Positions 1-64,000 of a DNA stretch of 64,000 bases are shown piece by piece (the first letter of the stretch is position 1; each line of letters opens with the position of its first letter). This DNA is from Paramecium tetraurelia (Eukaryota; Ciliophora; Oligohymenophorea; Peniculida; Parameciidae). Position numbers and translations under genes: made by a program. The notes under the pieces are model-generated. The model ran no database searches. It was not told the DNA's origin and worked only from the letters and a program-made list of their open reading frames with translations. Where the stretch lies: assembly GCF_000165425.1 (NCBI RefSeq), contig NW_001799411.1, positions 284,216-348,215 on the forward strand. The letters are read 5' to 3'.

Positions 1-1968
1 ATATCTCTATTTTGAATCAAATTTTATAATAAATTATTGTACACCAACTTCTAATTGCATCCCAAAACCATAACCTCTTCGTTTTTTCCATAAAGTCAAT
101 CCCTTCCTTGAGCAAATCTATTTATTGAATCAATACTTCTCCTGTCTCTTAATAATTGACTTTACGATATTTAAATTCTGCTTTCAGTTATCATTTAATT
201 ATCACGCAGTATTATAAATACCAGGTCATTATTTTTTGTCCTAATAGAATAACTGCCTGGTATTTATTATAGTATCTCGTATCTTTAAATTAAATGGGTC
301 ACCATTTATCTTTTGATATCAATTCATATTTTTTTTAACTTTTAAATTTATAATAGATTTTGAATTAATTCATTTTAACAACTATTCATATACACCAGTT
401 TCTAATACTCCTTATCGATACAACTTGTCTCCTTCTCCTATTAAATAGTTCTTCGAAAATGATTTAGTGTTAATTAAAAACTTTAAGAGATATATACTTA
501 CAATATGTTGTTAATTTAGATAATATTTTTTTCCTTTCATATTTCAACATTTACAAATCTTATCTATTTCTTAAACTTATCCACTCATTTTCTCTTACTA
601 ATACAATCTAATAGTCATTATAAAAGATTTATAATAAACATTATATAATTTACAAGACGTGATAAGTTCTAATTTTTACCTAAGTCTAATCATTATTTAC
701 TATTTGTTTTTACCAAAGAACTATTTGTATGGTATAATTCTATATTAAAGGCCTTCCTTTTAAATACTGATACAAATTCAGCAATATAATTCAAGCAAGT
801 GTTAAATATATTTTTCCGTGCTGTCTTATTCAAGGGCTTTGTGTAATTAATGCCACAATATTATTTCATTATTTTTGAAAAGATTTCTAACATTGATCTT
901 TTAGATTTAGATTTAGACCAAATCTCTTTTTCCATTGTTAATGAACCGAATTGATTGCCCAAAGTGATTCTTAATATTTTATAGAGATCAATTCATTTTA
1001 GATTAATAATTTATCTTTTTGATAGCCCTAATTTTTCCAGCTATATTGGGAGCAGGAAAGTATTTATTTTTACATTTTAGTATTTATTATTATCTGTATA
1101 AGCACAAGAAGCCTTATCCATCTAATTACTTTATCAGAACTGAATTAGAATTGAAAATTTAAATAGACTCCTTATTGGATTGAATAAAAAATAATAATGT
1201 AAATTCTAAGAAGCCAGATGTTGTTCAATTAAAAATATTATTATTAATGATTAATTCAGAATTTCTGTATATGATAATACTTTATTCAATCATTTTTACA
1301 TTTAAAATCAAATCATTAAGGCAGGTATAGACAAGTTTGATATAAAATGATTATCTGTAGGTTATTTTAAAGAACAGACATTACTTTAAAATGTACTTGA
1401 GTGAAACAATTTGTTTTTTGCTGAAAAATTAGTCTGTGGAAATGAAATTACGTTAGTAAGATTTATATAGAGTTTGATACCACATTACAACAACCTTACA
1501 CTTATATAAGTTAGAGTTACAAGTGCTAAACAAGAGATAAATCCAAATAATCAATAAGTTTAAGGAATAAAAACTCAGGTCTTCTAAATCAAATCTATAA
1601 AATGATATTTGGACCCCACTTTAGATATGAGTCCAATGGATATATTAATGCTTCAATATATATGATAATTGGATCACAAATGAATGTGAATAAGATTAAT
1701 AAATGCATTTAGACCACTTAAATGAAGAAATCAATTTTAAATTCTTAAAGATATGGGATATAGTTAGATATTCAAAAGTCGTATGGCTAACCCTTGTAAA
1801 ATGAGATATTACTTCCAATACATTAATCAACTGCTAATAGAATAAAATATTTCTAGTTTGATTTTCTTTATTAAAAGCATATATATAATTATTAAGTTTT
1901 AATATTAGCAGTTCATATATATAAATATCATTAAATACATAAATAGAATTAAAAATTATAATAATTAT
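1..1968. other. AT-rich spacer with decayed coding traces
   Basis: No intact gene could be read here. On the + strand a coding-like stretch at about 1097-1477 (beginning YKHKKPYPSNYFIRTELELK) is open except for a TGA at 1181. A second at about 760-956 reads in part YYFIIFEKISNIDLLDLDL before a TGA. Both lack a recognisable start and domain. They may be remains of a membrane-protein gene, or chance open frames, which are common when only TGA stops translation. The rest is AT-rich sequence without recognisable features. Confidence 0.4.
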
Positions 1969-3185
1969 ATGTAACAGATATAAGAACTTGGGATAAAATG
2001 TCCTGTAAATGATCATGATTATGCATATATGGTTTGTTTAGATAAAACATGTAAAGATATTAGAGTGTTTTGTGATTCATGTGATAGAAAAGGAGAACAC
2101 GCTAGTTGTCGTAAAGATCATTAAAAATTATAAACAACAATTTCAAAATTTTAGGAAATTGAAAAAGAAAGTGAAAGTTTAAAATAAGATTTGTTATTGA
2201 CAGCTAAGGAATTATATAAACTGTTCACTTAAATAATTTAAATAATTACAAAGAAATATCAATACTCAAAATAGAGATTGGAAAAATTAAATGCAATACA
2301 ATTACATTAAGCCTTAGATCATATCATTAAATATGATGAATTTTAAAATAAATATTTATAGGAAGTTAAGTAATGTTCTAAAAATATGATTTTGTAATTG
2401 GAAAACATAATAGCAGAGTTGAAATTAGAGAACATAGTTGATACACAAGAATTAGATCCTAAAGAAAAAGTAGAACATTTTTATTAAAAAGGTAATGAAT
2501 TATTAATTTAGGATATCAATTATATTCTGAAGACGATAACTACGAATAGGCAATTAAATTATTAGATTTGTCATTACTCATTGATCCAAATCATATTAAT
2601 TCTTTATTTATAAAAGGTGTAAAATAATATATAGTATTAGCTGACTGCCTAAGATTGCTTGGTAATTACACTGATGCAATAACATGGGCAGATAAAGCTT
2701 TATCTGTTAATTCAAAACATGTCGATTCATTACATACAAAGGGTATAAAATTTACTTTAATGTATTATTAGCTGGCGCTTTATTAATGCTTGATAATCCC
2801 ATAGAGGCATTACGATTTGCTGATAAAGCTTTGTCAATTGATCCAAAGCATGCCTATTCAATACATATAAAAGGTTATTTTTCTTTTCTAAATAGGTGAA
2901 TCGTTAAGATTGTTGGATTAATATGAGAATGCCATTAAGATTTTAGATCAAGCATTGCATTACGATCCAAATTATGTATATTCTCTCGCGAGCAAAGGTT
3001 TATTTTTATTTTTATTTATTAAGGAGCATGTTTATAATCACTAGAAAAATATAATGAAGCCATTTAATCTTACAATAAAGCTCTTCAGATTAATCCAAAT
3101 TTTTAATGGGCTCAAGATAAGAAAAGTATATATTAATTAATATAATATAGCTGAATGTGAGAATTAATTAAAGAAAAACCCATGA
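1969..3185 (+). CDS. TPR-repeat protein with Cys/His-rich N-terminus
   Basis: Seven exons joined through six GT..AG introns at 2492-2511, 2617-2640, 2743-2771, 2874-2895, 2998-3023 and 3126-3150 (20-29 nt) give 356 codons and a TGA stop. The total is an exact multiple of three, which supports the model. The N-terminus (MQQIQELGIKCPVNDHDYAY, then CLDKTCKDIRVFCDSCD and a Cys-His pair) looks like a B-box-type zinc-binding segment. A Lys/Glu/Gln-rich, probably coiled-coil stretch follows. The C-terminal half is TPR repeats of about 34 residues, for example NYEQAIKLLDLSLLIDPNH and NYTDAITWADKALSVNSKH. Four introns fall at the same place in successive repeats, after the KG that closes each repeat, so exon and repeat units coincide. 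The role is probably protein-protein scaffolding; the partner is unknown. The start is the first in-frame ATG before the Cys-rich segment. Confidence 0.8.
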
Positions 3186-6173
3186 ATCAAATGATAATTT
3201 TATATTATATATTGGCAAAAGTCACTCAACCATATATATTTAAACTAATTTTCAACAAATTTTAGAATAATTGACTTATCTATAAGTCTTAATTTTTCCT
3301 CTTGCATGCAGTAATAATTAATTCTTAATCAGGAAATTATTACTATATGCTAATTTGTCCTGAGCCATCAAAATCAAAATTTTTGTATTAAATTTTCACT
3401 TATTTCATTGATGTTTATGAAAAAATTATTGTATCACTGATTATATTTATTTAAGGAATTTCAATTTTGTTTATTTTGTATCAATAGTTAAAAAGAAGAA
3501 TATTATAGAGAATGAAAATATTATTAAATTTTTTTAATAGAGTGGATTAAAATTCAGATTTTATAGATTGTGATACTGTTTAACATCAATATTCATTAAT
3601 TGTTAAAGATGTGCTCTCTGTTTTAGTTGAAAGCAAAATGTTTGAACTGAAATATCATTGCTTATCTCATCTGAAAATTTCGTTAGTCTTATCTGATACG
3701 AATTTTCTAAAAATAAAAAAAAATTAACATGGATTTCAATCATATTTTTTTATCATACATTATTTAATTATTCAAAATTAAAAACTAAGAACACTAACAA
3801 ATCTAATCCGAAATATATTATTAGTCAATTGTTTTCAGAATATTATATTGCATAAGGTAATTTATTTTGATGTTAAATTTATTTTTAATTCAAAAACATA
3901 TTAGTTGATATAAAGGAATTTATAAGAAGTAGGAGTAATGAATTAATCTCAAAATTAAGGATATTTAATTCGTTTATTTTTATGAAATCATACTTCAAAA
4001 AACATTTCCTATCTAAATTATTCACCTGCGTTTTTTAAGATTTGACCTTTCCAAGAGGCTTTCCATTTTCCAACTTTTTTGAGATTCTATCCATACTAAC
4101 CATGCCATTGAAGATATTTGATCTATTCTAAATTATTTAGGATTTCAGGAGGTTTTTATGGCTCTTTATTGTGATCACTAAATTTTAATTAATAAAATTA
4201 ACAGTCTCAATATTTAGCCATCAGTAACATACTTGACTTCTTCATTATTATTGATTATAATTTAGAATTTGGTCCTCAAAAATTGATACCAAAACAACCT
4301 CTCACCTTCGTACTCCTTAAATTAATAAATTTTAAACCTTTGTTATCATCATTAGAAATTAGAAGATAGATAAATTAATTTAATTTTAATTTATTCAACC
4401 TTAATTATAAGGAAATATTTTAAAATTTAAATAATTCCTTATCTAAATAAATTATATTGTCTTAGCAGACTAATTCATAAATGTAAAATCAAAACTTTTT
4501 GAGATTTATTATTCATTAACTATTTGTGAGTAATTTTAAAACTAGTTTTTACTAGATGCTGTGTTTAAAAGTCAACGATGCTTATTGATTATAATGATTA
4601 TAACATGTTCCAGCTTTTACAAAATGTTTGCAATTATTAAAGTTATGCATTTAAAGAGAAGAAAACTGGATTATTATTTCAAGTATCTTCATTAATTCGA
4701 ATGAAGGTTTTTTGATTAAGTACAAATAGTGTGTACAATATAGAAATAAAGTAATTGTTTTTGTGAAGAATAAATTCTTATTTAAATAATGCTTTAAGGT
4801 TGCCAGTTTAATTGTATACAAAATGAATATTTATTATCAATGCTGAGTAATTGAAGTGCTTCTAATTAATGAATCCAATATTTTTGACCTTATTTTATTC
4901 TATTATTTTAACTTATGAAAGTATTATGCAAATGAAAACGCTATAAATAATAATTTATAAAAATTGCATGGATATTCCATTTTATCGCTAAAATGAAATT
5001 AAAATAAATAAACTATAAAAAATTAGAAACAGATTTTTATAATTTATTAAGCTGCTTTTGATTAAACTGATCCTATTTATTCAAAAGTAATGCTTAAAAA
5101 TAACAACTAATAAATTTCGACCAAAGTAAATTGTTTTTGTTTCTATATTTATTATTAGTGAATTATTTCTAGATGAAAGAAGCATTCGATTTTGAGAGTA
5201 GATCTCATTGCATTATAATATATTTATGATTCATATGATAATATATATAATATAATTAAATTACATGTTAAATCATTTACTAAAACTCATATTGATAATA
5301 GAAATTACTAATCCCATATGATTTTCATTAATGAAACTCTTTATAAAATTCAGTTAAATGATGATTCGAAAACTCCAGTCGAATCACTAGACTGTAATTA
5401 GCCTTAATCATTTAAAGTTGAATTTTAAAACTAATGAAACTTAATTTGCTACATATTATCTTAATCGGCATGATTCTCTATCGCTCTGATTTTATACACT
5501 TAGAATAGTTAGAGTTTTAGGTAGAGTCAAGAAGTTAATTCTGCAGTTGCCGTTGTACACCTTTAGTGGTCTAATCATTAAATGTCACAGGGTTATCCCT
5601 ATTATATCATTATATTTTACATTAAGTTATTTTCATAAATTCAAATCAGTTAATAATTGTAAAGAGGATGAGAGCGATATATACTAAAAAATTCAGACGA
5701 AATCGAAGATGCCTTAACCCCTAATAATTGATAATCTAAATTCTAATCAACATTCATATTCATTAATAACTTATTGAAAGTTAACTTTTTAATGTGATAA
5801 AGTACAAGCTACTTGATAAAACTAAAAATTAAACCCTTCGATTCTTTGGACATATTTTTTTAGGAAGAAAAATCATTATAGATAGTTAGAATTTCTTATA
5901 TACAGTCAAAAAAACTTGTATTTGACTAAGACAGCTGTTAAAGGAAAATTAAAATATCAAATAAGGCTCTAAAATTCAAGTTGTAGACGAAGTCTTGTCT
6001 AATCAAATTTTCAAGAATTGACAATTAATCATTTATTTCTTCTTATTTATAAAGTCATATATCAAGATTTTGTATTTATTTTAACTGAATAATATCAAAA
6101 TAAACATTATTTATATTCATTATTAATTACAAAAATGAAAATTAATATATTCAATAATTTTGAGAATTGTATC
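3186..6173. other. 3 kb AT-rich spacer with possible gene remnants
   Basis: No complete gene was found. A + strand stretch at about 5190-5430 reads in a coding-like way (HIDNRNYQSHMIFINETLYK and an acidic, Gln-containing continuation) and ends at TGA. Another frame from about 5437 to 5930 is open, but long open frames are expected by chance here. No start, splice pattern or domain could be assigned. The remainder is AT-rich. Confidence 0.35.
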
Positions 6174-9100
6174 TCATTAATTGGCTAAAGTGAATAGATG
6201 TTATGATTTATTAGCTACTTTATGAGCTTTTGTTAAAATTAGGGGCTTAACTTTTTGATAAAATTTGATGAAACATTTGATTAATGGACCTAATAATCCT
6301 AAAAGTAAAATTCCGGTTTAGCAAAAGCCATAATGAATAAATTAATTAGGTGTGAAATATATACTAAATTCTTTGACATAGGCAATATTTAGAATTGTAA
6401 ATAACATTACAGGTGCTTCAATCCAAACATTCATTATAAAATCAAGATCAAGAGATTTGAAATTAATTATAATGATAAAAATTACATAAGTAAAATTGAT
6501 TTATGCTAGCAGAAAGCATTGATAAATAGGATCATTTTAAATTCCTGTTAACGTTGTGAGAAATAAAAGTTTTTTAAATAATATTATAACGTCTAATCTG
6601 TGAGCTTTTACAACCTTTGGAGATATTTTGAAGTAGTTGGTTATCAAATTTTGATCGATAATTAAAATCAGAACAATGAAATACAAAATACTAACAAATA
6701 TACTAATAATTGATCTAAGGGTATAGTGATTCATGGAAATTAAAAATATCAATACTTTGAAGCTCAAATCCCAGCTATTGGCATAAAATATTTAAGTCAA
6801 TCCCTTTAGACTATATAAGAACTAGGTTGCTAACACATGCTTACTTAAGTTATAACCTTTTAATGCAAACTACTCTAATAGGATTGATTTGCTTAATTTA
6901 ATCTTTTGAACATATACACTAGTAAACCAATAGTTAATTGAAAACCTTTTAAAATATTTTAGAAAGATATAAAGCAGTAAAAAGCAAGCCAGCTAAACAA
7001 ATAATCCATATAAATTAGTTAAGAGATCTGCATTAATTTGATATTCTTAAAATTTGCCTGGACCATCTAAATAATAATAGTCAAAAACATTTTCAAAAAA
7101 AGAATCAATTTTTAAATTTATCAATAATGGTTGCATTGATACTAATTCTGAAGATTGAAAGTAAATCTCAAGATTCTCAGGATATTTTACATTTATAAAT
7201 TTTAGATAGGATTGATATTATAAAACATCCAATATTTCTGTGAATTGAGATAAATCACCAAAAATTATTAATAAAAAGCTGCATACAGCTAGCCCGACTA
7301 TTATCCAAAAGGCAAAGTTATATAATTATTTGGCTGCAGCAATCTAATCACTATTTAAGCTAATGAAAGTTTGAAGCTTTAATTATTTTGGGCTTTTGTC
7401 AACATCAAAGTTATTTTCATCTACTAAGGATGCGTCAACAGAAACAGTTACTATAGGAGGATCAATCATTGACGAATAAAATTGAATGGCTAATAAATAA
7501 GTAGCTTAGGTTAATTCGAATTCATTTACTGGAATTACTTCTTAAATTGAATAATTATAATAGTCTACAGATAAATCATCAATTGTAAATTTAATTCTAG
7601 GAATTAAATCAGTTATTGGCTCGTTCAATCTTACAAGATGTGTGAATGATAATTATACATATTGATATGGATTGGTATGGTTTATATATGAAAGAGATAG
7701 TTAGGTGAGGAGAAAGCATCTGCTTTGAAAATTAATATCTACACAATCCCATTTATCTTCTATGATGCACTGATTAGAACATCCATCTAGATTGTCAAAA
7801 TTACCGTCATCACATTATTCTATATTGTCAAGAATTCCATCACCGCATCTCTTCATTTATATTGAATCTAAACTATCATTAATATCAGTTTAATTTCCAT
7901 TCTAAATTTCTTGGCAAAGTTCTGTCTCTTTATCCAAAACATATTAATAATTACATTTCTTACAGACATTTCCCTATTCACAATCAAGACAACCTTTAGA
8001 ACATTAGAACTAGCATTCAAAACAACCATCATATGGTTGATTATTACCATCATCGCAATCCTCTTATCCAGAAATGATGATACCATCTCCACATATGGGT
8101 CTACAAACTTAATCTACTATTTAAAAATTGTCTTCACAAATCACGCAAGTAGATATATCTACACAAACTAAACAATAGGGAAGGCATTCGAGTCGACATT
8201 CAAAACAACCATCATTGGGATCATTATTTATATCATCACATTATTCTATCGAAAAGTCTGCTATTTATCCATCTCCACATAATTAAATACAATTATTATC
8301 TCTCAATTGCCATCCTTCTTCACACAGGTAACATTTAGAATCGATACATTATTAACACTCTAACTAACAGGTTTCAGAACATTCATCATTTGAATCATGA
8401 TAGTATCCATAATATTTTGAAATTTCATTATTATTGCATTGTGGTAAGCATTCTTATTTATCATAAGATAATTTGAATGATGGATTACATTATAAGCAAT
8501 ATCCAAATTCGCACAATTAGCATTCTGAAATACAAGAAAATTAACACTAATAACAACCATCAAAACGGATCTAATTCCCATCATCACATTCTTCAAGACC
8601 TGTTATTATACCATCTCCGCATATTGGAATACACGTTTTATCAAATACTTGGTATTCCCATCCCAATAGACAATTTAAACATGTACCTTAGATACAGTTG
8701 CTACAACCTTCAACACAGTCATAAATAGAAGAAAAACAACCATCAAACGCAAATTTATTATTGTCGTTACAAAGGCTTACATTTGAATTAGTTCCTAAAA
8801 ATAATTAGACATCTCTTATGCACATCCAGGGAGAAATTGGATAAACATGTTTATTTTAAGTTGTCAGAATTGTTATTTTCACTGTGGAGCCATTATGAGG
8901 GTATTATCTAATATTGATTTATTTTTAAGTCAAGAAATAGCAAAATTCATAGGCTGAATTATCCGCTATCCAACCACCAGAATATTCAGTCGAATATACA
9001 AGGGCATCATCTATTAAAATCTTGATTTCTGTTTAATAAGAGTTCAGTACGAATACTCTTATTGAAAAGCTAATTTTGAGGTGAGACTTAAGATTATAAG

Positions 9101-9912
9101 TTTTCTCCAATTGGGTTGCAAATACTCTTAAACATTAGATTCCTATATGAACTGATTAAAATACCTGAACAACTTGATGGAGTGGTTTCAATTATTCCAT
9201 TTTTTAACCATCCTTCATTATTGGTTATTGGGCCAACAGTTCTACTGACAAATTATTATATAAATAAGTATTCGTCAAAACAACCTGTTGAATCACAAGA
9301 ATTACATCCTGTTGGACAATTTTCAATAGAGAGAATAAAGTCAGAAATTCCCCATACTCCTTTTTGTGACATCATTAGTATAAAAATAGTTGTGCTAGAA
9401 TGTTCGAATTTCCTGGAAATAGGAATTATCTCATCTTAATAAGATGAACTACCACATAAATTTGTACTAATTGCAGTATCTTAGAAGACATTATTATAAA
9501 TAATTTGATGGTCAGCATACAAGTAGAATTGGTAATTATTCCATTAGTCAATTCTAATAATTTTGGCATTAGATACCTCCAAAAATTGAATGAAATTGTC
9601 ACTTAATAGTGTGGATTAAGTTCAAATGTCTGATAAATTAAGAGATCATAATCTAAGGAAGAACAGTAATTTATCTGTAATATTTATTAGAGACCACAAG
9701 AAGCAACTTAAACAACACACACGTCATTCTTTTAAGCAACGTTTAGATCTATATATTGAGAATATCTTACCATTTGTTGGGCTGATTTAATAAAAATTTT
9801 TATAAACTACCGATGTTTATTAGGAAGAATTCATAAGTATTGTTAAATAAAAAAGCAAGTGTTGCAGTTTGATAGTATCTGATAGGGTGTTCAAATATTA
9901 TTTGTCGAACAT
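6174..9912 (-). CDS. Cys-rich (DUF4215-like) multi-pass membrane protein
   Basis: The model has 1223 codons, with introns at 9749-9770, 9554-9576 and 9143-9164 (22-23 nt); the remaining length is a multiple of three and ends in TGA. The start MFDKQYLNTLSDTIKLQHLL leads into a hydrophobic signal-like segment. An N-terminal extracellular domain with few cysteines follows. Next come several Cys-rich repeats of the DUF4215 kind, with motifs such as CGDGIIISGQEDCDDGNN, CGDGIITGLEECDDGN and CGDGILDNIEQCDDGN, each followed by furin-like CxxC-rich turns. The C-terminal third holds about six or seven hydrophobic segments, for example FAFWIIVGLAVCSFLLIIFG and LACFLLLYIFLKYF. This is the architecture of large ciliate surface proteins with a receptor-like ectodomain. 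It probably lies in the plasma or alveolar membrane; the ligand is unknown. An inner ATG at 9834 is an alternative start but would lose the signal-like segment. Confidence 0.8.
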
Positions 9913-10705
9913 TAAGAAAAAAATGAAATTCAAATATATATTATCATTTGGATAAAATTCTTATTAACAATTACGTTTGAGATGATGATATTTAAATAGA
10001 AACATGTAGAAAATACATTATGGAATTTTAATTTAAAAAAAATATTCTAAAATTAAATTTATATTTAGAATGATAATTTGAGCATGGTTAGTCTCTCTAA
10101 ATTTTGTGATGGAATGATACAAATTTATTTATTTCTTAACATGTATTGCCATCATTTGATGAAAATTTTTATTGATTTTATTGATTATTAATTACCATTC
10201 TAGATAAGGCCACTATTAAAAATCTAAATAACTTTTATACCTACTAAAACTCAACAACTCTCATTCTTAGACATATCCATTAAAACATTAGCAACTAATA
10301 AAAATCATAATTGCAGTAAATTTCATTTAACTTTTCTTTGAGTAACAACGCTACCAAAATGTTATTCTGTATTTGAGAAAAATAAAGAAAATATTCTGCA
10401 ATTAAAATACTCTATACTATGATAAATACAATAAAATAGGAATGACAGATGATTAATGAACTCAAAGTATGATTTTAATTATGAGAATCTTGCCTTAAAC
10501 TTTATATAAGAATAGTTTTTGGTATGTTATTGGAATCTATTAAACTAACACTATTATCTTAACTTCAGACGATAGAGTACGAAATATTTTGATTTGAGAT
10601 TTCAATGACACAACAAATGATATTCTTATCATATTAATTTTATATTATCCTCGTAAAAATATATTTTTATAAATATATATTTATAATAATATATTTCTTT
10701 GGATT
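9913..10705. other. AT-rich intergenic region
   Basis: About 790 bp between the divergent starts of the Cys-rich membrane protein gene (-) and the WD-like gene (+). It should contain the promoters of both. No conserved element or further gene could be recognised in it. Confidence 0.5.
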
Positions 10706-11767
10706 ATGAAACAAAGATCGAATTAATAATCTAAGAGATCACCACCATTATTTAAAGAAATAAAAAATAGATCCTTTAAATTAAATTAAACTTGTTTTGT
10801 GATGGCATTTAACATGGATGATTCATTGTTGTTAATTTAAACATCCTACACTTTATAAATATTTCAATTTAAAAATGGATATCTCAAATTTCTCTAAAAT
10901 GTAAGTGGAATACAAAACCATTGGGGGAGATATTTGAAATTTTTTAACCAAAGATAATAATTCATCACATCAGAAATAGAATGTTTTGTTCGCATAAGGC
11001 CTATAAATTTAATGTCAAGTCCTAAATATTTATACACCTTAGACCTCGAATCTGAGAATTTAATACTCCATAATTCTGAAAAGTAAATAATATCAGGTGC
11101 TAAGGACATACAATTTTGGAAAATAAAAAACAATAGTTGGTACTGCTCCCAAATTATTAATTAACTAGAGGAAAGTGAAATTTTTGGGTTATCAATAGAT
11201 CATGAAGGAAGCACAATAGTCGCCTGCTGTAAAAATAAAAAAATCCTTGTTTTAAAATGCAATTCAACTTCCAATTGGCTTGTAGCTTAGATAATAGTAG
11301 TGAATCTTCCTGGATATAGAATATGCTTTATAAACGATGATGCCTTCACTTTCTAGCCAATTTTCAGAGGAAAAATTATTTTGTATGCAAAGAATAAACA
11401 AAACATGTTTACAAAAAGAAGAGTTTTTAAAATAGAACCTGGAGGTTCAATATTTAGTCTAATGAAATGTTGCTTTCAATTTCCTCCAATATTCGATAAA
11501 AACAAAGAACTTTTAATCAATAAAAATAATCAATAGTTATAAATCATCAGCTTTCATAAAGAATAAACAAACAGAGTTAAATGGGAATTAAAAATAGAAT
11601 AACAACTTTGGTTTAATTGCTTTTACTTCCATGGTGCTATAACTCATAATGGAGATCTCTTAATAACATATGATAGAAGGAAGAATATGTGCTAGGTTTG
11701 GCAACATCGAGATGCAATAAGAAAAATAGGGAGATATTAATAAAATAAAAATAAATAAATAAAATGA
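10706..11767 (+). CDS. WD-like (beta-propeller) Paramecium family protein
   Basis: A single exon of 354 codons starts at MKQRSNQQSKRSPPL and ends at TGA. WD-like blades can be seen: SGAKDIQFWKIKNNSWYCSQ, EIFGLSIDHEGSTIVACCKN with a following KILVLKC strand, and a C-terminal AITHNGDLLITYDRRKN. This order (a blade, an extended linker containing FINDDAFTFQP, then a closing blade near LLIT-D) recalls a large Paramecium family of WD-repeat proteins. Members I recall carry a longer N-terminal part, so this copy may be N-terminally shortened. Function is unknown; the fold suggests a scaffold. The start is the first ATG of the open frame; a short 5' exon upstream cannot be excluded. Confidence 0.65.
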
Positions 11768-12736
11768 TTTAATATTAATCAAATTAGGAGTTTTATTTTC
11801 CCTATCTTAGAAATATATTGGTTAGTTTTTGATTTTTGGTTTTAATATAAGAATTTGGATTATTTAGAAAATAATTAAAAAATTACTCAATATTAAGCCT
11901 GATCATTCTGAATATGATCTTCAAAAGTGTGCCCATTTTATTATCATTAAGATGAAGCTCAGTTAATTTTCATTATATATGTAAAAATATTAATAAACAT
12001 GTATTTATTTATCATAAAAAAAAGATAGAGATCTTATTACTAAACCACAATTTGTTAAGTAGTAATTTCTAGGGTTATAAAATGAGTAAAGTTATTGATA
12101 TTTTGCTCAAATATATATTTAAATTTCGCCACGAAATAGATAGATTAAACTAAAGAAAGATCGATTTCGGATTTTTTACGAATTAAGTTTATTCAAATTA
12201 TACTCTATCACTACCACATATGGTTATCCTACTATAATCTAATAATGTAGATTGATAATTACTAATAAAAAATGCTTATTTCTTAAATTTAATATAAGTA
12301 ATTCTGCAGCCTTATCTAAAGTTACCAAATTTTTTGTTTTAAGATGTAAAATATATTATATTATTATTATAATATATTAACTTTAATTATCTTGTTTTTA
12401 ATTAAATAGAATATTCATAATATTTGTTTTATAAGAAAAAAGATTTAAAATTCCTAGATGAAAATAATATTATAGTCTAATGTCAATTAAAATGAATTTT
12501 CTATTTTCTACTTTGAATTTCCCATTCACATATAAATTGAGTGTCCATATTCAATATTATCATTCTTTATATGATTCTTCTACATTCACATGTTTAAAAT
12601 TAATAACTTACTGAGTTAATTTAATAATAATGTTTTTTATCTTAAGAAATGATTTAGTGCGATTTATCATTAGCGTTTTAAAGATATCTTTAATATAAGT
12701 TAGTCTATTTGATAACGTAAAATTATGTAATATATA
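11768..12736. other. AT-rich intergenic region
   Basis: About 970 bp between the convergent ends of the WD-like gene (+) and the hybrid histidine kinase gene (-). No coding, RNA or repeat feature could be recognised. Confidence 0.5.
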
Positions 12737-15592
12737 TCAAGTGCAATCTGTTTCATTTTGAAACAATTTTTTTAAGATTACATCTAAATCATCATTTTTA
12801 ACAGGTTTTTGGAGAAAAGTAGTGATTCCTAACTTTTGACCTTGAACAATATTTTCTTATGTGTCATATGCAGAACAAATTATAATCATTGACTTATTAG
12901 AAATCAAATCAAGAATCTAATTACTATAGATTATTACTTGTTTACTAGTTTGGAAACCATTTATTCCTGGCATTTCAATATCCATCAAAATTAATTTATA
13001 AGTTGAGCAATGTTATTACAACTTTTATTTTACTTTTTCAATTGCTTAAAATCCATCAAATGCTTAATCAGCCTCGATTTGATGATTATTGAGTATCATT
13101 TTTAGTGCTATTTGATTAAAAGGAATATCATCAACAATTAATACATGGTGACATTTCTAGCAGTAAGAACTATACCTTTTTGTAAAAGCTGAATCTTGTT
13201 ACTTTAGAAGACTTGTCTTAAAACCTATACATTTATCAGAAAAATATTCAGGACTAATAGGCAAAAGGATTTCAGGTTATTTTTCAAAGTCGTTCAATCT
13301 AGATGTGTTTTTATAACTGTATGAACTTTAATCTTAGTATTCCTTATCAATATCCATTCTAGAACTATTAGACTTGATTAATTTGCTGTCATCCAATTTT
13401 AGTTCTTTTAACTCGAATTAATCAATTGATTGATTAAATTTTCCGCTCTATAAAGTGAATAGGTGAGATTATAATAGATTGTTCTATAATAGATTTTAAG
13501 CCTTAAATTAAACTACAGTTCCTTAGTTTTTTCTGGAATTTATTATTAATTGATTGTCCTAAGATTCAACTAAACCTTAAACAAGTTTCGCTGCTATACT
13601 TAACCCCAATCCCTATTGTCTTGATCCTTAATGAGATTTCAATACAGCTCCAAATTCAATAGTGTCATGTATACTATTTTAGATTTAACTTAATTTTTGT
13701 TCTTCTATGCCAATTCCATTATCTTTGACTTTGAAAATGATACTAAAGAGATCACCTTCTGTAATTTTTAAACTAATTGACCCTCCTTCCTATGTAAATT
13801 TAATAGCATTATTTAAAATATTGACTAATAATTACACAATCCTCTACTTATCATTCTAAATAACTTTGCCATTCAAATTTTCAGAAACCTTAACATTGAA
13901 TTCGATATTCTTTTGTTTCATTTAGAGTTTGTACAAATGTTCAATTTCTTCGCTTATTTCATGAATTGCGAACAGGGAGACATGGTATGAAAATTGATAT
14001 GACTAAATTGAAGCATAATCCAAAATGTCATTAATCTGATGAATTAATAATGAGATAGAACATTAGGCTATGTCGATGTACTCCTAGAATCTAGTATTTG
14101 AATCTTCAATTTTCATAAGATTTAACATCTATGAGCAACTATTCAATGGAGTCCGCAATTCATGAGAAAAGGATTTAATAAGACTATGGTGTATTATTTA
14201 TTCATCTTTCATTTGTTAACATTTAAATTTGTTAGTGATGTTCTTGATAATGATAAGTAATACAGTATTCTCAACATCATTATTAAATGAGAAGTGACTT
14301 TTGCTTGAAGACTTAACTTATGAGGAAGCCGAGAAGTAATCCTATTATTAATTGGTCATTGAAGTTGGTATGAGTATTAATTTTAGTTTCTTTTATTAGT
14401 TATTGCTGAACCTACTCTCTGACTTCATGAGCCATTCATATATAAATATCTTTTAGTGAAATGATGGGTGCTTACTCTTTTACATATCATTCTAATCTAG
14501 AAGAGCAAGATATTTTGATGGCGATAGTATTATATCCAGGATATCAATAGGAATCTCTTTATCTGTGAGCGTCTTTATTATTTGCGATAGAGTTCGATAA
14601 TGTAGTTGGTTCTTTTCTTGTTTATTTGTCGATTCGCTTTCATCATCTGGAATCTTTGCATTTCTTACACACGTTTTGACCTTCTCCAATACTAATTAGG
14701 CACCTTAGCACTCTAGTATTTTTTCACATTTATTGTTAATATAACTCACTTATTGAGCCTAATTCAATATCAATATCCCATAAGGGAATAAATTTATTAG
14801 ATTTTAATAGAGCTAAAGTTTTGAATGATCTGAGCTGCTTAAACTTTTGTAAAATTTCTGAGATTTCGAAAAGCTTGTTAAATTTGAATATTATTTCAAC
14901 TTTTCTTCATTCGGGAGGTCTTTCAATAAGGTAGTGAAACACTGTTTAGGAGTTTGTATGAATGAGTTTCTGGGTTAAGATTTATCCTAAGAATGCATTA
15001 ATAAGTTTTCAGCATTAGGAGAGGCTGGATTCTCACATTTTTTGGGTAGCTATTATTCAGTCTTTTGATTGTTTTGTTTGAAATTAAATTAGCAGTAATA
15101 TGCTATTATTTAGTGGATTACAATAACAAATATAATAATTATGCTTTCTATTGCTTACAAACTTGGTAAACTTATAATTTATATGATATTTTTTATTAGT
15201 AAATAACAAGGCAGTCCTAACTTGCAAATGAAACTATATTTCTAAACTGCAATCTTTAAATAATCCCAATATGCAATAGTTATTATTAAACTATTAGATA
15301 AAATGCTAAATGAATTCTCAATCTCACTTAAGAACATCGATTCAAAGTAACCTACATAAAATAAGAGAGAAACTATATGTAGACCTAAATTGAGCCCATA
15401 GCTTTTTTCCATTAAAAAATACTAAACAAGCCTCATCATTAAACTTGCTGACTATAAAATTAAAAGTGTATAATTTATAGATTCTCCTCGAGATAACCCT
15501 ACAAAAAACCACCACAATCCTTAAACCAAATTCGCTAACAAAATTAATATTCTCGAAAATTTTTCTAAGAATTTCTTAAGTTCAAGTTTCAT
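12737..15592 (-). CDS. membrane-anchored hybrid histidine kinase
   Basis: A single exon of 952 codons ends at TGA. The start MKLELKKFLEKFSRILILLA opens a hydrophobic N-terminal region of roughly 190 residues with several membrane segments. A PAS-like sensor follows (NLFPYGILILNQAQQVSYIN). The HisKA dimerisation segment has the phospho-acceptor His in SFSHELRTPLNSC, near residue 476. The HATPase domain shows an N-box (LLVNILNNAIKFTQEGGSI), a G1 box (VKDNGIGIEEQK) and a G2 box (QQGLGLSIAAKLVQGL). After a Ser/Gln-rich linker a complete receiver domain closes the protein: LIVDDIPFNQIALKMILNNH, the phospho-accepting Asp in KLILMDIEMPGINGF near residue 871, the switch Ser of IIICSAYD and the Lys in FLQKPVKNDD. 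All catalytic residues seem present, so it should autophosphorylate and relay phosphate within the chain. Any separate phosphotransfer protein is not in this window. Confidence 0.9.
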
Positions 15593-17463
15593 TAAATAAT
15601 TAAAATCAATTTTGAATAACTAATATTTTATAGAAAAATAAATTTAAGGATACTGTCTACGTCCAAGTAATTAATAATTTTAAGTGGAACACATTTAGCA
15701 ATTTGTAATATTGTTAAGATTTCAAGATCAGTTGTCATTTTCTTGATTTTTTTGTCAGAATTCCTTATTATCTAAAAATGATAAGTATAACACTATTATG
15801 TCTTTCAAATAATTTTTCAATTTATCTCCATTATACTTCGATCTTTGAGTTTACTCATTAAAACCAAAATGTTCAAATTCATAATCATAGTTTAATACTA
15901 CAATTTGAATAATTTAACTTTACATATCATGCTATTCAATATTAAGAATTTGTCTATTCAATTTAAGATACAAAAGTTAAACAGAATAGTTATAAACGAG
16001 TTATTAAGAAGTAAATATTCATAATTACTGTGATAATATGGAGAAGTTCTTTGATTAAATATTTAATTATTTATAATAATTTATACTAATTAATATCTGA
16101 ATCAATTACAAATTTGAAGGTACTTTCTAGCCAATATAATGTAAAGTTTGAAATTATTTTAGTCACTTACTAAAAATTGAAAATGTAATTTAATGTATTT
16201 TTTCTAGCTGTTTAAATTTAAGAAAAATTGATCATTAGAATTGAATTTTTAATATTATTTTATTTGTTGAAAAATTACAGAGTTACTTCTTTTATTTTAC
16301 AAGATACTAATACTTTGAAACTTTTTTATTTTCTATGATGCTTATTCTACTTCAATAATATACATAAACAACAATTAATGATAAATGGGTCTATATCTTT
16401 TTAAAGCTTTTGATTCTGATAGATAAAAATTTAGGAAATTCTAAATGGTTAGATTAAATATTAAAATAGCCTTTAATGCCGTTTGAATGAACTTCTTAAA
16501 TAATTATTAATTTTATGAAAAAGATAAGAGTTAGTAATCTTTTAAATTATTTAATATTAGGTATATACCATCATATATTGATTATCAATGAATTAATCTT
16601 ACCCATCCTAACTTTAGATTTTCCATTTATAATTTTTAGCCTCTACTTCCGATTTGAGTTAAAGATTGGAACTTAGGAATAGTTAGGGTTTTCCTAAGTT
16701 ATAAAAAATTTTGCCAATTTCAGAGAGAGAATGGTGACTTGTTCTTTAGTTAAAAGGCGAGTATAATAGAATTAATTAATAATTTTCAGTTTATTTAATT
16801 TTTCATCCTTTTAAAACTTGAGTCTAATTTTAATGATTAAAGTTTAATCTGATAATAAATTATTTCTTATTAATAATTCCTTCGAAAATGGTTTATCTAC
16901 TATATAACTGGTATTTATAAATTTAATTTATTGTAAAATCATTTTGAGAATGTATCGACATTTGATTGTTTAAAAATAATACAAGGCATACAAATTGATT
17001 AGTTATCCCAAAATTATAAAAGTTAACTTAATGAAAATCATAAATAAATTTTAGTTAATCAATAAACATAAAATTTTAGCTATTTAAGGAGATTATACTT
17101 CTAAAAATCAGATATAACTAGTTAATAAATATGCTTTATCCAGAAAGGAGCCTATTAAAGTTTAAAAAAAGGATAAACTAATATTATGGTGAATAATTAT
17201 TGATTCTAGTTATTTCATTATCTGATAAATCTATTATCAACCTCTAGTCTATTGGAAAAAAGAAACTTCATATTTAAATTAGAATGAATCCAAGCTCTAG
17301 GGATTTTAATATCCTATAGATTTCTATTAAATCATTCTATCTTTTATTAGCAAATAAAGAAAGTACTACAGAGAGTATTCATTATGATATATATAATGAT
17401 TATATGAATACTTTTTGATTATTTAATAAAATTTTCCCTATATAAATTTAATGAATCAATTCA
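15593..17463. other. 1.9 kb AT-rich spacer
   Basis: The region lies between the start of the histidine kinase gene (-) and the 3' end of the surface antigen gene (-). It is very AT-rich with many homopolymer runs. I could not read an intact gene, RNA or repeat in it. Part of it must hold the kinase promoter and the antigen 3' UTR. Confidence 0.5.
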
Positions 17464-20400
17464 TCAATACATTAAGTATCCTAAGAGAACAGCCACACCA
17501 AGAACGTATCCAGAGTCAGTTGAGGTTGAACCATTATTATTTGTTTCATTACCATTTGAAGAATTGTTTGGAGTAACAATGGTGGTACCGCATTAGGCGC
17601 ATGCACTGGTCTTGGAGTTCCATGAATACATGTAGGCTGATAAGGTGTAACATTCTGATTCAGCTAATGTCTTAGGATCTGCAGCTGTACATTTACCAGA
17701 TACTGTGCGGCAAATATTATACTTAGAGGAATCCCAGTTGGGGAAATATGTGCATCTTCCTTATGAAGCATTAAAAGTTTCGCAAGTGTGATCGACACAA
17801 GAACTGGCAACTGTTGCTGTAGAAGCAGTCCATTTACATCTATTTGATGCTAATTGACAAGCATTTTAATCTTTGGCAGCAGCAGTGCAATTGGTCATCA
17901 AAGAGCATTTTCCTGTTGTTGTAGTTCCAGTTGTAGTTTCAGTCCAAACACAAATTCCATCAGTTCCTGTAGTATTACATCCAGCCTTGGTTACATACTT
18001 ATCGCATGTGGTTTTAGGGATACATTTGGTTCCATCAGTAGTACAAGTACTAATAGCACTGCAAGTTTAAGTATTAGTACCACCAGTAATGTCATCGCAT
18101 GTCTTGACTCTGCAGGTTCCAGCTGCTCCAGCTGTACCTTCTGTCCATTAACATAAACCTTCAGTTCCCAATGCGTTTATGCATGCACTATTTGTTGTGT
18201 ACTTGGTACATGAATCTTTGGTGATACAAATTGTACCATCGGTAGTACAAGTAGACAATTGAGATGAGCAAGCAAGATGAGAAATTCCTACGAGATCAGA
18301 GCAATTTTAATCTCTACAAACACTTGTAGTGTCATCCCATTTGCATTAACCTGTTGATGTAATTTAACCACTTGAATTTTTTTATACACCATCTTTATTG
18401 TAATTACAAGCTTCCTTTACATATGTTGAACATGCGGCTAGTTCAATACAAGATGAAGTTCCATTTGTAGTACATTTAGGATTGGCAGTTTTGCATTCAC
18501 TGTGAGTTGTAAATAAGGCTGAATTGCAATTAACATATTTGGTGCAAACTTTATTAGTGGATCCTAAAGTGGCAACAGTTGTAATACATTCTCCATCTGT
18601 ACCTGTCACACATCCTCCATTTACATTAGTTTTGCCACATTGTGTAATACCAATACATTGTTATCCATCAGTTGTGCATTTATCTGAGATGTATTTACAT
18701 AGTGGATCATTACTCCATTTAAGACTTCTACATGAATCATAAAGGAAACAAGCTCCTTTAGTATTATCTGTATTAGGATAATCAGGTAACCAAATGCATG
18801 GTCCATCAGTACCAACAACACAAGCAGCTTCGACAGTGGTCAAAGAGCATTTCTAAATAGCAGCACATTTGCCACTTTTACCAGCTGTGCATTTGCCTTT
18901 AAAGTTCTTATCTGTTGGATTCTAACAAGCAGCATGAGATGAACCAGAAATATCTTTGCATTCTTAGTTTCTACAAGTAGATGTATCTGAGTCCCAAGCA
19001 CATATATTTTAAGTTGCATCAGTAGTACAAGCACTCTAAACTTTAGCTGCTGAGCAAGAACTCCTTTAAACACAGCCACCACCTTATTAAGTTGTGCAAG
19101 TGGATCCAATTTTGGGAGTGAAGTATTGTAAACATTAAGATTCAGAATTGTATTCTTTAGGAGCTGTATTACAAGTCTTTTAAACGCAATAAGCTGGTTT
19201 AGTTGTATCAGTAGGAACAATCCATTCACAAGGATTTAAAGATGTATCAATTGTGCATCCCTTTTAGCTTAAAGCCGAAGCGCATGTTCCTCTATTTACA
19301 CAGAATTTTCCATTTGTTGTACACTTTGAGTTCTTAAACAATGCTGCACATGTTGCATCATCAGTAAAAGCGTAATCTTCACATGTCTTAGTCTTGCACT
19401 TACTTCCAGAATCAATCATTGTGCAATAGGAGAGGTGATTTGAACAATCAGAAGCAGTTGCAGGACTGACTGCATTTTCACAAGTTCTGGTAGCACATGA
19501 TCCAGTACCAGTACCTTCCAACCAAATACATTTGTTTTTCTTGGAATCAGTATCCACGCATTGTCCCTTGCTCATTTCTTCACAGGTTTCTGGAATAGGA
19601 ACACATCCTTTGTCATCCTTGTCAACTGTGCATTTAAGATTCATTGGACTTCCATATGTAATACAAGCATCATGTGTGGTGAAACTATCATCAGCTTACG
19701 AGCAACTTGCATCTCCGCATTTTTTGGTTGTATCATTCCAATAGCAATTCAAGAAGTTACCATCAGCATCCTTATTCTTGCTCTTTTTACATTATCCTTA
19801 AGTATTGTATTCAGTACATAATACTAGTGCCATACATCCTCCTTCAGTGTATGTTCCATCTTCGTTTTTCTTTGCTCCCAAAGTGCAATTTCCTTTAGGG
19901 ATATAAGCTTAGCATTTTTCAAAATCAGTGTTGGAAGCAGGATCAGCAGATGTGCAAGTTTTATCAACGCATTTATTGGGTGTCTCTACTAAACTCCATT
20001 CGCAGTCTTTCTTTGTTGAATTTAGTTTACATTAATCAATGACTTTATAATCTGAACAAGCACCTAAATTAATGCATCCTCCCAATGTTGTTCCATCTTC
20101 ACCTAATTTAACTGTGCAATTTCCTAGAGCTATACATTTTTCGTGGGAATTATATGTTGAATCAGCATTAGTACATGTCTTATCATAACATTTACCTGGT
20201 TCAGTGTTAGTATTCCAAATGCATTTACCTCCTGACAAATTCTCTTCACATTAAGATTTTTTTGTGTAAACAGTGCATGCAACTCTCTTCATGCATCCTC
20301 CAGTTCTAGCAGTACAATTCTATTATTTTGCTGAGCATGTATCAATGGATGGACTTGCAACATCGGTTGTAGTTATGGCATCGCATGACTTTTGAAGGCA

Positions 20401-23400
20401 TTTTGATGCAGCTGTATCCCAAACACATGGTCCATCAGTAACAGCATAGGCACATTTCTCGCTTGCATCATAATCGCCACAAACATCTTCTTTGTCTATG
20501 CATGCAGTTCCAGCAGCATTTACAGTACAAGTCTTCAAGAAGTGGAAACAATTGAAGAAATTGAATGTTCCTTTAAAATCAGCACATGTTAAAGTAGGTG
20601 CTGTATAATCTTTGCATTTTGTAGTGGCACTAGAGTCAACAGTGCATGTGCTGCTAAACTCTTAACAAATATTGAAATTTAAGTTAGTTGTTCCTCCTAA
20701 AACAATGGCAGTACAAGCCGTAGTACCAGCATCATATTTTTTGCAAACTGTGTCTATATAGCAATAACCTTCTGTTGCCCAATAACATGAACCAAGATTG
20801 CTAGACGCCGTTTTATAATCTTCACATTTTGCGGCAACCACAACACAAGCTGATTAATCAGGTAATGCTGTACATTTTCCTCCACTGACATCTTTACAAT
20901 ATTTTGCAGTTATTTTAGCAGCACCTTATGTTCCAGTCTTGACATCACCACAGTTGGCATCAGCAGCTATGGTTTTCTAGCCACAAGTTGTTCCAGTAAG
21001 TTAGCAAGTTCCATCCTTTCCTTTTGTACATGTATTGGAAGTCAATTAAGAACAATTTTTATCTGCAAAGTAGTAGCATGTCTTTCCATCATTTTGTACT
21101 GAACATTCAGCATCAAAGGTTTAGCATGAATCGTAAGTCTATGGATCTGCAAGACTTGCACAATTAGGTTTGCATTTACCATTTATTCCAAAAATACAAC
21201 TACTCTTTAATGTTTTACATTCAGCGTCAGTTGTACCAGCAAGTTCGCTGCATTTTAATGTGGACACAGGCTTACAAGTACCAGAATAATAACAATCACC
21301 ATCTGTTTTAGCCCATTTACAATCCGCTGATTTAGTATATAAACTACAATTATCTTATGCAGTCAAGCATGCAGTTCCAGCCTGATTGGCAGAACAGGTA
21401 GCATCCAAAGAATTACAATAACCACCTGTGAGTTTTGCACCTTTTACTTTTGTGCAATCAAAGGTTAAAGTTTTACAAGCTGGGGGAGTAGCAGCGCCAT
21501 CCCATTAGCATTAAGCCTTATCTCCAAGGATTCCACCTAAGCAAGCTAATTCGGTCACATAATCAGTACAAGCTGCCTTTTTGAGTCCACATGGTAAATT
21601 AGTGAGAGTACATTAATTTGACTTGGCTGTACATTATGCATGTGTAATAAAGTCTTTTGTGTCTTCCTCTGTTTTTAAACATGCAGTATCAGCACACTTT
21701 GATGTTGCAGCATCAAAAGTACATGGAGCATCATTTTTATCTTTTTTACATTATGGTTCTTTTGTATATTAACTACATGATAATCTATCAACACATTTGG
21801 TTTCATCAGCACTAACTGTGCATTTCTTGTTAGATGCATTAGTGCAGTCAGTATGGGTCTTCTTATCTAGATTTGCACATACATTTCCATCTACACATTT
21901 ACCGGTTGTGTCATTCCAGAAGCAATTTAAGTATTCTGCTGGGTCTGTGTTAGCAACTTTCAAAATATTAGTTTTACAAGAATTCTTGCCTAAACCACTA
22001 CAAGTTGCAGGTATAGGAGCACATACATTATTTGCTGTTCCAACAACACAAAGAGGATTGCCATTTGCATCTTTCAACCATGCTATACAATCATTATGAG
22101 TTACTTCACCTCCTGTTACTACTACACTACCTGCAAAACCTTCTTTAGTTGCATTAGCACATGTTTTTTCATAACAAGTCTTAGTACCATCCCATAGACA
22201 TGTTTTACCTCCATTAGTTTTTGTACCTGCTACATCACATTACTCTTTAATGGTTCTTGACTCACATTTAGCAGCTAACTCCATACATCCTTTCTTTGTT
22301 CCATTTGGTACACAATTAGAACTTGGTTTATAAGCCTCACATAATTCTACTGTATAGTCATCATCAGTTTTAGTTGGTGCAGTAGTACAAACGATGTCAA
22401 CACAAGTTGATCCAGTCCAACCACATTTTTCACGATTAGCTTTCAATTCACAGTTCTCCTTAACAATTAATGCTGAACATGTTAATGGAAGATCTATACA
22501 TCCCTTCTTTGTATTTGACAAAGTACATGCAGGAAGATATTCTTAACATTATGCATGGGTTGTATTATCTTAAGATGCAGCTGAGCATTGTTTTTAGTAA
22601 CAAGATCCATAGTAAACGCAATCAGCACCAGACTTGTCCTTGACACAATTATCTTTATCAACTACGTTTTCACATAACAAATCAACACAAGTACCAGATG
22701 AACTAACCGTACATGTATTAATTTCTCCATTACATAATGAATGAGAATTAAGTCTAGTGGGTAAAGTAGCACATGTCTTATCTAGACAATTACCTCCTAC
22801 AGTGTCCCAATAGCAATCTTTATTATTTTAATCTTTAACACAAGCATCTTTTAATAATATGGCTGAACAAGTAGTATTGGAAATACATCCACCATCTTTC
22901 TTAGCAATGCATTTGCCATTTGGAAGATAGTCTTCACATCCAGCATTTGATATAATAGTAGTGGGAGCATTATCACAAGATCTCTTTTAACATCCACCAG
23001 CGTTGTTAGCCTTACCAGTACAAGCCTTAGAATAAGTTGAACATTAGTCATGACCGACAATATCAGTTCCTGCATTTTCACATGTCTTGTCTTTGCAACT
23101 ACCATTCCATGTACATTCTCTATTATTGTATCTATTAACAGCACATTATTCTTGAACAGAAGAACTTCCACAACTTGTATCATCAACACATCCAGCTCCA
23201 TTTGTTATACATGATGCCAAAAATTGTTTTTAGCAATCAGAATTGGTAGTCAATGTATTTGGGGCACTTGCACAGATCTTATCTTTACATTTCAAATCTT
23301 TATCTGACCAATAACATTCCTTTTTTGCACTATCAATTTTGCACCCTTCCTTTATTTTACCGTCTGCACATGTCTTAATATCAACACAACCTCCACCATC

Positions 23401-24165
23401 TTTAGCTGTACATGTTGGTAAGAAAGCTTGACAGTCAACATGGGTTTTAATATTAGTTGAAGCATTCTCACATTTCTTGTCAAAACATTTATTAGTAGTA
23501 GTATCCCAAAAACAATTAACTGATCTTGTCTTATTAGTTACACATCCTTCTACTGATACTTGATCTGCACAATTAGTTCCTGAATCTACACATCCTCCTG
23601 CAGGTTTAGCTGTACATTCAAACTTTAAATATGCTCTGCACTCAGAATCTTTAGTAAGTGCTGTTGGTAATTAAGCACATTCAGTCACATCAGAGCATTT
23701 CTTAGCTGTTTCATCCCAAACACAGTAATTTCCTGCCTTGTTCTAATAACAAGATGTTGATGTTAAGTAGGTTGAACATAAATCTATTTCTACACAAATT
23801 GTTCCATCTGTTATGCATCTTTTGGATATAGCTTAACAGTCATCCTTGATGGTTTTCTCATAAGGTGTACAACTTGTGAAGAATGTACATTTATTATCAA
23901 TCCAGGCGCATTCATTTAATTTAAGACAGTCTGTTTGAGCTAATCCTTCACAATACAAGGATTTTCCGTAATTCTTTGTAACAGTAACAGGACCTGTGCT
24001 TTAAGGAACTTCACAAGCTAATTTAGTTGTGTTCCATGAACAGTTTGAGTTTCTGGCACAATCACCGGAAGTTAAAAGCTATGCACAAGTACAAGCTTCA
24101 CTCTTGCTTACTACTTGACATGTTGCTATGCTTATCATAGCAATTATTAATAAAGTTCTCTTCAT
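17464..24165 (-). CDS. Paramecium surface antigen (i-antigen/PSA family), GPI type
   Basis: One uninterrupted frame of 2234 codons, 2233 residues, reaches TGA with no intron needed. The size is in the range of Paramecium immobilization antigens. The N-terminus MKRTLLIIAMISIATCQVVS is a signal peptide, followed by the typical ACTCAQLLTSGDCARNSNCS opening. The body is a continuous array of Cys modules of about 65-75 residues with motifs such as DGPCIW, CVWDTAASKC and EKCAYAVTDGPCVW. The C-terminus is a Thr/Ser/Asn-rich spacer followed by a short hydrophobic tail (GYVLGVAVLLGYLMY) without a cytosolic end, as expected for GPI-anchor addition. Known members coat the cell and cilia and are expressed one at a time, under epigenetic control. 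I see no central perfect repeats. The gene is flanked by long spacers (1.9 kb downstream, 0.9 kb upstream). It has the same orientation as the giant antigen-like gene at 48.7-60.3 kb. Confidence 0.9.
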
Positions 24166-25096
24166 TTTAAGTATTAAAATTAATAAATAATAATATGAGG
24201 TATTTAAAGGAAGCACCATTTATTTTTTTTTAATTTTCTTTATACGTCATAGAAGATTCATTTTTAAGGATCTGTTTTATTAATTTTAATTAATTGACAT
24301 CATTAATTAAATTATTAAACAAACTTGAAAGCTAATAACTGACTCTCCTACTTTTCTGCTCATTTATCACATTAAGCAAGCATAGAGACATATAAATTTA
24401 GTTTTGGATTAAGATTATTTGGATTTACACTTTATATATATAAATAAATGTATTTTGATATTTCTTGAGTCTTATATGTATTTGCATCCTTTTTATTAAA
24501 GGAATTCATGCAAATACTACTTAGCCTAAAACAGGTTGTTACTTTTAGAGCGGAAAGTTAAAAACTTTTAAAAAAAGAAAAGGTTCAAAATTATTTAGCA
24601 ATTATCTCGAGAATTATATAGTAACTTTCATAAAATTTAAGAATTGTATGAAAGGTATATGTGAGAATAGAATGAGAATAAAGTTAATAACAATTTGTGA
24701 AGCAAAATGAATAAATTGTAGTCTTTGATTTAACTCAAAAATTCGAGAAAAGAATATTTAAATTTGACTGAAATGAGGATATTATACTTTCAGGAAGGTA
24801 TAGAAATGCATTACCAAGTCTACCAGCTAAAATAGCTTCAGAAAAATATTTTGAAAATATAAGTACATTTCCTATTTCTGAAAACAAATAAAAGAAAGAT
24901 TCTAAGTTTAGAAAAATAATCAATTTGGATGCTAGGCTCAATACAGAATACTTTAGAATAGCCTCGAACTAATCTTCTTTAATAGACTAAAAATAAGTAT
25001 ACATTTTATCAAATAGATTATAATTCTAATATTTTATATTAATTAACAGAAATTTAATATTAAATTGATTATTCCTATTTTTTATATTTATAATTT
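24166..25096. other. AT-rich spacer with a short coding-like remnant
   Basis: The spacer lies between the surface antigen start and the arginine kinase stop. On the + strand a short frame from ATG at about 24706 (MNKLQSLIQLKNSRKEYLNL) is followed, in another frame, by a coding-like stretch (NALPSLPAKIASEKYFENIS, ending at TGA near 25071). No GT..AG intron of ordinary length joins the two. The best guess is a small decayed gene, at low confidence. Confidence 0.3.
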
Positions 25097-26275
25097 TCAA
25101 TAGATTATACAACAGTTCTATCTATTTCCTCCTGCAGCTTAGACTTCCATATCGTATAATTTGATCAATCCTTCATAAAGTCTTTTTGTAACAATGGCTT
25201 CAGTCACTCCAAATCTTGCTGATGGTGAGATATCAGCTGTGCCTTCCTTGTCCATATTTGAATGTTCACCTCCAACTCCTCTTGCTTATAATCCTAAGGA
25301 TCTAGCGACTTCTTTCAATTTCTTTTCATCAGTTCCTCCCTTTGTGATATTTGGGAATTTGCCTAAAATAGATTGTCTCTTTCCAGTTCCCATATTGGTT
25401 GGACAAGTGGTAATAACACCATAAATAGGATGTTCAGCAAATTCTAAGCCACTCTTTTCAATGCCAGACAATAATTCATGGAGTGATTGATCCACTTTAC
25501 CTAGATCATTTCCTTGGACTATGGAGATGATTCTCAATTGATCCTCTTCACCAATCCAAATCATTTTGGTTTCATCCTCACTAATCCAAATTCCTCTTCC
25601 ATGTGGCCAATCTGATGCTACCCCTGAAGATGTCAAATGATTATCAGTTGTCATGTCATTAAATAAGAAGTGCTTATTTCTCAATTCATCTGCCTATTGA
25701 TTTGTGATCTAATTCTTGTGACCTGGAGTCAAACTGTGATATTTGCCTGGAATTCCGAAACTGCCAAATACTTCCACCATCTTATTCTCAAATCTGATTC
25801 TCTCGTCCTTATCCATTGAAGGAGGTAAATTCCATCCCTTCACATTTCGTGCCACTCTCGCTCTCATTGACACCTTTTCTAATCTTGAATCTATTTTTGT
25901 AAGAACATATTCTCCCACTGGGATGTTCCAATCATGTTCCTATTTGGTTTACCCCTCTATTTTGTGGTATTCTCTTATCAGTGGTTCTAAGTAGAAAGAA
26001 AAGACATCGTAATCCTCTGGTCTAGTAGCATACACTCCAACAGAGCTGTCATCATTCGATAAACCTCCCATCATCACATCCAAGAATCTTTATTGATCGG
26101 AATCAGAAAGGCCCTTCACTTTCTCCACTACAGCTGGTGTGAAATACTTATTTCCAAGACTGACTTTAATCTTTCCTAATTCAGTCCATCTGGCTTGGAC
26201 TTTTGCTAAATCTAACTTTCCTTCTGCATCCAAGTAGGCCTTTCTGGCATCATCTTTAAAGACACAAGTATGCAT
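25097..26275 (-). CDS. arginine kinase (ATP:guanidino phosphotransferase)
   Basis: A single exon of 393 codons, 392 residues, starts at MHTCVFKDDARKAYLDAEGK; the length is normal for a monomeric arginine kinase. It should reversibly transfer phosphate between ATP and arginine, buffering and shuttling ATP, for instance along cilia, where such enzymes are known in Paramecium. Visible features are the N-terminal alpha domain; the substrate-specificity region (GGLSNDDSSVGVYATRPEDY); nucleotide-binding arginines in SMRARVARNVKGWNLPP; NHLTSSGVASDWPHGRGIW; and the signature cysteine in TTCPTNMGTGKRQSI, near residue 293. EHSNMDKEGTADISPSARFG, near the C-terminus, includes the second flexible-loop region. 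The protein ends with AAGGNRQNCCIIY before TGA; this short Cys-containing tail extends past the usual end. Cys-Cys-Ile-Ile-Tyr is not a standard CaaX box, but lipid attachment is conceivable. Confidence 0.93.
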
Positions 26276-27190
26276 TGATATTTTATTTATTTGATGAAAT
26301 CATATAATATCTTTAGTCTTTAATTGCCTAATTTATAATAATCACACATTTATTATTTATTTATCACAAATAATTCGAACAATTGGTGCACGACAATAGT
26401 CCAATATTGACTAGAATCCAAGAGGAGACTAGTTAATTAACAAATTAAACATGTGCAAAAGCCAAATCTTAATACCTTATAATATAAATTCTTTTATTTT
26501 CAATAGTTGCACTATTAGTCTTCCTCTGATATTAATATAACCATAAAAAATTGATTACAATTACTCATACCAATATAGTTCTTTACGCAATTCTCTTTTC
26601 ATTCTAAAAACGAACAAATTTTTTCATAAGAATTATAATTAAATCGCTTATAAAAATTACAATATAAATAGTAATATCTTTATGAGAATTCAACTCCTCA
26701 GGACAATATCAATATCTCCTGATCGATAGCTATTATCTAAGCTGAATAAATGAATTCAAAATATTGATAGGTATTAATGCATAGAGGCTTCATATATAAT
26801 TTCTATATATAAAATAAAAGAAATTATTTGAAAAGTGCTATATAAGTTTAATATACTAAATACAAATGTTTGGATATAATAATTAAGTGAAAACTATAGG
26901 GTGAATTTTCAGTGTAGAGAATGCGATAGTTATTTAGTTTAATAGGAATTAATTTTTGGAATTTTAAGAGATCAAGTCTTAATTTTAATATTAAGTATCA
27001 CCTCATAATTTGTCAATTAAATTAATCTCAATGAATTAATTATTCAGCCGATAGAGATTCAAAGGGATGATTTACGATGTCTATTCGATCCAATGCAAAG
27101 CGACATGAATAATATATCTAACAAATTCTTATCTATGAGTTATTTGACAAAATATATATATATTAAATTATAGTTATATTCGGCTTAAAA
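26276..27190. other. AT-rich intergenic region
   Basis: About 915 bp between the divergent starts of arginine kinase (-) and the small MGICGS protein (+). It must contain both promoters. No other feature was recognised. Confidence 0.5.
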
Positions 27191-27436
27191 ATGGGAATTT
27201 GCGGTAGCTCCACCATAAGATCACATCCGAGTGATAAATTAATTGAAGAGAACAAAGGAAAGAATGGAAACCTAGGCTCATAATCTAAAACAGTTAGATT
27301 GTTTGACTACAATCAAAATAAGATAGTTTAAGTTCCTGTGTTGAAACCAGCTACTTAAAATACTTTATACTTTAAGAGATAAGCGTAAAGTCCGAATAAA
27401 AATCAAGATACTGTGCAATAACTCACACAACCTTGA
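27191..27436 (+). CDS. small MGICGS protein, probably N-myristoylated
   Basis: An 82-codon single-exon frame, 81 residues, begins MGICGSSTIRSHPSDKL and ends at TGA; no family was recognised. Gly2 followed by Ile-Cys-Gly-Ser is a textbook N-myristoylation start, and Cys4 would be a natural palmitoylation site. The rest is polar, with many Lys, Asn and Gln residues, a central KTVRLFDYNQNKIVQVPVLK segment and no hydrophobic core, so it is probably disordered and membrane-tethered. The stop lies 96 bp from the convergent CFAP69-like stop. Being short it could be spurious, but the myristoylation start and the coding-like composition favour a real gene. Confidence 0.6.
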
Positions 27437-27532
27437 TTAATGTGAATTAGTCATATAAATATTTGAATACTGTTATTTAGTTCAAGCAATTGGAATCTGT
27501 AGATATAAAATAACATTTAATATGAATATCGT

Positions 27533-30198
27533 TCATTTAGTTAACTTGTTACTTCTAATAATATCGTAAAATTTGGTTAGTTCTTCTTCTTAGACTTTTC
27601 TGAACTCTCTTGCAATCTAAAGTTATAATAAAAAGCGATACAAGTCCTTAAGTATTCATGCAGTTCATTACAAGTTCTTCAGATTCTTCAATTGATGTCA
27701 TCAACCAATGATAATCATCTGAAGTAGGCTTGATTTTATCTTATTCAAGGTCATACTTGATTTCTCTCCAGATTTCTCCTATTTTAAAATGCGGATACAA
27801 TTGTATAACCTCAACCATCTACTTCTCATTCGGTAGCAATTCATTCTTATCAAATCCTGTTCTATACAATATAGCAAATACAATCGCTCTTAAATCGTAT
27901 TCAGCTGACTTTTCAGTTATCCTTCTTACTAAATAAGCCTCACTGCCAACATCTGATTCTAAATCCTCCTATTATGTTCTAAGAGATTTCATGTGTTTTG
28001 ATTTCTGATCTCCCTATTGATTTGGTGTTCTAAGACTAGGATCATTTTGTGGATTCAAAGGTCTTAGTTTGTTGGTGACAATGCCATCAGAATATTTGAC
28101 TCCATATCTTTGATCTTCTGCAACATAGATCTTGACCAGTAATTATGTACTGTTGATCATAGTCTTTGGGGAGTTCCAATCACAAAAGTATGGAATAGCC
28201 TTAGGGTTTTCCATCAAGTAACTTAAACAAGACAGAGTAAGTTTCTTATGCATATCATCACAAGTTTCTAAGAATTCCAATAATACATAGAGACCTTCAG
28301 AATCCAGAAAGATAGCTTCAGATTTTCTATTGCCCAGAATGGTGTTCCATAAGCAATCGAGAACACTTACTGCATAGAGAGCATATCTTGCACTTGTACC
28401 TAAATTAGGATTCTTTAATGCGTTAACCATTAATTCAACAGCACCCTTTTATCTAAATAACTTCTTATTTTTATTGCACTCCTTACACAAATTGGAAATA
28501 ATGGAGAAACACAACTCCTTTATTTTTAATGGATTATCATTGTCATTTTCATTTTACAAGAATTCTATGAGATTATCCATCACACCTTCATCACAAATTT
28601 TGATTTTGTAATTCTATTCAAATTCTGATGCATTATTGAAGGCCTTCAAACACCTTTCCTTGTGATCCAATTCTTGAGTGTTAGTGAGAAACTTGGTTAG
28701 ACAAAACAGACCATTCTTTTCGTAAAAACTAATTGAAAAATATTTTCATTTATTACTCATCTTTTAAATATACAATGGCATTTCCCAAATATTCCTAAAC
28801 AATGTAATTATATTCTTTTTTTTACGGAGGAGACCATCTATTAACAGCATAACTATTGGCAAGTGGATCTATGTATAATAATAGAGTGATAATGAAGGGA
28901 GACTCCTTAACAGCCTCCAAGACAGCTTAATTGCCCGATTGAACAGCTGTTAAAATTCCACTCCAAATCAATTTCTTGAATTCTAAGTCTTCACTAGTGG
29001 TACCAAAGAATGCTTTTAACTAATTAGTTCTGATTGGTTCATTATAGAATGTGACCTCATCAATTGTGGCATAGAACAACAAGACTTCTAAGAAATTGGT
29101 CTATTATTAAATTGTATGAGCTTGAGGCTTATCAACAAAATATTATAATGCCTTAAATAATAGAACTCTAATATACCTTCTCATCTCTCATTAAATAGTT
29201 TAATAAGATTAAGATTTCATTTCTTAGACACTTGTCTTCCAATTTATATCCCTATTTCATGATGTTTTCGAATAGTTTCTTCAACCCTGAAATGATGTCT
29301 TCCACTGCAAATAACTTGATCGATGCTACTCCAACAGCCTATATTAACTTAATAATCTTTTATACTTCAATTGTGTTCCAAATAATCTCAAAGCATGATT
29401 TCACAATGTAGGATCTAAAATCTTCGCATTCAAATATCACATACACAATATCCTTTAGAATGCCAAAATTTGAAAATTTAGCTGCTAGATCTCTGTAGAG
29501 AATGCAACTAGAAATCAATTCAAGTAAGGGCAATAAATATTCATACTGTTTTGAATAATGCTGCATAGTAAAGATGATGTTCTCAATCAAATTGGATTAA
29601 TTCAACGCCCTTAGATTCTAATAATATTGAGAGATATAATTACTCTTGTTCCATTCTTCAAAAGGTGTTGCAAGGGGGACAATTCTGTTTACTTCTTTTA
29701 TTACTCAAAGGAGGCTTCCTCTTTCATTATCTCGCTAATTCCTTCTTCTGCAAAACATTTCAAAAACTTAATTACTGGCATTCGTAATTCAGGCTATTGA
29801 CTACCTGATTCTTATTGAGGACTATAGAGCACAGGCTTCAAAGTATCGAGGAATTCACTTAATTTCGGAACAAATTTCAACTAATCTGAGGTTCTTAATT
29901 TGATGAATGGAACAGAAGCAGTTTCGCAAATTTTTTATATGGCTGGTTACATCAATGCGTTGTTTTCAGCAATAGATAATCTCAATATCTCAATCAATTC
30001 TTGAATCTCCTCCAATAAGAACCCTCCTGATCTTTGTCTACAGAATCTTACGATGGCTTCACTCTTTCGATCAGTCAATTATTCAGTGTAAGGGGAATGA
30101 AACATTTCCAGCACTTGTTGAATAGACAGGCTTTCTTTTTGGGGTGGTGAAACCTCCTTTAAGGATCTACTAAAACCAAGTTTAGTGTGTGTACTCAT
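27533..30198 (-). CDS. CFAP69: CFAP69-like cilia- and flagella-associated protein
   Basis: Five exons, with introns near the C-terminus (27632-27656), around 28750, 29170 and 29615 (25-28 nt), give 853 residues and an exact frame to TGA. The start is MSTHTKLGFSRSLKEVSPPQ. The chain is helical and ARM/HEAT-like. The most telling part is ALYAVSVLDCLWNTILGNRK, then a leaf reading GLYVLLEFLETCDDMHKKLT and CLSYLMENPKAIPYFCDWNS, followed by KIYVAEDQRYGVKYSDG. This order (LWN-, leucine-rich helix pair, ENPK, W-, KIYxxEE-GV) matches what I recall of CFAP69, an axonemal protein of the central apparatus/tip region. In a ciliate it should act in the cilia. The C-terminus (REFRKVQEEELTKFYDIIRS) is coiled-coil-like. 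The assignment is by recalled pattern only. Confidence 0.75.
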
Positions 30199-30330
30199 TG
30201 GAAAATTATCTTTATATTATTTTATTTATACTCTCACTTTGTATGCTTTTATAAAAATGATCTCATGCAATACAGGTTAAAGTAATCAATATTTGGTGAG
30301 TAAAATAATTTGAATACATTTGATCATTGC

Positions 30331-30594
30331 ATGATGAATCTGGAATATCATAATCTTGATAGGGTTTTTATTAAAAACAGAAGCTTAAATTAGGAAATAA
30401 GGGAAGAAGCCAAGTAAGAAGAAGGTGATAATCAATCTGAGTGGAAAGATTTATCATCGGAATTTAAGTAATACCTGGGGTCTTTAGTTGAAAAAGCATA
30501 TGATGAAAAATTTCATTCTTATAAATCTGCACTTCTCAAGATTTATACATCTAAAAAGCATAAAGACTTAATAGGCATTATCCAAAAATGCTGA
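30331..30594 (+). CDS. small hypothetical protein, possibly a truncated gene
   Basis: An 88-codon frame starts MMNLEYHNLDRVFIKNRSLN and ends IIQKC before TGA at 30592. It is charged and helical (SEWKDLSSEFKQYLGSLVEK, then KAYDEKFHSYKSALLKIYTS). No family was recognised. The start is 132 bp from the divergent CFAP69-like start. After the TGA the same frame goes on in a coding-like way (RHPKSIIIAEHLQNSYLKQL) to a second TGA, and again to a third. The gene may therefore be a shortened relic of a longer one. An upstream ATG (MISCN) could belong to an extra 5' exon. Confidence 0.4.
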
Positions 30595-30814
30595 AGACAT
30601 CCTAAGAGTATAATAATAGCAGAACATTTATAGAATTCTTATTTAAAGTAATTATGATTCACCCAATGGGAAAATAATTGTTCCACCAATTTATTTCTAA
30701 TTATACAAAGTGATTGAATTAGAGATATAATATCCTAAACATAATAACCTATTAATTTAATGGGTATTATTGCTTAACAATATACATAATATATGTAATA
30801 TACAATATTATTAT

Positions 30815-33007
30815 TCATTTTTTATTTTTTTTAACAACTTAAGGATTGCCATCGCTATCAATGAAAATTTCTGTGTCTAAATCATCTTTCTTAGATTCCT
30901 TTTATTTAATAGCTTCCTCTCTATATGCTCCCACTTCTTCAACGATGGGTGTATTACTAATTTAGGATTGTATGAATACATTTCAGAGGTTAACAACACA
31001 TTTAAAATCTTGTGTTATCTTTCGACAACTTCCTTTGGGTCTCTTAACAATCCAGAAGATAAGAGACAGCCATCCAATATCTATTTGCTTGCTAATGATG
31101 CAATAACTCTATTAGATTTTCTGACTTTATTCAAGTTAACAATGATTGGATTTTACACGTTGATCTCAAGTGTTAAGTTTTTCAAATCATCCTAGAATAT
31201 ATATATTATAGAATACAGTAGATTATCCCATAGCATGCATGACTTGTCTCATTCCTGATGAAATTGCAGATACTATGATAGCAGGGGAAGTCTTTAATCT
31301 TTTTGAGATTTGGACTTAAGAGATAATGGGATTCAATTCATTCTTTAACCATAAACAGAAAGGTGTGATTTCATCATTAGGTATTGTTGTTTCAACATTA
31401 GTTTCCTCCTTCTTTTCATTTTCTTCAGTTGATTTTTAAGCAACCTTGTCAACTTCTGCTTAATCACTTTCAATGTTAATGAATTTTTTTGATGAATATT
31501 CATTTATTTATTTGAATACGACTTCATCCATGTGATTCATAGTCAAAATGACAGGAATTTCTGAATTAGAAAAAGGTTCCATGTATGGTGATGTTAGAGC
31601 TTATTGTCTTGTTGGAGCAAGATAGTAATAGATATTATTGATGCCTTAAGGTAATTTAGAAATGTAATCATCCAAAGAAATGAAGTCTTCAGATTTGTTT
31701 GTTTAGAATCTCAATAATTTAGTCATGGAGTTTCTATGTTCATCATCCATAGCAACTCCTTCTTTAATGAAGTTCTAAAAGTCCTGATACCATGCAAGGT
31801 AATTGGCAGGATCTTTGAGTGCTTCTGATTCAATTTCTTTGATAATTCTTTTGGCAACCACGGATTTGAGTTTAGCAATCAAGGCTGAATCTTGATAGCC
31901 CTCTCTTGAAATATTTAAGGGGAGATCTTCACAATCCACAACTCCTTTGACAAATCTAAGGAAATGTGGTAGGAGTTCTCTGCAGTTCTTCTTTATTAAT
32001 ATCTTCTTACAAAAAAGACTGATATCGAATTCTTCCATTTACATGCCGTATCTAGAAATAACAATTAAAAATTTACTTCTCCATATGTGTTTATGGAATG
32101 TACAACAAGGCTTTGATTGATAGAGGAGCATCTGTAGAATAATGAAGTTTGTATTTATAAGCAAGTTTAGAATTCGAAATGTATTCATAGAATTTATTAT
32201 AGTCTTCTGGAGTGATTTCGTTCTTGTTTCTCACCCAAATGGCTGATACAATGTTTTGTCTCTCTCCGTTCACAACGATTGGATAATTGATGAAATTAGA
32301 GTATCTCTAAATAGTCTTAAGCACTTCAGTCTTCTTGCTGAAAACAGCTTAATCTGGTTTGAGATGGATGGTTATTTTAGTTCCTCTTCCTTAGAAATAA
32401 TCCTTGGCTTCTGAAATTTCAAATGTTCCTGTTCCATCTGATACCCAAACATAAGTCTTATCTGATCTTTCACTCTTACTCACCACTTCTACGGTGTCTC
32501 CTACAATAAATGAGGAATAGAATCCAACACCAAATTGACCAATGATCTTATCATTCATTTATGATCCAACTTGTTCTAAGAATTATTTTGACCCACTTCT
32601 TGCAATTGTTCCAAGATTGTCAATCATTTCTTGTTTTGTCATACCTATACCAGAGTCCTTTTGAATATTATATACTCAATTACTTCTATTGTGATTGTTC
32701 TCTTTTATTCATCTAATTCAACCTTTATTTCTAGATCTGATGGAACTTATTCGCCCTTTTAAGTTGCCAAGAATCTTTGTTTTTCCAAGGCATCTGAGGC
32801 ATTGGATAACAATTCCCTTAAGAAAACATCCTTATCAGTGTAGATGGACTTGGCAACTATGTCAAGCAATTTCTTGGTTTCTGCCTTGAATTCATGCTTT
32901 TCTTATTTAGCCGAGCAAAATCTAAAGACTAAACGATTGTTTGTGCTAAATAACTTAGATTGTCTTAATAGATAGTTGGAAGAGAGACGGATGAGTCCTT
33001 TTTTCAT
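30815..33007 (-). CDS. TRAP1: mitochondrial Hsp90 (TRAP1-type chaperone)
   Basis: Five exons, with introns at 32658-32683, about 32051-32075, about 31193-31217 and one near 30985 (23-26 nt), give 697 residues ending in TGA. The N-terminus ([20 protein letters not shown], rich in Arg/Ser/Leu) is a mitochondrial presequence, and there is no charged linker, both as in TRAP1. The GHKL ATPase domain shows [39 protein letters not shown] and [13 protein letters not shown]. The middle domain has [40 protein letters not shown] and the KMTKLLRF-like stretch. The C-terminal domain has [12 protein letters not shown] and [21 protein letters not shown] Lys/Glu/Asp-rich tail ([20 protein letters not shown]) closes the protein; there is no MEEVD, consistent with an organellar Hsp90. 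It should fold matrix client proteins with ATP. All key ATPase motifs are intact. Confidence 0.92.
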
Positions 33008-33078
33008 AAATTAAAATTATTTGTGGTAAGAAGCCATATAAATGTGGGTTTATAAAATAAAATGAAATATTTAGAAAC

Positions 33079-34080
33079 TCATTATTTAGTTTTCTCTTTG
33101 ATTTCATTTTTCTTCTCAAAAACTATTCCACCATATCTCTTACGATAAATAAATAACTTTTTATAGTCTTTTGAATACATTATTCGATGTGCCTAGAAAT
33201 TCGAATTGAAATAATTCTTATCCTTCACCCAAGCATTATTTTCGTATTTGTAGCACTCTATTTCCAAACTAGGCATTTAAATCATAACAATAGGTCCCAT
33301 AAACAAACATTATTGAGGCTCTTTAGTGAAAATCCCTGATATTATCTGCTTCTCCAATTGGAAATGCAATGAATCATCCATCTTGTACATAAATAGATCA
33401 TAAATCGTCATTATTATTAATCTATTCTTGAAGAATTGCATAAAGAATTCCTATTCCGCCTTTATGCTCTGATACTTAACCCACATATGGTTGATTTTCT
33501 TTATGAACACTACATGTTATTTGGACTTTGCAGCAATCACACTTTCATTCTCATGAAAAGAAGCTATGGTGGATTCCAAAGGCACGCATTACACTCGAGC
33601 GAGTTTGCGCTAAGTATGATTGTAATCCCATATTAGTATGTTCCTGATATGGTCGACCATGAGCATGCTTCCGCTTAAATTTATCGACAGAAACTTGCTA
33701 CGCGAATACAGTTTAAGACTCTATTGAAAGGTCCAATTGCACTTGTGTCCTCTCTGCCAAATCTGTATTTTCATCTCATATCTCTGATCAACTTGAGAAA
33801 AGAAGAACTTACGACCGTTCCCATTTAATTATAAGAAGTAGTCTTCTTATTACGTAATTGAAGTTTAGGGAATCACTTTCAATGATGAGGTCCATTGCCA
33901 GTCTTTCTCTTTCACCAAAGAAAAAGTAAATATCTCTCCGTTGCAAAATACTAATACAATCTGACCTTAATAATCAGTGGCTAATAAAACCTATCATAAT
34001 GTATATATTAACACATTTCCAAAGTATTGGCATAATTGTTGCTTATTGATGAAATTATTTTAAAACAGGGATTCATCCAT
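33079..34080 (-). CDS. beta-propeller-like protein of unknown function
   Basis: A two-exon model with one 24-nt intron near the 5' end yields 325 residues from MDESLFQNNFINKQQL to TGA. It consists of repeated strand-rich units with Trp at WD-like positions: KIQIWQRGHKCNWTFQQSLK, SINLSGSMLMVDHIRNILIW followed by DYNHTQ, and IECYKYENNAWVKDKNYFNS. No catalytic motif was seen and no family was recognised beyond a degenerate WD/propeller resemblance. Its start lies only 23 bp from the divergent start of the RPA-like gene, so the two must share regulatory DNA. It ends 72 bp beyond the TRAP1 start, in the same orientation. Confidence 0.6.
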
Positions 34081-34103
34081 TTATTTTAAATAAAATAATC
34101 TCT

Positions 34104-34726
34104 ATGGGAAACATCATTAAAAATGATCAATTCAAAAAAGGACTCTAAGAATTGCTCTAAAACAAGAAATTCAAGAGAACCCTCAAAATTATCTACAAGG
34201 AAAAAAAAAACCAAATATTAAGTGTACAATCATGCCAAATTTTTGACAACGACTTCTCCATTAAACAACGTTTGGATCAGAGAGAAGGAATGCCTATCAT
34301 CTTCGAACACAATTGCAAAATCCTTTTGGATGTTACAGAAAGACAAAGATATTTTGATTCTTGCACTCTCTGCAATAAAAAGATAAAATGGGATCGTAGT
34401 CTGAGCTTCTGTCCCAATTGCAAACAAGAAACCACATATCAGCTTGCATACTGTCTCGTTGTTAAAATTATTGATCAAATTTCGGAGGATAATTAAGTCA
34501 CTTATAAAGCAACCATGTTTGGAGAAGCAGCCAAATATTTGGGTATGAAAGCTTATTATACTTCTTAGGCATTTCAGCTAAAGATTTCTCCAACATGAGT
34601 CATGATTCACAAAACGATTATTTAAAAAACATAAATGAACAGAAATCCCACATTGTACATTCACTTAAATTGGAATTCAAAAAAAATTTAGTCATTCAGG
34701 AAATTTTAACTTAAGCAATCTAATGA
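34104..34726 (+). CDS. short RPA1-like protein (C-terminal zinc OB-fold domain)
   Basis: Two exons with a 26-nt intron at about 34545-34570 give 198 residues from MGNIIKNDQFKKGLQELL to TGA. The middle and end match the DNA-binding domain C of replication protein A large subunit. They show a four-cysteine zinc ribbon (CTLCNKKIKWDRSLSFCPNC), then QETTYQLAYCLVVKIIDQIS, a strand (VTYKATMFGEAAKYLGGISA) resembling the F-EAAE-LLG-SA- signature, and a terminal helix. Full RPA1 has about 600 residues and three further OB folds. This protein carries only the last domain with a Lys-rich N-terminal extension, so it is a separate short relative, perhaps acting in trimer formation or single-stranded DNA metabolism. 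MGN at the start could be a myristoylation signal by chance. It is divergent from and 23 bp away from the propeller-like gene. Confidence 0.7.
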
Positions 34727-34840
34727 TGATGGATCTACCATAAGATTTGAATATTAATATAATAATATAATAATGTTATTTTTATATATTATGTAGAATG
34801 ATAATAATCTTACAACAGTCTTATATTAAATGTTATAAAA

Positions 34841-36108
34841 TCATGCTTTAGCAATTCTTCCATTTAAGAAATCTAAGAATGGTGGAGTTTGAACCACTTA
34901 CAATGCTTTAGCTAAGACTGCTAATTCTTATTGGACGGATGACTAATGGAATATAAATATATAAATTTACCACAATATCATCATGAATTTTAAGGTTGGC
35001 TGAATAATTATTGTTTTCAGTTCTCAATCTATCTTAATAAGCTTTAAGATCAGCTTCTCTAGTTGAGATCAGGGTTTCAACATCAGAGATTCTAACTAAA
35101 GAGATGATAAGATGATATGATACCTGTTTTATCTTCTCTTTCTTAATAGAAATCAGCATATTATTGATCAAACACTGCTTTTTCAGCTGTCAATTATTAT
35201 CTTCTTAATTCATCTTATTATTTTTGACTATCTTCATCTTTATAAGCTTTAGTCAAAGCATCAAAGATATTCAATCTTAAACTGTTCAAGAAATCACACA
35301 TTTCCTTTAAAACTTATCTATCTTTGAAGTTGAATCCTTCAGTCAAATTAGTCAATGCTTAGATGAATGATGAATATTAATGACCAAAATTCTCAGTATT
35401 GGCTTTGACTTATCTTAAAGCTTTATTGACTTTGTGTTTCTATTCATCAGATACTTCAATGAATGCAGCTCTTACTTCTCCACTTTTGAATAGATCAGTT
35501 AATAAATCTAATGCTTCATCAATATTTCTTAAAGCATCTGTAAATTCAGTTGTAGTCAATACAAATGATTCATGTTAGGTATTTCTAGCAGCTTCAGCTT
35601 CTTTGAATGATTAAGTATTATCTGTTTATTTGGCTTTGAGTCCTAATAAGATCTATAATTTGTAATTATATTTATACATCATCTAATTCATGAAGTCTTG
35701 GTATCAATTCAGAATTCAATACTTTCTTTTCTCTATTGATATCAAATTCAGCTTAATTAGCTTATGAACTGAGTGAAATAACTTTAGCATTATGTTCACT
35801 TTCAACAACTTCCCATTGTGTATTTTCCAAATTCAATCTCTCTTCAATTTGACGACCAAAGGCTTTTACTCCTTCTACTAATGAATCTACGGCTCCAGTA
35901 ACTCTCATTGTAACTTCAGCTAAATCAATAACCATATGTCCAATCTTTGATTATGTTAATTCATCTATTGAAGATTACAGACCTGGATTAACATATGAAT
36001 CCATAACACCTTAATTACTTTATTAGTTAAATCATTAATATCTTACTTTGTAACCGTAGTTGCTGAAACTAAGTACAATAACATCACTGCACTATATAAT
36101 CTTTTCAT
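34841..36108 (-). CDS. trichocyst matrix protein-like, copy 1
   Basis: Five exons with four introns (29, 25, 28 and 28 nt) give 385 residues ending FLDFLNGRIAKA-TGA. MKRLYSAVMLLYLVSATTVT is a signal peptide. The mature protein is almost entirely helical and rich in Gln, Glu, Ala and Leu, for example GRQIEERLNLENTQWEVVES, LRNIDEALDLLTDLFKSGEV and QQDELRRQQLTAEKAVFDQQ, as in the secretory trichocyst matrix proteins of Paramecium, which form coiled-coil crystals and expand on exocytosis. After the signal peptide it encodes a protein identical to the gene at 60712-61983. The two DNA copies, including introns, differ at only a handful of positions. The family call is from composition and recalled similarity; a related secreted coiled-coil protein is the alternative. 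Confidence 0.75.
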
Positions 36109-37379
36109 TTAATTCGTTTTTGTAATTAATGATTAAATAAATTTTCATAAACACAACTTTCTTTTTATTTCAAAATTCCTTAAGTAATTTTGATCTAAAC
36201 CATTTTCCTATATTATATTAATTGTTAATTTTCGATTACATTTATCATATAATCCTTCTTTGCTAATAACACATTTTTGGTGATGAATTGCTGTTAAAAA
36301 TTGTTCCTTAATGTAAAAAACACCACATTTTAATAGTTTTAGAAATTAGTTGTAAACATTTTGGAGTTTTATTAAACTTAGATTCCGCTATAAAAAATGT
36401 ATAATTTAATTCAATTTAACCTAAATTACATAACTGGTATAGTTTGATATAATTGAAGAAGAGGAATTAATATTTAAATTATTTGATGTTAAATCTCAAT
36501 CTTATGGTCTTATAAACGTATTAATTCGTTTAATTATTGTAAAGGCTGATAATTTCATAGCTAATTTCAGAAGAATCCTTTTATTGTCCTAGTTATATTC
36601 AAAAATTAAACTATTTGATTAATCAAGAGTCATTGTATATTTTAAAAATTTTTGTTTAAATTTATGGACAATAATATTGTATTTAAAGTAATGCTTAAAT
36701 ATATAGAAATAAATAAAATAATTCGAAAATAATAAAAAATAACTCAAATCAGAACTATAGTATTCAGTAAAATTCAAAGAGATAAAGACAATCTCCATTT
36801 AATGATTCGCTAATTTCCATCGTCACTCATCATTCCAAATTCTATAAAAGTAACTCAATAGAAACAATACCCATCCCCTATTAAATAAGATTTTATGATG
36901 ATGAACATGAGCTATGATAAAAAAGTTTGAATAATTGCTTCCATGACATTTACTGGGTGTAACAATAAAGAAATTAATCTGGAATTGTTTATGAGTAAAA
37001 TCATTCAATCTCAATAATAAAGGATAGAAGCTTAAGAAAAAAGTATATATAACCCTAATTTGCTTATTGAATTATTTTTCCTTTTAAAAGATTACTGAAT
37101 AAAGCATGCCTTTTAAGATCCTTCTGTATTGAATTGAATTCAATTATATTCTAACTTTTGTCATCTAAAATTTAGTCTTAAATTGAAGCCTCTTATATCT
37201 AAATCTTATGTTATTATATTAATTGCCCATGAAAGGAAGTTAAGATAGATTTGAGATATAATATTTATGAGACATAATTTAAGTATTGAAAAAATTGTTA
37301 TGGATTTTTCATAAGGCTGAAAAATTGTTGTAATTAATTATGATAAAGTTGATAAAAATATTATAATATATTTATAATA
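36109..37379. other. AT-rich intergenic region
   Basis: About 1.27 kb between the divergent starts of trichocyst matrix protein copy 1 (-) and the C2H2 gene (+). It is not similar to the region upstream of copy 2. No gene, RNA or repeat could be supported. Confidence 0.5.
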
Positions 37380-38394
37380 ATGTTCATTAATTTAGAAAAA
37401 GATTTAAAGGGCTTACAAAAAAAGAGTTAGGAGTATCAAGAAATCACTCAAAAATATCTGGTGGCTGATTCTGGAGTGAGAGTGATGAACGATGCATTTA
37501 AATAAATCTTGAATAAGAAAAAAAGTAATTTGTAATGATTTAAACAAGGCAAGCAATTTTTTTGTAAGAATTGTCCAAAGAAGTTTTTATCGTTTCCTGC
37601 ATTGAAGGAGCACGCAAAAAAGAATCATGGGTTTTAGCCACTTCAAAATGGGGAAGCTAGAAAGAGAGGGAGACCCAGGAGAGATGTAATTAAGCCAAGC
37701 GATTAATTTATTGAGTGGGAGAAAAATTAAGGATAGTAATAACCAAAACCAAAGAGACCCTCCTCTCTGATCACATTAAGATTGGAGTCAATTAAGGAAT
37801 TGGGCTTTGGAGGATTTTTGCGAGTACATAGTAAAAATAAAATTAGGCACCTAATTTACAATCATATCCGTCAATAAAGGACTCCATAACGAGTTTAATA
37901 AATAAATTAGAGCCTTAATTAGAGGAGAATTATATTTTGATAGGACTTGAGGAAATGAATAAATATTATGAGGAGGATCAGGAGTTTTATTTGGAGAAGA
38001 ATTATAATGTTAGTTAATTATTGGTTTCATTTCTAATAAATTTGACAATGTAAGTAAATGATGAGTTGTTGAGAGTGTTCATCACTTTTACAAAAGCAAT
38101 TTATTTTTTCATCGATAATTTTGCTAGAGATATTTTATTTAAGTAGTTGTCTCCAGAGGAATATGGGGTAATTTGATTTTCTATAAGTAGTTGATTCCAC
38201 CAATATGTCCAAATAAGAAATTTCATGAGTTAATGACAATATAAACATTCCCATTGATATTAAATGACTTCTTGGAGTTTCTACCAAACTTTTAGGAGGC
38301 ATTTCCATTGCCTTTTGCATCAAGAGTGTTGAAAGAGATCTGCGATTGGAGCACAGCAGAATGTAATGGATTTAAAGTGTATTTTAATCTTTGA
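37380..38394 (+). CDS. C2H2 zinc-finger protein with AT-hook-like motif
   Basis: Four exons with three introns (24, 23 and 23 nt) give 314 residues from MFINLEKDLKGLQKKSQEYQ to TGA, an exact frame. A single classical C2H2 finger (FCKNCPKKFLSFPALKEHAK-KNH) is followed at once by ARKRGRPRRDV, an AT-hook-like RGRP core. A Lys/Pro-rich linker and a helical C-terminal domain (GLEEMNKYYEEDQEFYLEKN, TFPLILNDFLEFLPNFQEAF) of unknown family follow. The combination suggests a chromatin or DNA-binding protein acting in a nucleus; one finger plus an AT hook can be enough for AT-rich DNA. The stop is 28 bp from the convergent stop of the kinase gene, leaving almost no separate 3' UTR. Confidence 0.75.
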
Positions 38395-38422
38395 AAATAT
38401 ATATATATATTATGATTAAGAG

Positions 38423-39872
38423 TCAAGCTTACTTTTTATGAGGGAGAATGACTTTTGATTGATTTTAAACCATAACTTTTTTTGTAAAGATTGAGAGTTC
38501 ATCCAAGCTTTTTTTAGAGATTCCATCGATAGATTATTTGGCAATCTTTCCTTTAGATGTTCGTTCACAACTTCTTTGTTCTTCGATTGTTGTTGTGTTG
38601 AGTGATTTTCTAATGAGAATCTTTTTGATTAGTCTATCTACATTTTGATTATTGTTGTCAATCTCTTCGATGATTGCGAGACAAATCTTAGCTGATAATC
38701 GATTTGATGGATCTGTTTCAAGCATGTAGGGCAACAAGATAAAGAGCTGCTCCATTTTTACAGAATTCACTTCAGGATGCTAAGGTTGTTTCTTTAATTC
38801 GAAATATCCATCTTTGTTGGCATGATAAATAGTTTGTTTAGCTGATTTAGTATTGAATAGATTTTCACCAGTTAATCTAATATTTATATTTTGTTGTTAC
38901 AATTTGTAGAGTAGACATCCGAGACTATAGATGTCAGCCTTCTCATCGTATTGCTTATCCTTATTATAATTAATGATTTCCGGAGCCATATAGCCAGGAG
39001 TGCCTGAGGTAGGAAAATTCAATTGGTTTTTTATTTTCCTCGCCAGTCCAAAATCTATCAACTTTACTGTGTCAGCTTTCATGATATTGAGTGGATTGAT
39101 GTCTCTATGCATCACTCCCTTATCGTGGATATATGAAACTGCTTCCAACAATTCCTATGAGTTAATTTCAAACAGCTTTACTCTCATAATTTTGATGGTT
39201 TCTACTATCGAAAGTCCATACTGCCGACTGGATAGTTCTGAATATAGGGTTCTGCCATTGATGTATTCCATGATTATGTAATAATATTGATTGTCTGCAT
39301 AGGTTTCTTTTAGTTTGACTATGTTTGGGTGGGATAGAGAAGATAAGAGAGAGAGTTCGTGCACTAACTATGGCTAGATAATTTAATATTGATAAGGATT
39401 CTTACAATTCCACCCTCATGTTGAGCAATCTTCAATTTATCAATCTTTTTTATGGCATAGTATAAATTAGCATTGTCAGCAGCTACACATCTGTATACAG
39501 ATCCTGTCATACCACTTCCCATCTCCATCTAAAATTGATAAAACGAAAGGATCGGCTGATAAAATATTTTCCCTGCTATCATTTCTTTTAGTAAATTGAG
39601 TTTTTATCCATAGACTATCTTGTAACCATTATTATATGAAAATTCGAAGCCCACGATGCGTTTTACTTCCAGAATCCACTTTATTGTAGTAGTGAGATTC
39701 ATCTTGAGATTGTACTTAGGTTATTTAGTGATGTCCTATTCAATCTTGAAGTACTTCATACATCTGTCATAACAAGTTCATCATTGAACAAATACAGAGA
39801 ATAGTTTTTATCCTTGAAGAAATGTTTTCTTGTAACTTAAACAGTGAAAAGAGCGTTCTCATAAGATAACAT
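38423..39872 (-). CDS. Ser/Thr protein kinase with PH-like N-terminus
   Basis: Three introns (26, 32 and 27 nt) leave 455 codons from MLSYENALFTVQVTRKHFFK to TGA. The first 100 or so residues (YSLYLFNDELVMTD, then TTTIKWILEVKRIVGFEFSY) look like the PH-like module of many ciliate kinases. The catalytic domain shows the Gly loop GSGMTGSVYRCV, Lys in YAIKKI, the alpha-C Glu in VHELSLLSSLSHPNIV, the hinge YIIMEYINGRT, DFG in VKLIDFGLARKI and APE in GTPGYMAPEIINYN. The catalytic loop reads HRDINPLNIM, so Asn replaces the Lys of the usual HRDxKxxN. Fold and metal-binding residues are intact, but activity may be altered. Substrates are unknown. A tail of about 120 residues, Lys/Ser-rich, follows the domain. 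Confidence 0.85.
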
Positions 39873-40843
39873 AATTATATTAATTCATAATTAATCATTC
39901 ATTTGCTGACCTCTTCAGTCTAAATATAGATCCTTTATCAATATTTCAACTAACACTTGTTACATAGGAATATCTATCTGATTCTAGATTTCTTAGTATC
40001 TAATCTTAGTATATCATCTAAATGGCAAACAATTTATTGTTCCTAAATTCAGCATCATTAATAACTCATAAATTTTTTGTCATTTTTTTAATTTAAACAT
40101 AACTCAGAAAATTTCTTAAATCAACTCATGTTAATTATATCTATTAATATTGATAATATTATTCGAAGGATTATCATAAAATTGTTTTCTAAAATATAAT
40201 TTTAGATAACATTAAAATTTATAGAAAATCAATTGATTTGATTTTGATGCCAACTAATCGAAACATAGAATTAAATTGAACAATAAAACAAAAACTGAAT
40301 TTTAAGAAAAATTAATTAATGGTAAATGAGAAAATATTTCTAATTATGCTATTCCCCTTAAATTAAAATATTAGGTTAATGATTCTACTTCCCAATTTAA
40401 CTTAACTATATCTAATTTTTATAACATAAAATAATATCTAATTAAAAACCATAAAATTTGGCATCTAAGTAGAGCAAAATTAAATGCGAATAACTTTAAT
40501 TACAAAAATGTTATTTAAAATCAAAGAAGAAATAATACATAGGATATTATAAATATTAATATTTTTATTATTCTAATTAAAACTTCATCATTAGGTGCAA
40601 AAATAGTATACTTTTACCTGTAAATTAACTGATGAGTAACGAATCCAATCATCCTTATAGGATTAAGAAAAGATATCTTACGCACATTAATAACACTTAC
40701 AATTTTCAATAACCCCAAATATTATTAATTTTGGAAATTCTTTTAGTCTTAATTTAATACATATTAGTAAAAGCTAATTTCTTATAATATTTTTGGATAG
40801 TTTATAAATAATGAATAAATTCTTTCATTTTTGAGAATTTTTT
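39873..40843. other. AT-rich intergenic region with a short coding-like trace
   Basis: The region lies between the kinase start (-) and the two-TM protein start (+). On the minus strand at about 39915-40090 a coding-like string with Gln-rich, helical character (QEIQNQIDIPMQQVLVEILI, ending KDLYLD-TGA) can be joined to an upstream piece through an intron-like GTTT..AG segment, but no ATG opens it. It may be an exon relic. The rest is AT-rich and featureless. Confidence 0.35.
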
Positions 40844-42395
40844 ATGTTTAACCAATTTTTGAATCATATCAGAAAAGTCGATCAATTTGGAGTAGTCTTC
40901 TAACCTAAAATCAAATACTCAACAAATGAGTACAAGACTGCTGTGGGCGGGATAATGTCAATCGTTCTTTATGGGTTGAGTTTCAGCTATTTGATATATA
41001 GCTTTGTGTAGTTTGGCTAAGGGTCTATTCTTCCAAAAATTACATCAATCCAAGCGAAATCAGACCAATAGAGTGTATCTTTCGAGAACGAAATAATGTC
41101 ATTCAAGATCAGGCCTGGATAAGACAATTAAATAAATCCATTCGATCCAACGGCTCTAGTGCTTGTTCCATTCGTGATTCCATTTTTAAACAATGAGATA
41201 CCTCCAAGTTAATATTTCAACTTCGAATAAATTTCATTCTAAGGAAATACAATATCCATTCGGAATTTGAATTTATAATATGGGGATCCCTCGTAAGATG
41301 AGATGGAACAAATCATTGCATTCGTAGGATGTAAACAAGCTGACATACAACCACCTTTCGCATGTGCAAATGAGAGTGTCAGAAATTCTTTTTTCGCTCA
41401 ATCTAGTAATGCCATGCTTGCAACTACTTAAGTAAATTAATTCAATACGGATAAAAGAACTTTGGAGGAGGTTGGCAAAGAGCAAGTCTTGGCAATAGTC
41501 GACAATTCAACATATTTTTAAACCACTAATTTGAATATTTAAGAATCAACAGTTGATACGGGACTCTTATTGGAGTCAACTGAAAAGTATGTTTACGCTA
41601 CAGATTATTATTTGACTAGTTAGCAAATAGATCAATAGTATTTTAGAAATACATTTAATTATGATGCCTATTTAGTGTTTTAATTGAGAATTGGCAAATT
41701 GAAATACTATTAGAGTATTCAATATCCAAAAATTAGTGAAATTTTAGCAGATGCAGGTTCTATTGCTTCTACAATTTTATTATTGTCTTATTTTGTCATT
41801 CTATGTAATCAGAGCCTTTTGGAGAAGCAATCCTTGAATGATATCATTTAGATCTATTATCCATCCTATAAGGACATGTAGATAAGAAGGACATTTTATG
41901 GTTAGATAAAGGAGGTGACTTATTAGGGGAAAAGGTAGGACGTAGACCAATTCAAATAGTATTAGAAAGAGTTGTAGGATAAAGCAGAGAAGAAATTAAC
42001 TATTTTAAATTAAGTGTATGAGATCTCAAGATTATAATTTTTGGTTTAAAATATTTTGAAGTCGAAGGAGCAGTTAAGATAGAGTCACAAAATTGGGATT
42101 AAGTTAAAGTAATTTGAATTACCCAAATTGATTAATGAGGAGAACTTAAATGGCAATTAAATTGTATTTACATCTTTTTATTAGATACCTCATTCACAAT
42201 TGAATTTGAATTGTTCGACCTAAAAGTTGGTGATAATTGATAGTAACAGTGATTCATTGTAGAATCTTAAGGTATCTTAAGTTGATAATACTTTAGAAAC
42301 AACAGCAATAGAATACGATTGAAGAATCCGATGAAAATTAGTTAAACGATGAAGACTTTGATATTTTGATTCAACCTAATGAATTGGAAGAATGA
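40844..42395 (+). CDS. two-transmembrane ciliate family protein
   Basis: One intron of 25 nt near the 3' end gives 508 residues, MFNQFLNHIRKVDQFGVVFQ to ...IQPNELEE-TGA. The opening (FLN-IRK-DQFG) followed by a Lys/Tyr segment and a first membrane helix (GGIMSIVLYGLSFSYLIYSF) is typical of a large Paramecium/Tetrahymena family that I recognise only as uncharacterised transmembrane proteins. A long, presumably non-cytosolic loop with four Cys (VGCKQADIQPPFACANES) follows, then a second helix (AGSIASTILLLSYFVILCNQ). A Lys/Gln-rich cytosolic tail of about 190 residues predicted to be partly coiled coil (KELQDKAEKKLTILNQVYEI) ends in an acidic terminus. Function is unknown. It is followed after 52 bp by the gamma-COP gene on the same strand. 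Confidence 0.7.
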
Positions 42396-42447
42396 AATTA
42401 TATTATTTGTAAGAATAATATTATAAGAAATAATTAATTAAATACAC

Positions 42448-45288
42448 ATGTCCACTTTATAGTATGTGAGGGAAATCATTAGTAGGTAGATCTCGACTCT
42501 ATCAAATCAAAGTGGAGAAGATAAAAAAGCTTTGGGTAAGAGTTAAACTTATTAAATTAGAATCTGAACCATACCACAATTTGCAAAAGTCAAGTGTGTT
42601 ATTAGAATCTAGGTGTTTCAATGACCCTTAATTATAGGACAAGAAATGTCGACAAATTCTATCCAAATTGATATACTTGATCAACTAGGTATGTGGCAAT
42701 AGTGATACCTCTATGATAGGGTGAGAAATTCAATGACCAAGAATCTTTGAGTTTATTCTTTGGAATTACCAAGCTCTTCTCTTCAAATAATGTGGATTTG
42801 AGGAGAATGATCTATTTGATGATTAAGGTAATATGTATGGTTTATATATTGTAGGAATTCAAAGATGAGAATTCTATGTATGTAGTAATCAGTTGTTTAG
42901 CCAAAGACATTACTTCCAAGAATGATCTCTTTAGAATTAATGCTCTGCGTACCCTTCCCTATGTTCTTGATCAATCCAACTTGGTTCAATTGGATAGATA
43001 TTTAAAGAATGTATTGACATTGTTATTCACATCAAGGCAATCCTCGAGAAGAGTTAACCGATTTCAAGTGCTGCTCTGATAGCTGGCCTATAGATTTTCA
43101 GAATAAGTCCCGATTTCATTAGAAAGTGGACCAATGAAGTGGCTGACAGACTCAATTCCAAATATCCTCAAAATAGTTTCCATGCATTATTGTTATTACA
43201 TGAGATTAAAAGCAACGACAAAGTCACATTCACTAAAATCCTCACTGGATTAACCAAAGAAACCCTTGTACCCATTGCCAACATGCAAGTTATTAGATTC
43301 ATTAGAGAAATCCTCAATACCGATGAATTAGATTAGCAATATGAAAAAGTAAATCTTTCCAATAATCTACTTAGTTGTTCATTGAATATCTCTAAAGACA
43401 AATACACAAGTCATAAGAAATTGTGATTTTTGAGGCTTGCAAAGCATTATGTGATTTGAAAACCCTCTCTAATAAGGATCTATAACCCATGGTCTAAATT
43501 GTGACTGTCTTTTTGCAATCAAGCAATGTGATCAATAAGTTTGTGGCACTCAAAATATTAAACAGATTAATCTCAAATCCTATTAGAAGATCCCTTATCA
43601 CACCCTAGCAAATCGAACCGCTCATCTAGGATTCCAATAAATCATTGTCTTCCTTAGCTGTTTCCATATTGTTGAAAGTCTGCTAAGAAACCAATATTGA
43701 GAGACTCTTAAATTAAATTTATGAATACCTAAACGACATGAGTGATGAATTCAAAATAGATGTCCTCAGAAGTGTGAAAGCATTAGCAAAGAATTCCCCT
43801 ACCAAATGGAAACCAATTATTAATTTCCTTCAATTAACCTTCAAATGTGAGGCCTCCTAAGAATTTAAGAAGTATTCAATCGAAATCTTTGAATTCATTA
43901 TTCACGAGATTCCTGAAGCTAGAGAAAATGCTATTATGGCTTTGGCCGATTACATTGAGGATTGCTAACAAAGTGCATTACAATTGAGTGTATTGAGCAT
44001 CCTCAATAGAGAAGCTTCAAAAAAACAATGCCCAATAAGAGTTATTAGAATTGTTAATAACAGACTACATCTTGAAGATGCTGAAATCAGAGCTGCAGCA
44101 GTTGGCGTACTAGGCAAATTCTTACTTAACTATCCTAATGAAAAGGCAAACCTCCTTGAATTATTACAAGCAGCTTCCTCGGATCCTGATGAAGAAGTTA
44201 GAAATCGTTCTCGATTCTATGTCAGTGAATCAGCAGCACCCAAAGAGGAGAATCCCCCATTGTCAATAGAAGAATTAGATGCAATCGAAGCCTATTTGCA
44301 ATAAAACATTCAGGAAATCTAGCAATCTAATGAAGAAGTATTACAGTTAGATAAGATCATGGCATATGCTGAATAAAACAAGGGAAAGATTAAGAAGACT
44401 GAGGTGTTACAAGAATTAGTGGAAGAGGAATTGATTTAAACTCATGAATCTGAATCTGGATTTGAGACCTATAAGAAATTGTTCAAGGAGAGCACAATCT
44501 TCTGTGATTATGGAGTACTTAGAAAATCATCAAGAGCATAAAATTTAACTGATTCTAAATGCGAATATTTAGTAACAGTGGTCAAACACTTTTTTGATAA
44601 TCATATAATATTGGAGTATAAGGTAAAGAACACATTAGACAATGTTACATTGAGTGATGTCTCTCTGGAATTGACAATAAAGAATGCAAATCTTCAATTT
44701 GAAAGAATTGTGCCAGCAAAATCAATTCAACCACAATGTGCATCTAACATATTGGTTGGATTGCAATTCAATCCTAATTTGAGATTAGTGTCATCCAATA
44801 TTCAAAGCATATTGACATTTACAGTGGATGAAAATGGTACCACCTATTAAGACGAATATTAGACTGAAGATTTCATCATAACTTATAGTGACTTCTTCTT
44901 ACCTATTTAATGGTTTAAGTAAGGTTTTCATCACTATAAAATAGAAAATTCCAAACTGAATGGGAATCTCTTAAATCACAAGAAATGTCGGCTACATATT
45001 AGTTAGATTATAAGAATACTGATATAGCAATAAAGGAATTAGTGAAACATTTCGGTATGAATTTATGATTTAAACAATATAGGGTTTTAAGTTTGTGATA
45101 ATTCTGATTAAATATAGCCTTAAAATAAGTTTCATACTTTATTACTGTCAGGCAAGTATTTGGATGCCAAGAATGCACTAGTGATATGTTAGATAGGATT
45201 TTAATAGAATATAGGATGTGTGTTAAAAATAAAGTGTAAATCAGAAGATGATAATTTAAGTACAAACATTGTAGAAACCCTTGGTTGA
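42448..45288 (+). CDS. COPG: coatomer subunit gamma (gamma-COP)
   Basis: Gamma subunit of the COPI coat, needed for Golgi-ER retrograde vesicles. The start is MSTLQYVREIISRQISTLSN. Short introns occur near 42534, 42690, 42828, 43348, 44914 and 45053, among others. The N-terminal trunk shows diagnostic HEAT-repeat sequence: SLFFGITKLFSSNNVDLRRM, IYLMIKEFKDENSMYVVISC-LAKD, and FRINALRTLPYVLDQSNLVQ. The rest of the solenoid runs through NLLELLQAASSDPDEEVRNR. A linker (PPLSIEELDAIEAYLQ) leads to the appendage, with its immunoglobulin-like part (VSLELTIKNANLQFERIVPA, ASNILVGLQF) and the platform part (WESLKSQEMSATYQLDYKNT, HTLLLSGKYL). It ends ...STNIVETLG-TGA, as a full-length family member. The stop is 109 bp from the convergent LUC7-like stop. 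Confidence 0.92.
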
Positions 45289-45397
45289 TATTATATTAAA
45301 TACATTTAATATGGTATAGATGGAAAACAATTAATGGGAATAAAAGAATAATAATAAACCTAAAATTTTACACAATTTGGAAATATGTTTAAATATT

Positions 45398-46532
45398 TCA
45401 ATGTTTATGGTGTTTCCTAAATTTCATTAATAGATATTCTTACTTGTTATGCTTTCTAGATTTGCTTCTCTCTTTCTCTTTCTCCTTATCTTTTTTCTTT
45501 TTGCTACTTTTTTTCTTGCTCTTATCTTTTGAATTGTCTCTACTTCTAGATCTCTCCTTCTCTTTTTCTTTTTCTTTCTCCTTCTCTTTTTCCTTCTCCT
45601 TTTCTTTCTCTTTCTCTTTTTCCTTCTCTTTTTCTTTCTCCTTCTCCTTCTCTTTTTCTTTTTCTTTCTCCTTCTTGATCAATTTTTCCTTATTCCTATT
45701 AAACGTCTTTAGCAATATCCTCTTTAAATTCTTATTTCCTGGCTTCTTCCTCCAAAATCTTCTCTAATTACAATCTTCTTTATTATAGTTTTTATAATTC
45801 AACTCTGATAGTTGAAAATCCTTGATGAATTCTTCCATCTAAATGAGTCCTAAGTTTTAATAAAAATTTAAAAGTACTTGACTTTATTCTCAGTTTCATA
45901 GAGAGATTGCCTAGCTCCACAAACTTCACAGATTTTATAAGTCTTAAATGGGTTATTTGTACCCTCATATGCAAGTAATACATCTTCTCTGGCTTTTTTA
46001 AGATTATCTGCTTCCGTTATCAATCTCTCAGATTCATCAATCTTACCTAATTCTCCCATCTTCTCACTCTAATCCGTCAATAGATTGATCTATCTTTCCA
46101 TATTGTCAAGTCGATCCTGGATCTCTTTGGGTCGATCAGCTACTTATAGTTTACTAGATTATTCAACTTATTCTTCATGCTTGGTTAAGATCTTGTCGAC
46201 TTCCTTCAACTTGTCTTGGATGTAAGCTAACATATTTATCAGGTTCATACTAAACCTATTGCCTCTTCAATGTACTTCTTCTCTCTCTGCTACTTTTTGA
46301 TACTCCTGTCACAACTGAACTCATTGATGAAGAATTGGTCGTGTCTCTTGCTGCACTCTCCCTCATGATCATATTTGGTATGCTTCCACAGGTCGTTGAA
46401 GCACTTGGAAACCAAGATATTTTTGCACACATCTTCATTCCAATAGTGATAATCATTCTTCCTCTTGCTTGCTACCACATTTCTATCCTTGCCGAATAGC
46501 TCGTCCAAAATGTAACGAGAATCATCACACAT
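45398..46532 (-). CDS. LUC7-like U1 snRNP splicing factor
   Basis: The start is MCDDSRYILDELFGKDRNVV. The first zinc finger lies in NILVSKCFNDLWKHTKYDHE with following C and H, and NEFSCDRSIKK is the LUC7 signature. A coiled coil (DRLDNMERQINLLTDQSEKM, ESERLITEADNLKKAREDVL) leads to the second finger: ICEVCGARQSLYETENKVKT, then HLDGRIHQGF across an intron. The C-terminal tail is a Lys-Glu alternating tract ending in RSRSRDNSKDKSKKKSSKKK, an RS-like splicing-factor tail. LUC7 proteins stabilise U1 snRNP at 5' splice sites, which suits a genome with very many tiny introns. Two introns (29 and 28 nt) are clear. Reaching the Lys-Glu frame from the second finger needs one further frame change near 45705-45735: either a 16-nt GT..AG segment or an extra base. 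The alternative frame would give Arg-Lys-Glu repeats instead. Confidence 0.85.
45540..45690 (-). repeat. purine-rich Lys/Glu codon tract
   Basis: About 150 bp of imperfect GAGAAA/GAAAAG repeats (pyrimidine-rich on the + strand) in the LUC7-like gene. They encode an almost perfect Lys-Glu alternation of about 40 residues. All three frames of such a hexamer-like tract avoid TGA, so the tract is length-unstable and frame-tolerant. It is likely to vary between strains. Confidence 0.85.
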
Positions 46533-46577
46533 TCTTTTAATAAATATTTAAATTAGTTTCTATCTATATTGCTTAAA

Positions 46578-48684
46578 TCATAAAGTCAATAACTTAATAG
46601 TTGATTCTCCAATAACCAAGATCTTATTCTACACAAGACAAAAGTCATAAACTTTGAAAATAGGTATCTACTTGCATTGATTGCTACTCAAATCCCATTC
46701 AAATAAATTCTATTTTTGGTTTATGATACATTTCTAATTCAAAAACAGACATTTATTGATGAGTTCCCCCTTGGTCTTGCAAATCTGACTCAGCTTCAAG
46801 TCCCTAATGATCCATTCAGACTGAGCATTCAGGAACAGATACTACTCGCTGAACTTCATCTACTTCACAACACTTGGGCGACAATCAGCTATGGAACATA
46901 ATGAAATTAAAATACCTTTCTAAACCTACTGTTAAGTGTTGATGTCCCACACTTCAATTTAATTTTTGTTATTGAGAACATACAGCAAATTTTGACAAGG
47001 CATTCCAAAAACATCAGCATTAAACTATTATTAAAATTACACTTTCAAAAGCCTTTTAATATTCTCATCATACACACTGATTCCAGTGATTAGATTGGAA
47101 TCATCGGTTCTTTTGGGTCCAAAGAGATTGAATTGTTATGATGGAGCTGGTTTGAAATCATAACTGAACACTGATCTATTGAAGTACAATTAACATGTCT
47201 TGTACTTCTCAACCAACATCTCCTCTTCATTGTACTCGTTGTTTAGGTAATTCCATTTGACAAGAATAGGATTGACACTCTTTGAGATCTTCAAGATGTA
47301 CTATATGGGTTGAATTGTCTAAGAACATGACTGTCTTGATTTCCAGGTTATCAATTTCTTTTCTTCTTTCAAATTCCAATTTGTTGTCAAAGGGATAGAT
47401 TTCAATCTCAATGTGAAATATGACCTCTTCATCATAAAGCAATCCACATTTTTGGATGAGTGCAATAAATTCTCCATTCGGACTTGAACAACAGTGCAAT
47501 ACCTATTTGACTCTATGCTTTGTAGAAGAATTGCTTTTCTAGATTGTTGTTCAATAGAATGAAATCTTTTTTGTCTTTATGTTCAGCTACGATGATTTCT
47601 GGATTCATCAATTATAATGAGTAGACTCCAGGACAGAATTTGACTTCGGCAGTTTTGATTTTGGTTCCTGTTTAAATGTTCCAAGAAGTAACGACAGCAC
47701 TCTTATTGATTGAGAATAGATGATTGTTGGAGTAACATAGTCCGTGATGAATATCATCTTTAGAAGAACTCAATACAATTTGGACAACAGCTTATTTGTT
47801 TTTTAAGAATTTGGTGAGTACGATCTGACCATTGGACGCAAAGGCAATTGAATCATACGATATTGGAGTCCAACAAGTAACAGCACATCCATAAGTGGTT
47901 TGCAATTCTTCCAATACATCATTTTCAAAATCAACCAAGAACACTTCGCCTACTTTTTTTTGTTTTGCAAAAACTAATCCATTTTACAACATCAGGAGAT
48001 CATCGCATTCGTCGAGCTTGTCAGATAAGATCTTTTGTAATTCGATGAGTTCTTTGGATTTGGGTGCAAAATTATTAAAAGTGGGTTCCTGAAGATTGGG
48101 TTTGCCTAGATTAGAGGTTCTCCAGAGAGTGATTTCGCCTTCATTGACACCTACAATTCTAGGTATGTATATGACACTACCTCGGATTAGTATGATCTGA
48201 TACACAAAAGGCTGTAAGTGGTTATTCGATTAAAAATGTCTTCTTATTAATTTCAGGTTGTATCAGGAGTAGTGTGTCCCCGAAAATCAAATAAATTTTA
48301 TCATGCACTGCAACCAATGAGTAAGGCATATTTTCAATCAAGCCCTTGTACTCTTTCTTTAAATTTCATTTCTTGGTCCCAGAGGGCTAAAGAATCAGAT
48401 CCTGAGGTGTCACATAAATGCCCATCAAATGCAATTAAATTGTTCATGGAGGGTTCCAAATATTCATCTGCGATGGGAATCTAAAATTGGGGATTATAGA
48501 GTACTTGATCGAAGTGTTGGTCTTGCACAGTAACTTTGAGTTCAAGATTCAAGGATTCCAATGAGGTTTATTGTTAACTTAATTTTTTGTTGATGTGAAA
48601 TTTCTTTTTTTTTGGAGCATCAATGCCAGGTGGAGGCCCAATTGATTGCTCATCGTCATCGCCTAATCCAGGAGGGGGATTCAT
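46578..48684 (-). CDS. WD-repeat-like protein with apparent frame shifts
   Basis: The start MNPPPGLGDDDEQSIGPPPG is followed by a Lys-rich stretch and a long beta-propeller-like chain of roughly 670 residues. Blades include IENMPYSLVAVHDKIYLIFG, then CAVTCWTPISYDSIAFASNG, ALFSINKSAVVTSWNIQTGT-like strands, and a C-terminal KCIINQKQNLFEWDLSSNQC ending IGESTIKLLTL-TGA. Introns near 48165 (22 nt) and 47300 (22 nt) restore the frame normally. At two other places, about 48351-48360 and 47533-47543, the coding frame jumps by +1 with no GT..AG segment available; both are at GAA followed by an extra A. The encoded sequence is otherwise good on both sides. No specific family was recognised. The gene sits 48 bp from the giant antigen stop and 45 bp from the LUC7 start, in tandem. 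Confidence 0.65.
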
Positions 48685-48732
48685 AATATATTAGAAAATT
48701 CTTTAATTTAATTGTACACCATATATATATAT

Positions 48733-51700
48733 TCAGAACAATATAATAACTAATACTATCATTAGTATTGCTCCATGATTTGTTTTGATATCAGTTTATA
48801 TATTGATGCTATTACTACATTGAGTGCATTTCGATGTTGTAGTATTCCAATAAAAAGTATTCAGGGTATTAGCTCTACAGGATTATTGATCGTAAGCCTC
48901 TGGATTGGTCTCTACGCATTTGTCATCCTTAGAAATACAGAGTTTGATAGTTGTAGCATCCATGCTATAAATATTATGGCATTCTCTGTCCTGGAGGTCT
49001 TCGCACTCTAATGGAAGACAAGAAGTATCAGAAGTGATCTAAGGATTTTCGATCCATTTGCATTTCTCTGATAACTATTGGCATATCTATTTATCTAGAT
49101 TACTATCGGAGCATTCCAGAACCTTTAGACATTAAAGACCATCCCAAGCACAAGTTCCATCTAGACCACCATAGTTACATGAAAATTTATTATCGTAATT
49201 AGCACAGACATCAATAGCAATACACAACTGACCATCTGAAATACAGTTTGGTAATTGTTTCAGACAAGTCTCATGAGTGTAACCATAAGGTATGTCACCA
49301 CAGGAAATAGTTTTGCATTATTTTGTCTAATAAACACATTTGCCATTACTACTTTGAGCATGCAAACATGTTTGTTCATCCGTATAATCCTCACATGCTT
49401 TAATAGTAACACATCTTGTTGAATCAGATGTGCATCCATACAATTAAGCACTGCAAGCCTCATGAGTTTCTCCAACCAATTATTCACATGATTGATCTTT
49501 ACATTCATTTTGAACAGCATCCCAAGTGCAAATTCCAGTTTGAGTTATGTACTTCTAATTTGAGTTCGATTTGATGACCTTTCCATTCGAGCTTATTTTG
49601 CATTGTTCCTTCTATTTATATGATGAACATAATAACAATGGAATGCATCCATTCTCTGCATCTGTTGTGCATTTCTAGGATGTTGAATAACATTGTTTAT
49701 GAGTTAAGTATGGTAAATCATAACATGCCAAGAATCTTTTGCATGTACCTAAACTTTCCCACCAAATGCAGTCTCCATCTAAACCAATAACGCAGGCTTA
49801 TTGAATTGTGTAATCAGCACATTTACTTAATCCAACACATTTATTACCATCAGTAGTGCAGTTCTTAGATAAAGATTTGCAAATTGTATCATATGAACTT
49901 GAGATGGTATTACAACCTGTATACAGATAGCATGTGCTATTGAGCCACTTACAGATACCATCAATACCTTTAAGACAAATGTCTTCTGTAATGAATTCTG
50001 AGCATTTCTTCTTGGTTGTACATTTGACACCAAAAATGGAAGAATTCTAAAAGGCACAATTGTAGAGAGCACATTCTTTCTCAGATGTCCCTTGAATGTC
50101 ATCGCAAATTTACTCTCTGCATCTAAATGAATCCCAAATGCATAATTTATTATCAGCAGATGTTGTACACGCTGCTTATAATTATGCATTTTCACATGTT
50201 GATTTTTAAGTGCAACCACCTCCCAATCTTGTAGTACAATTACCTTTAGGATAATATTCTTAGCAATCCCTTTCTGTAATGTTGTATTCTGGTGAAGTAG
50301 TGCATGACTTGGCACTGCAATAAGAATATCTGAAGTTCCATTAGCATTCATTTCCATTGACATCTGTATTGCAAGCCTCTTGAACACGAGCATCAATACA
50401 TTATTTTCTATCAATACAAGTCTTTCCATCAGATGTACAATTGGAGTTGTATTTCTTGCATTCATCATTAGTCTTGTATATTAAATCACTGCACTTTTAA
50501 AGTCTACAATAGACATAATCAGTATAGCAGAATTGATAATGTTGTTCACATAATTGAGCAGTGATGGCAGTGTCTGGAGCATTTTAACAAGATCTAACCT
50601 AGCATGTATTAGTCTTTGGATTCCAATAGCAAGATTGATTGGAAATGGTGATAACACACTGCTTCTCAGTTTGATATTGTTCACAATAAGTGCTTTTGAA
50701 TTAACAACCATTTCCAATAGCAATTGTAGTGCATTCATTGAGATAGGATTGGCACTCATCATGTTGAGTGAATGACTTTGGAGCAGTCTGACATGATTTA
50801 TTCATGCATCTAGTTCCATCCCAACCACATGGCAGATACATATTATTGATAACACATTGTCGTTCACTGATATATGTTGCACAATCTTACAAAGGAACAC
50901 ACCCTCCAATGCCTGAATGTATGACTGTGCAATCACTCAGATAAGCTTGACATTCCACATGAGTATCTCTTGTACTATCATATGCTGCAGTGTAACAAGA
51001 CTTTACGTAGCATCTTCCACCACTCCATGCACATACATCTCCATTGGAACCAATAACACAAGACAATTCTGCTGAATAATTCAGACATCCATTCAATGTC
51101 ATACAACCTCCACCCTGCTTTGCTGTACAAGTACTCAAAAACCCATAACATTAAGTGTGAGTTGTATAACTAGTTGGAGCATTTGAACATTTAATATCTG
51201 CACATTTACTGATGTCCACATTCCAAAAACATACTCCCTGAGCAGTATTCTTGAAACAATGAGACTCCTATATATAATCAGAGCATTTAGCAGCCTTTGT
51301 GATACATTCACCAATTCTGGCTACTGTACAAGCTGACAAAAATGTCTTACATTCGGTATCATCATCAAAACTTGCATTCTGAGTTGCATCTTCGCAGACT
51401 CTATCCTTACATTAAGTACCAGTCCAAAAACAAACAGTATTATCTTAACTTTTGATACATTAGTCTTAATTCGACATCATGGAACATTTCTAAGGCTTAA
51501 TGACACAACCTGCATGTACATTTAATGCATCCACTGTGCATGTTGATAACCAAGTTTCACAATCAGTATGTGTGAATGTTGTACCAGTGTAATTTGCACA
51601 TGTTCGATCCTGGCATTATCCGGATAACCATACACAATTCACTAAACCAATATTAGTTACACATTAATCCTAAGTCACTCCTTAATCCGTGCAATTTGTA

Positions 51701-54700
51701 GGTTTATTTACACAATTATTTGGTGATGCACCTGATTCAACGGTACAAGTTTCTAACCAAGTCTTGCAATCCGAATGAGTGAATGTAGTTCCTGTGTAAT
51801 TGCTACAAGTCCTTCTTAAGCAAGTACCATTATACCAAGCACACTTATAACTACCACTGTCAATTACACATTAATTATATGATACACCGGCATTACTACA
51901 ATTTGATTATAATGTAGTGCAGGTTGTTGGTTTATTTAATTAACATTGAGGTAACCATTTTTCACAATTACCATGAGTCCAAGTACTGATACCTGTCGTA
52001 TTTGAGCAAGTCTTATCAATACATGCAGTATTGCCTGAATTTACAGTGCATGTTGATAACCATGTTTAACAATTTGCATGATTAAATGTGATTCCAGTTG
52101 CATTAGCACAAGTCTTAGCAGTACATGCAGTACTACCTGTCACAGTACAATCAAAGTTCCAATTTTAACAATTATTATGATTGAATGTTGTAACAAAAGA
52201 TCCGTGATTAGTACAAGTCTTGGGTTCACATGCATTTGATCCTGTATTAACTGTACATGTAGACAACCAGAATTAACAATTACTATGATTGAATACAGTC
52301 ACTTAACTTCCATGATTAGTGCAAGTTCTACTTGTTACACAAGATGCACCATCATCAGATACAGTGCAATAATATAACCAATTTGAACAATTTGTATGAT
52401 TAAAAGTACTTAACCCATGATTACTACAAGTCTTATATTCACAATTAGTGCTTGTTGGTGTTAATTTACAATAACTAAACCAATTACTGCAGTTTGTACT
52501 ATTGACAGTAAAACCGGAAGGATAATTTGTACAATGCTTCATTTCACATTTTGTAGTTGAATTATTGGTACAAGTAGGTAGCCATCCAGAACAAGTTATC
52601 TTAGTAAAAGTACTTAATTATGATCCATAGTTATCACACGTCTTGAGCATGCAACCATCATTTGAAATATTCACTGTGCAAGATGGCAACCAATTCTAAC
52701 AGGTTTGGAGGTTAAATTAAGTAATCTGATTGCCATAATTACTACAATTTCTGGTACTCACACATTTAGTGGCTGAATAGTTTGGAGTGCAATATGATAA
52801 CCAAGCTCTACATAAGGATTCAGTGATAGATCCTGAATAATTATCACATGTCTTATATTCGCAATCATAGTTTAAGTATGTACATTGATTATTCCAATTG
52901 AAACAGTTGGTTGCTGATAATCCCATAGCTTAATAGTTTGTGCATGTTTTATAATTGCAAGTGGTTTCACTTGCTTAAAATGTGCATTATGGCAACCAAG
53001 TTTAACAATTCGCATGACTTGGGGTACTCACATTTGCACCATGATTTTGACAAGTTTTATTCTTGCACGCTGTAGCCCCGTCATTAGTACAAATATCATA
53101 CCAATTGTAACAGTTTGAGTGATTGAATGTTGTGACTTCGGATCCATGATTTGTGCAGGTCTTGGAGATACAACCAGTTGAAGAGGCATTGGATGTGCAT
53201 GTAGTTAACCAATCCTAACAATAGTATTAATCATATTTAATATTGTATCCATTGTAACTTGATAAACATGTTCTTGAAGGCAGACACCCTGAAGAGTTAT
53301 ATGTACATTAATTGCCAATCCATGAAACACAATAACTACTAAATGAACTTGTAAATGCACTACCATAATTAGTGCAAGTTTTGAGTTCACATCCATTTGC
53401 ACTTGCATTTGCTTTACAAATTGTTAACCATTATCCGCATTTTTAATTAGTTGTTGTTGTCATACCATGATTGAAGCATGTCTTATAAATGCATCCATTA
53501 TTTGACCCGTTGACTGTGCACAAGGGATTCCATTACTCACAATTAACATGATTGAAGATCTTAATATTATCTCCATAGTCACTGCAAGTTCTCTATGAAT
53601 GGCAGCCTCTCTGACTTTAACTTCTTGTGCAATGTGATAGCCAACTCTGACAATTTGCTACAGAGGAAAACGATGTTGAACTTCCACAAGTCTTATAATC
53701 ACAATATCCAAAAGTAGTAACTTGTTTGCACGAATTTAGATATGATGAACATGAAGACCATGCTCCTGAATCTGAACATTATCTATTTTTGCATCCTGTA
53801 GTACTATCATTGGTACATAAATAATTCCAAGATACACATTATCCATCTGTAATTTAACTAGGCGTACTATAACCATTTTTTAATTCAGTTGTGATACTTG
53901 TATTGTAACAGGTTTTTTCAGTACAACCATTACCAGAATCATTGACTGTGCAACTTGACAACCAATTTTCGCAGTTGAGATGATTGAATGTTGTAACGTT
54001 TGATCCATAATTGGAACATGTTCTGTGTGAGATACAACTCAATTATCCAAGTAAACAATGAGAATATCTGGTTTAACAAGTGGCAAGAGTAGTATCTGCA
54101 AAATCATAACAAGTTTTGATCTTGCAGCCAGTACATTATTGATAATAACAATCAGATCTAAATCCTTAACACCCAGAATCACTAAAACATGTACCAATAT
54201 TTTGGTTTTGATTATTACAAGTCTTATCAATACATTTCGAATTATCGTACATTGCAGTACAAGATGATGACCAAGTTTAACAATTGGAATGATTAATAGT
54301 TCCGGTGAAATTGGCACAAGTCTTTGGAGCACAATTTGTATTAGTAGAATTAACAGTGCAATTGGGATCCCAAGCAACACAATTTGCATGATTGAAGACT
54401 GAAAAGTGTTATCCATTGTTATAACAACTACTCACACATTGATTGTTTGTAGATTTCAACGACCAAGCTTCCGACCATTTCTTACAATTACTCTCTGTAT
54501 ATATAAGAGTTTATATAGCATTTGAACTAGTCTTGAAAGTACATCCATTGTAAGAAGAATTGATAGTACATCTAGATGACCAAGCCTCACAATTAGCTTA
54601 ATTAATTGTTCCTGAGAAATTAGTACAAGTCTTTTCAACACATATACCATTGGAACTATCGTACTTGCATGATGAGAGATATGTCTCACAATCTGATTCA

Positions 54701-57700
54701 GAAGTTGGGGTTCCAATCACAGTAGTGTACATTTCACATAATTTATATGTGCAACCAGAATTGTCAGTCTTTCTAGTACATGTGGATAACCATTATTCGC
54801 AATTACTATGCGACACAGAACCTCCAAAATTAGAACATGTCCTTATCGATTCACAATCAGAACTGGTTGAATAGAATGAACAAGTACTAAGCCAATTTGA
54901 ACAGTTTGATGCGTTTAGAGTCAAAGCGCCGTGATTTGTACAAGTTCTATCCTCACATAATTGACTTGATGAATTGTAAGTGCATAAAGAACTCCAAGAT
55001 TGGCAATTCGAAGTGTTTTTAGTAATATAAGAAGGCATATTACTACATGTTCGAGTGATACAACCATCGAAATTGGTATTGACGGTGCAGATTGATAACC
55101 AACCATTACAAGTTGAATCGTTGTATGGTCCAAACGATAATAAGGTAGGAGAAGCATTTGAACAGGATTTATCTTCACACGAAGTACCTGCACTATTAAT
55201 AGTGCAAGATGAAAGCCAATTATTACAGTTGGTGTGATTTAATACCTTAATGTTGGTTCCATAATTAGTACATGTTTTAGTACTAACACAAGCAGTTTAG
55301 GTATCATTACCGGTACAGTAAGATAACCAAGTATTACAACTGGCTGAAGTATAAGTAGCAGGAGTTATGTTGCTACATGATCTATCTTGACACCCTGTAT
55401 TTGATAGATTAGTACAGGATGACAGCCAATTGTTGCAATTGGTATTCGAGAAACTCGATATACTTTGGCCATAATTATAACAAGTCTTTTCAATACAACC
55501 ATCAAAAGTAGTATTAACAGTACAGGTGGATAGCCAAGCACTGCAATTTGTATTACTGTATGAACTAACTACTGCATTACTACAGGTTTTATTTTCAATA
55601 CAACCAGAATTGGAAGAATTTGCAACACAATAGGACAACCAAGCACTGCAATTCGCATTTGAGTATAAGGTTACTTAATCTCCATGATTATAACAAGTCT
55701 TACTTATACATGCACTTTGAGCAACATTGCTAGTACATGTATTCAACCAAGTTTCACATGTGATTGGATCAAAAGCTATCAAATATGATGCAGCCAATGC
55801 ACAGGTTTTATCTTAACAACTTGTTGTATTTGAGTATGTACATGTGGATAACCAGTTTTCACAATATTGATGAGTATAAGTTGTTAAAGAAGTACTAGTA
55901 CAAGTACGGATATTAACACAAGCAGTACCAGAAGAGTTAGCAACACATGCACTCCACCAAGCTTAACAATTTGCATTATTGAATACAGATACATTAGATC
56001 CATGATTTGTACAAGATTTAGGAATACACGTTTTAGAAGATCCTGTATAAGTACAATTGGATAACCATGTCTAACAATTAGCATGACTCAATTGACTAAC
56101 TTGGATACTATGATTGTAACAACTCTTTTGTTCGCATCCATTGAATTGAGATTTGACTGTGCAATCTGATAAATAACCTTAGCAAAATTCAAAGGTGTAA
56201 GTTATAAGTTAAGTATCAGTACAAGATTTTAATTTGCATGCTGATGAACCATTATTCGTGCATAGATAATTGTAACTCTCACATGTGATATGAGTATAAG
56301 TGGGCAAAACTGGTGAACATCCTCTCATATTCTCACAAGCAGTACCACCCACATTTACTTAACAGTAACTCAACCATGACTTGCAATTGGCATTGCTGAA
56401 AACAGTTACATTAGTTCCATGATTGGTACAAGTCTTAGCCTCACAAGTAGTTCCATTGGTAGTGCAAATTCCCAACCATTTATTGCAACTAGCATGATCC
56501 TATGTGTAGACAAAATCATTATAATTATAGCAAGTCTTATCTGCACACTAAGAACCTGAAACATATGTACATCTCTATAACCAAGCCTCACAATTTAAAT
56601 GAGATTGGACACTCACATTGCTACTGTGATTGGTACAAGTCTTGTCATTGCATTAACCTACAGTAGTGTAAGTACATTCATTAAACCAACCAACACAATT
56701 TGCATAATTAAATGTTGTTAAATCGGTCAAGGCACATGTTCTTTTAGAGACACAGGCTGTATTGTCAGAATTAACAGTGCAAGTATTTAACCACTAGTAA
56801 CAATTATTTGAAGAATAAGTTCCTAATTTAGCATTTGCACAAGTCTTGGGTTAGCAACTTAATTGATCCACAGATATAGTACAAAGATAATACCAGTTGT
56901 TGCAATTTGTATGACTAAAGTCTGTTATTGAATGATTGTAACAAGTCTTTTAAGTACAAGTCGAACCTGATACTGTGCATTCATCCCACCATGCATTACA
57001 ATTATTGTAATTGAATACTGTTATCGCTGTGCCATAATTAGTACATGTTCTACTACTGACACAAGCTGTATGATCGTCATTTGACTGACACTTGAATAAC
57101 CAGGTGCTGCAATTGCTATCAGTGAAATCAGTTACCTCAGATCCATAATTCTTGCAAGTTCTGTCAATGCATGCATTATTAGCAGAGTGTACTGTGCAAA
57201 GAGGAGACCAACCAGAGCAATCACTATGGGTAAATGTAGTCACATTCGAACCATGATTGGTACATGTTCTTGTAATCTCACAGGCAGTTTGACCAGGATT
57301 ACCAGAACATCCTGGCATCCATCCTGAACAATTGGCATCAGTGAATTCAGTCACAGCATATCCATGATTATTACACGTTCGGTCTACACATGAAGTACCT
57401 ACCCAAGCACATAATAGATTAGATATATTCTTGTAACACTGATCATAATTCAAAGCATCAGAACAATTAGTTGGTTTAGCTGCACAGGTTGTTGGCTTAT
57501 TTACTGTACATGAAGTCATCCATGCATAACATGACGAATGGTCGAAATCTGTAATTCCTTCAGTAGTTGTACATGTCTTATTTACACAACTCGATCCATT
57601 CCAATAACATTAGACATTTGTAGAGGTATATGTACAATTATTTTAATATTAATAGGAAGTACATGATGATTGTAATGCCAGACAACCAGTAGGAACAGAT

Positions 57701-60334
57701 ACATTATTCACCACACATGTAGGCAACCAATTAGCACAAGTTGTAGGAGTAAAACTAGCAATTCCAATAGTCAAACTGCAAGTTCTATTTAGACAATAAG
57801 GAGGATTTGCAGATGTGTTCCAAGTACAAATAGTACCTGCACTATCCTTCACACATTAATGCTATGACAATTCATTACAAGTCGCCTTTCTTATGGTGCA
57901 ACCAGTACCACCTATTCTACGTACTACATTGCATCTATTATCATAACCATGACATTCATTTTTATCGTCATAGCTGGCAGTATCTGGTGAATATATACAT
58001 TATCTGTCCAAACAAGAGGTTAAATACCAAGAACATTTATTACCATTCAGAATTTATTCACATTATCTTTGAGATGTGTATGAACTGCAACTCGTCATCA
58101 TTGTCATGCATCCTCCTGTACCTGTAGCAACAACTGTGCAAGTATCCAAGAAAGTATTGCATTCTGTAAATGTGTCATAATCTGTACTTGCAGGTGCATT
58201 ACTGCAAGTCCTATCAACACAAGATCCAATCCAAGCACAAGGATCACCAGATAAATTTGTAGAAGTAGCAGTACATTAAGTGGCAGTAGTCATATCTGAG
58301 CAATTTGCTGGTTTTGGAATACAACCATCTCCAGCATTATTAACAATACAAACCTGTGAGATATGTATTACACAAATCATTTGTAGTATGTGTATTGTCA
58401 GCAGTTTGACAACTCTTGTTAGCACATACTCCATTGTTCCATTGACAAATATCGTTGTTTATATCAAATCGACAACTATTTGAGTTAAAGTATTGATCAC
58501 AAGTGTTTAATAATTAACAGCCAGCTCCAGTAGTAGTACAACCAATTAAATACGAATTACATCCCTCATATGTTGTCAGTGAACTCGGAGCTGTCTAACA
58601 CTCCTTCTTCTTGCATGAATTTTAATACCACTCACATTGAACATTGTATGCATTTGTGATACATTATTCTGCTATTTTCATCTCTCCACATTGATAAGGT
58701 CTATCCATACATCCCATCCCAGTGTTTCGGACTGTACATTTACTTAGATATCCCTTGCATTAAGCATCAGTCACAAAACTGCTGTTTACTGGAGCATTTT
58801 CACAAGTCTTATCAAAACATAACCCAATCCAATGACAATTATTCCCTAACTTATCTACAACACAATTATCCTTTTAGAATATAGCATCACAAGTCATATC
58901 CATACATCCATTTAACGTTTTGTTTACTGTACAAAGTTTGGAATAAGTTTGGCATTGATCATGAGAGTTGTAAACATTTGGAGCATTAGTACATGTCTTT
59001 AATCTGCAGGAATTTAAGTACCAAAAACACTCTCTTCCTTGTTAATCTAATAAACAAGCTTCTTTCATTGTAATAATGGAGCAATCCGAATTCATGACAC
59101 ATCCCCCATTAATTTTGGTAATACAACCAGATTTATATAATTCACAATCATAATTACTTTTTAATTCCTTTGGAGCATTATCACAAGTTCTATCTTGACA
59201 ACCATTTTTTGATGCATTTACTGTACAATCGGATTTGTACTCTGAACATTTTTCATGGGTATTATAATTTTTGTCTGCATTGATACAACTATATTAAACA
59301 CACGATTTCGTATTCCAAGAACAATTCAATAATCCACTCTAACAACCTGTTTAATCAATGAAGTCTTCACATTTATTGAAAGTTTAACAACCACCCTTCA
59401 AACTAGGTACACACCCATTCAAAAACTGTTAACATTCCTCAAATGTTCTTATTAATTCAGATGCATTGCTGCAAACCTTTTCTACGCATTAATCATTCTT
59501 CCAATAACACTGCTTACCATTCTTATCAATAACGCATGCTGCACTAATTGAGATATCTACACAATTTCTAAGCTCAACGCATCCTCCACCTACTGTTAAG
59601 ATGCATCCCTTTAAATAAGAGTTGCATTCCTCATTACTCTTTATACTTATTGGAGCAGATTAACATGATCTATCAACACAAGTTATGCCATTCCAATTAC
59701 ATCTCACCTGCATGAATCTATCCCAAACACACTGTTATTCCCCTTCCTAATTGTAACAATTCAATCCGCTCAATTAACATCCACCTTATGATGATACAGT
59801 GCAGTCACTGTTCACACTTCTGCACTCGGCATCACTCGTCAATGATTTCGGCAATTATCCACAATCTAAACTCTTTGAACAACTCCCATTTTCCCAATAA
59901 CAATAGTTCCCTTCTGTATCTTTCCTGCATGATATTGCTGTCCTGTAATCAGAACACACACTGATTTCCACACATTTCTCTCCGTCTGTTATACACTTAT
60001 TAGATATGCTTTGACACAATTCATTTGTGCTCTATAAATAACTACTGCATGCACTAAATTCAACACATTTGTCCACCAAAAATGCACAGCCTGATTAAAT
60101 ACTACAATTAGTTTTATCAAATTGAGAACAAAATGATTCACTCTCTCCATCATGTACCGATCCTTATTTTAACTTCACTTTGCATGCATAATCCTACCAC
60201 TAACAACCTTATTTTATGCAATCATCCTGCACCATCAGTTGCAAGCATTCACATTCATAGTCACTCCCAACTATGATCTCCTTCCCTAATGACCCACTCA
60301 AAACTAGAAGCAAAACCAATAAAAAGGGTTTCAT
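48733..60334 (-). CDS. giant Cys-rich surface antigen-like protein
   Basis: An 11.6 kb gene encodes about 3860 residues. The start MKPFLLVLLLVLSGSLGKEI is a signal peptide, and the opening YECECLQLMVQDDC matches the first module of Paramecium surface antigens. Residues up to about 930 and the last 1000 or so are ordinary antigen (PSA) modules with motifs such as GGCVELRNC, NYCYWENGSC and GDVCAWSGGRC. Between them lies a tandem array of short single-Trp modules, annotated separately. The C-terminus (NHGAILMIVLVIILF-TGA) is a hydrophobic tail fit for GPI attachment, without the long Ser/Thr spacer of the 17-24 kb antigen. At more than 3800 residues it is clearly larger than the roughly 2000-2700 of known antigens. 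The frame is continuous except near 58329-58359, where one extra base, or a 25-nt GT..AG intron, must be invoked. Asn-X-Ser/Thr sites are abundant. Confidence 0.88.
51950..57390 (-). repeat. array of ~36-37-residue single-Trp Cys modules
   Basis: Inside the giant gene, about 5.4 kb is made of nearly 50 head-to-tail modules of 108-111 bp. A typical unit is C-x-NHG-x(4)-FxHxNCxxWLSxCTxN-x(5)-CxxKTC, for example TFNHTNCSNWLYYCTVSDDG or VFNHSNCQFWLSTCTVNTGS. Each has four cysteines, one near-invariant Trp and a Cys-free 8-12 residue stretch. Copies are diverged in sequence (much more than recent perfect repeats) but constant in length and Cys spacing. A few longer canonical antigen modules interrupt the array. 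This is about half the length of a normal PSA module. Confidence 0.85.
58329..58353 (-). other. 25-nt GT..AG segment at a frame break in the giant gene
   Basis: Read on the minus strand, the frame of CNTYLT must change by one base to continue as CIVNNAGDGCIPKPANC. The 25-nt segment here begins GTTTGT and ends GGAG, the usual intron size for this genome. Removing it also restores the frame, but it would delete the conserved Cys of the module. Either it is an intron formed inside a coding module, or the sequence contains one extra base. Confidence 0.4.
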
Positions 60335-60711
60335 ATTTATATATAATACTCTTTTAGTCAATATTATCAATTAAGTATAATTCAAATTTTTCATCTCCCC
60401 CAGAGATTTTTTGTTTCGTAAATATCTACTCCAAAATCTAATCTGTCTCCAATTCGACATAAACACAATACCCTCTCCCAATATTAACCTCAATTACAGC
60501 CAAATCTATCTATCAAGACAGGCCCAAACAACAACAAAAGTCTAACGAAAGAAACTATTCCCCCTTCGAATCGAAAGAATAAACTAATAGTTATATTTGA
60601 ATCTATAATTTCTTTGATGTTATTTTTTAGCCCTTTTATTAAATATGAGTGTTCACATTCAAATTATAATAAACTCTCAAATATTATATTATATAAAAAA
60701 CGAATTCATCT
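60335..60711. promoter_or_regulatory. divergent intergenic region, giant antigen / trichocyst copy 2
   Basis: A 377-bp region between two divergent starts. It must carry both promoters and 5' UTRs. A pyrimidine-rich stretch (about 60395-60480) and an AT-rich stretch next to the trichocyst gene can be seen. No named motif was recognised. It shows no similarity to the upstream region of trichocyst copy 1, so the two copies probably have different promoters. Confidence 0.45.
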
Positions 60712-61983
60712 ATGGTACATCATAAGATTGTTCTCTTCGCCCTGATTTGTTTAGTTTCAGCAACTACGGTTACAAAGTAAGATATTAATGATTTAACTAA
60801 TAAAGTAATTAAGGTGTTATGGATTCATATGTTAATCCAGGTCTGTAATCTTCAATAGATGAATTAACATAATCAAAGATTGGACATATGGTAATTGATT
60901 TGGCTGAAGTTACAATGAGAGTTACTGGAGCCGTAGATTCATTAGTAGAAGGAGTCAAAGCCTTTGGTCGTCAAATTGAAGAGAGATTGAATTTGGAAAA
61001 TACACAATGGGAAGTTGTTGAAAGTGAACATAATGCTAAAGTTATTTCACTCAGTTCATAAGCTAATTAAGCTGAATTTGATATCAATAGAGAAAAGAAA
61101 GTATTGAATTCTGAATTGATACCAAGACTTCATGAATTAGATGATGTATAAATATAATTACAAATTATAGATCTTATTAGGACTCAAAGCCAAATAAACA
61201 GATAATACTTAATCATTCAAAGAAGCTGAAGCTGCTAGAAATACCTAACATGAATCATTTGTATTGACTACAACTGAATTTACAGATGCTTTAAGAAATA
61301 TTGATGAAGCATTAGATTTATTAACTGATCTATTCAAAAGTGGAGAAGTAAGAGCTGCATTCATTGAAGTATCTGATGAATAGAAACACAAAGTCAATAA
61401 AGCTTTAAGATAAGTCAAAGCCAATACTGAGAATTTTGGTCATTAATATTCATCATTCATCTAAGCATTGACTAATTTGACTGAAGGATTCAACTTCAAA
61501 GATAGATAAGTTTTAAAGGAAATGTGTGATTTCTTGAACAGTTTAAGATTGAATATCTTTGATGCTTTGACTAAAGCTTATAAAGATGAAGATAGTCAAA
61601 AATAATAAGATGAATTAAGAAGATAATAATTGACAGCTGAAAAAGCAGTATTTGATCAATAATATGCTGATTTCTATTAAGAAAGAGAAGATAAAACAGG
61701 TATCATATCATCTTATCATACTTTTTAGTTAGAATCTCTGATGTTGAAACCCTGATCTCAACTAGAGAAGCTGATCTTAAAGCTTATTAAGATAGATTGA
61801 GAACTGAAAACAATAATTATTCAGCCAACCTTAAAATTCATGATGATATTGTGGTAAATTTATATATTTATATTCCATTAGTCATCTGTCCAATAAGAAT
61901 TAGCAGTCTTAGCTAAAGCATTGTAAGTGGTTCAAACTCCACCATTCTTAGATTTCTTAAATGGAAGAATTGCTAAAGCATGA
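60712..61983 (+). CDS. trichocyst matrix protein-like, copy 2
   Basis: Introns at 60777-60805, 61146-61170, 61700-61728 and 61854-61881 (25-29 nt) leave 387 codons ending FLDFLNGRIAKA-TGA. The signal peptide MVHHKIVLFALICLVSATTV differs from that of copy 1 up to the shared LVSATTVT. From there to the stop the two genes encode the same protein, with introns at the same positions and nearly the same sequence. The mature protein is a long helical coiled-coil chain (QSSIDELTQSKIGHMVIDLA, EFDINREKKVLNSELIPRLH, LRTENNNYSANLKIHDDIVS). It is likely a matrix component of secretory trichocysts, made in the ER, processed and packed in the granule. Confidence 0.75.
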
Positions 61984-62718
61984 GTTTATGCAATAAATCA
62001 TTATTAATAATTCATCATTATTGGGTTACCTTTGTCTATTCCATCTTTCTGCTTCTTTTTCTCTATAATTCGAGCTTCATTCGAATATTAAGATCTTGAA
62101 TTAAAGCAGTATGTGACTTTTGTTATCGAATGATAAAAACAGTAGTTATAAAATTATTATTGAAAAGCGATTATATTTGGTAATTAAGAAATATCAAAGG
62201 AGAATGATAATAAAAATACTATTATTTGAAGCATTTTTATTTTAATAATCATTATCCATTTCACCAATACAATTTTCCTCAAACAATAAAATTAATAATT
62301 AATTAAATAACTAAGTCAGAAATTTTTGGATAAAAAACATTATGAACAGAAGATATTCTTGTGATAATTCTTTAATCAAAAGGCAATTTAAATTTATATG
62401 AAAAAATCATTTGTTAAAACAAAATTAAATTTTAAAATATAGTTATGTGGTGAATCCATTTTATCAATAAATTTTGTTAATTTTGTATTTCTTTTAAATT
62501 TAAGGCACTATGTCTTAAGTAAACTTTTTTACCAACATAGTGAGCATTACTTATTTTAATACAATTGTTTATATTTGGATTTCGAAATTATTGCAAGAAA
62601 GTCGATAAAGCATGAATAAATATTGGGAGGATCATAAATAAGTTGCATTTCTATTAGGCAGTGCACCTAAATTGTATTTTAAGTTTAATTTTAAAAGTGA
62701 TAAAAATTATAAAATAAT
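61984..62718. other. AT-rich intergenic region
   Basis: About 735 bp between the convergent stops of trichocyst copy 2 (+) and the folate enzyme gene (-). No gene, RNA or repeat could be supported. The sequence just after the copy 2 stop is not shared with copy 1. Confidence 0.5.
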
Positions 62719-63731
62719 TCAGAATTAGTAGTTTTAAGCATAATCCAATTCTTCATCCTGTTCATCAATGTTAAGCTTTAAACCATTTGATCGACACCAT
62801 ACTCTATATAGATTTTTAAATAGCATAGAAACAGTCAAAGGACCTACTCCTCCTGGGACTGGTGTAATGAAACTGACTTTAGAAAGCGCCTAGTATAAAG
62901 AATATTTAAACTTTTTGGAATTCGATATCGCCAACAATCTTATTGGTTCCTGGAATCCTAGTAATTCCAACATCAATAACTTTTGCTCCATTTTTGATCC
63001 ATTCCCCTTTGACCAATTCTTTATGACCTGCACATGAAATCACAATGTCTGCCTAATGAATGATTTAATTGTATATATACTTTTTGTACATGTTCTTAGA
63101 CTGTTGTTTCGGAATGACAGATAGTGACTTTAGCATTTCTTCTCAGAAGCAAAACTGATAATGGGAATCCAACTAACTGACTTCTACCAATCACAGTAAC
63201 ATTCTGATTTCTCACATCAATTTCCTATGTGTCCAAGATATGAAGCACTGCAGCTGGTGTACATGGTATAATGTCGTTATCCTCCCCATTTTATAGAAGA
63301 TTTTGAAAATTGGCCATGTGTAAACAATCTACATCTTTACTTGGTTTGATTTCGTTGGAAATTTCCAATCTGGATAGATGAGGTGGCAAAGGAAGCTTTT
63401 GATAATTATACGACATACTTGAACAAGGATTCCATCAATGGATCCTTGCTAATTTAAAGTTCTAATTTAATGAACGATCTCTTGCTGAGTGATGCTCTCT
63501 GGAAAATGATGGAGTTCATGATGTACTTCATTTTCTTCACAGAGAGCTATCTTCTTGCGAACATATGTTAAAGATGATGGATTGTTTCCAACCTAAATAA
63601 TGGCCAGACCAGGTCTCATTAAAGCAGGGTGTTCCTTAATTTTATTATTGAATACTCAAGGTGTGATAATTTATAAGCTAGGCAATTCTAGAGATGGTTT
63701 CTTTAGCTAATAAGTTTCCATTTAAGATCAT
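62719..63731 (-). CDS. folD: methylenetetrahydrofolate dehydrogenase/cyclohydrolase
   Basis: FolD-type bifunctional enzyme that interconverts 5,10-methylene-, methenyl- and 10-formyl-tetrahydrofolate. It shows [20 protein letters not shown] with the catalytic Lys four residues after Tyr (TYVRKK), [37 protein letters not shown], the NAD(P) loop [31 protein letters not shown]-like strand, [31 protein letters not shown] and [19 protein letters not shown]. Introns of 23, 28 and 22 nt are clear; the stop is TGA after ...DYAQNYQF. The N-terminal exon ([17 protein letters not shown]) is in a different frame from the next segment ([14 protein letters not shown]), and no standard GT..AG intron joins them. 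A mitochondrial or cytosolic location cannot be decided; no clear presequence is visible. Confidence 0.88.
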
Positions 63732-63878
63732 TTTATTATATAATACTATAAATAATCTAAATAACGAGAGAACATTTAATAATAGCAATAATCATATAAT
63801 AAATTATGATATACTCATGATAAACTTTTATTGGCTTATATATATTTTCTAAACTTAATAGATGCGTAAATAAATTAA

Positions 63879-64000
63879 ATGAATTATCCTTATCAGCCAT
63901 ATAGGCCATATTAAAGAGTACCCAATACTTCAGTGCATAACCCAAATATTATGTCTTATGTCGATTCAGTGCTATCAAAATCTAGAAATAATTATGCTTC
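63879..64000 (+). CDS. Tyr/Pro-rich protein, 5' part only
   Basis: The frame opens MNYPYQPYRPYQRVPNTSVH and runs in frame to the window end (SYVDSVLSKSRNNYAS). The start is 147 bp from the divergent folate enzyme start. The Tyr-Pro-Gln-Arg-rich N-terminus is low in complexity and probably disordered. The rest of the gene lies outside the window, so no family can be given. The minus-strand open frame over this stretch is taken as its shadow. Confidence 0.6.

Follow-up and report, generated by a model that had tools for sequence, protein, structure and literature searches.

Repeated gene conversion as the probable cause of near-identical bodies and divergent flanks in inverted gene pairs of Paramecium tetraurelia

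Introduction

The locus studied here raises a simple question: how can two genes on one chromosome be almost identical from the signal peptide to just past the stop codon, while the DNA on either side is unrelated? The genes lie in a 64,000-nucleotide stretch of Paramecium tetraurelia DNA (the window). They code for a secreted Paramecium protein and are inverted copies of one gene, placed head to head. An earlier note, made from the sequence of the window, offered two answers. Either gene conversion had acted repeatedly between the inverted copies, or a converted tract had been retained and had acquired new promoters. Below, we compare the window's scaffold (C179) with three others (C186, C217 and C15), all within one genome.

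Results

Two gene copies share a body but not their edges

Copy 1 (179L; 34,841 to 36,108, minus strand) has 385 codons, four introns and the leader MKRLYSAVMLLY. Copy 2 (179R; 60,712 to 61,983, plus strand) has 386 codons, four introns and the leader MVHHKIVLFALIC. These positions, strands and intron counts are those already given in the earlier note. One minor correction concerns intron 1, which is most simply read as 29 nt long, starting AA|GTAAG and with an unusual AAG end; its limits follow from the reading frame. Both genes are open when TAA and TAG are read as Q and TGA as the end, which is the ciliate code. Immediately upstream, an identical AAAACGAATT element is found 2 nt 5' of the copy 1 ATG (36,111 to 36,120, minus strand) and 5 nt 5' of the copy 2 ATG (60,697 to 60,706, plus strand). 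On the suggestion in the earlier note that the pair would provide two expression inputs, this would, if anything, speak for similar control of the two genes.

The product is probably a trichocyst matrix protein. In Paramecium, such proteins are granule contents made as precursors of ~40-45 kDa with a signal peptide, and they form a multigene family. The window proteins have 385-386 codons and, judged by eye, a hydrophobic leader. Comparison with Pfam gave two matches, both under the curated cut-offs, and comparison with the Protein Data Bank gave none at E up to 1; either library may hold no trichocyst matrix protein. Diverged relatives, with 26-47% identity, are present on other contigs.

The shared tract runs from 34,835 to 36,072 in copy 1 (minus strand) and from 60,751 to 61,989 in copy 2 (plus strand), these limits being converted from the alignment edges. 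Over 1239 alignment columns there are 8 differences (99.35% identity). As first described, the tract starts exactly at TTAGTTTCAGC, in the middle of the signal peptide; its other end had been placed at the TGA and is actually six bases beyond. Five of the differences are exonic and silent, as counted before (5 synonymous and 0 non-synonymous over the 364 codons compared after the leader). Two more, a 1-nt indel and one substitution, are in intron 3, where differences had also been noted. The eighth is one base directly after the stop. Chance is excluded as a source of this identity.

Aligned base by base, the copies show sharp edges, and their 150-base flanks are not more alike than six shuffles. 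The description of the flanks as unrelated holds for the window pair: 40-column windows outside the tract drop to 35-67% identity. Upstream, the 150-base flanks score 0.17 against a mean of 0.36 for the shuffles, in a gappy alignment; downstream, the values are 0.42 and 0.39. The trees and alignment leave the first 12 codons of copy 1 (36,073 to 36,108, minus strand) and the first 13 codons of copy 2 (60,712 to 60,750, plus strand) as non-converted leaders, of an L and an R type respectively. Separately, a retrocopy origin is ruled out, since the introns are kept.

Three scaffolds carry the pair, each homogenised separately

The same inverted pair occurs on C186 and C217, at places matching the window locus. 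On C15, the fourth matching scaffold, both genes have been lost. Within each of the three surviving pairs, identity is 99.35-99.92%. Between pairs on different scaffolds, it is about 91% or 82-84%. The pairs differ internally at 8, 5 and 1 tract columns; in the first two the differences are spread along the tract, and a single indel is all that separates the C217 copies. Synonymous divergence (dS) between copies of one scaffold is 0.022, 0.004 and 0. The equivalent values between scaffolds are 0.23 for C179 against C186, and 0.55-0.63 to C217. With 45-47 synonymous differences separating C179 from C186, the finding of at most 5 within a pair, where 45.5 are expected, has P = 3e-14. The tract edges on the three scaffolds agree within a few bases. 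With a view to GC-biased conversion, GC3 was calculated; it is 0.181-0.184 in the four C179 and C186 genes, and 0.124-0.140 in the C217 genes. Outside this genome, a pattern of 27 bases present in all six genes matched nothing in either genome_contigs or viral_contigs (0 in each).

Bodies group by scaffold and leaders group by side

Trees built from bodies and from flanking DNA disagree. In the body tree, genes of one scaffold cluster together, with support for the clade of two C179 copies at only 90/92; three side clades were tested and all are rejected (p-AU 2e-78, 5e-12 and 2e-4). In the upstream-plus-leader tree, genes of one side cluster together (support 100/100), and both of the scaffold clades that were tested are rejected (5e-6 and 3e-6). 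Informative sites among the four C179 and C186 genes divide in the same way: 70 scaffold and 0 side in the body, 28 side and 2 scaffold in the upstream plus leader. Hence, the duplication predates the two inferred genome duplications, and gene conversion homogenised each pair separately. The genome duplications themselves rest on synteny and dS rather than on a named annotation.

This is the pattern of concerted evolution. By the body tree and dS, the two copies at one locus resemble each other more than they resemble their counterparts on other scaffolds, and the unconverted upstream and leader sequence keeps the older orthologous grouping; the 3' flank is noisier. Across the three pairs, 2 of 6 within-pair comparisons of 150-base flanks exceeded the best of six shuffles (186 downstream and 217 upstream), so some residual homology, or likeness of composition, remains.

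Two further accounts can be set against these data. A recent inverted duplication on each scaffold, giving three young pairs with three origins at the same place, would account for the very low divergence within pairs. It is very improbable: the side-wise clustering of upstream sequence refutes it, unless that clustering were an alignment artefact. The upstream regions and leaders are of two old types by side, as the site counts show, and it would take three insertions into the same two spots, all oriented alike and with nearly the same edges. The other account, in which a retained converted tract acquired new promoters, is not supported, since the leader and upstream types are old and common by side to all three scaffolds. 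Finally, the earlier note had reasoned that segmental duplication should also have copied flanks. This argument fails, since a duplication that predates two inferred genome duplications leaves time for flanks outside the converted tract to decay. Repeated conversion between inverted copies is strongly supported, with three scaffolds carrying the same pair, each separately homogenised.

Neighbouring genes and intron 3 bear on selection

Neighbouring open reading frames provide a yardstick for divergence. Their dS values come from filtered pairs, because the unfiltered list included antisense reading frames. The median is 0.53 for C179-C186 (17 of 30 pairs kept). For C186-C217, values run from 1.81 to saturated (7 of 7 kept), and for C179-C217 they are 2.23 and saturated (2 of 3 kept). 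The pair genes are lower: only 2 of the 17 C179-C186 neighbours fall beneath 0.23, and none of 7 beneath about 0.6, the neighbours there being at least 1.81. Codon bias could explain this, as could a degree of exchange across scaffolds as well.

Intron 3 provides an independent marker. It occupies 35,096 to 35,123 in copy 1 (28 nt, minus strand) and 61,700 to 61,728 in copy 2 (29 nt, plus strand). Its state matches within each pair, being present in both C179 copies and absent from the four C186 and C217 genes. The relatives on C9 and C27 also carry an intron here (27 and 28 nt), with the same site and phase. Therefore, intron 3 is old and was lost pairwise, and a new gain on C179, spread between the copies by conversion, is ruled out. 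Three histories remain. C186 and C217 may have lost the intron separately, with each loss then passed to the second copy; a single copy may have lost it earlier, with conversion sorting the two states afterwards; or, less likely, it was lost and regained at the same site. By eye, intron 3 has no simple TA-bounded fit to a retained internal eliminated sequence, and this candidate was rejected. A search with its first 20 bases, one mismatch allowed, gave matches only in the two window copies.

Could purifying or codon selection have produced the identity without conversion? The pair genes are indeed more conserved between scaffolds than most neighbours. Selection would act equally between scaffolds, yet synonymous differences have accumulated there and the introns have diverged. 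Nor can it explain why introns, including whether intron 3 is there at all, agree within scaffolds and differ between them. The intron pattern refutes selection alone, which we consider scarcely credible.

The interior of the C179 pair is inverted in the assembly

When compared with C186, C217 and C15, the 24,603 bases that separate one start codon from the other (36,109 to 60,711) are inverted relative to the DNA outside. In the assembly, the interior order is reversed and both junctions fall inside the two genes, that is, within the repeats, as expected of exchange between inverted repeats. An open reading frame in this interval matches the Pfam Paramecium surface antigen domain (E down to 7e-109). 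The first bases after the stop track the flip, with 10 sites of crossed pattern, 1 of side and 6 of scaffold; the 6 of 17 scaffold-type sites reflect a noisy 3' flank. When 150 downstream bases are compared, the most similar flanks are those of 186L and 186R (0.54), ahead of the crossed pairs at 0.51 and 0.50. The apparent inversion would be a crossover between the copies, unless C179 is misassembled here.

Near-identical inverted repeats exceeding short-read length are classic misjoin sites, and the C179 inversion is bounded by just such repeats, of 1.24 kb, where an assembler can misjoin. A misjoin producing the inversion alone has a modest but real chance. The larger claim is that reads of the copies were collapsed, one consensus was placed twice, and a misjoin through the repeat created the 24.6-kb flip. 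The C217 copies, with their lone indel, would suit this. However, the internal differences of the pairs mean that they are not literal duplicates, and we regard the full artefact as most unlikely. The single-site differences are also distinct in each pair and the flanks are old, so an assembly duplicate is an unlikely source of the identity.

Discussion

Our preferred reading combines an old inverted duplication, separate gene conversion on each scaffold, and one crossover inversion on C179; we put its probability at about 0.92. A secreted-protein gene would have undergone inverted duplication before the genome duplication that parted C217 and C15 from C179 and C186. Recombination between the inverted copies on one chromosome would then have repeatedly overwritten one body with the other, scaffold by scaffold, stopping where homology stops, at the signal-peptide codons and just past the stop. 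Hence the bodies would stay nearly identical, while the leaders, promoters and 3' flanks specific to each side diverge. Intron losses, or one older loss, would be carried across copies by conversion, leaving the same state within a scaffold. On C179, one exchange may have been resolved as a crossover, inverting 24.6 kb; we infer that this is not an assembly error. The likely mechanism is that breaks in germline (micronuclear) DNA were repaired from the partner copy, and selection for a uniform mature protein may have helped.

A stronger role for selection can be imagined. The edges of conversion would be held in place by it, with two leader and promoter modules of different jobs kept apart since before two genome duplications, and a uniform mature protein maintained for the granule. 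Likewise, intron 3 would once have differed between left and right copy, and conversion would have turned this one old difference into opposite states on different scaffolds. We think this combination doubtful.

Repeated inversion by exchange between inverted duplicates has reportedly occurred in a recurrent eutherian X inversion. X palindromes are not known to have two stable, separate leaders for one mature protein. Human Y-chromosome palindromes such as P6 undergo gene conversion, with rare crossovers resolved as inversions (PMC3723533). As in those palindromes, our inverted copies are highly identical by conversion, with an apparent inversion by crossover. In contrast, the Paramecium arms are a single 1.2-kb gene body around a 24.6-kb spacer, the edges sit at functional boundaries, and three replicate pairs exist on related scaffolds. 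Primate X-chromosome palindromes share arm-to-arm conversion but have much larger arms (PMC8981503). Paramecium whole-genome-duplication paralogues also undergo gene conversion (PMC10195154, PMC11334263). There, in the same genus, paralogues likewise look younger than the duplication (PMC10195154, PMC11334263); our partners differ in being inverted and 25 kb apart on one scaffold, with homogenisation far stronger within scaffolds than between. Copepod GOT1 paralogues similarly have converted and persistently divergent stretches as a mosaic in one pair (PMC3728101), although in the Paramecium pair the divergent stretch is leader and flank. PMC9788069 mentions gene conversion in passing. Among open-licence papers, we found none joining gene conversion with Paramecium trichocyst matrix proteins, and none on inverted Paramecium trichocyst copies and gene conversion.

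The process is already known; its threefold, side-by-side replication in one genome is notable. Three replicate inverted pairs, with a between-scaffold yardstick, sharp edges, an intron marker and an apparent crossover, amount to a natural assay. For such genes, duplication dates taken from bodies alone would come out far too young.

An inverted gene pair shares one tract of near identity

The earlier note placed two inverted copies of a trichocyst gene at 34841-36108 (-; copy 1, or 179L) and 60712-61983 (+; copy 2, or 179R). Both placements are correct. An alignment of the copies with 120 bases of flank shows a single shared tract, in which 8 of 1239 columns differ. The tract starts, as the note had it, at TTAGTTTCAGC (codon 13 in one copy, codon 14 in the other). 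Its end is not the TGA, as claimed, but six bases further on. The five exonic differences are indeed all silent (5 synonymous and 0 non-synonymous over 364 codons). The base-by-base alignment across the edges that the note had proposed also bears out its view of the flanks as unrelated. Identity falls off outside the tract, where 40-column windows are 35-67% identical, and the 150-base flanks are no closer than shuffles.

Read in the ciliate code, the genes encode what are, from general features, putative trichocyst proteins. A Pfam search gave two matches, both below cut-off, and a Protein Data Bank search gave no match. In the cited text of PMC3091696, P. tetraurelia has 176 annotated TMP genes, 118 of them up-regulated after exocytosis.

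Related pairs occur on other scaffolds

A DNA search of the same genome (69 Mb, 231 contigs) returned eight matches. Besides the two window copies, on scaffold C179, these were inverted pairs on C186 (91% match) and C217 (84% and 82%). The remaining two, on contigs C9 and C27, were short. BLASTN showed that the regions around the three pairs correspond. On a fourth scaffold, C15, seven blocks correspond to C217 at 64-87% identity (one piece reached 89% in another search), and both genes are absent. What is left of them is at best a match of 70 columns where the right copy ends (E 3e-9); the two copies may have been lost jointly or separately.

Synonymous divergence (dS) was compared for neighbouring ORFs with at least 150 aligned residues, pair genes excluded, keeping those with dN/dS below 0.25. 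Median dS was 0.53 for C179-C186 (17 of 30 kept) and 0.90 for C217-C15 (11 of 17). The seven C186-C217 pairs, all of which passed the filter, ranged from 1.81 to saturation; of three C179-C217 pairs, the two that passed gave 2.23 and a saturated value. Our own reading of these data is that two genome duplications separate the scaffolds. The pair genes diverge less between scaffolds than most neighbours (dS of 0.23 for C179-C186 and 0.55-0.63 to C217). We attribute this to codon constraint; exchange between scaffolds is possible.

At 12-16 kb beyond the pair, both C186 (~100.4-101.1 kb) and C217 (~70.7-71.4 kb) have a further, distant relative, with 27-28% identity. The C217 copy is matched by DNA at ~356.1-357.2 kb of C179, right of the window, so the locus is a small cluster.

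Each pair is homogenised separately

Within scaffolds, left and right copies have a dS of 0.022 (C179), 0.004 (C186) and 0 (C217). For C179, finding at most 5 synonymous differences where 45.5 are expected has P = 3e-14; the other pairs are more extreme. Differences within pairs fall at tract offsets 142-1233 (C179), 22-1139 (C186) and 1088 (C217). A tree of the gene body, after the leader, groups copies by scaffold (support 90/92 for C179, 100/99 for C186 and 100/100 for C217). A tree of upstream DNA plus leader, the first signal-peptide codons, groups them by side (left versus right, 100/100). Similarly, informative C179/C186 columns are 28 side-type and 2 scaffold-type in upstream and leader, and 0 side-type and 70 scaffold-type in the body. 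Recent separate duplications do not fit the divergence, discordant trees and site pattern, nor does selection alone. Gene conversion between inverted copies, one of two explanations offered in the earlier note, predicts for each scaffold the dS, region-discordant trees and informative sites found.

Intron 3, of 28 nt in copy 1 and 29 nt in copy 2, is missing from the four C186 and C217 genes. Our first view, that it is new, was dropped because the C9 and C27 relatives carry an intron at this position, in the same phase; intron 3 is therefore old. One possible history has two losses, one on C186 and one on C217, each affecting both copies; the other has a single older loss that conversion sorted to different states. 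Both histories require transfer between copies; a regain at this position is less likely. Such a difference is rare, since PMC3464196 reports, in the text cited, >99% intron conservation across 1,112 gene pairs of the recent duplication. Note that the gene models are inferred. This applies most to intron 1, including the changed version in the C186 right copy (4684-5931 of extract L013; C186 145684-146931). There, intron 1 has a 2-nt insertion, so the frame is kept only with a different 3' splice site.

Tract edges are conserved and a shared motif precedes the start codons

All three tracts start at the same leader codon, give or take one base, and end 0, 3 or 6 bases past the stop. Left leaders (MKRLYSAVMLLY, MKRLYSAVMLLF, MKRLLSMAMILY) are alike across scaffolds, as are right leaders (MVHHKIVLFALIC, MIHQKIVFLALIC, MAYQKIVLIALIC). 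Hence, the edges have not moved since before both proposed duplications. Most simply, homology stops there and conversion can go no further; selection for distinct leaders is possible, but need not be invoked. Of the six within-pair flank comparisons, two (C186 downstream, C217 upstream) were somewhat closer than six shuffles.

All eight subfamily genes read (two in the window, four counterparts, C9 and C27) have AAAACGAATT just ahead of the ATG, at a distance of 1-5 nt. It lies at 36111-36120 (-) for copy 1, 60697-60706 (+) for copy 2, and near base 480 of extracts L007 and L008. Six of its eight occurrences in 224 kb of four scaffolds are at pair genes. The whole genome has 235 occurrences of AAAACGAATTNA and 398 of a backwards control; the word as such is therefore not enriched, and its place alone is notable. 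None was among the matches listed at more distant relatives on contigs C29 and C52. We consider AAAACGAATT a candidate for a start-site or promoter element common to these genes. By eye, AAAAACGG-type words occur near the starts of more distantly related genes on C186 and C217.

The interval between the window copies is probably inverted

By BLASTN, the interval between the copies (24.6 kb on C179) runs in the same direction on C179 and C186. In the surroundings the sides are exchanged, the left of C179 corresponding to the right of C186 and vice versa. Since C217 and C15 agree with C186, the C179 order is derived. At the start of the 3' flank, 10 informative sites join 179L with 186R and 179R with 186L (1 is side-type, 6 scaffold-type), a crossed signal that is weak over 150 bases. 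Together, flipped order and crossed flank place both junctions inside the genes, as expected of exchange between inverted copies. A false join made by the assembler at the 1.24-kb repeat would give the same picture and is the distinctly less likely explanation; the inversion is probably real. Within the interval, a 3280-codon open frame (48736-58575, -) with a high content of T, C, S and N has several copies of the Paramecium surface antigen domain (Pfam PF01508) and a counterpart on C186. Together with the ciliate code, this frame marks the genus as Paramecium.

As the most likely mechanism, germline-nuclear breaks in one copy would be repaired from the inverted copy, 25 kb off or on a sister chromatid; this step draws on known recombination behaviour. 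Non-crossover repair would overwrite the body, and a crossover would flip the interval with neither copy lost. The human P6 palindrome, as described in the cited text of PMC3723533, likewise combines frequent conversion with rare inversion.
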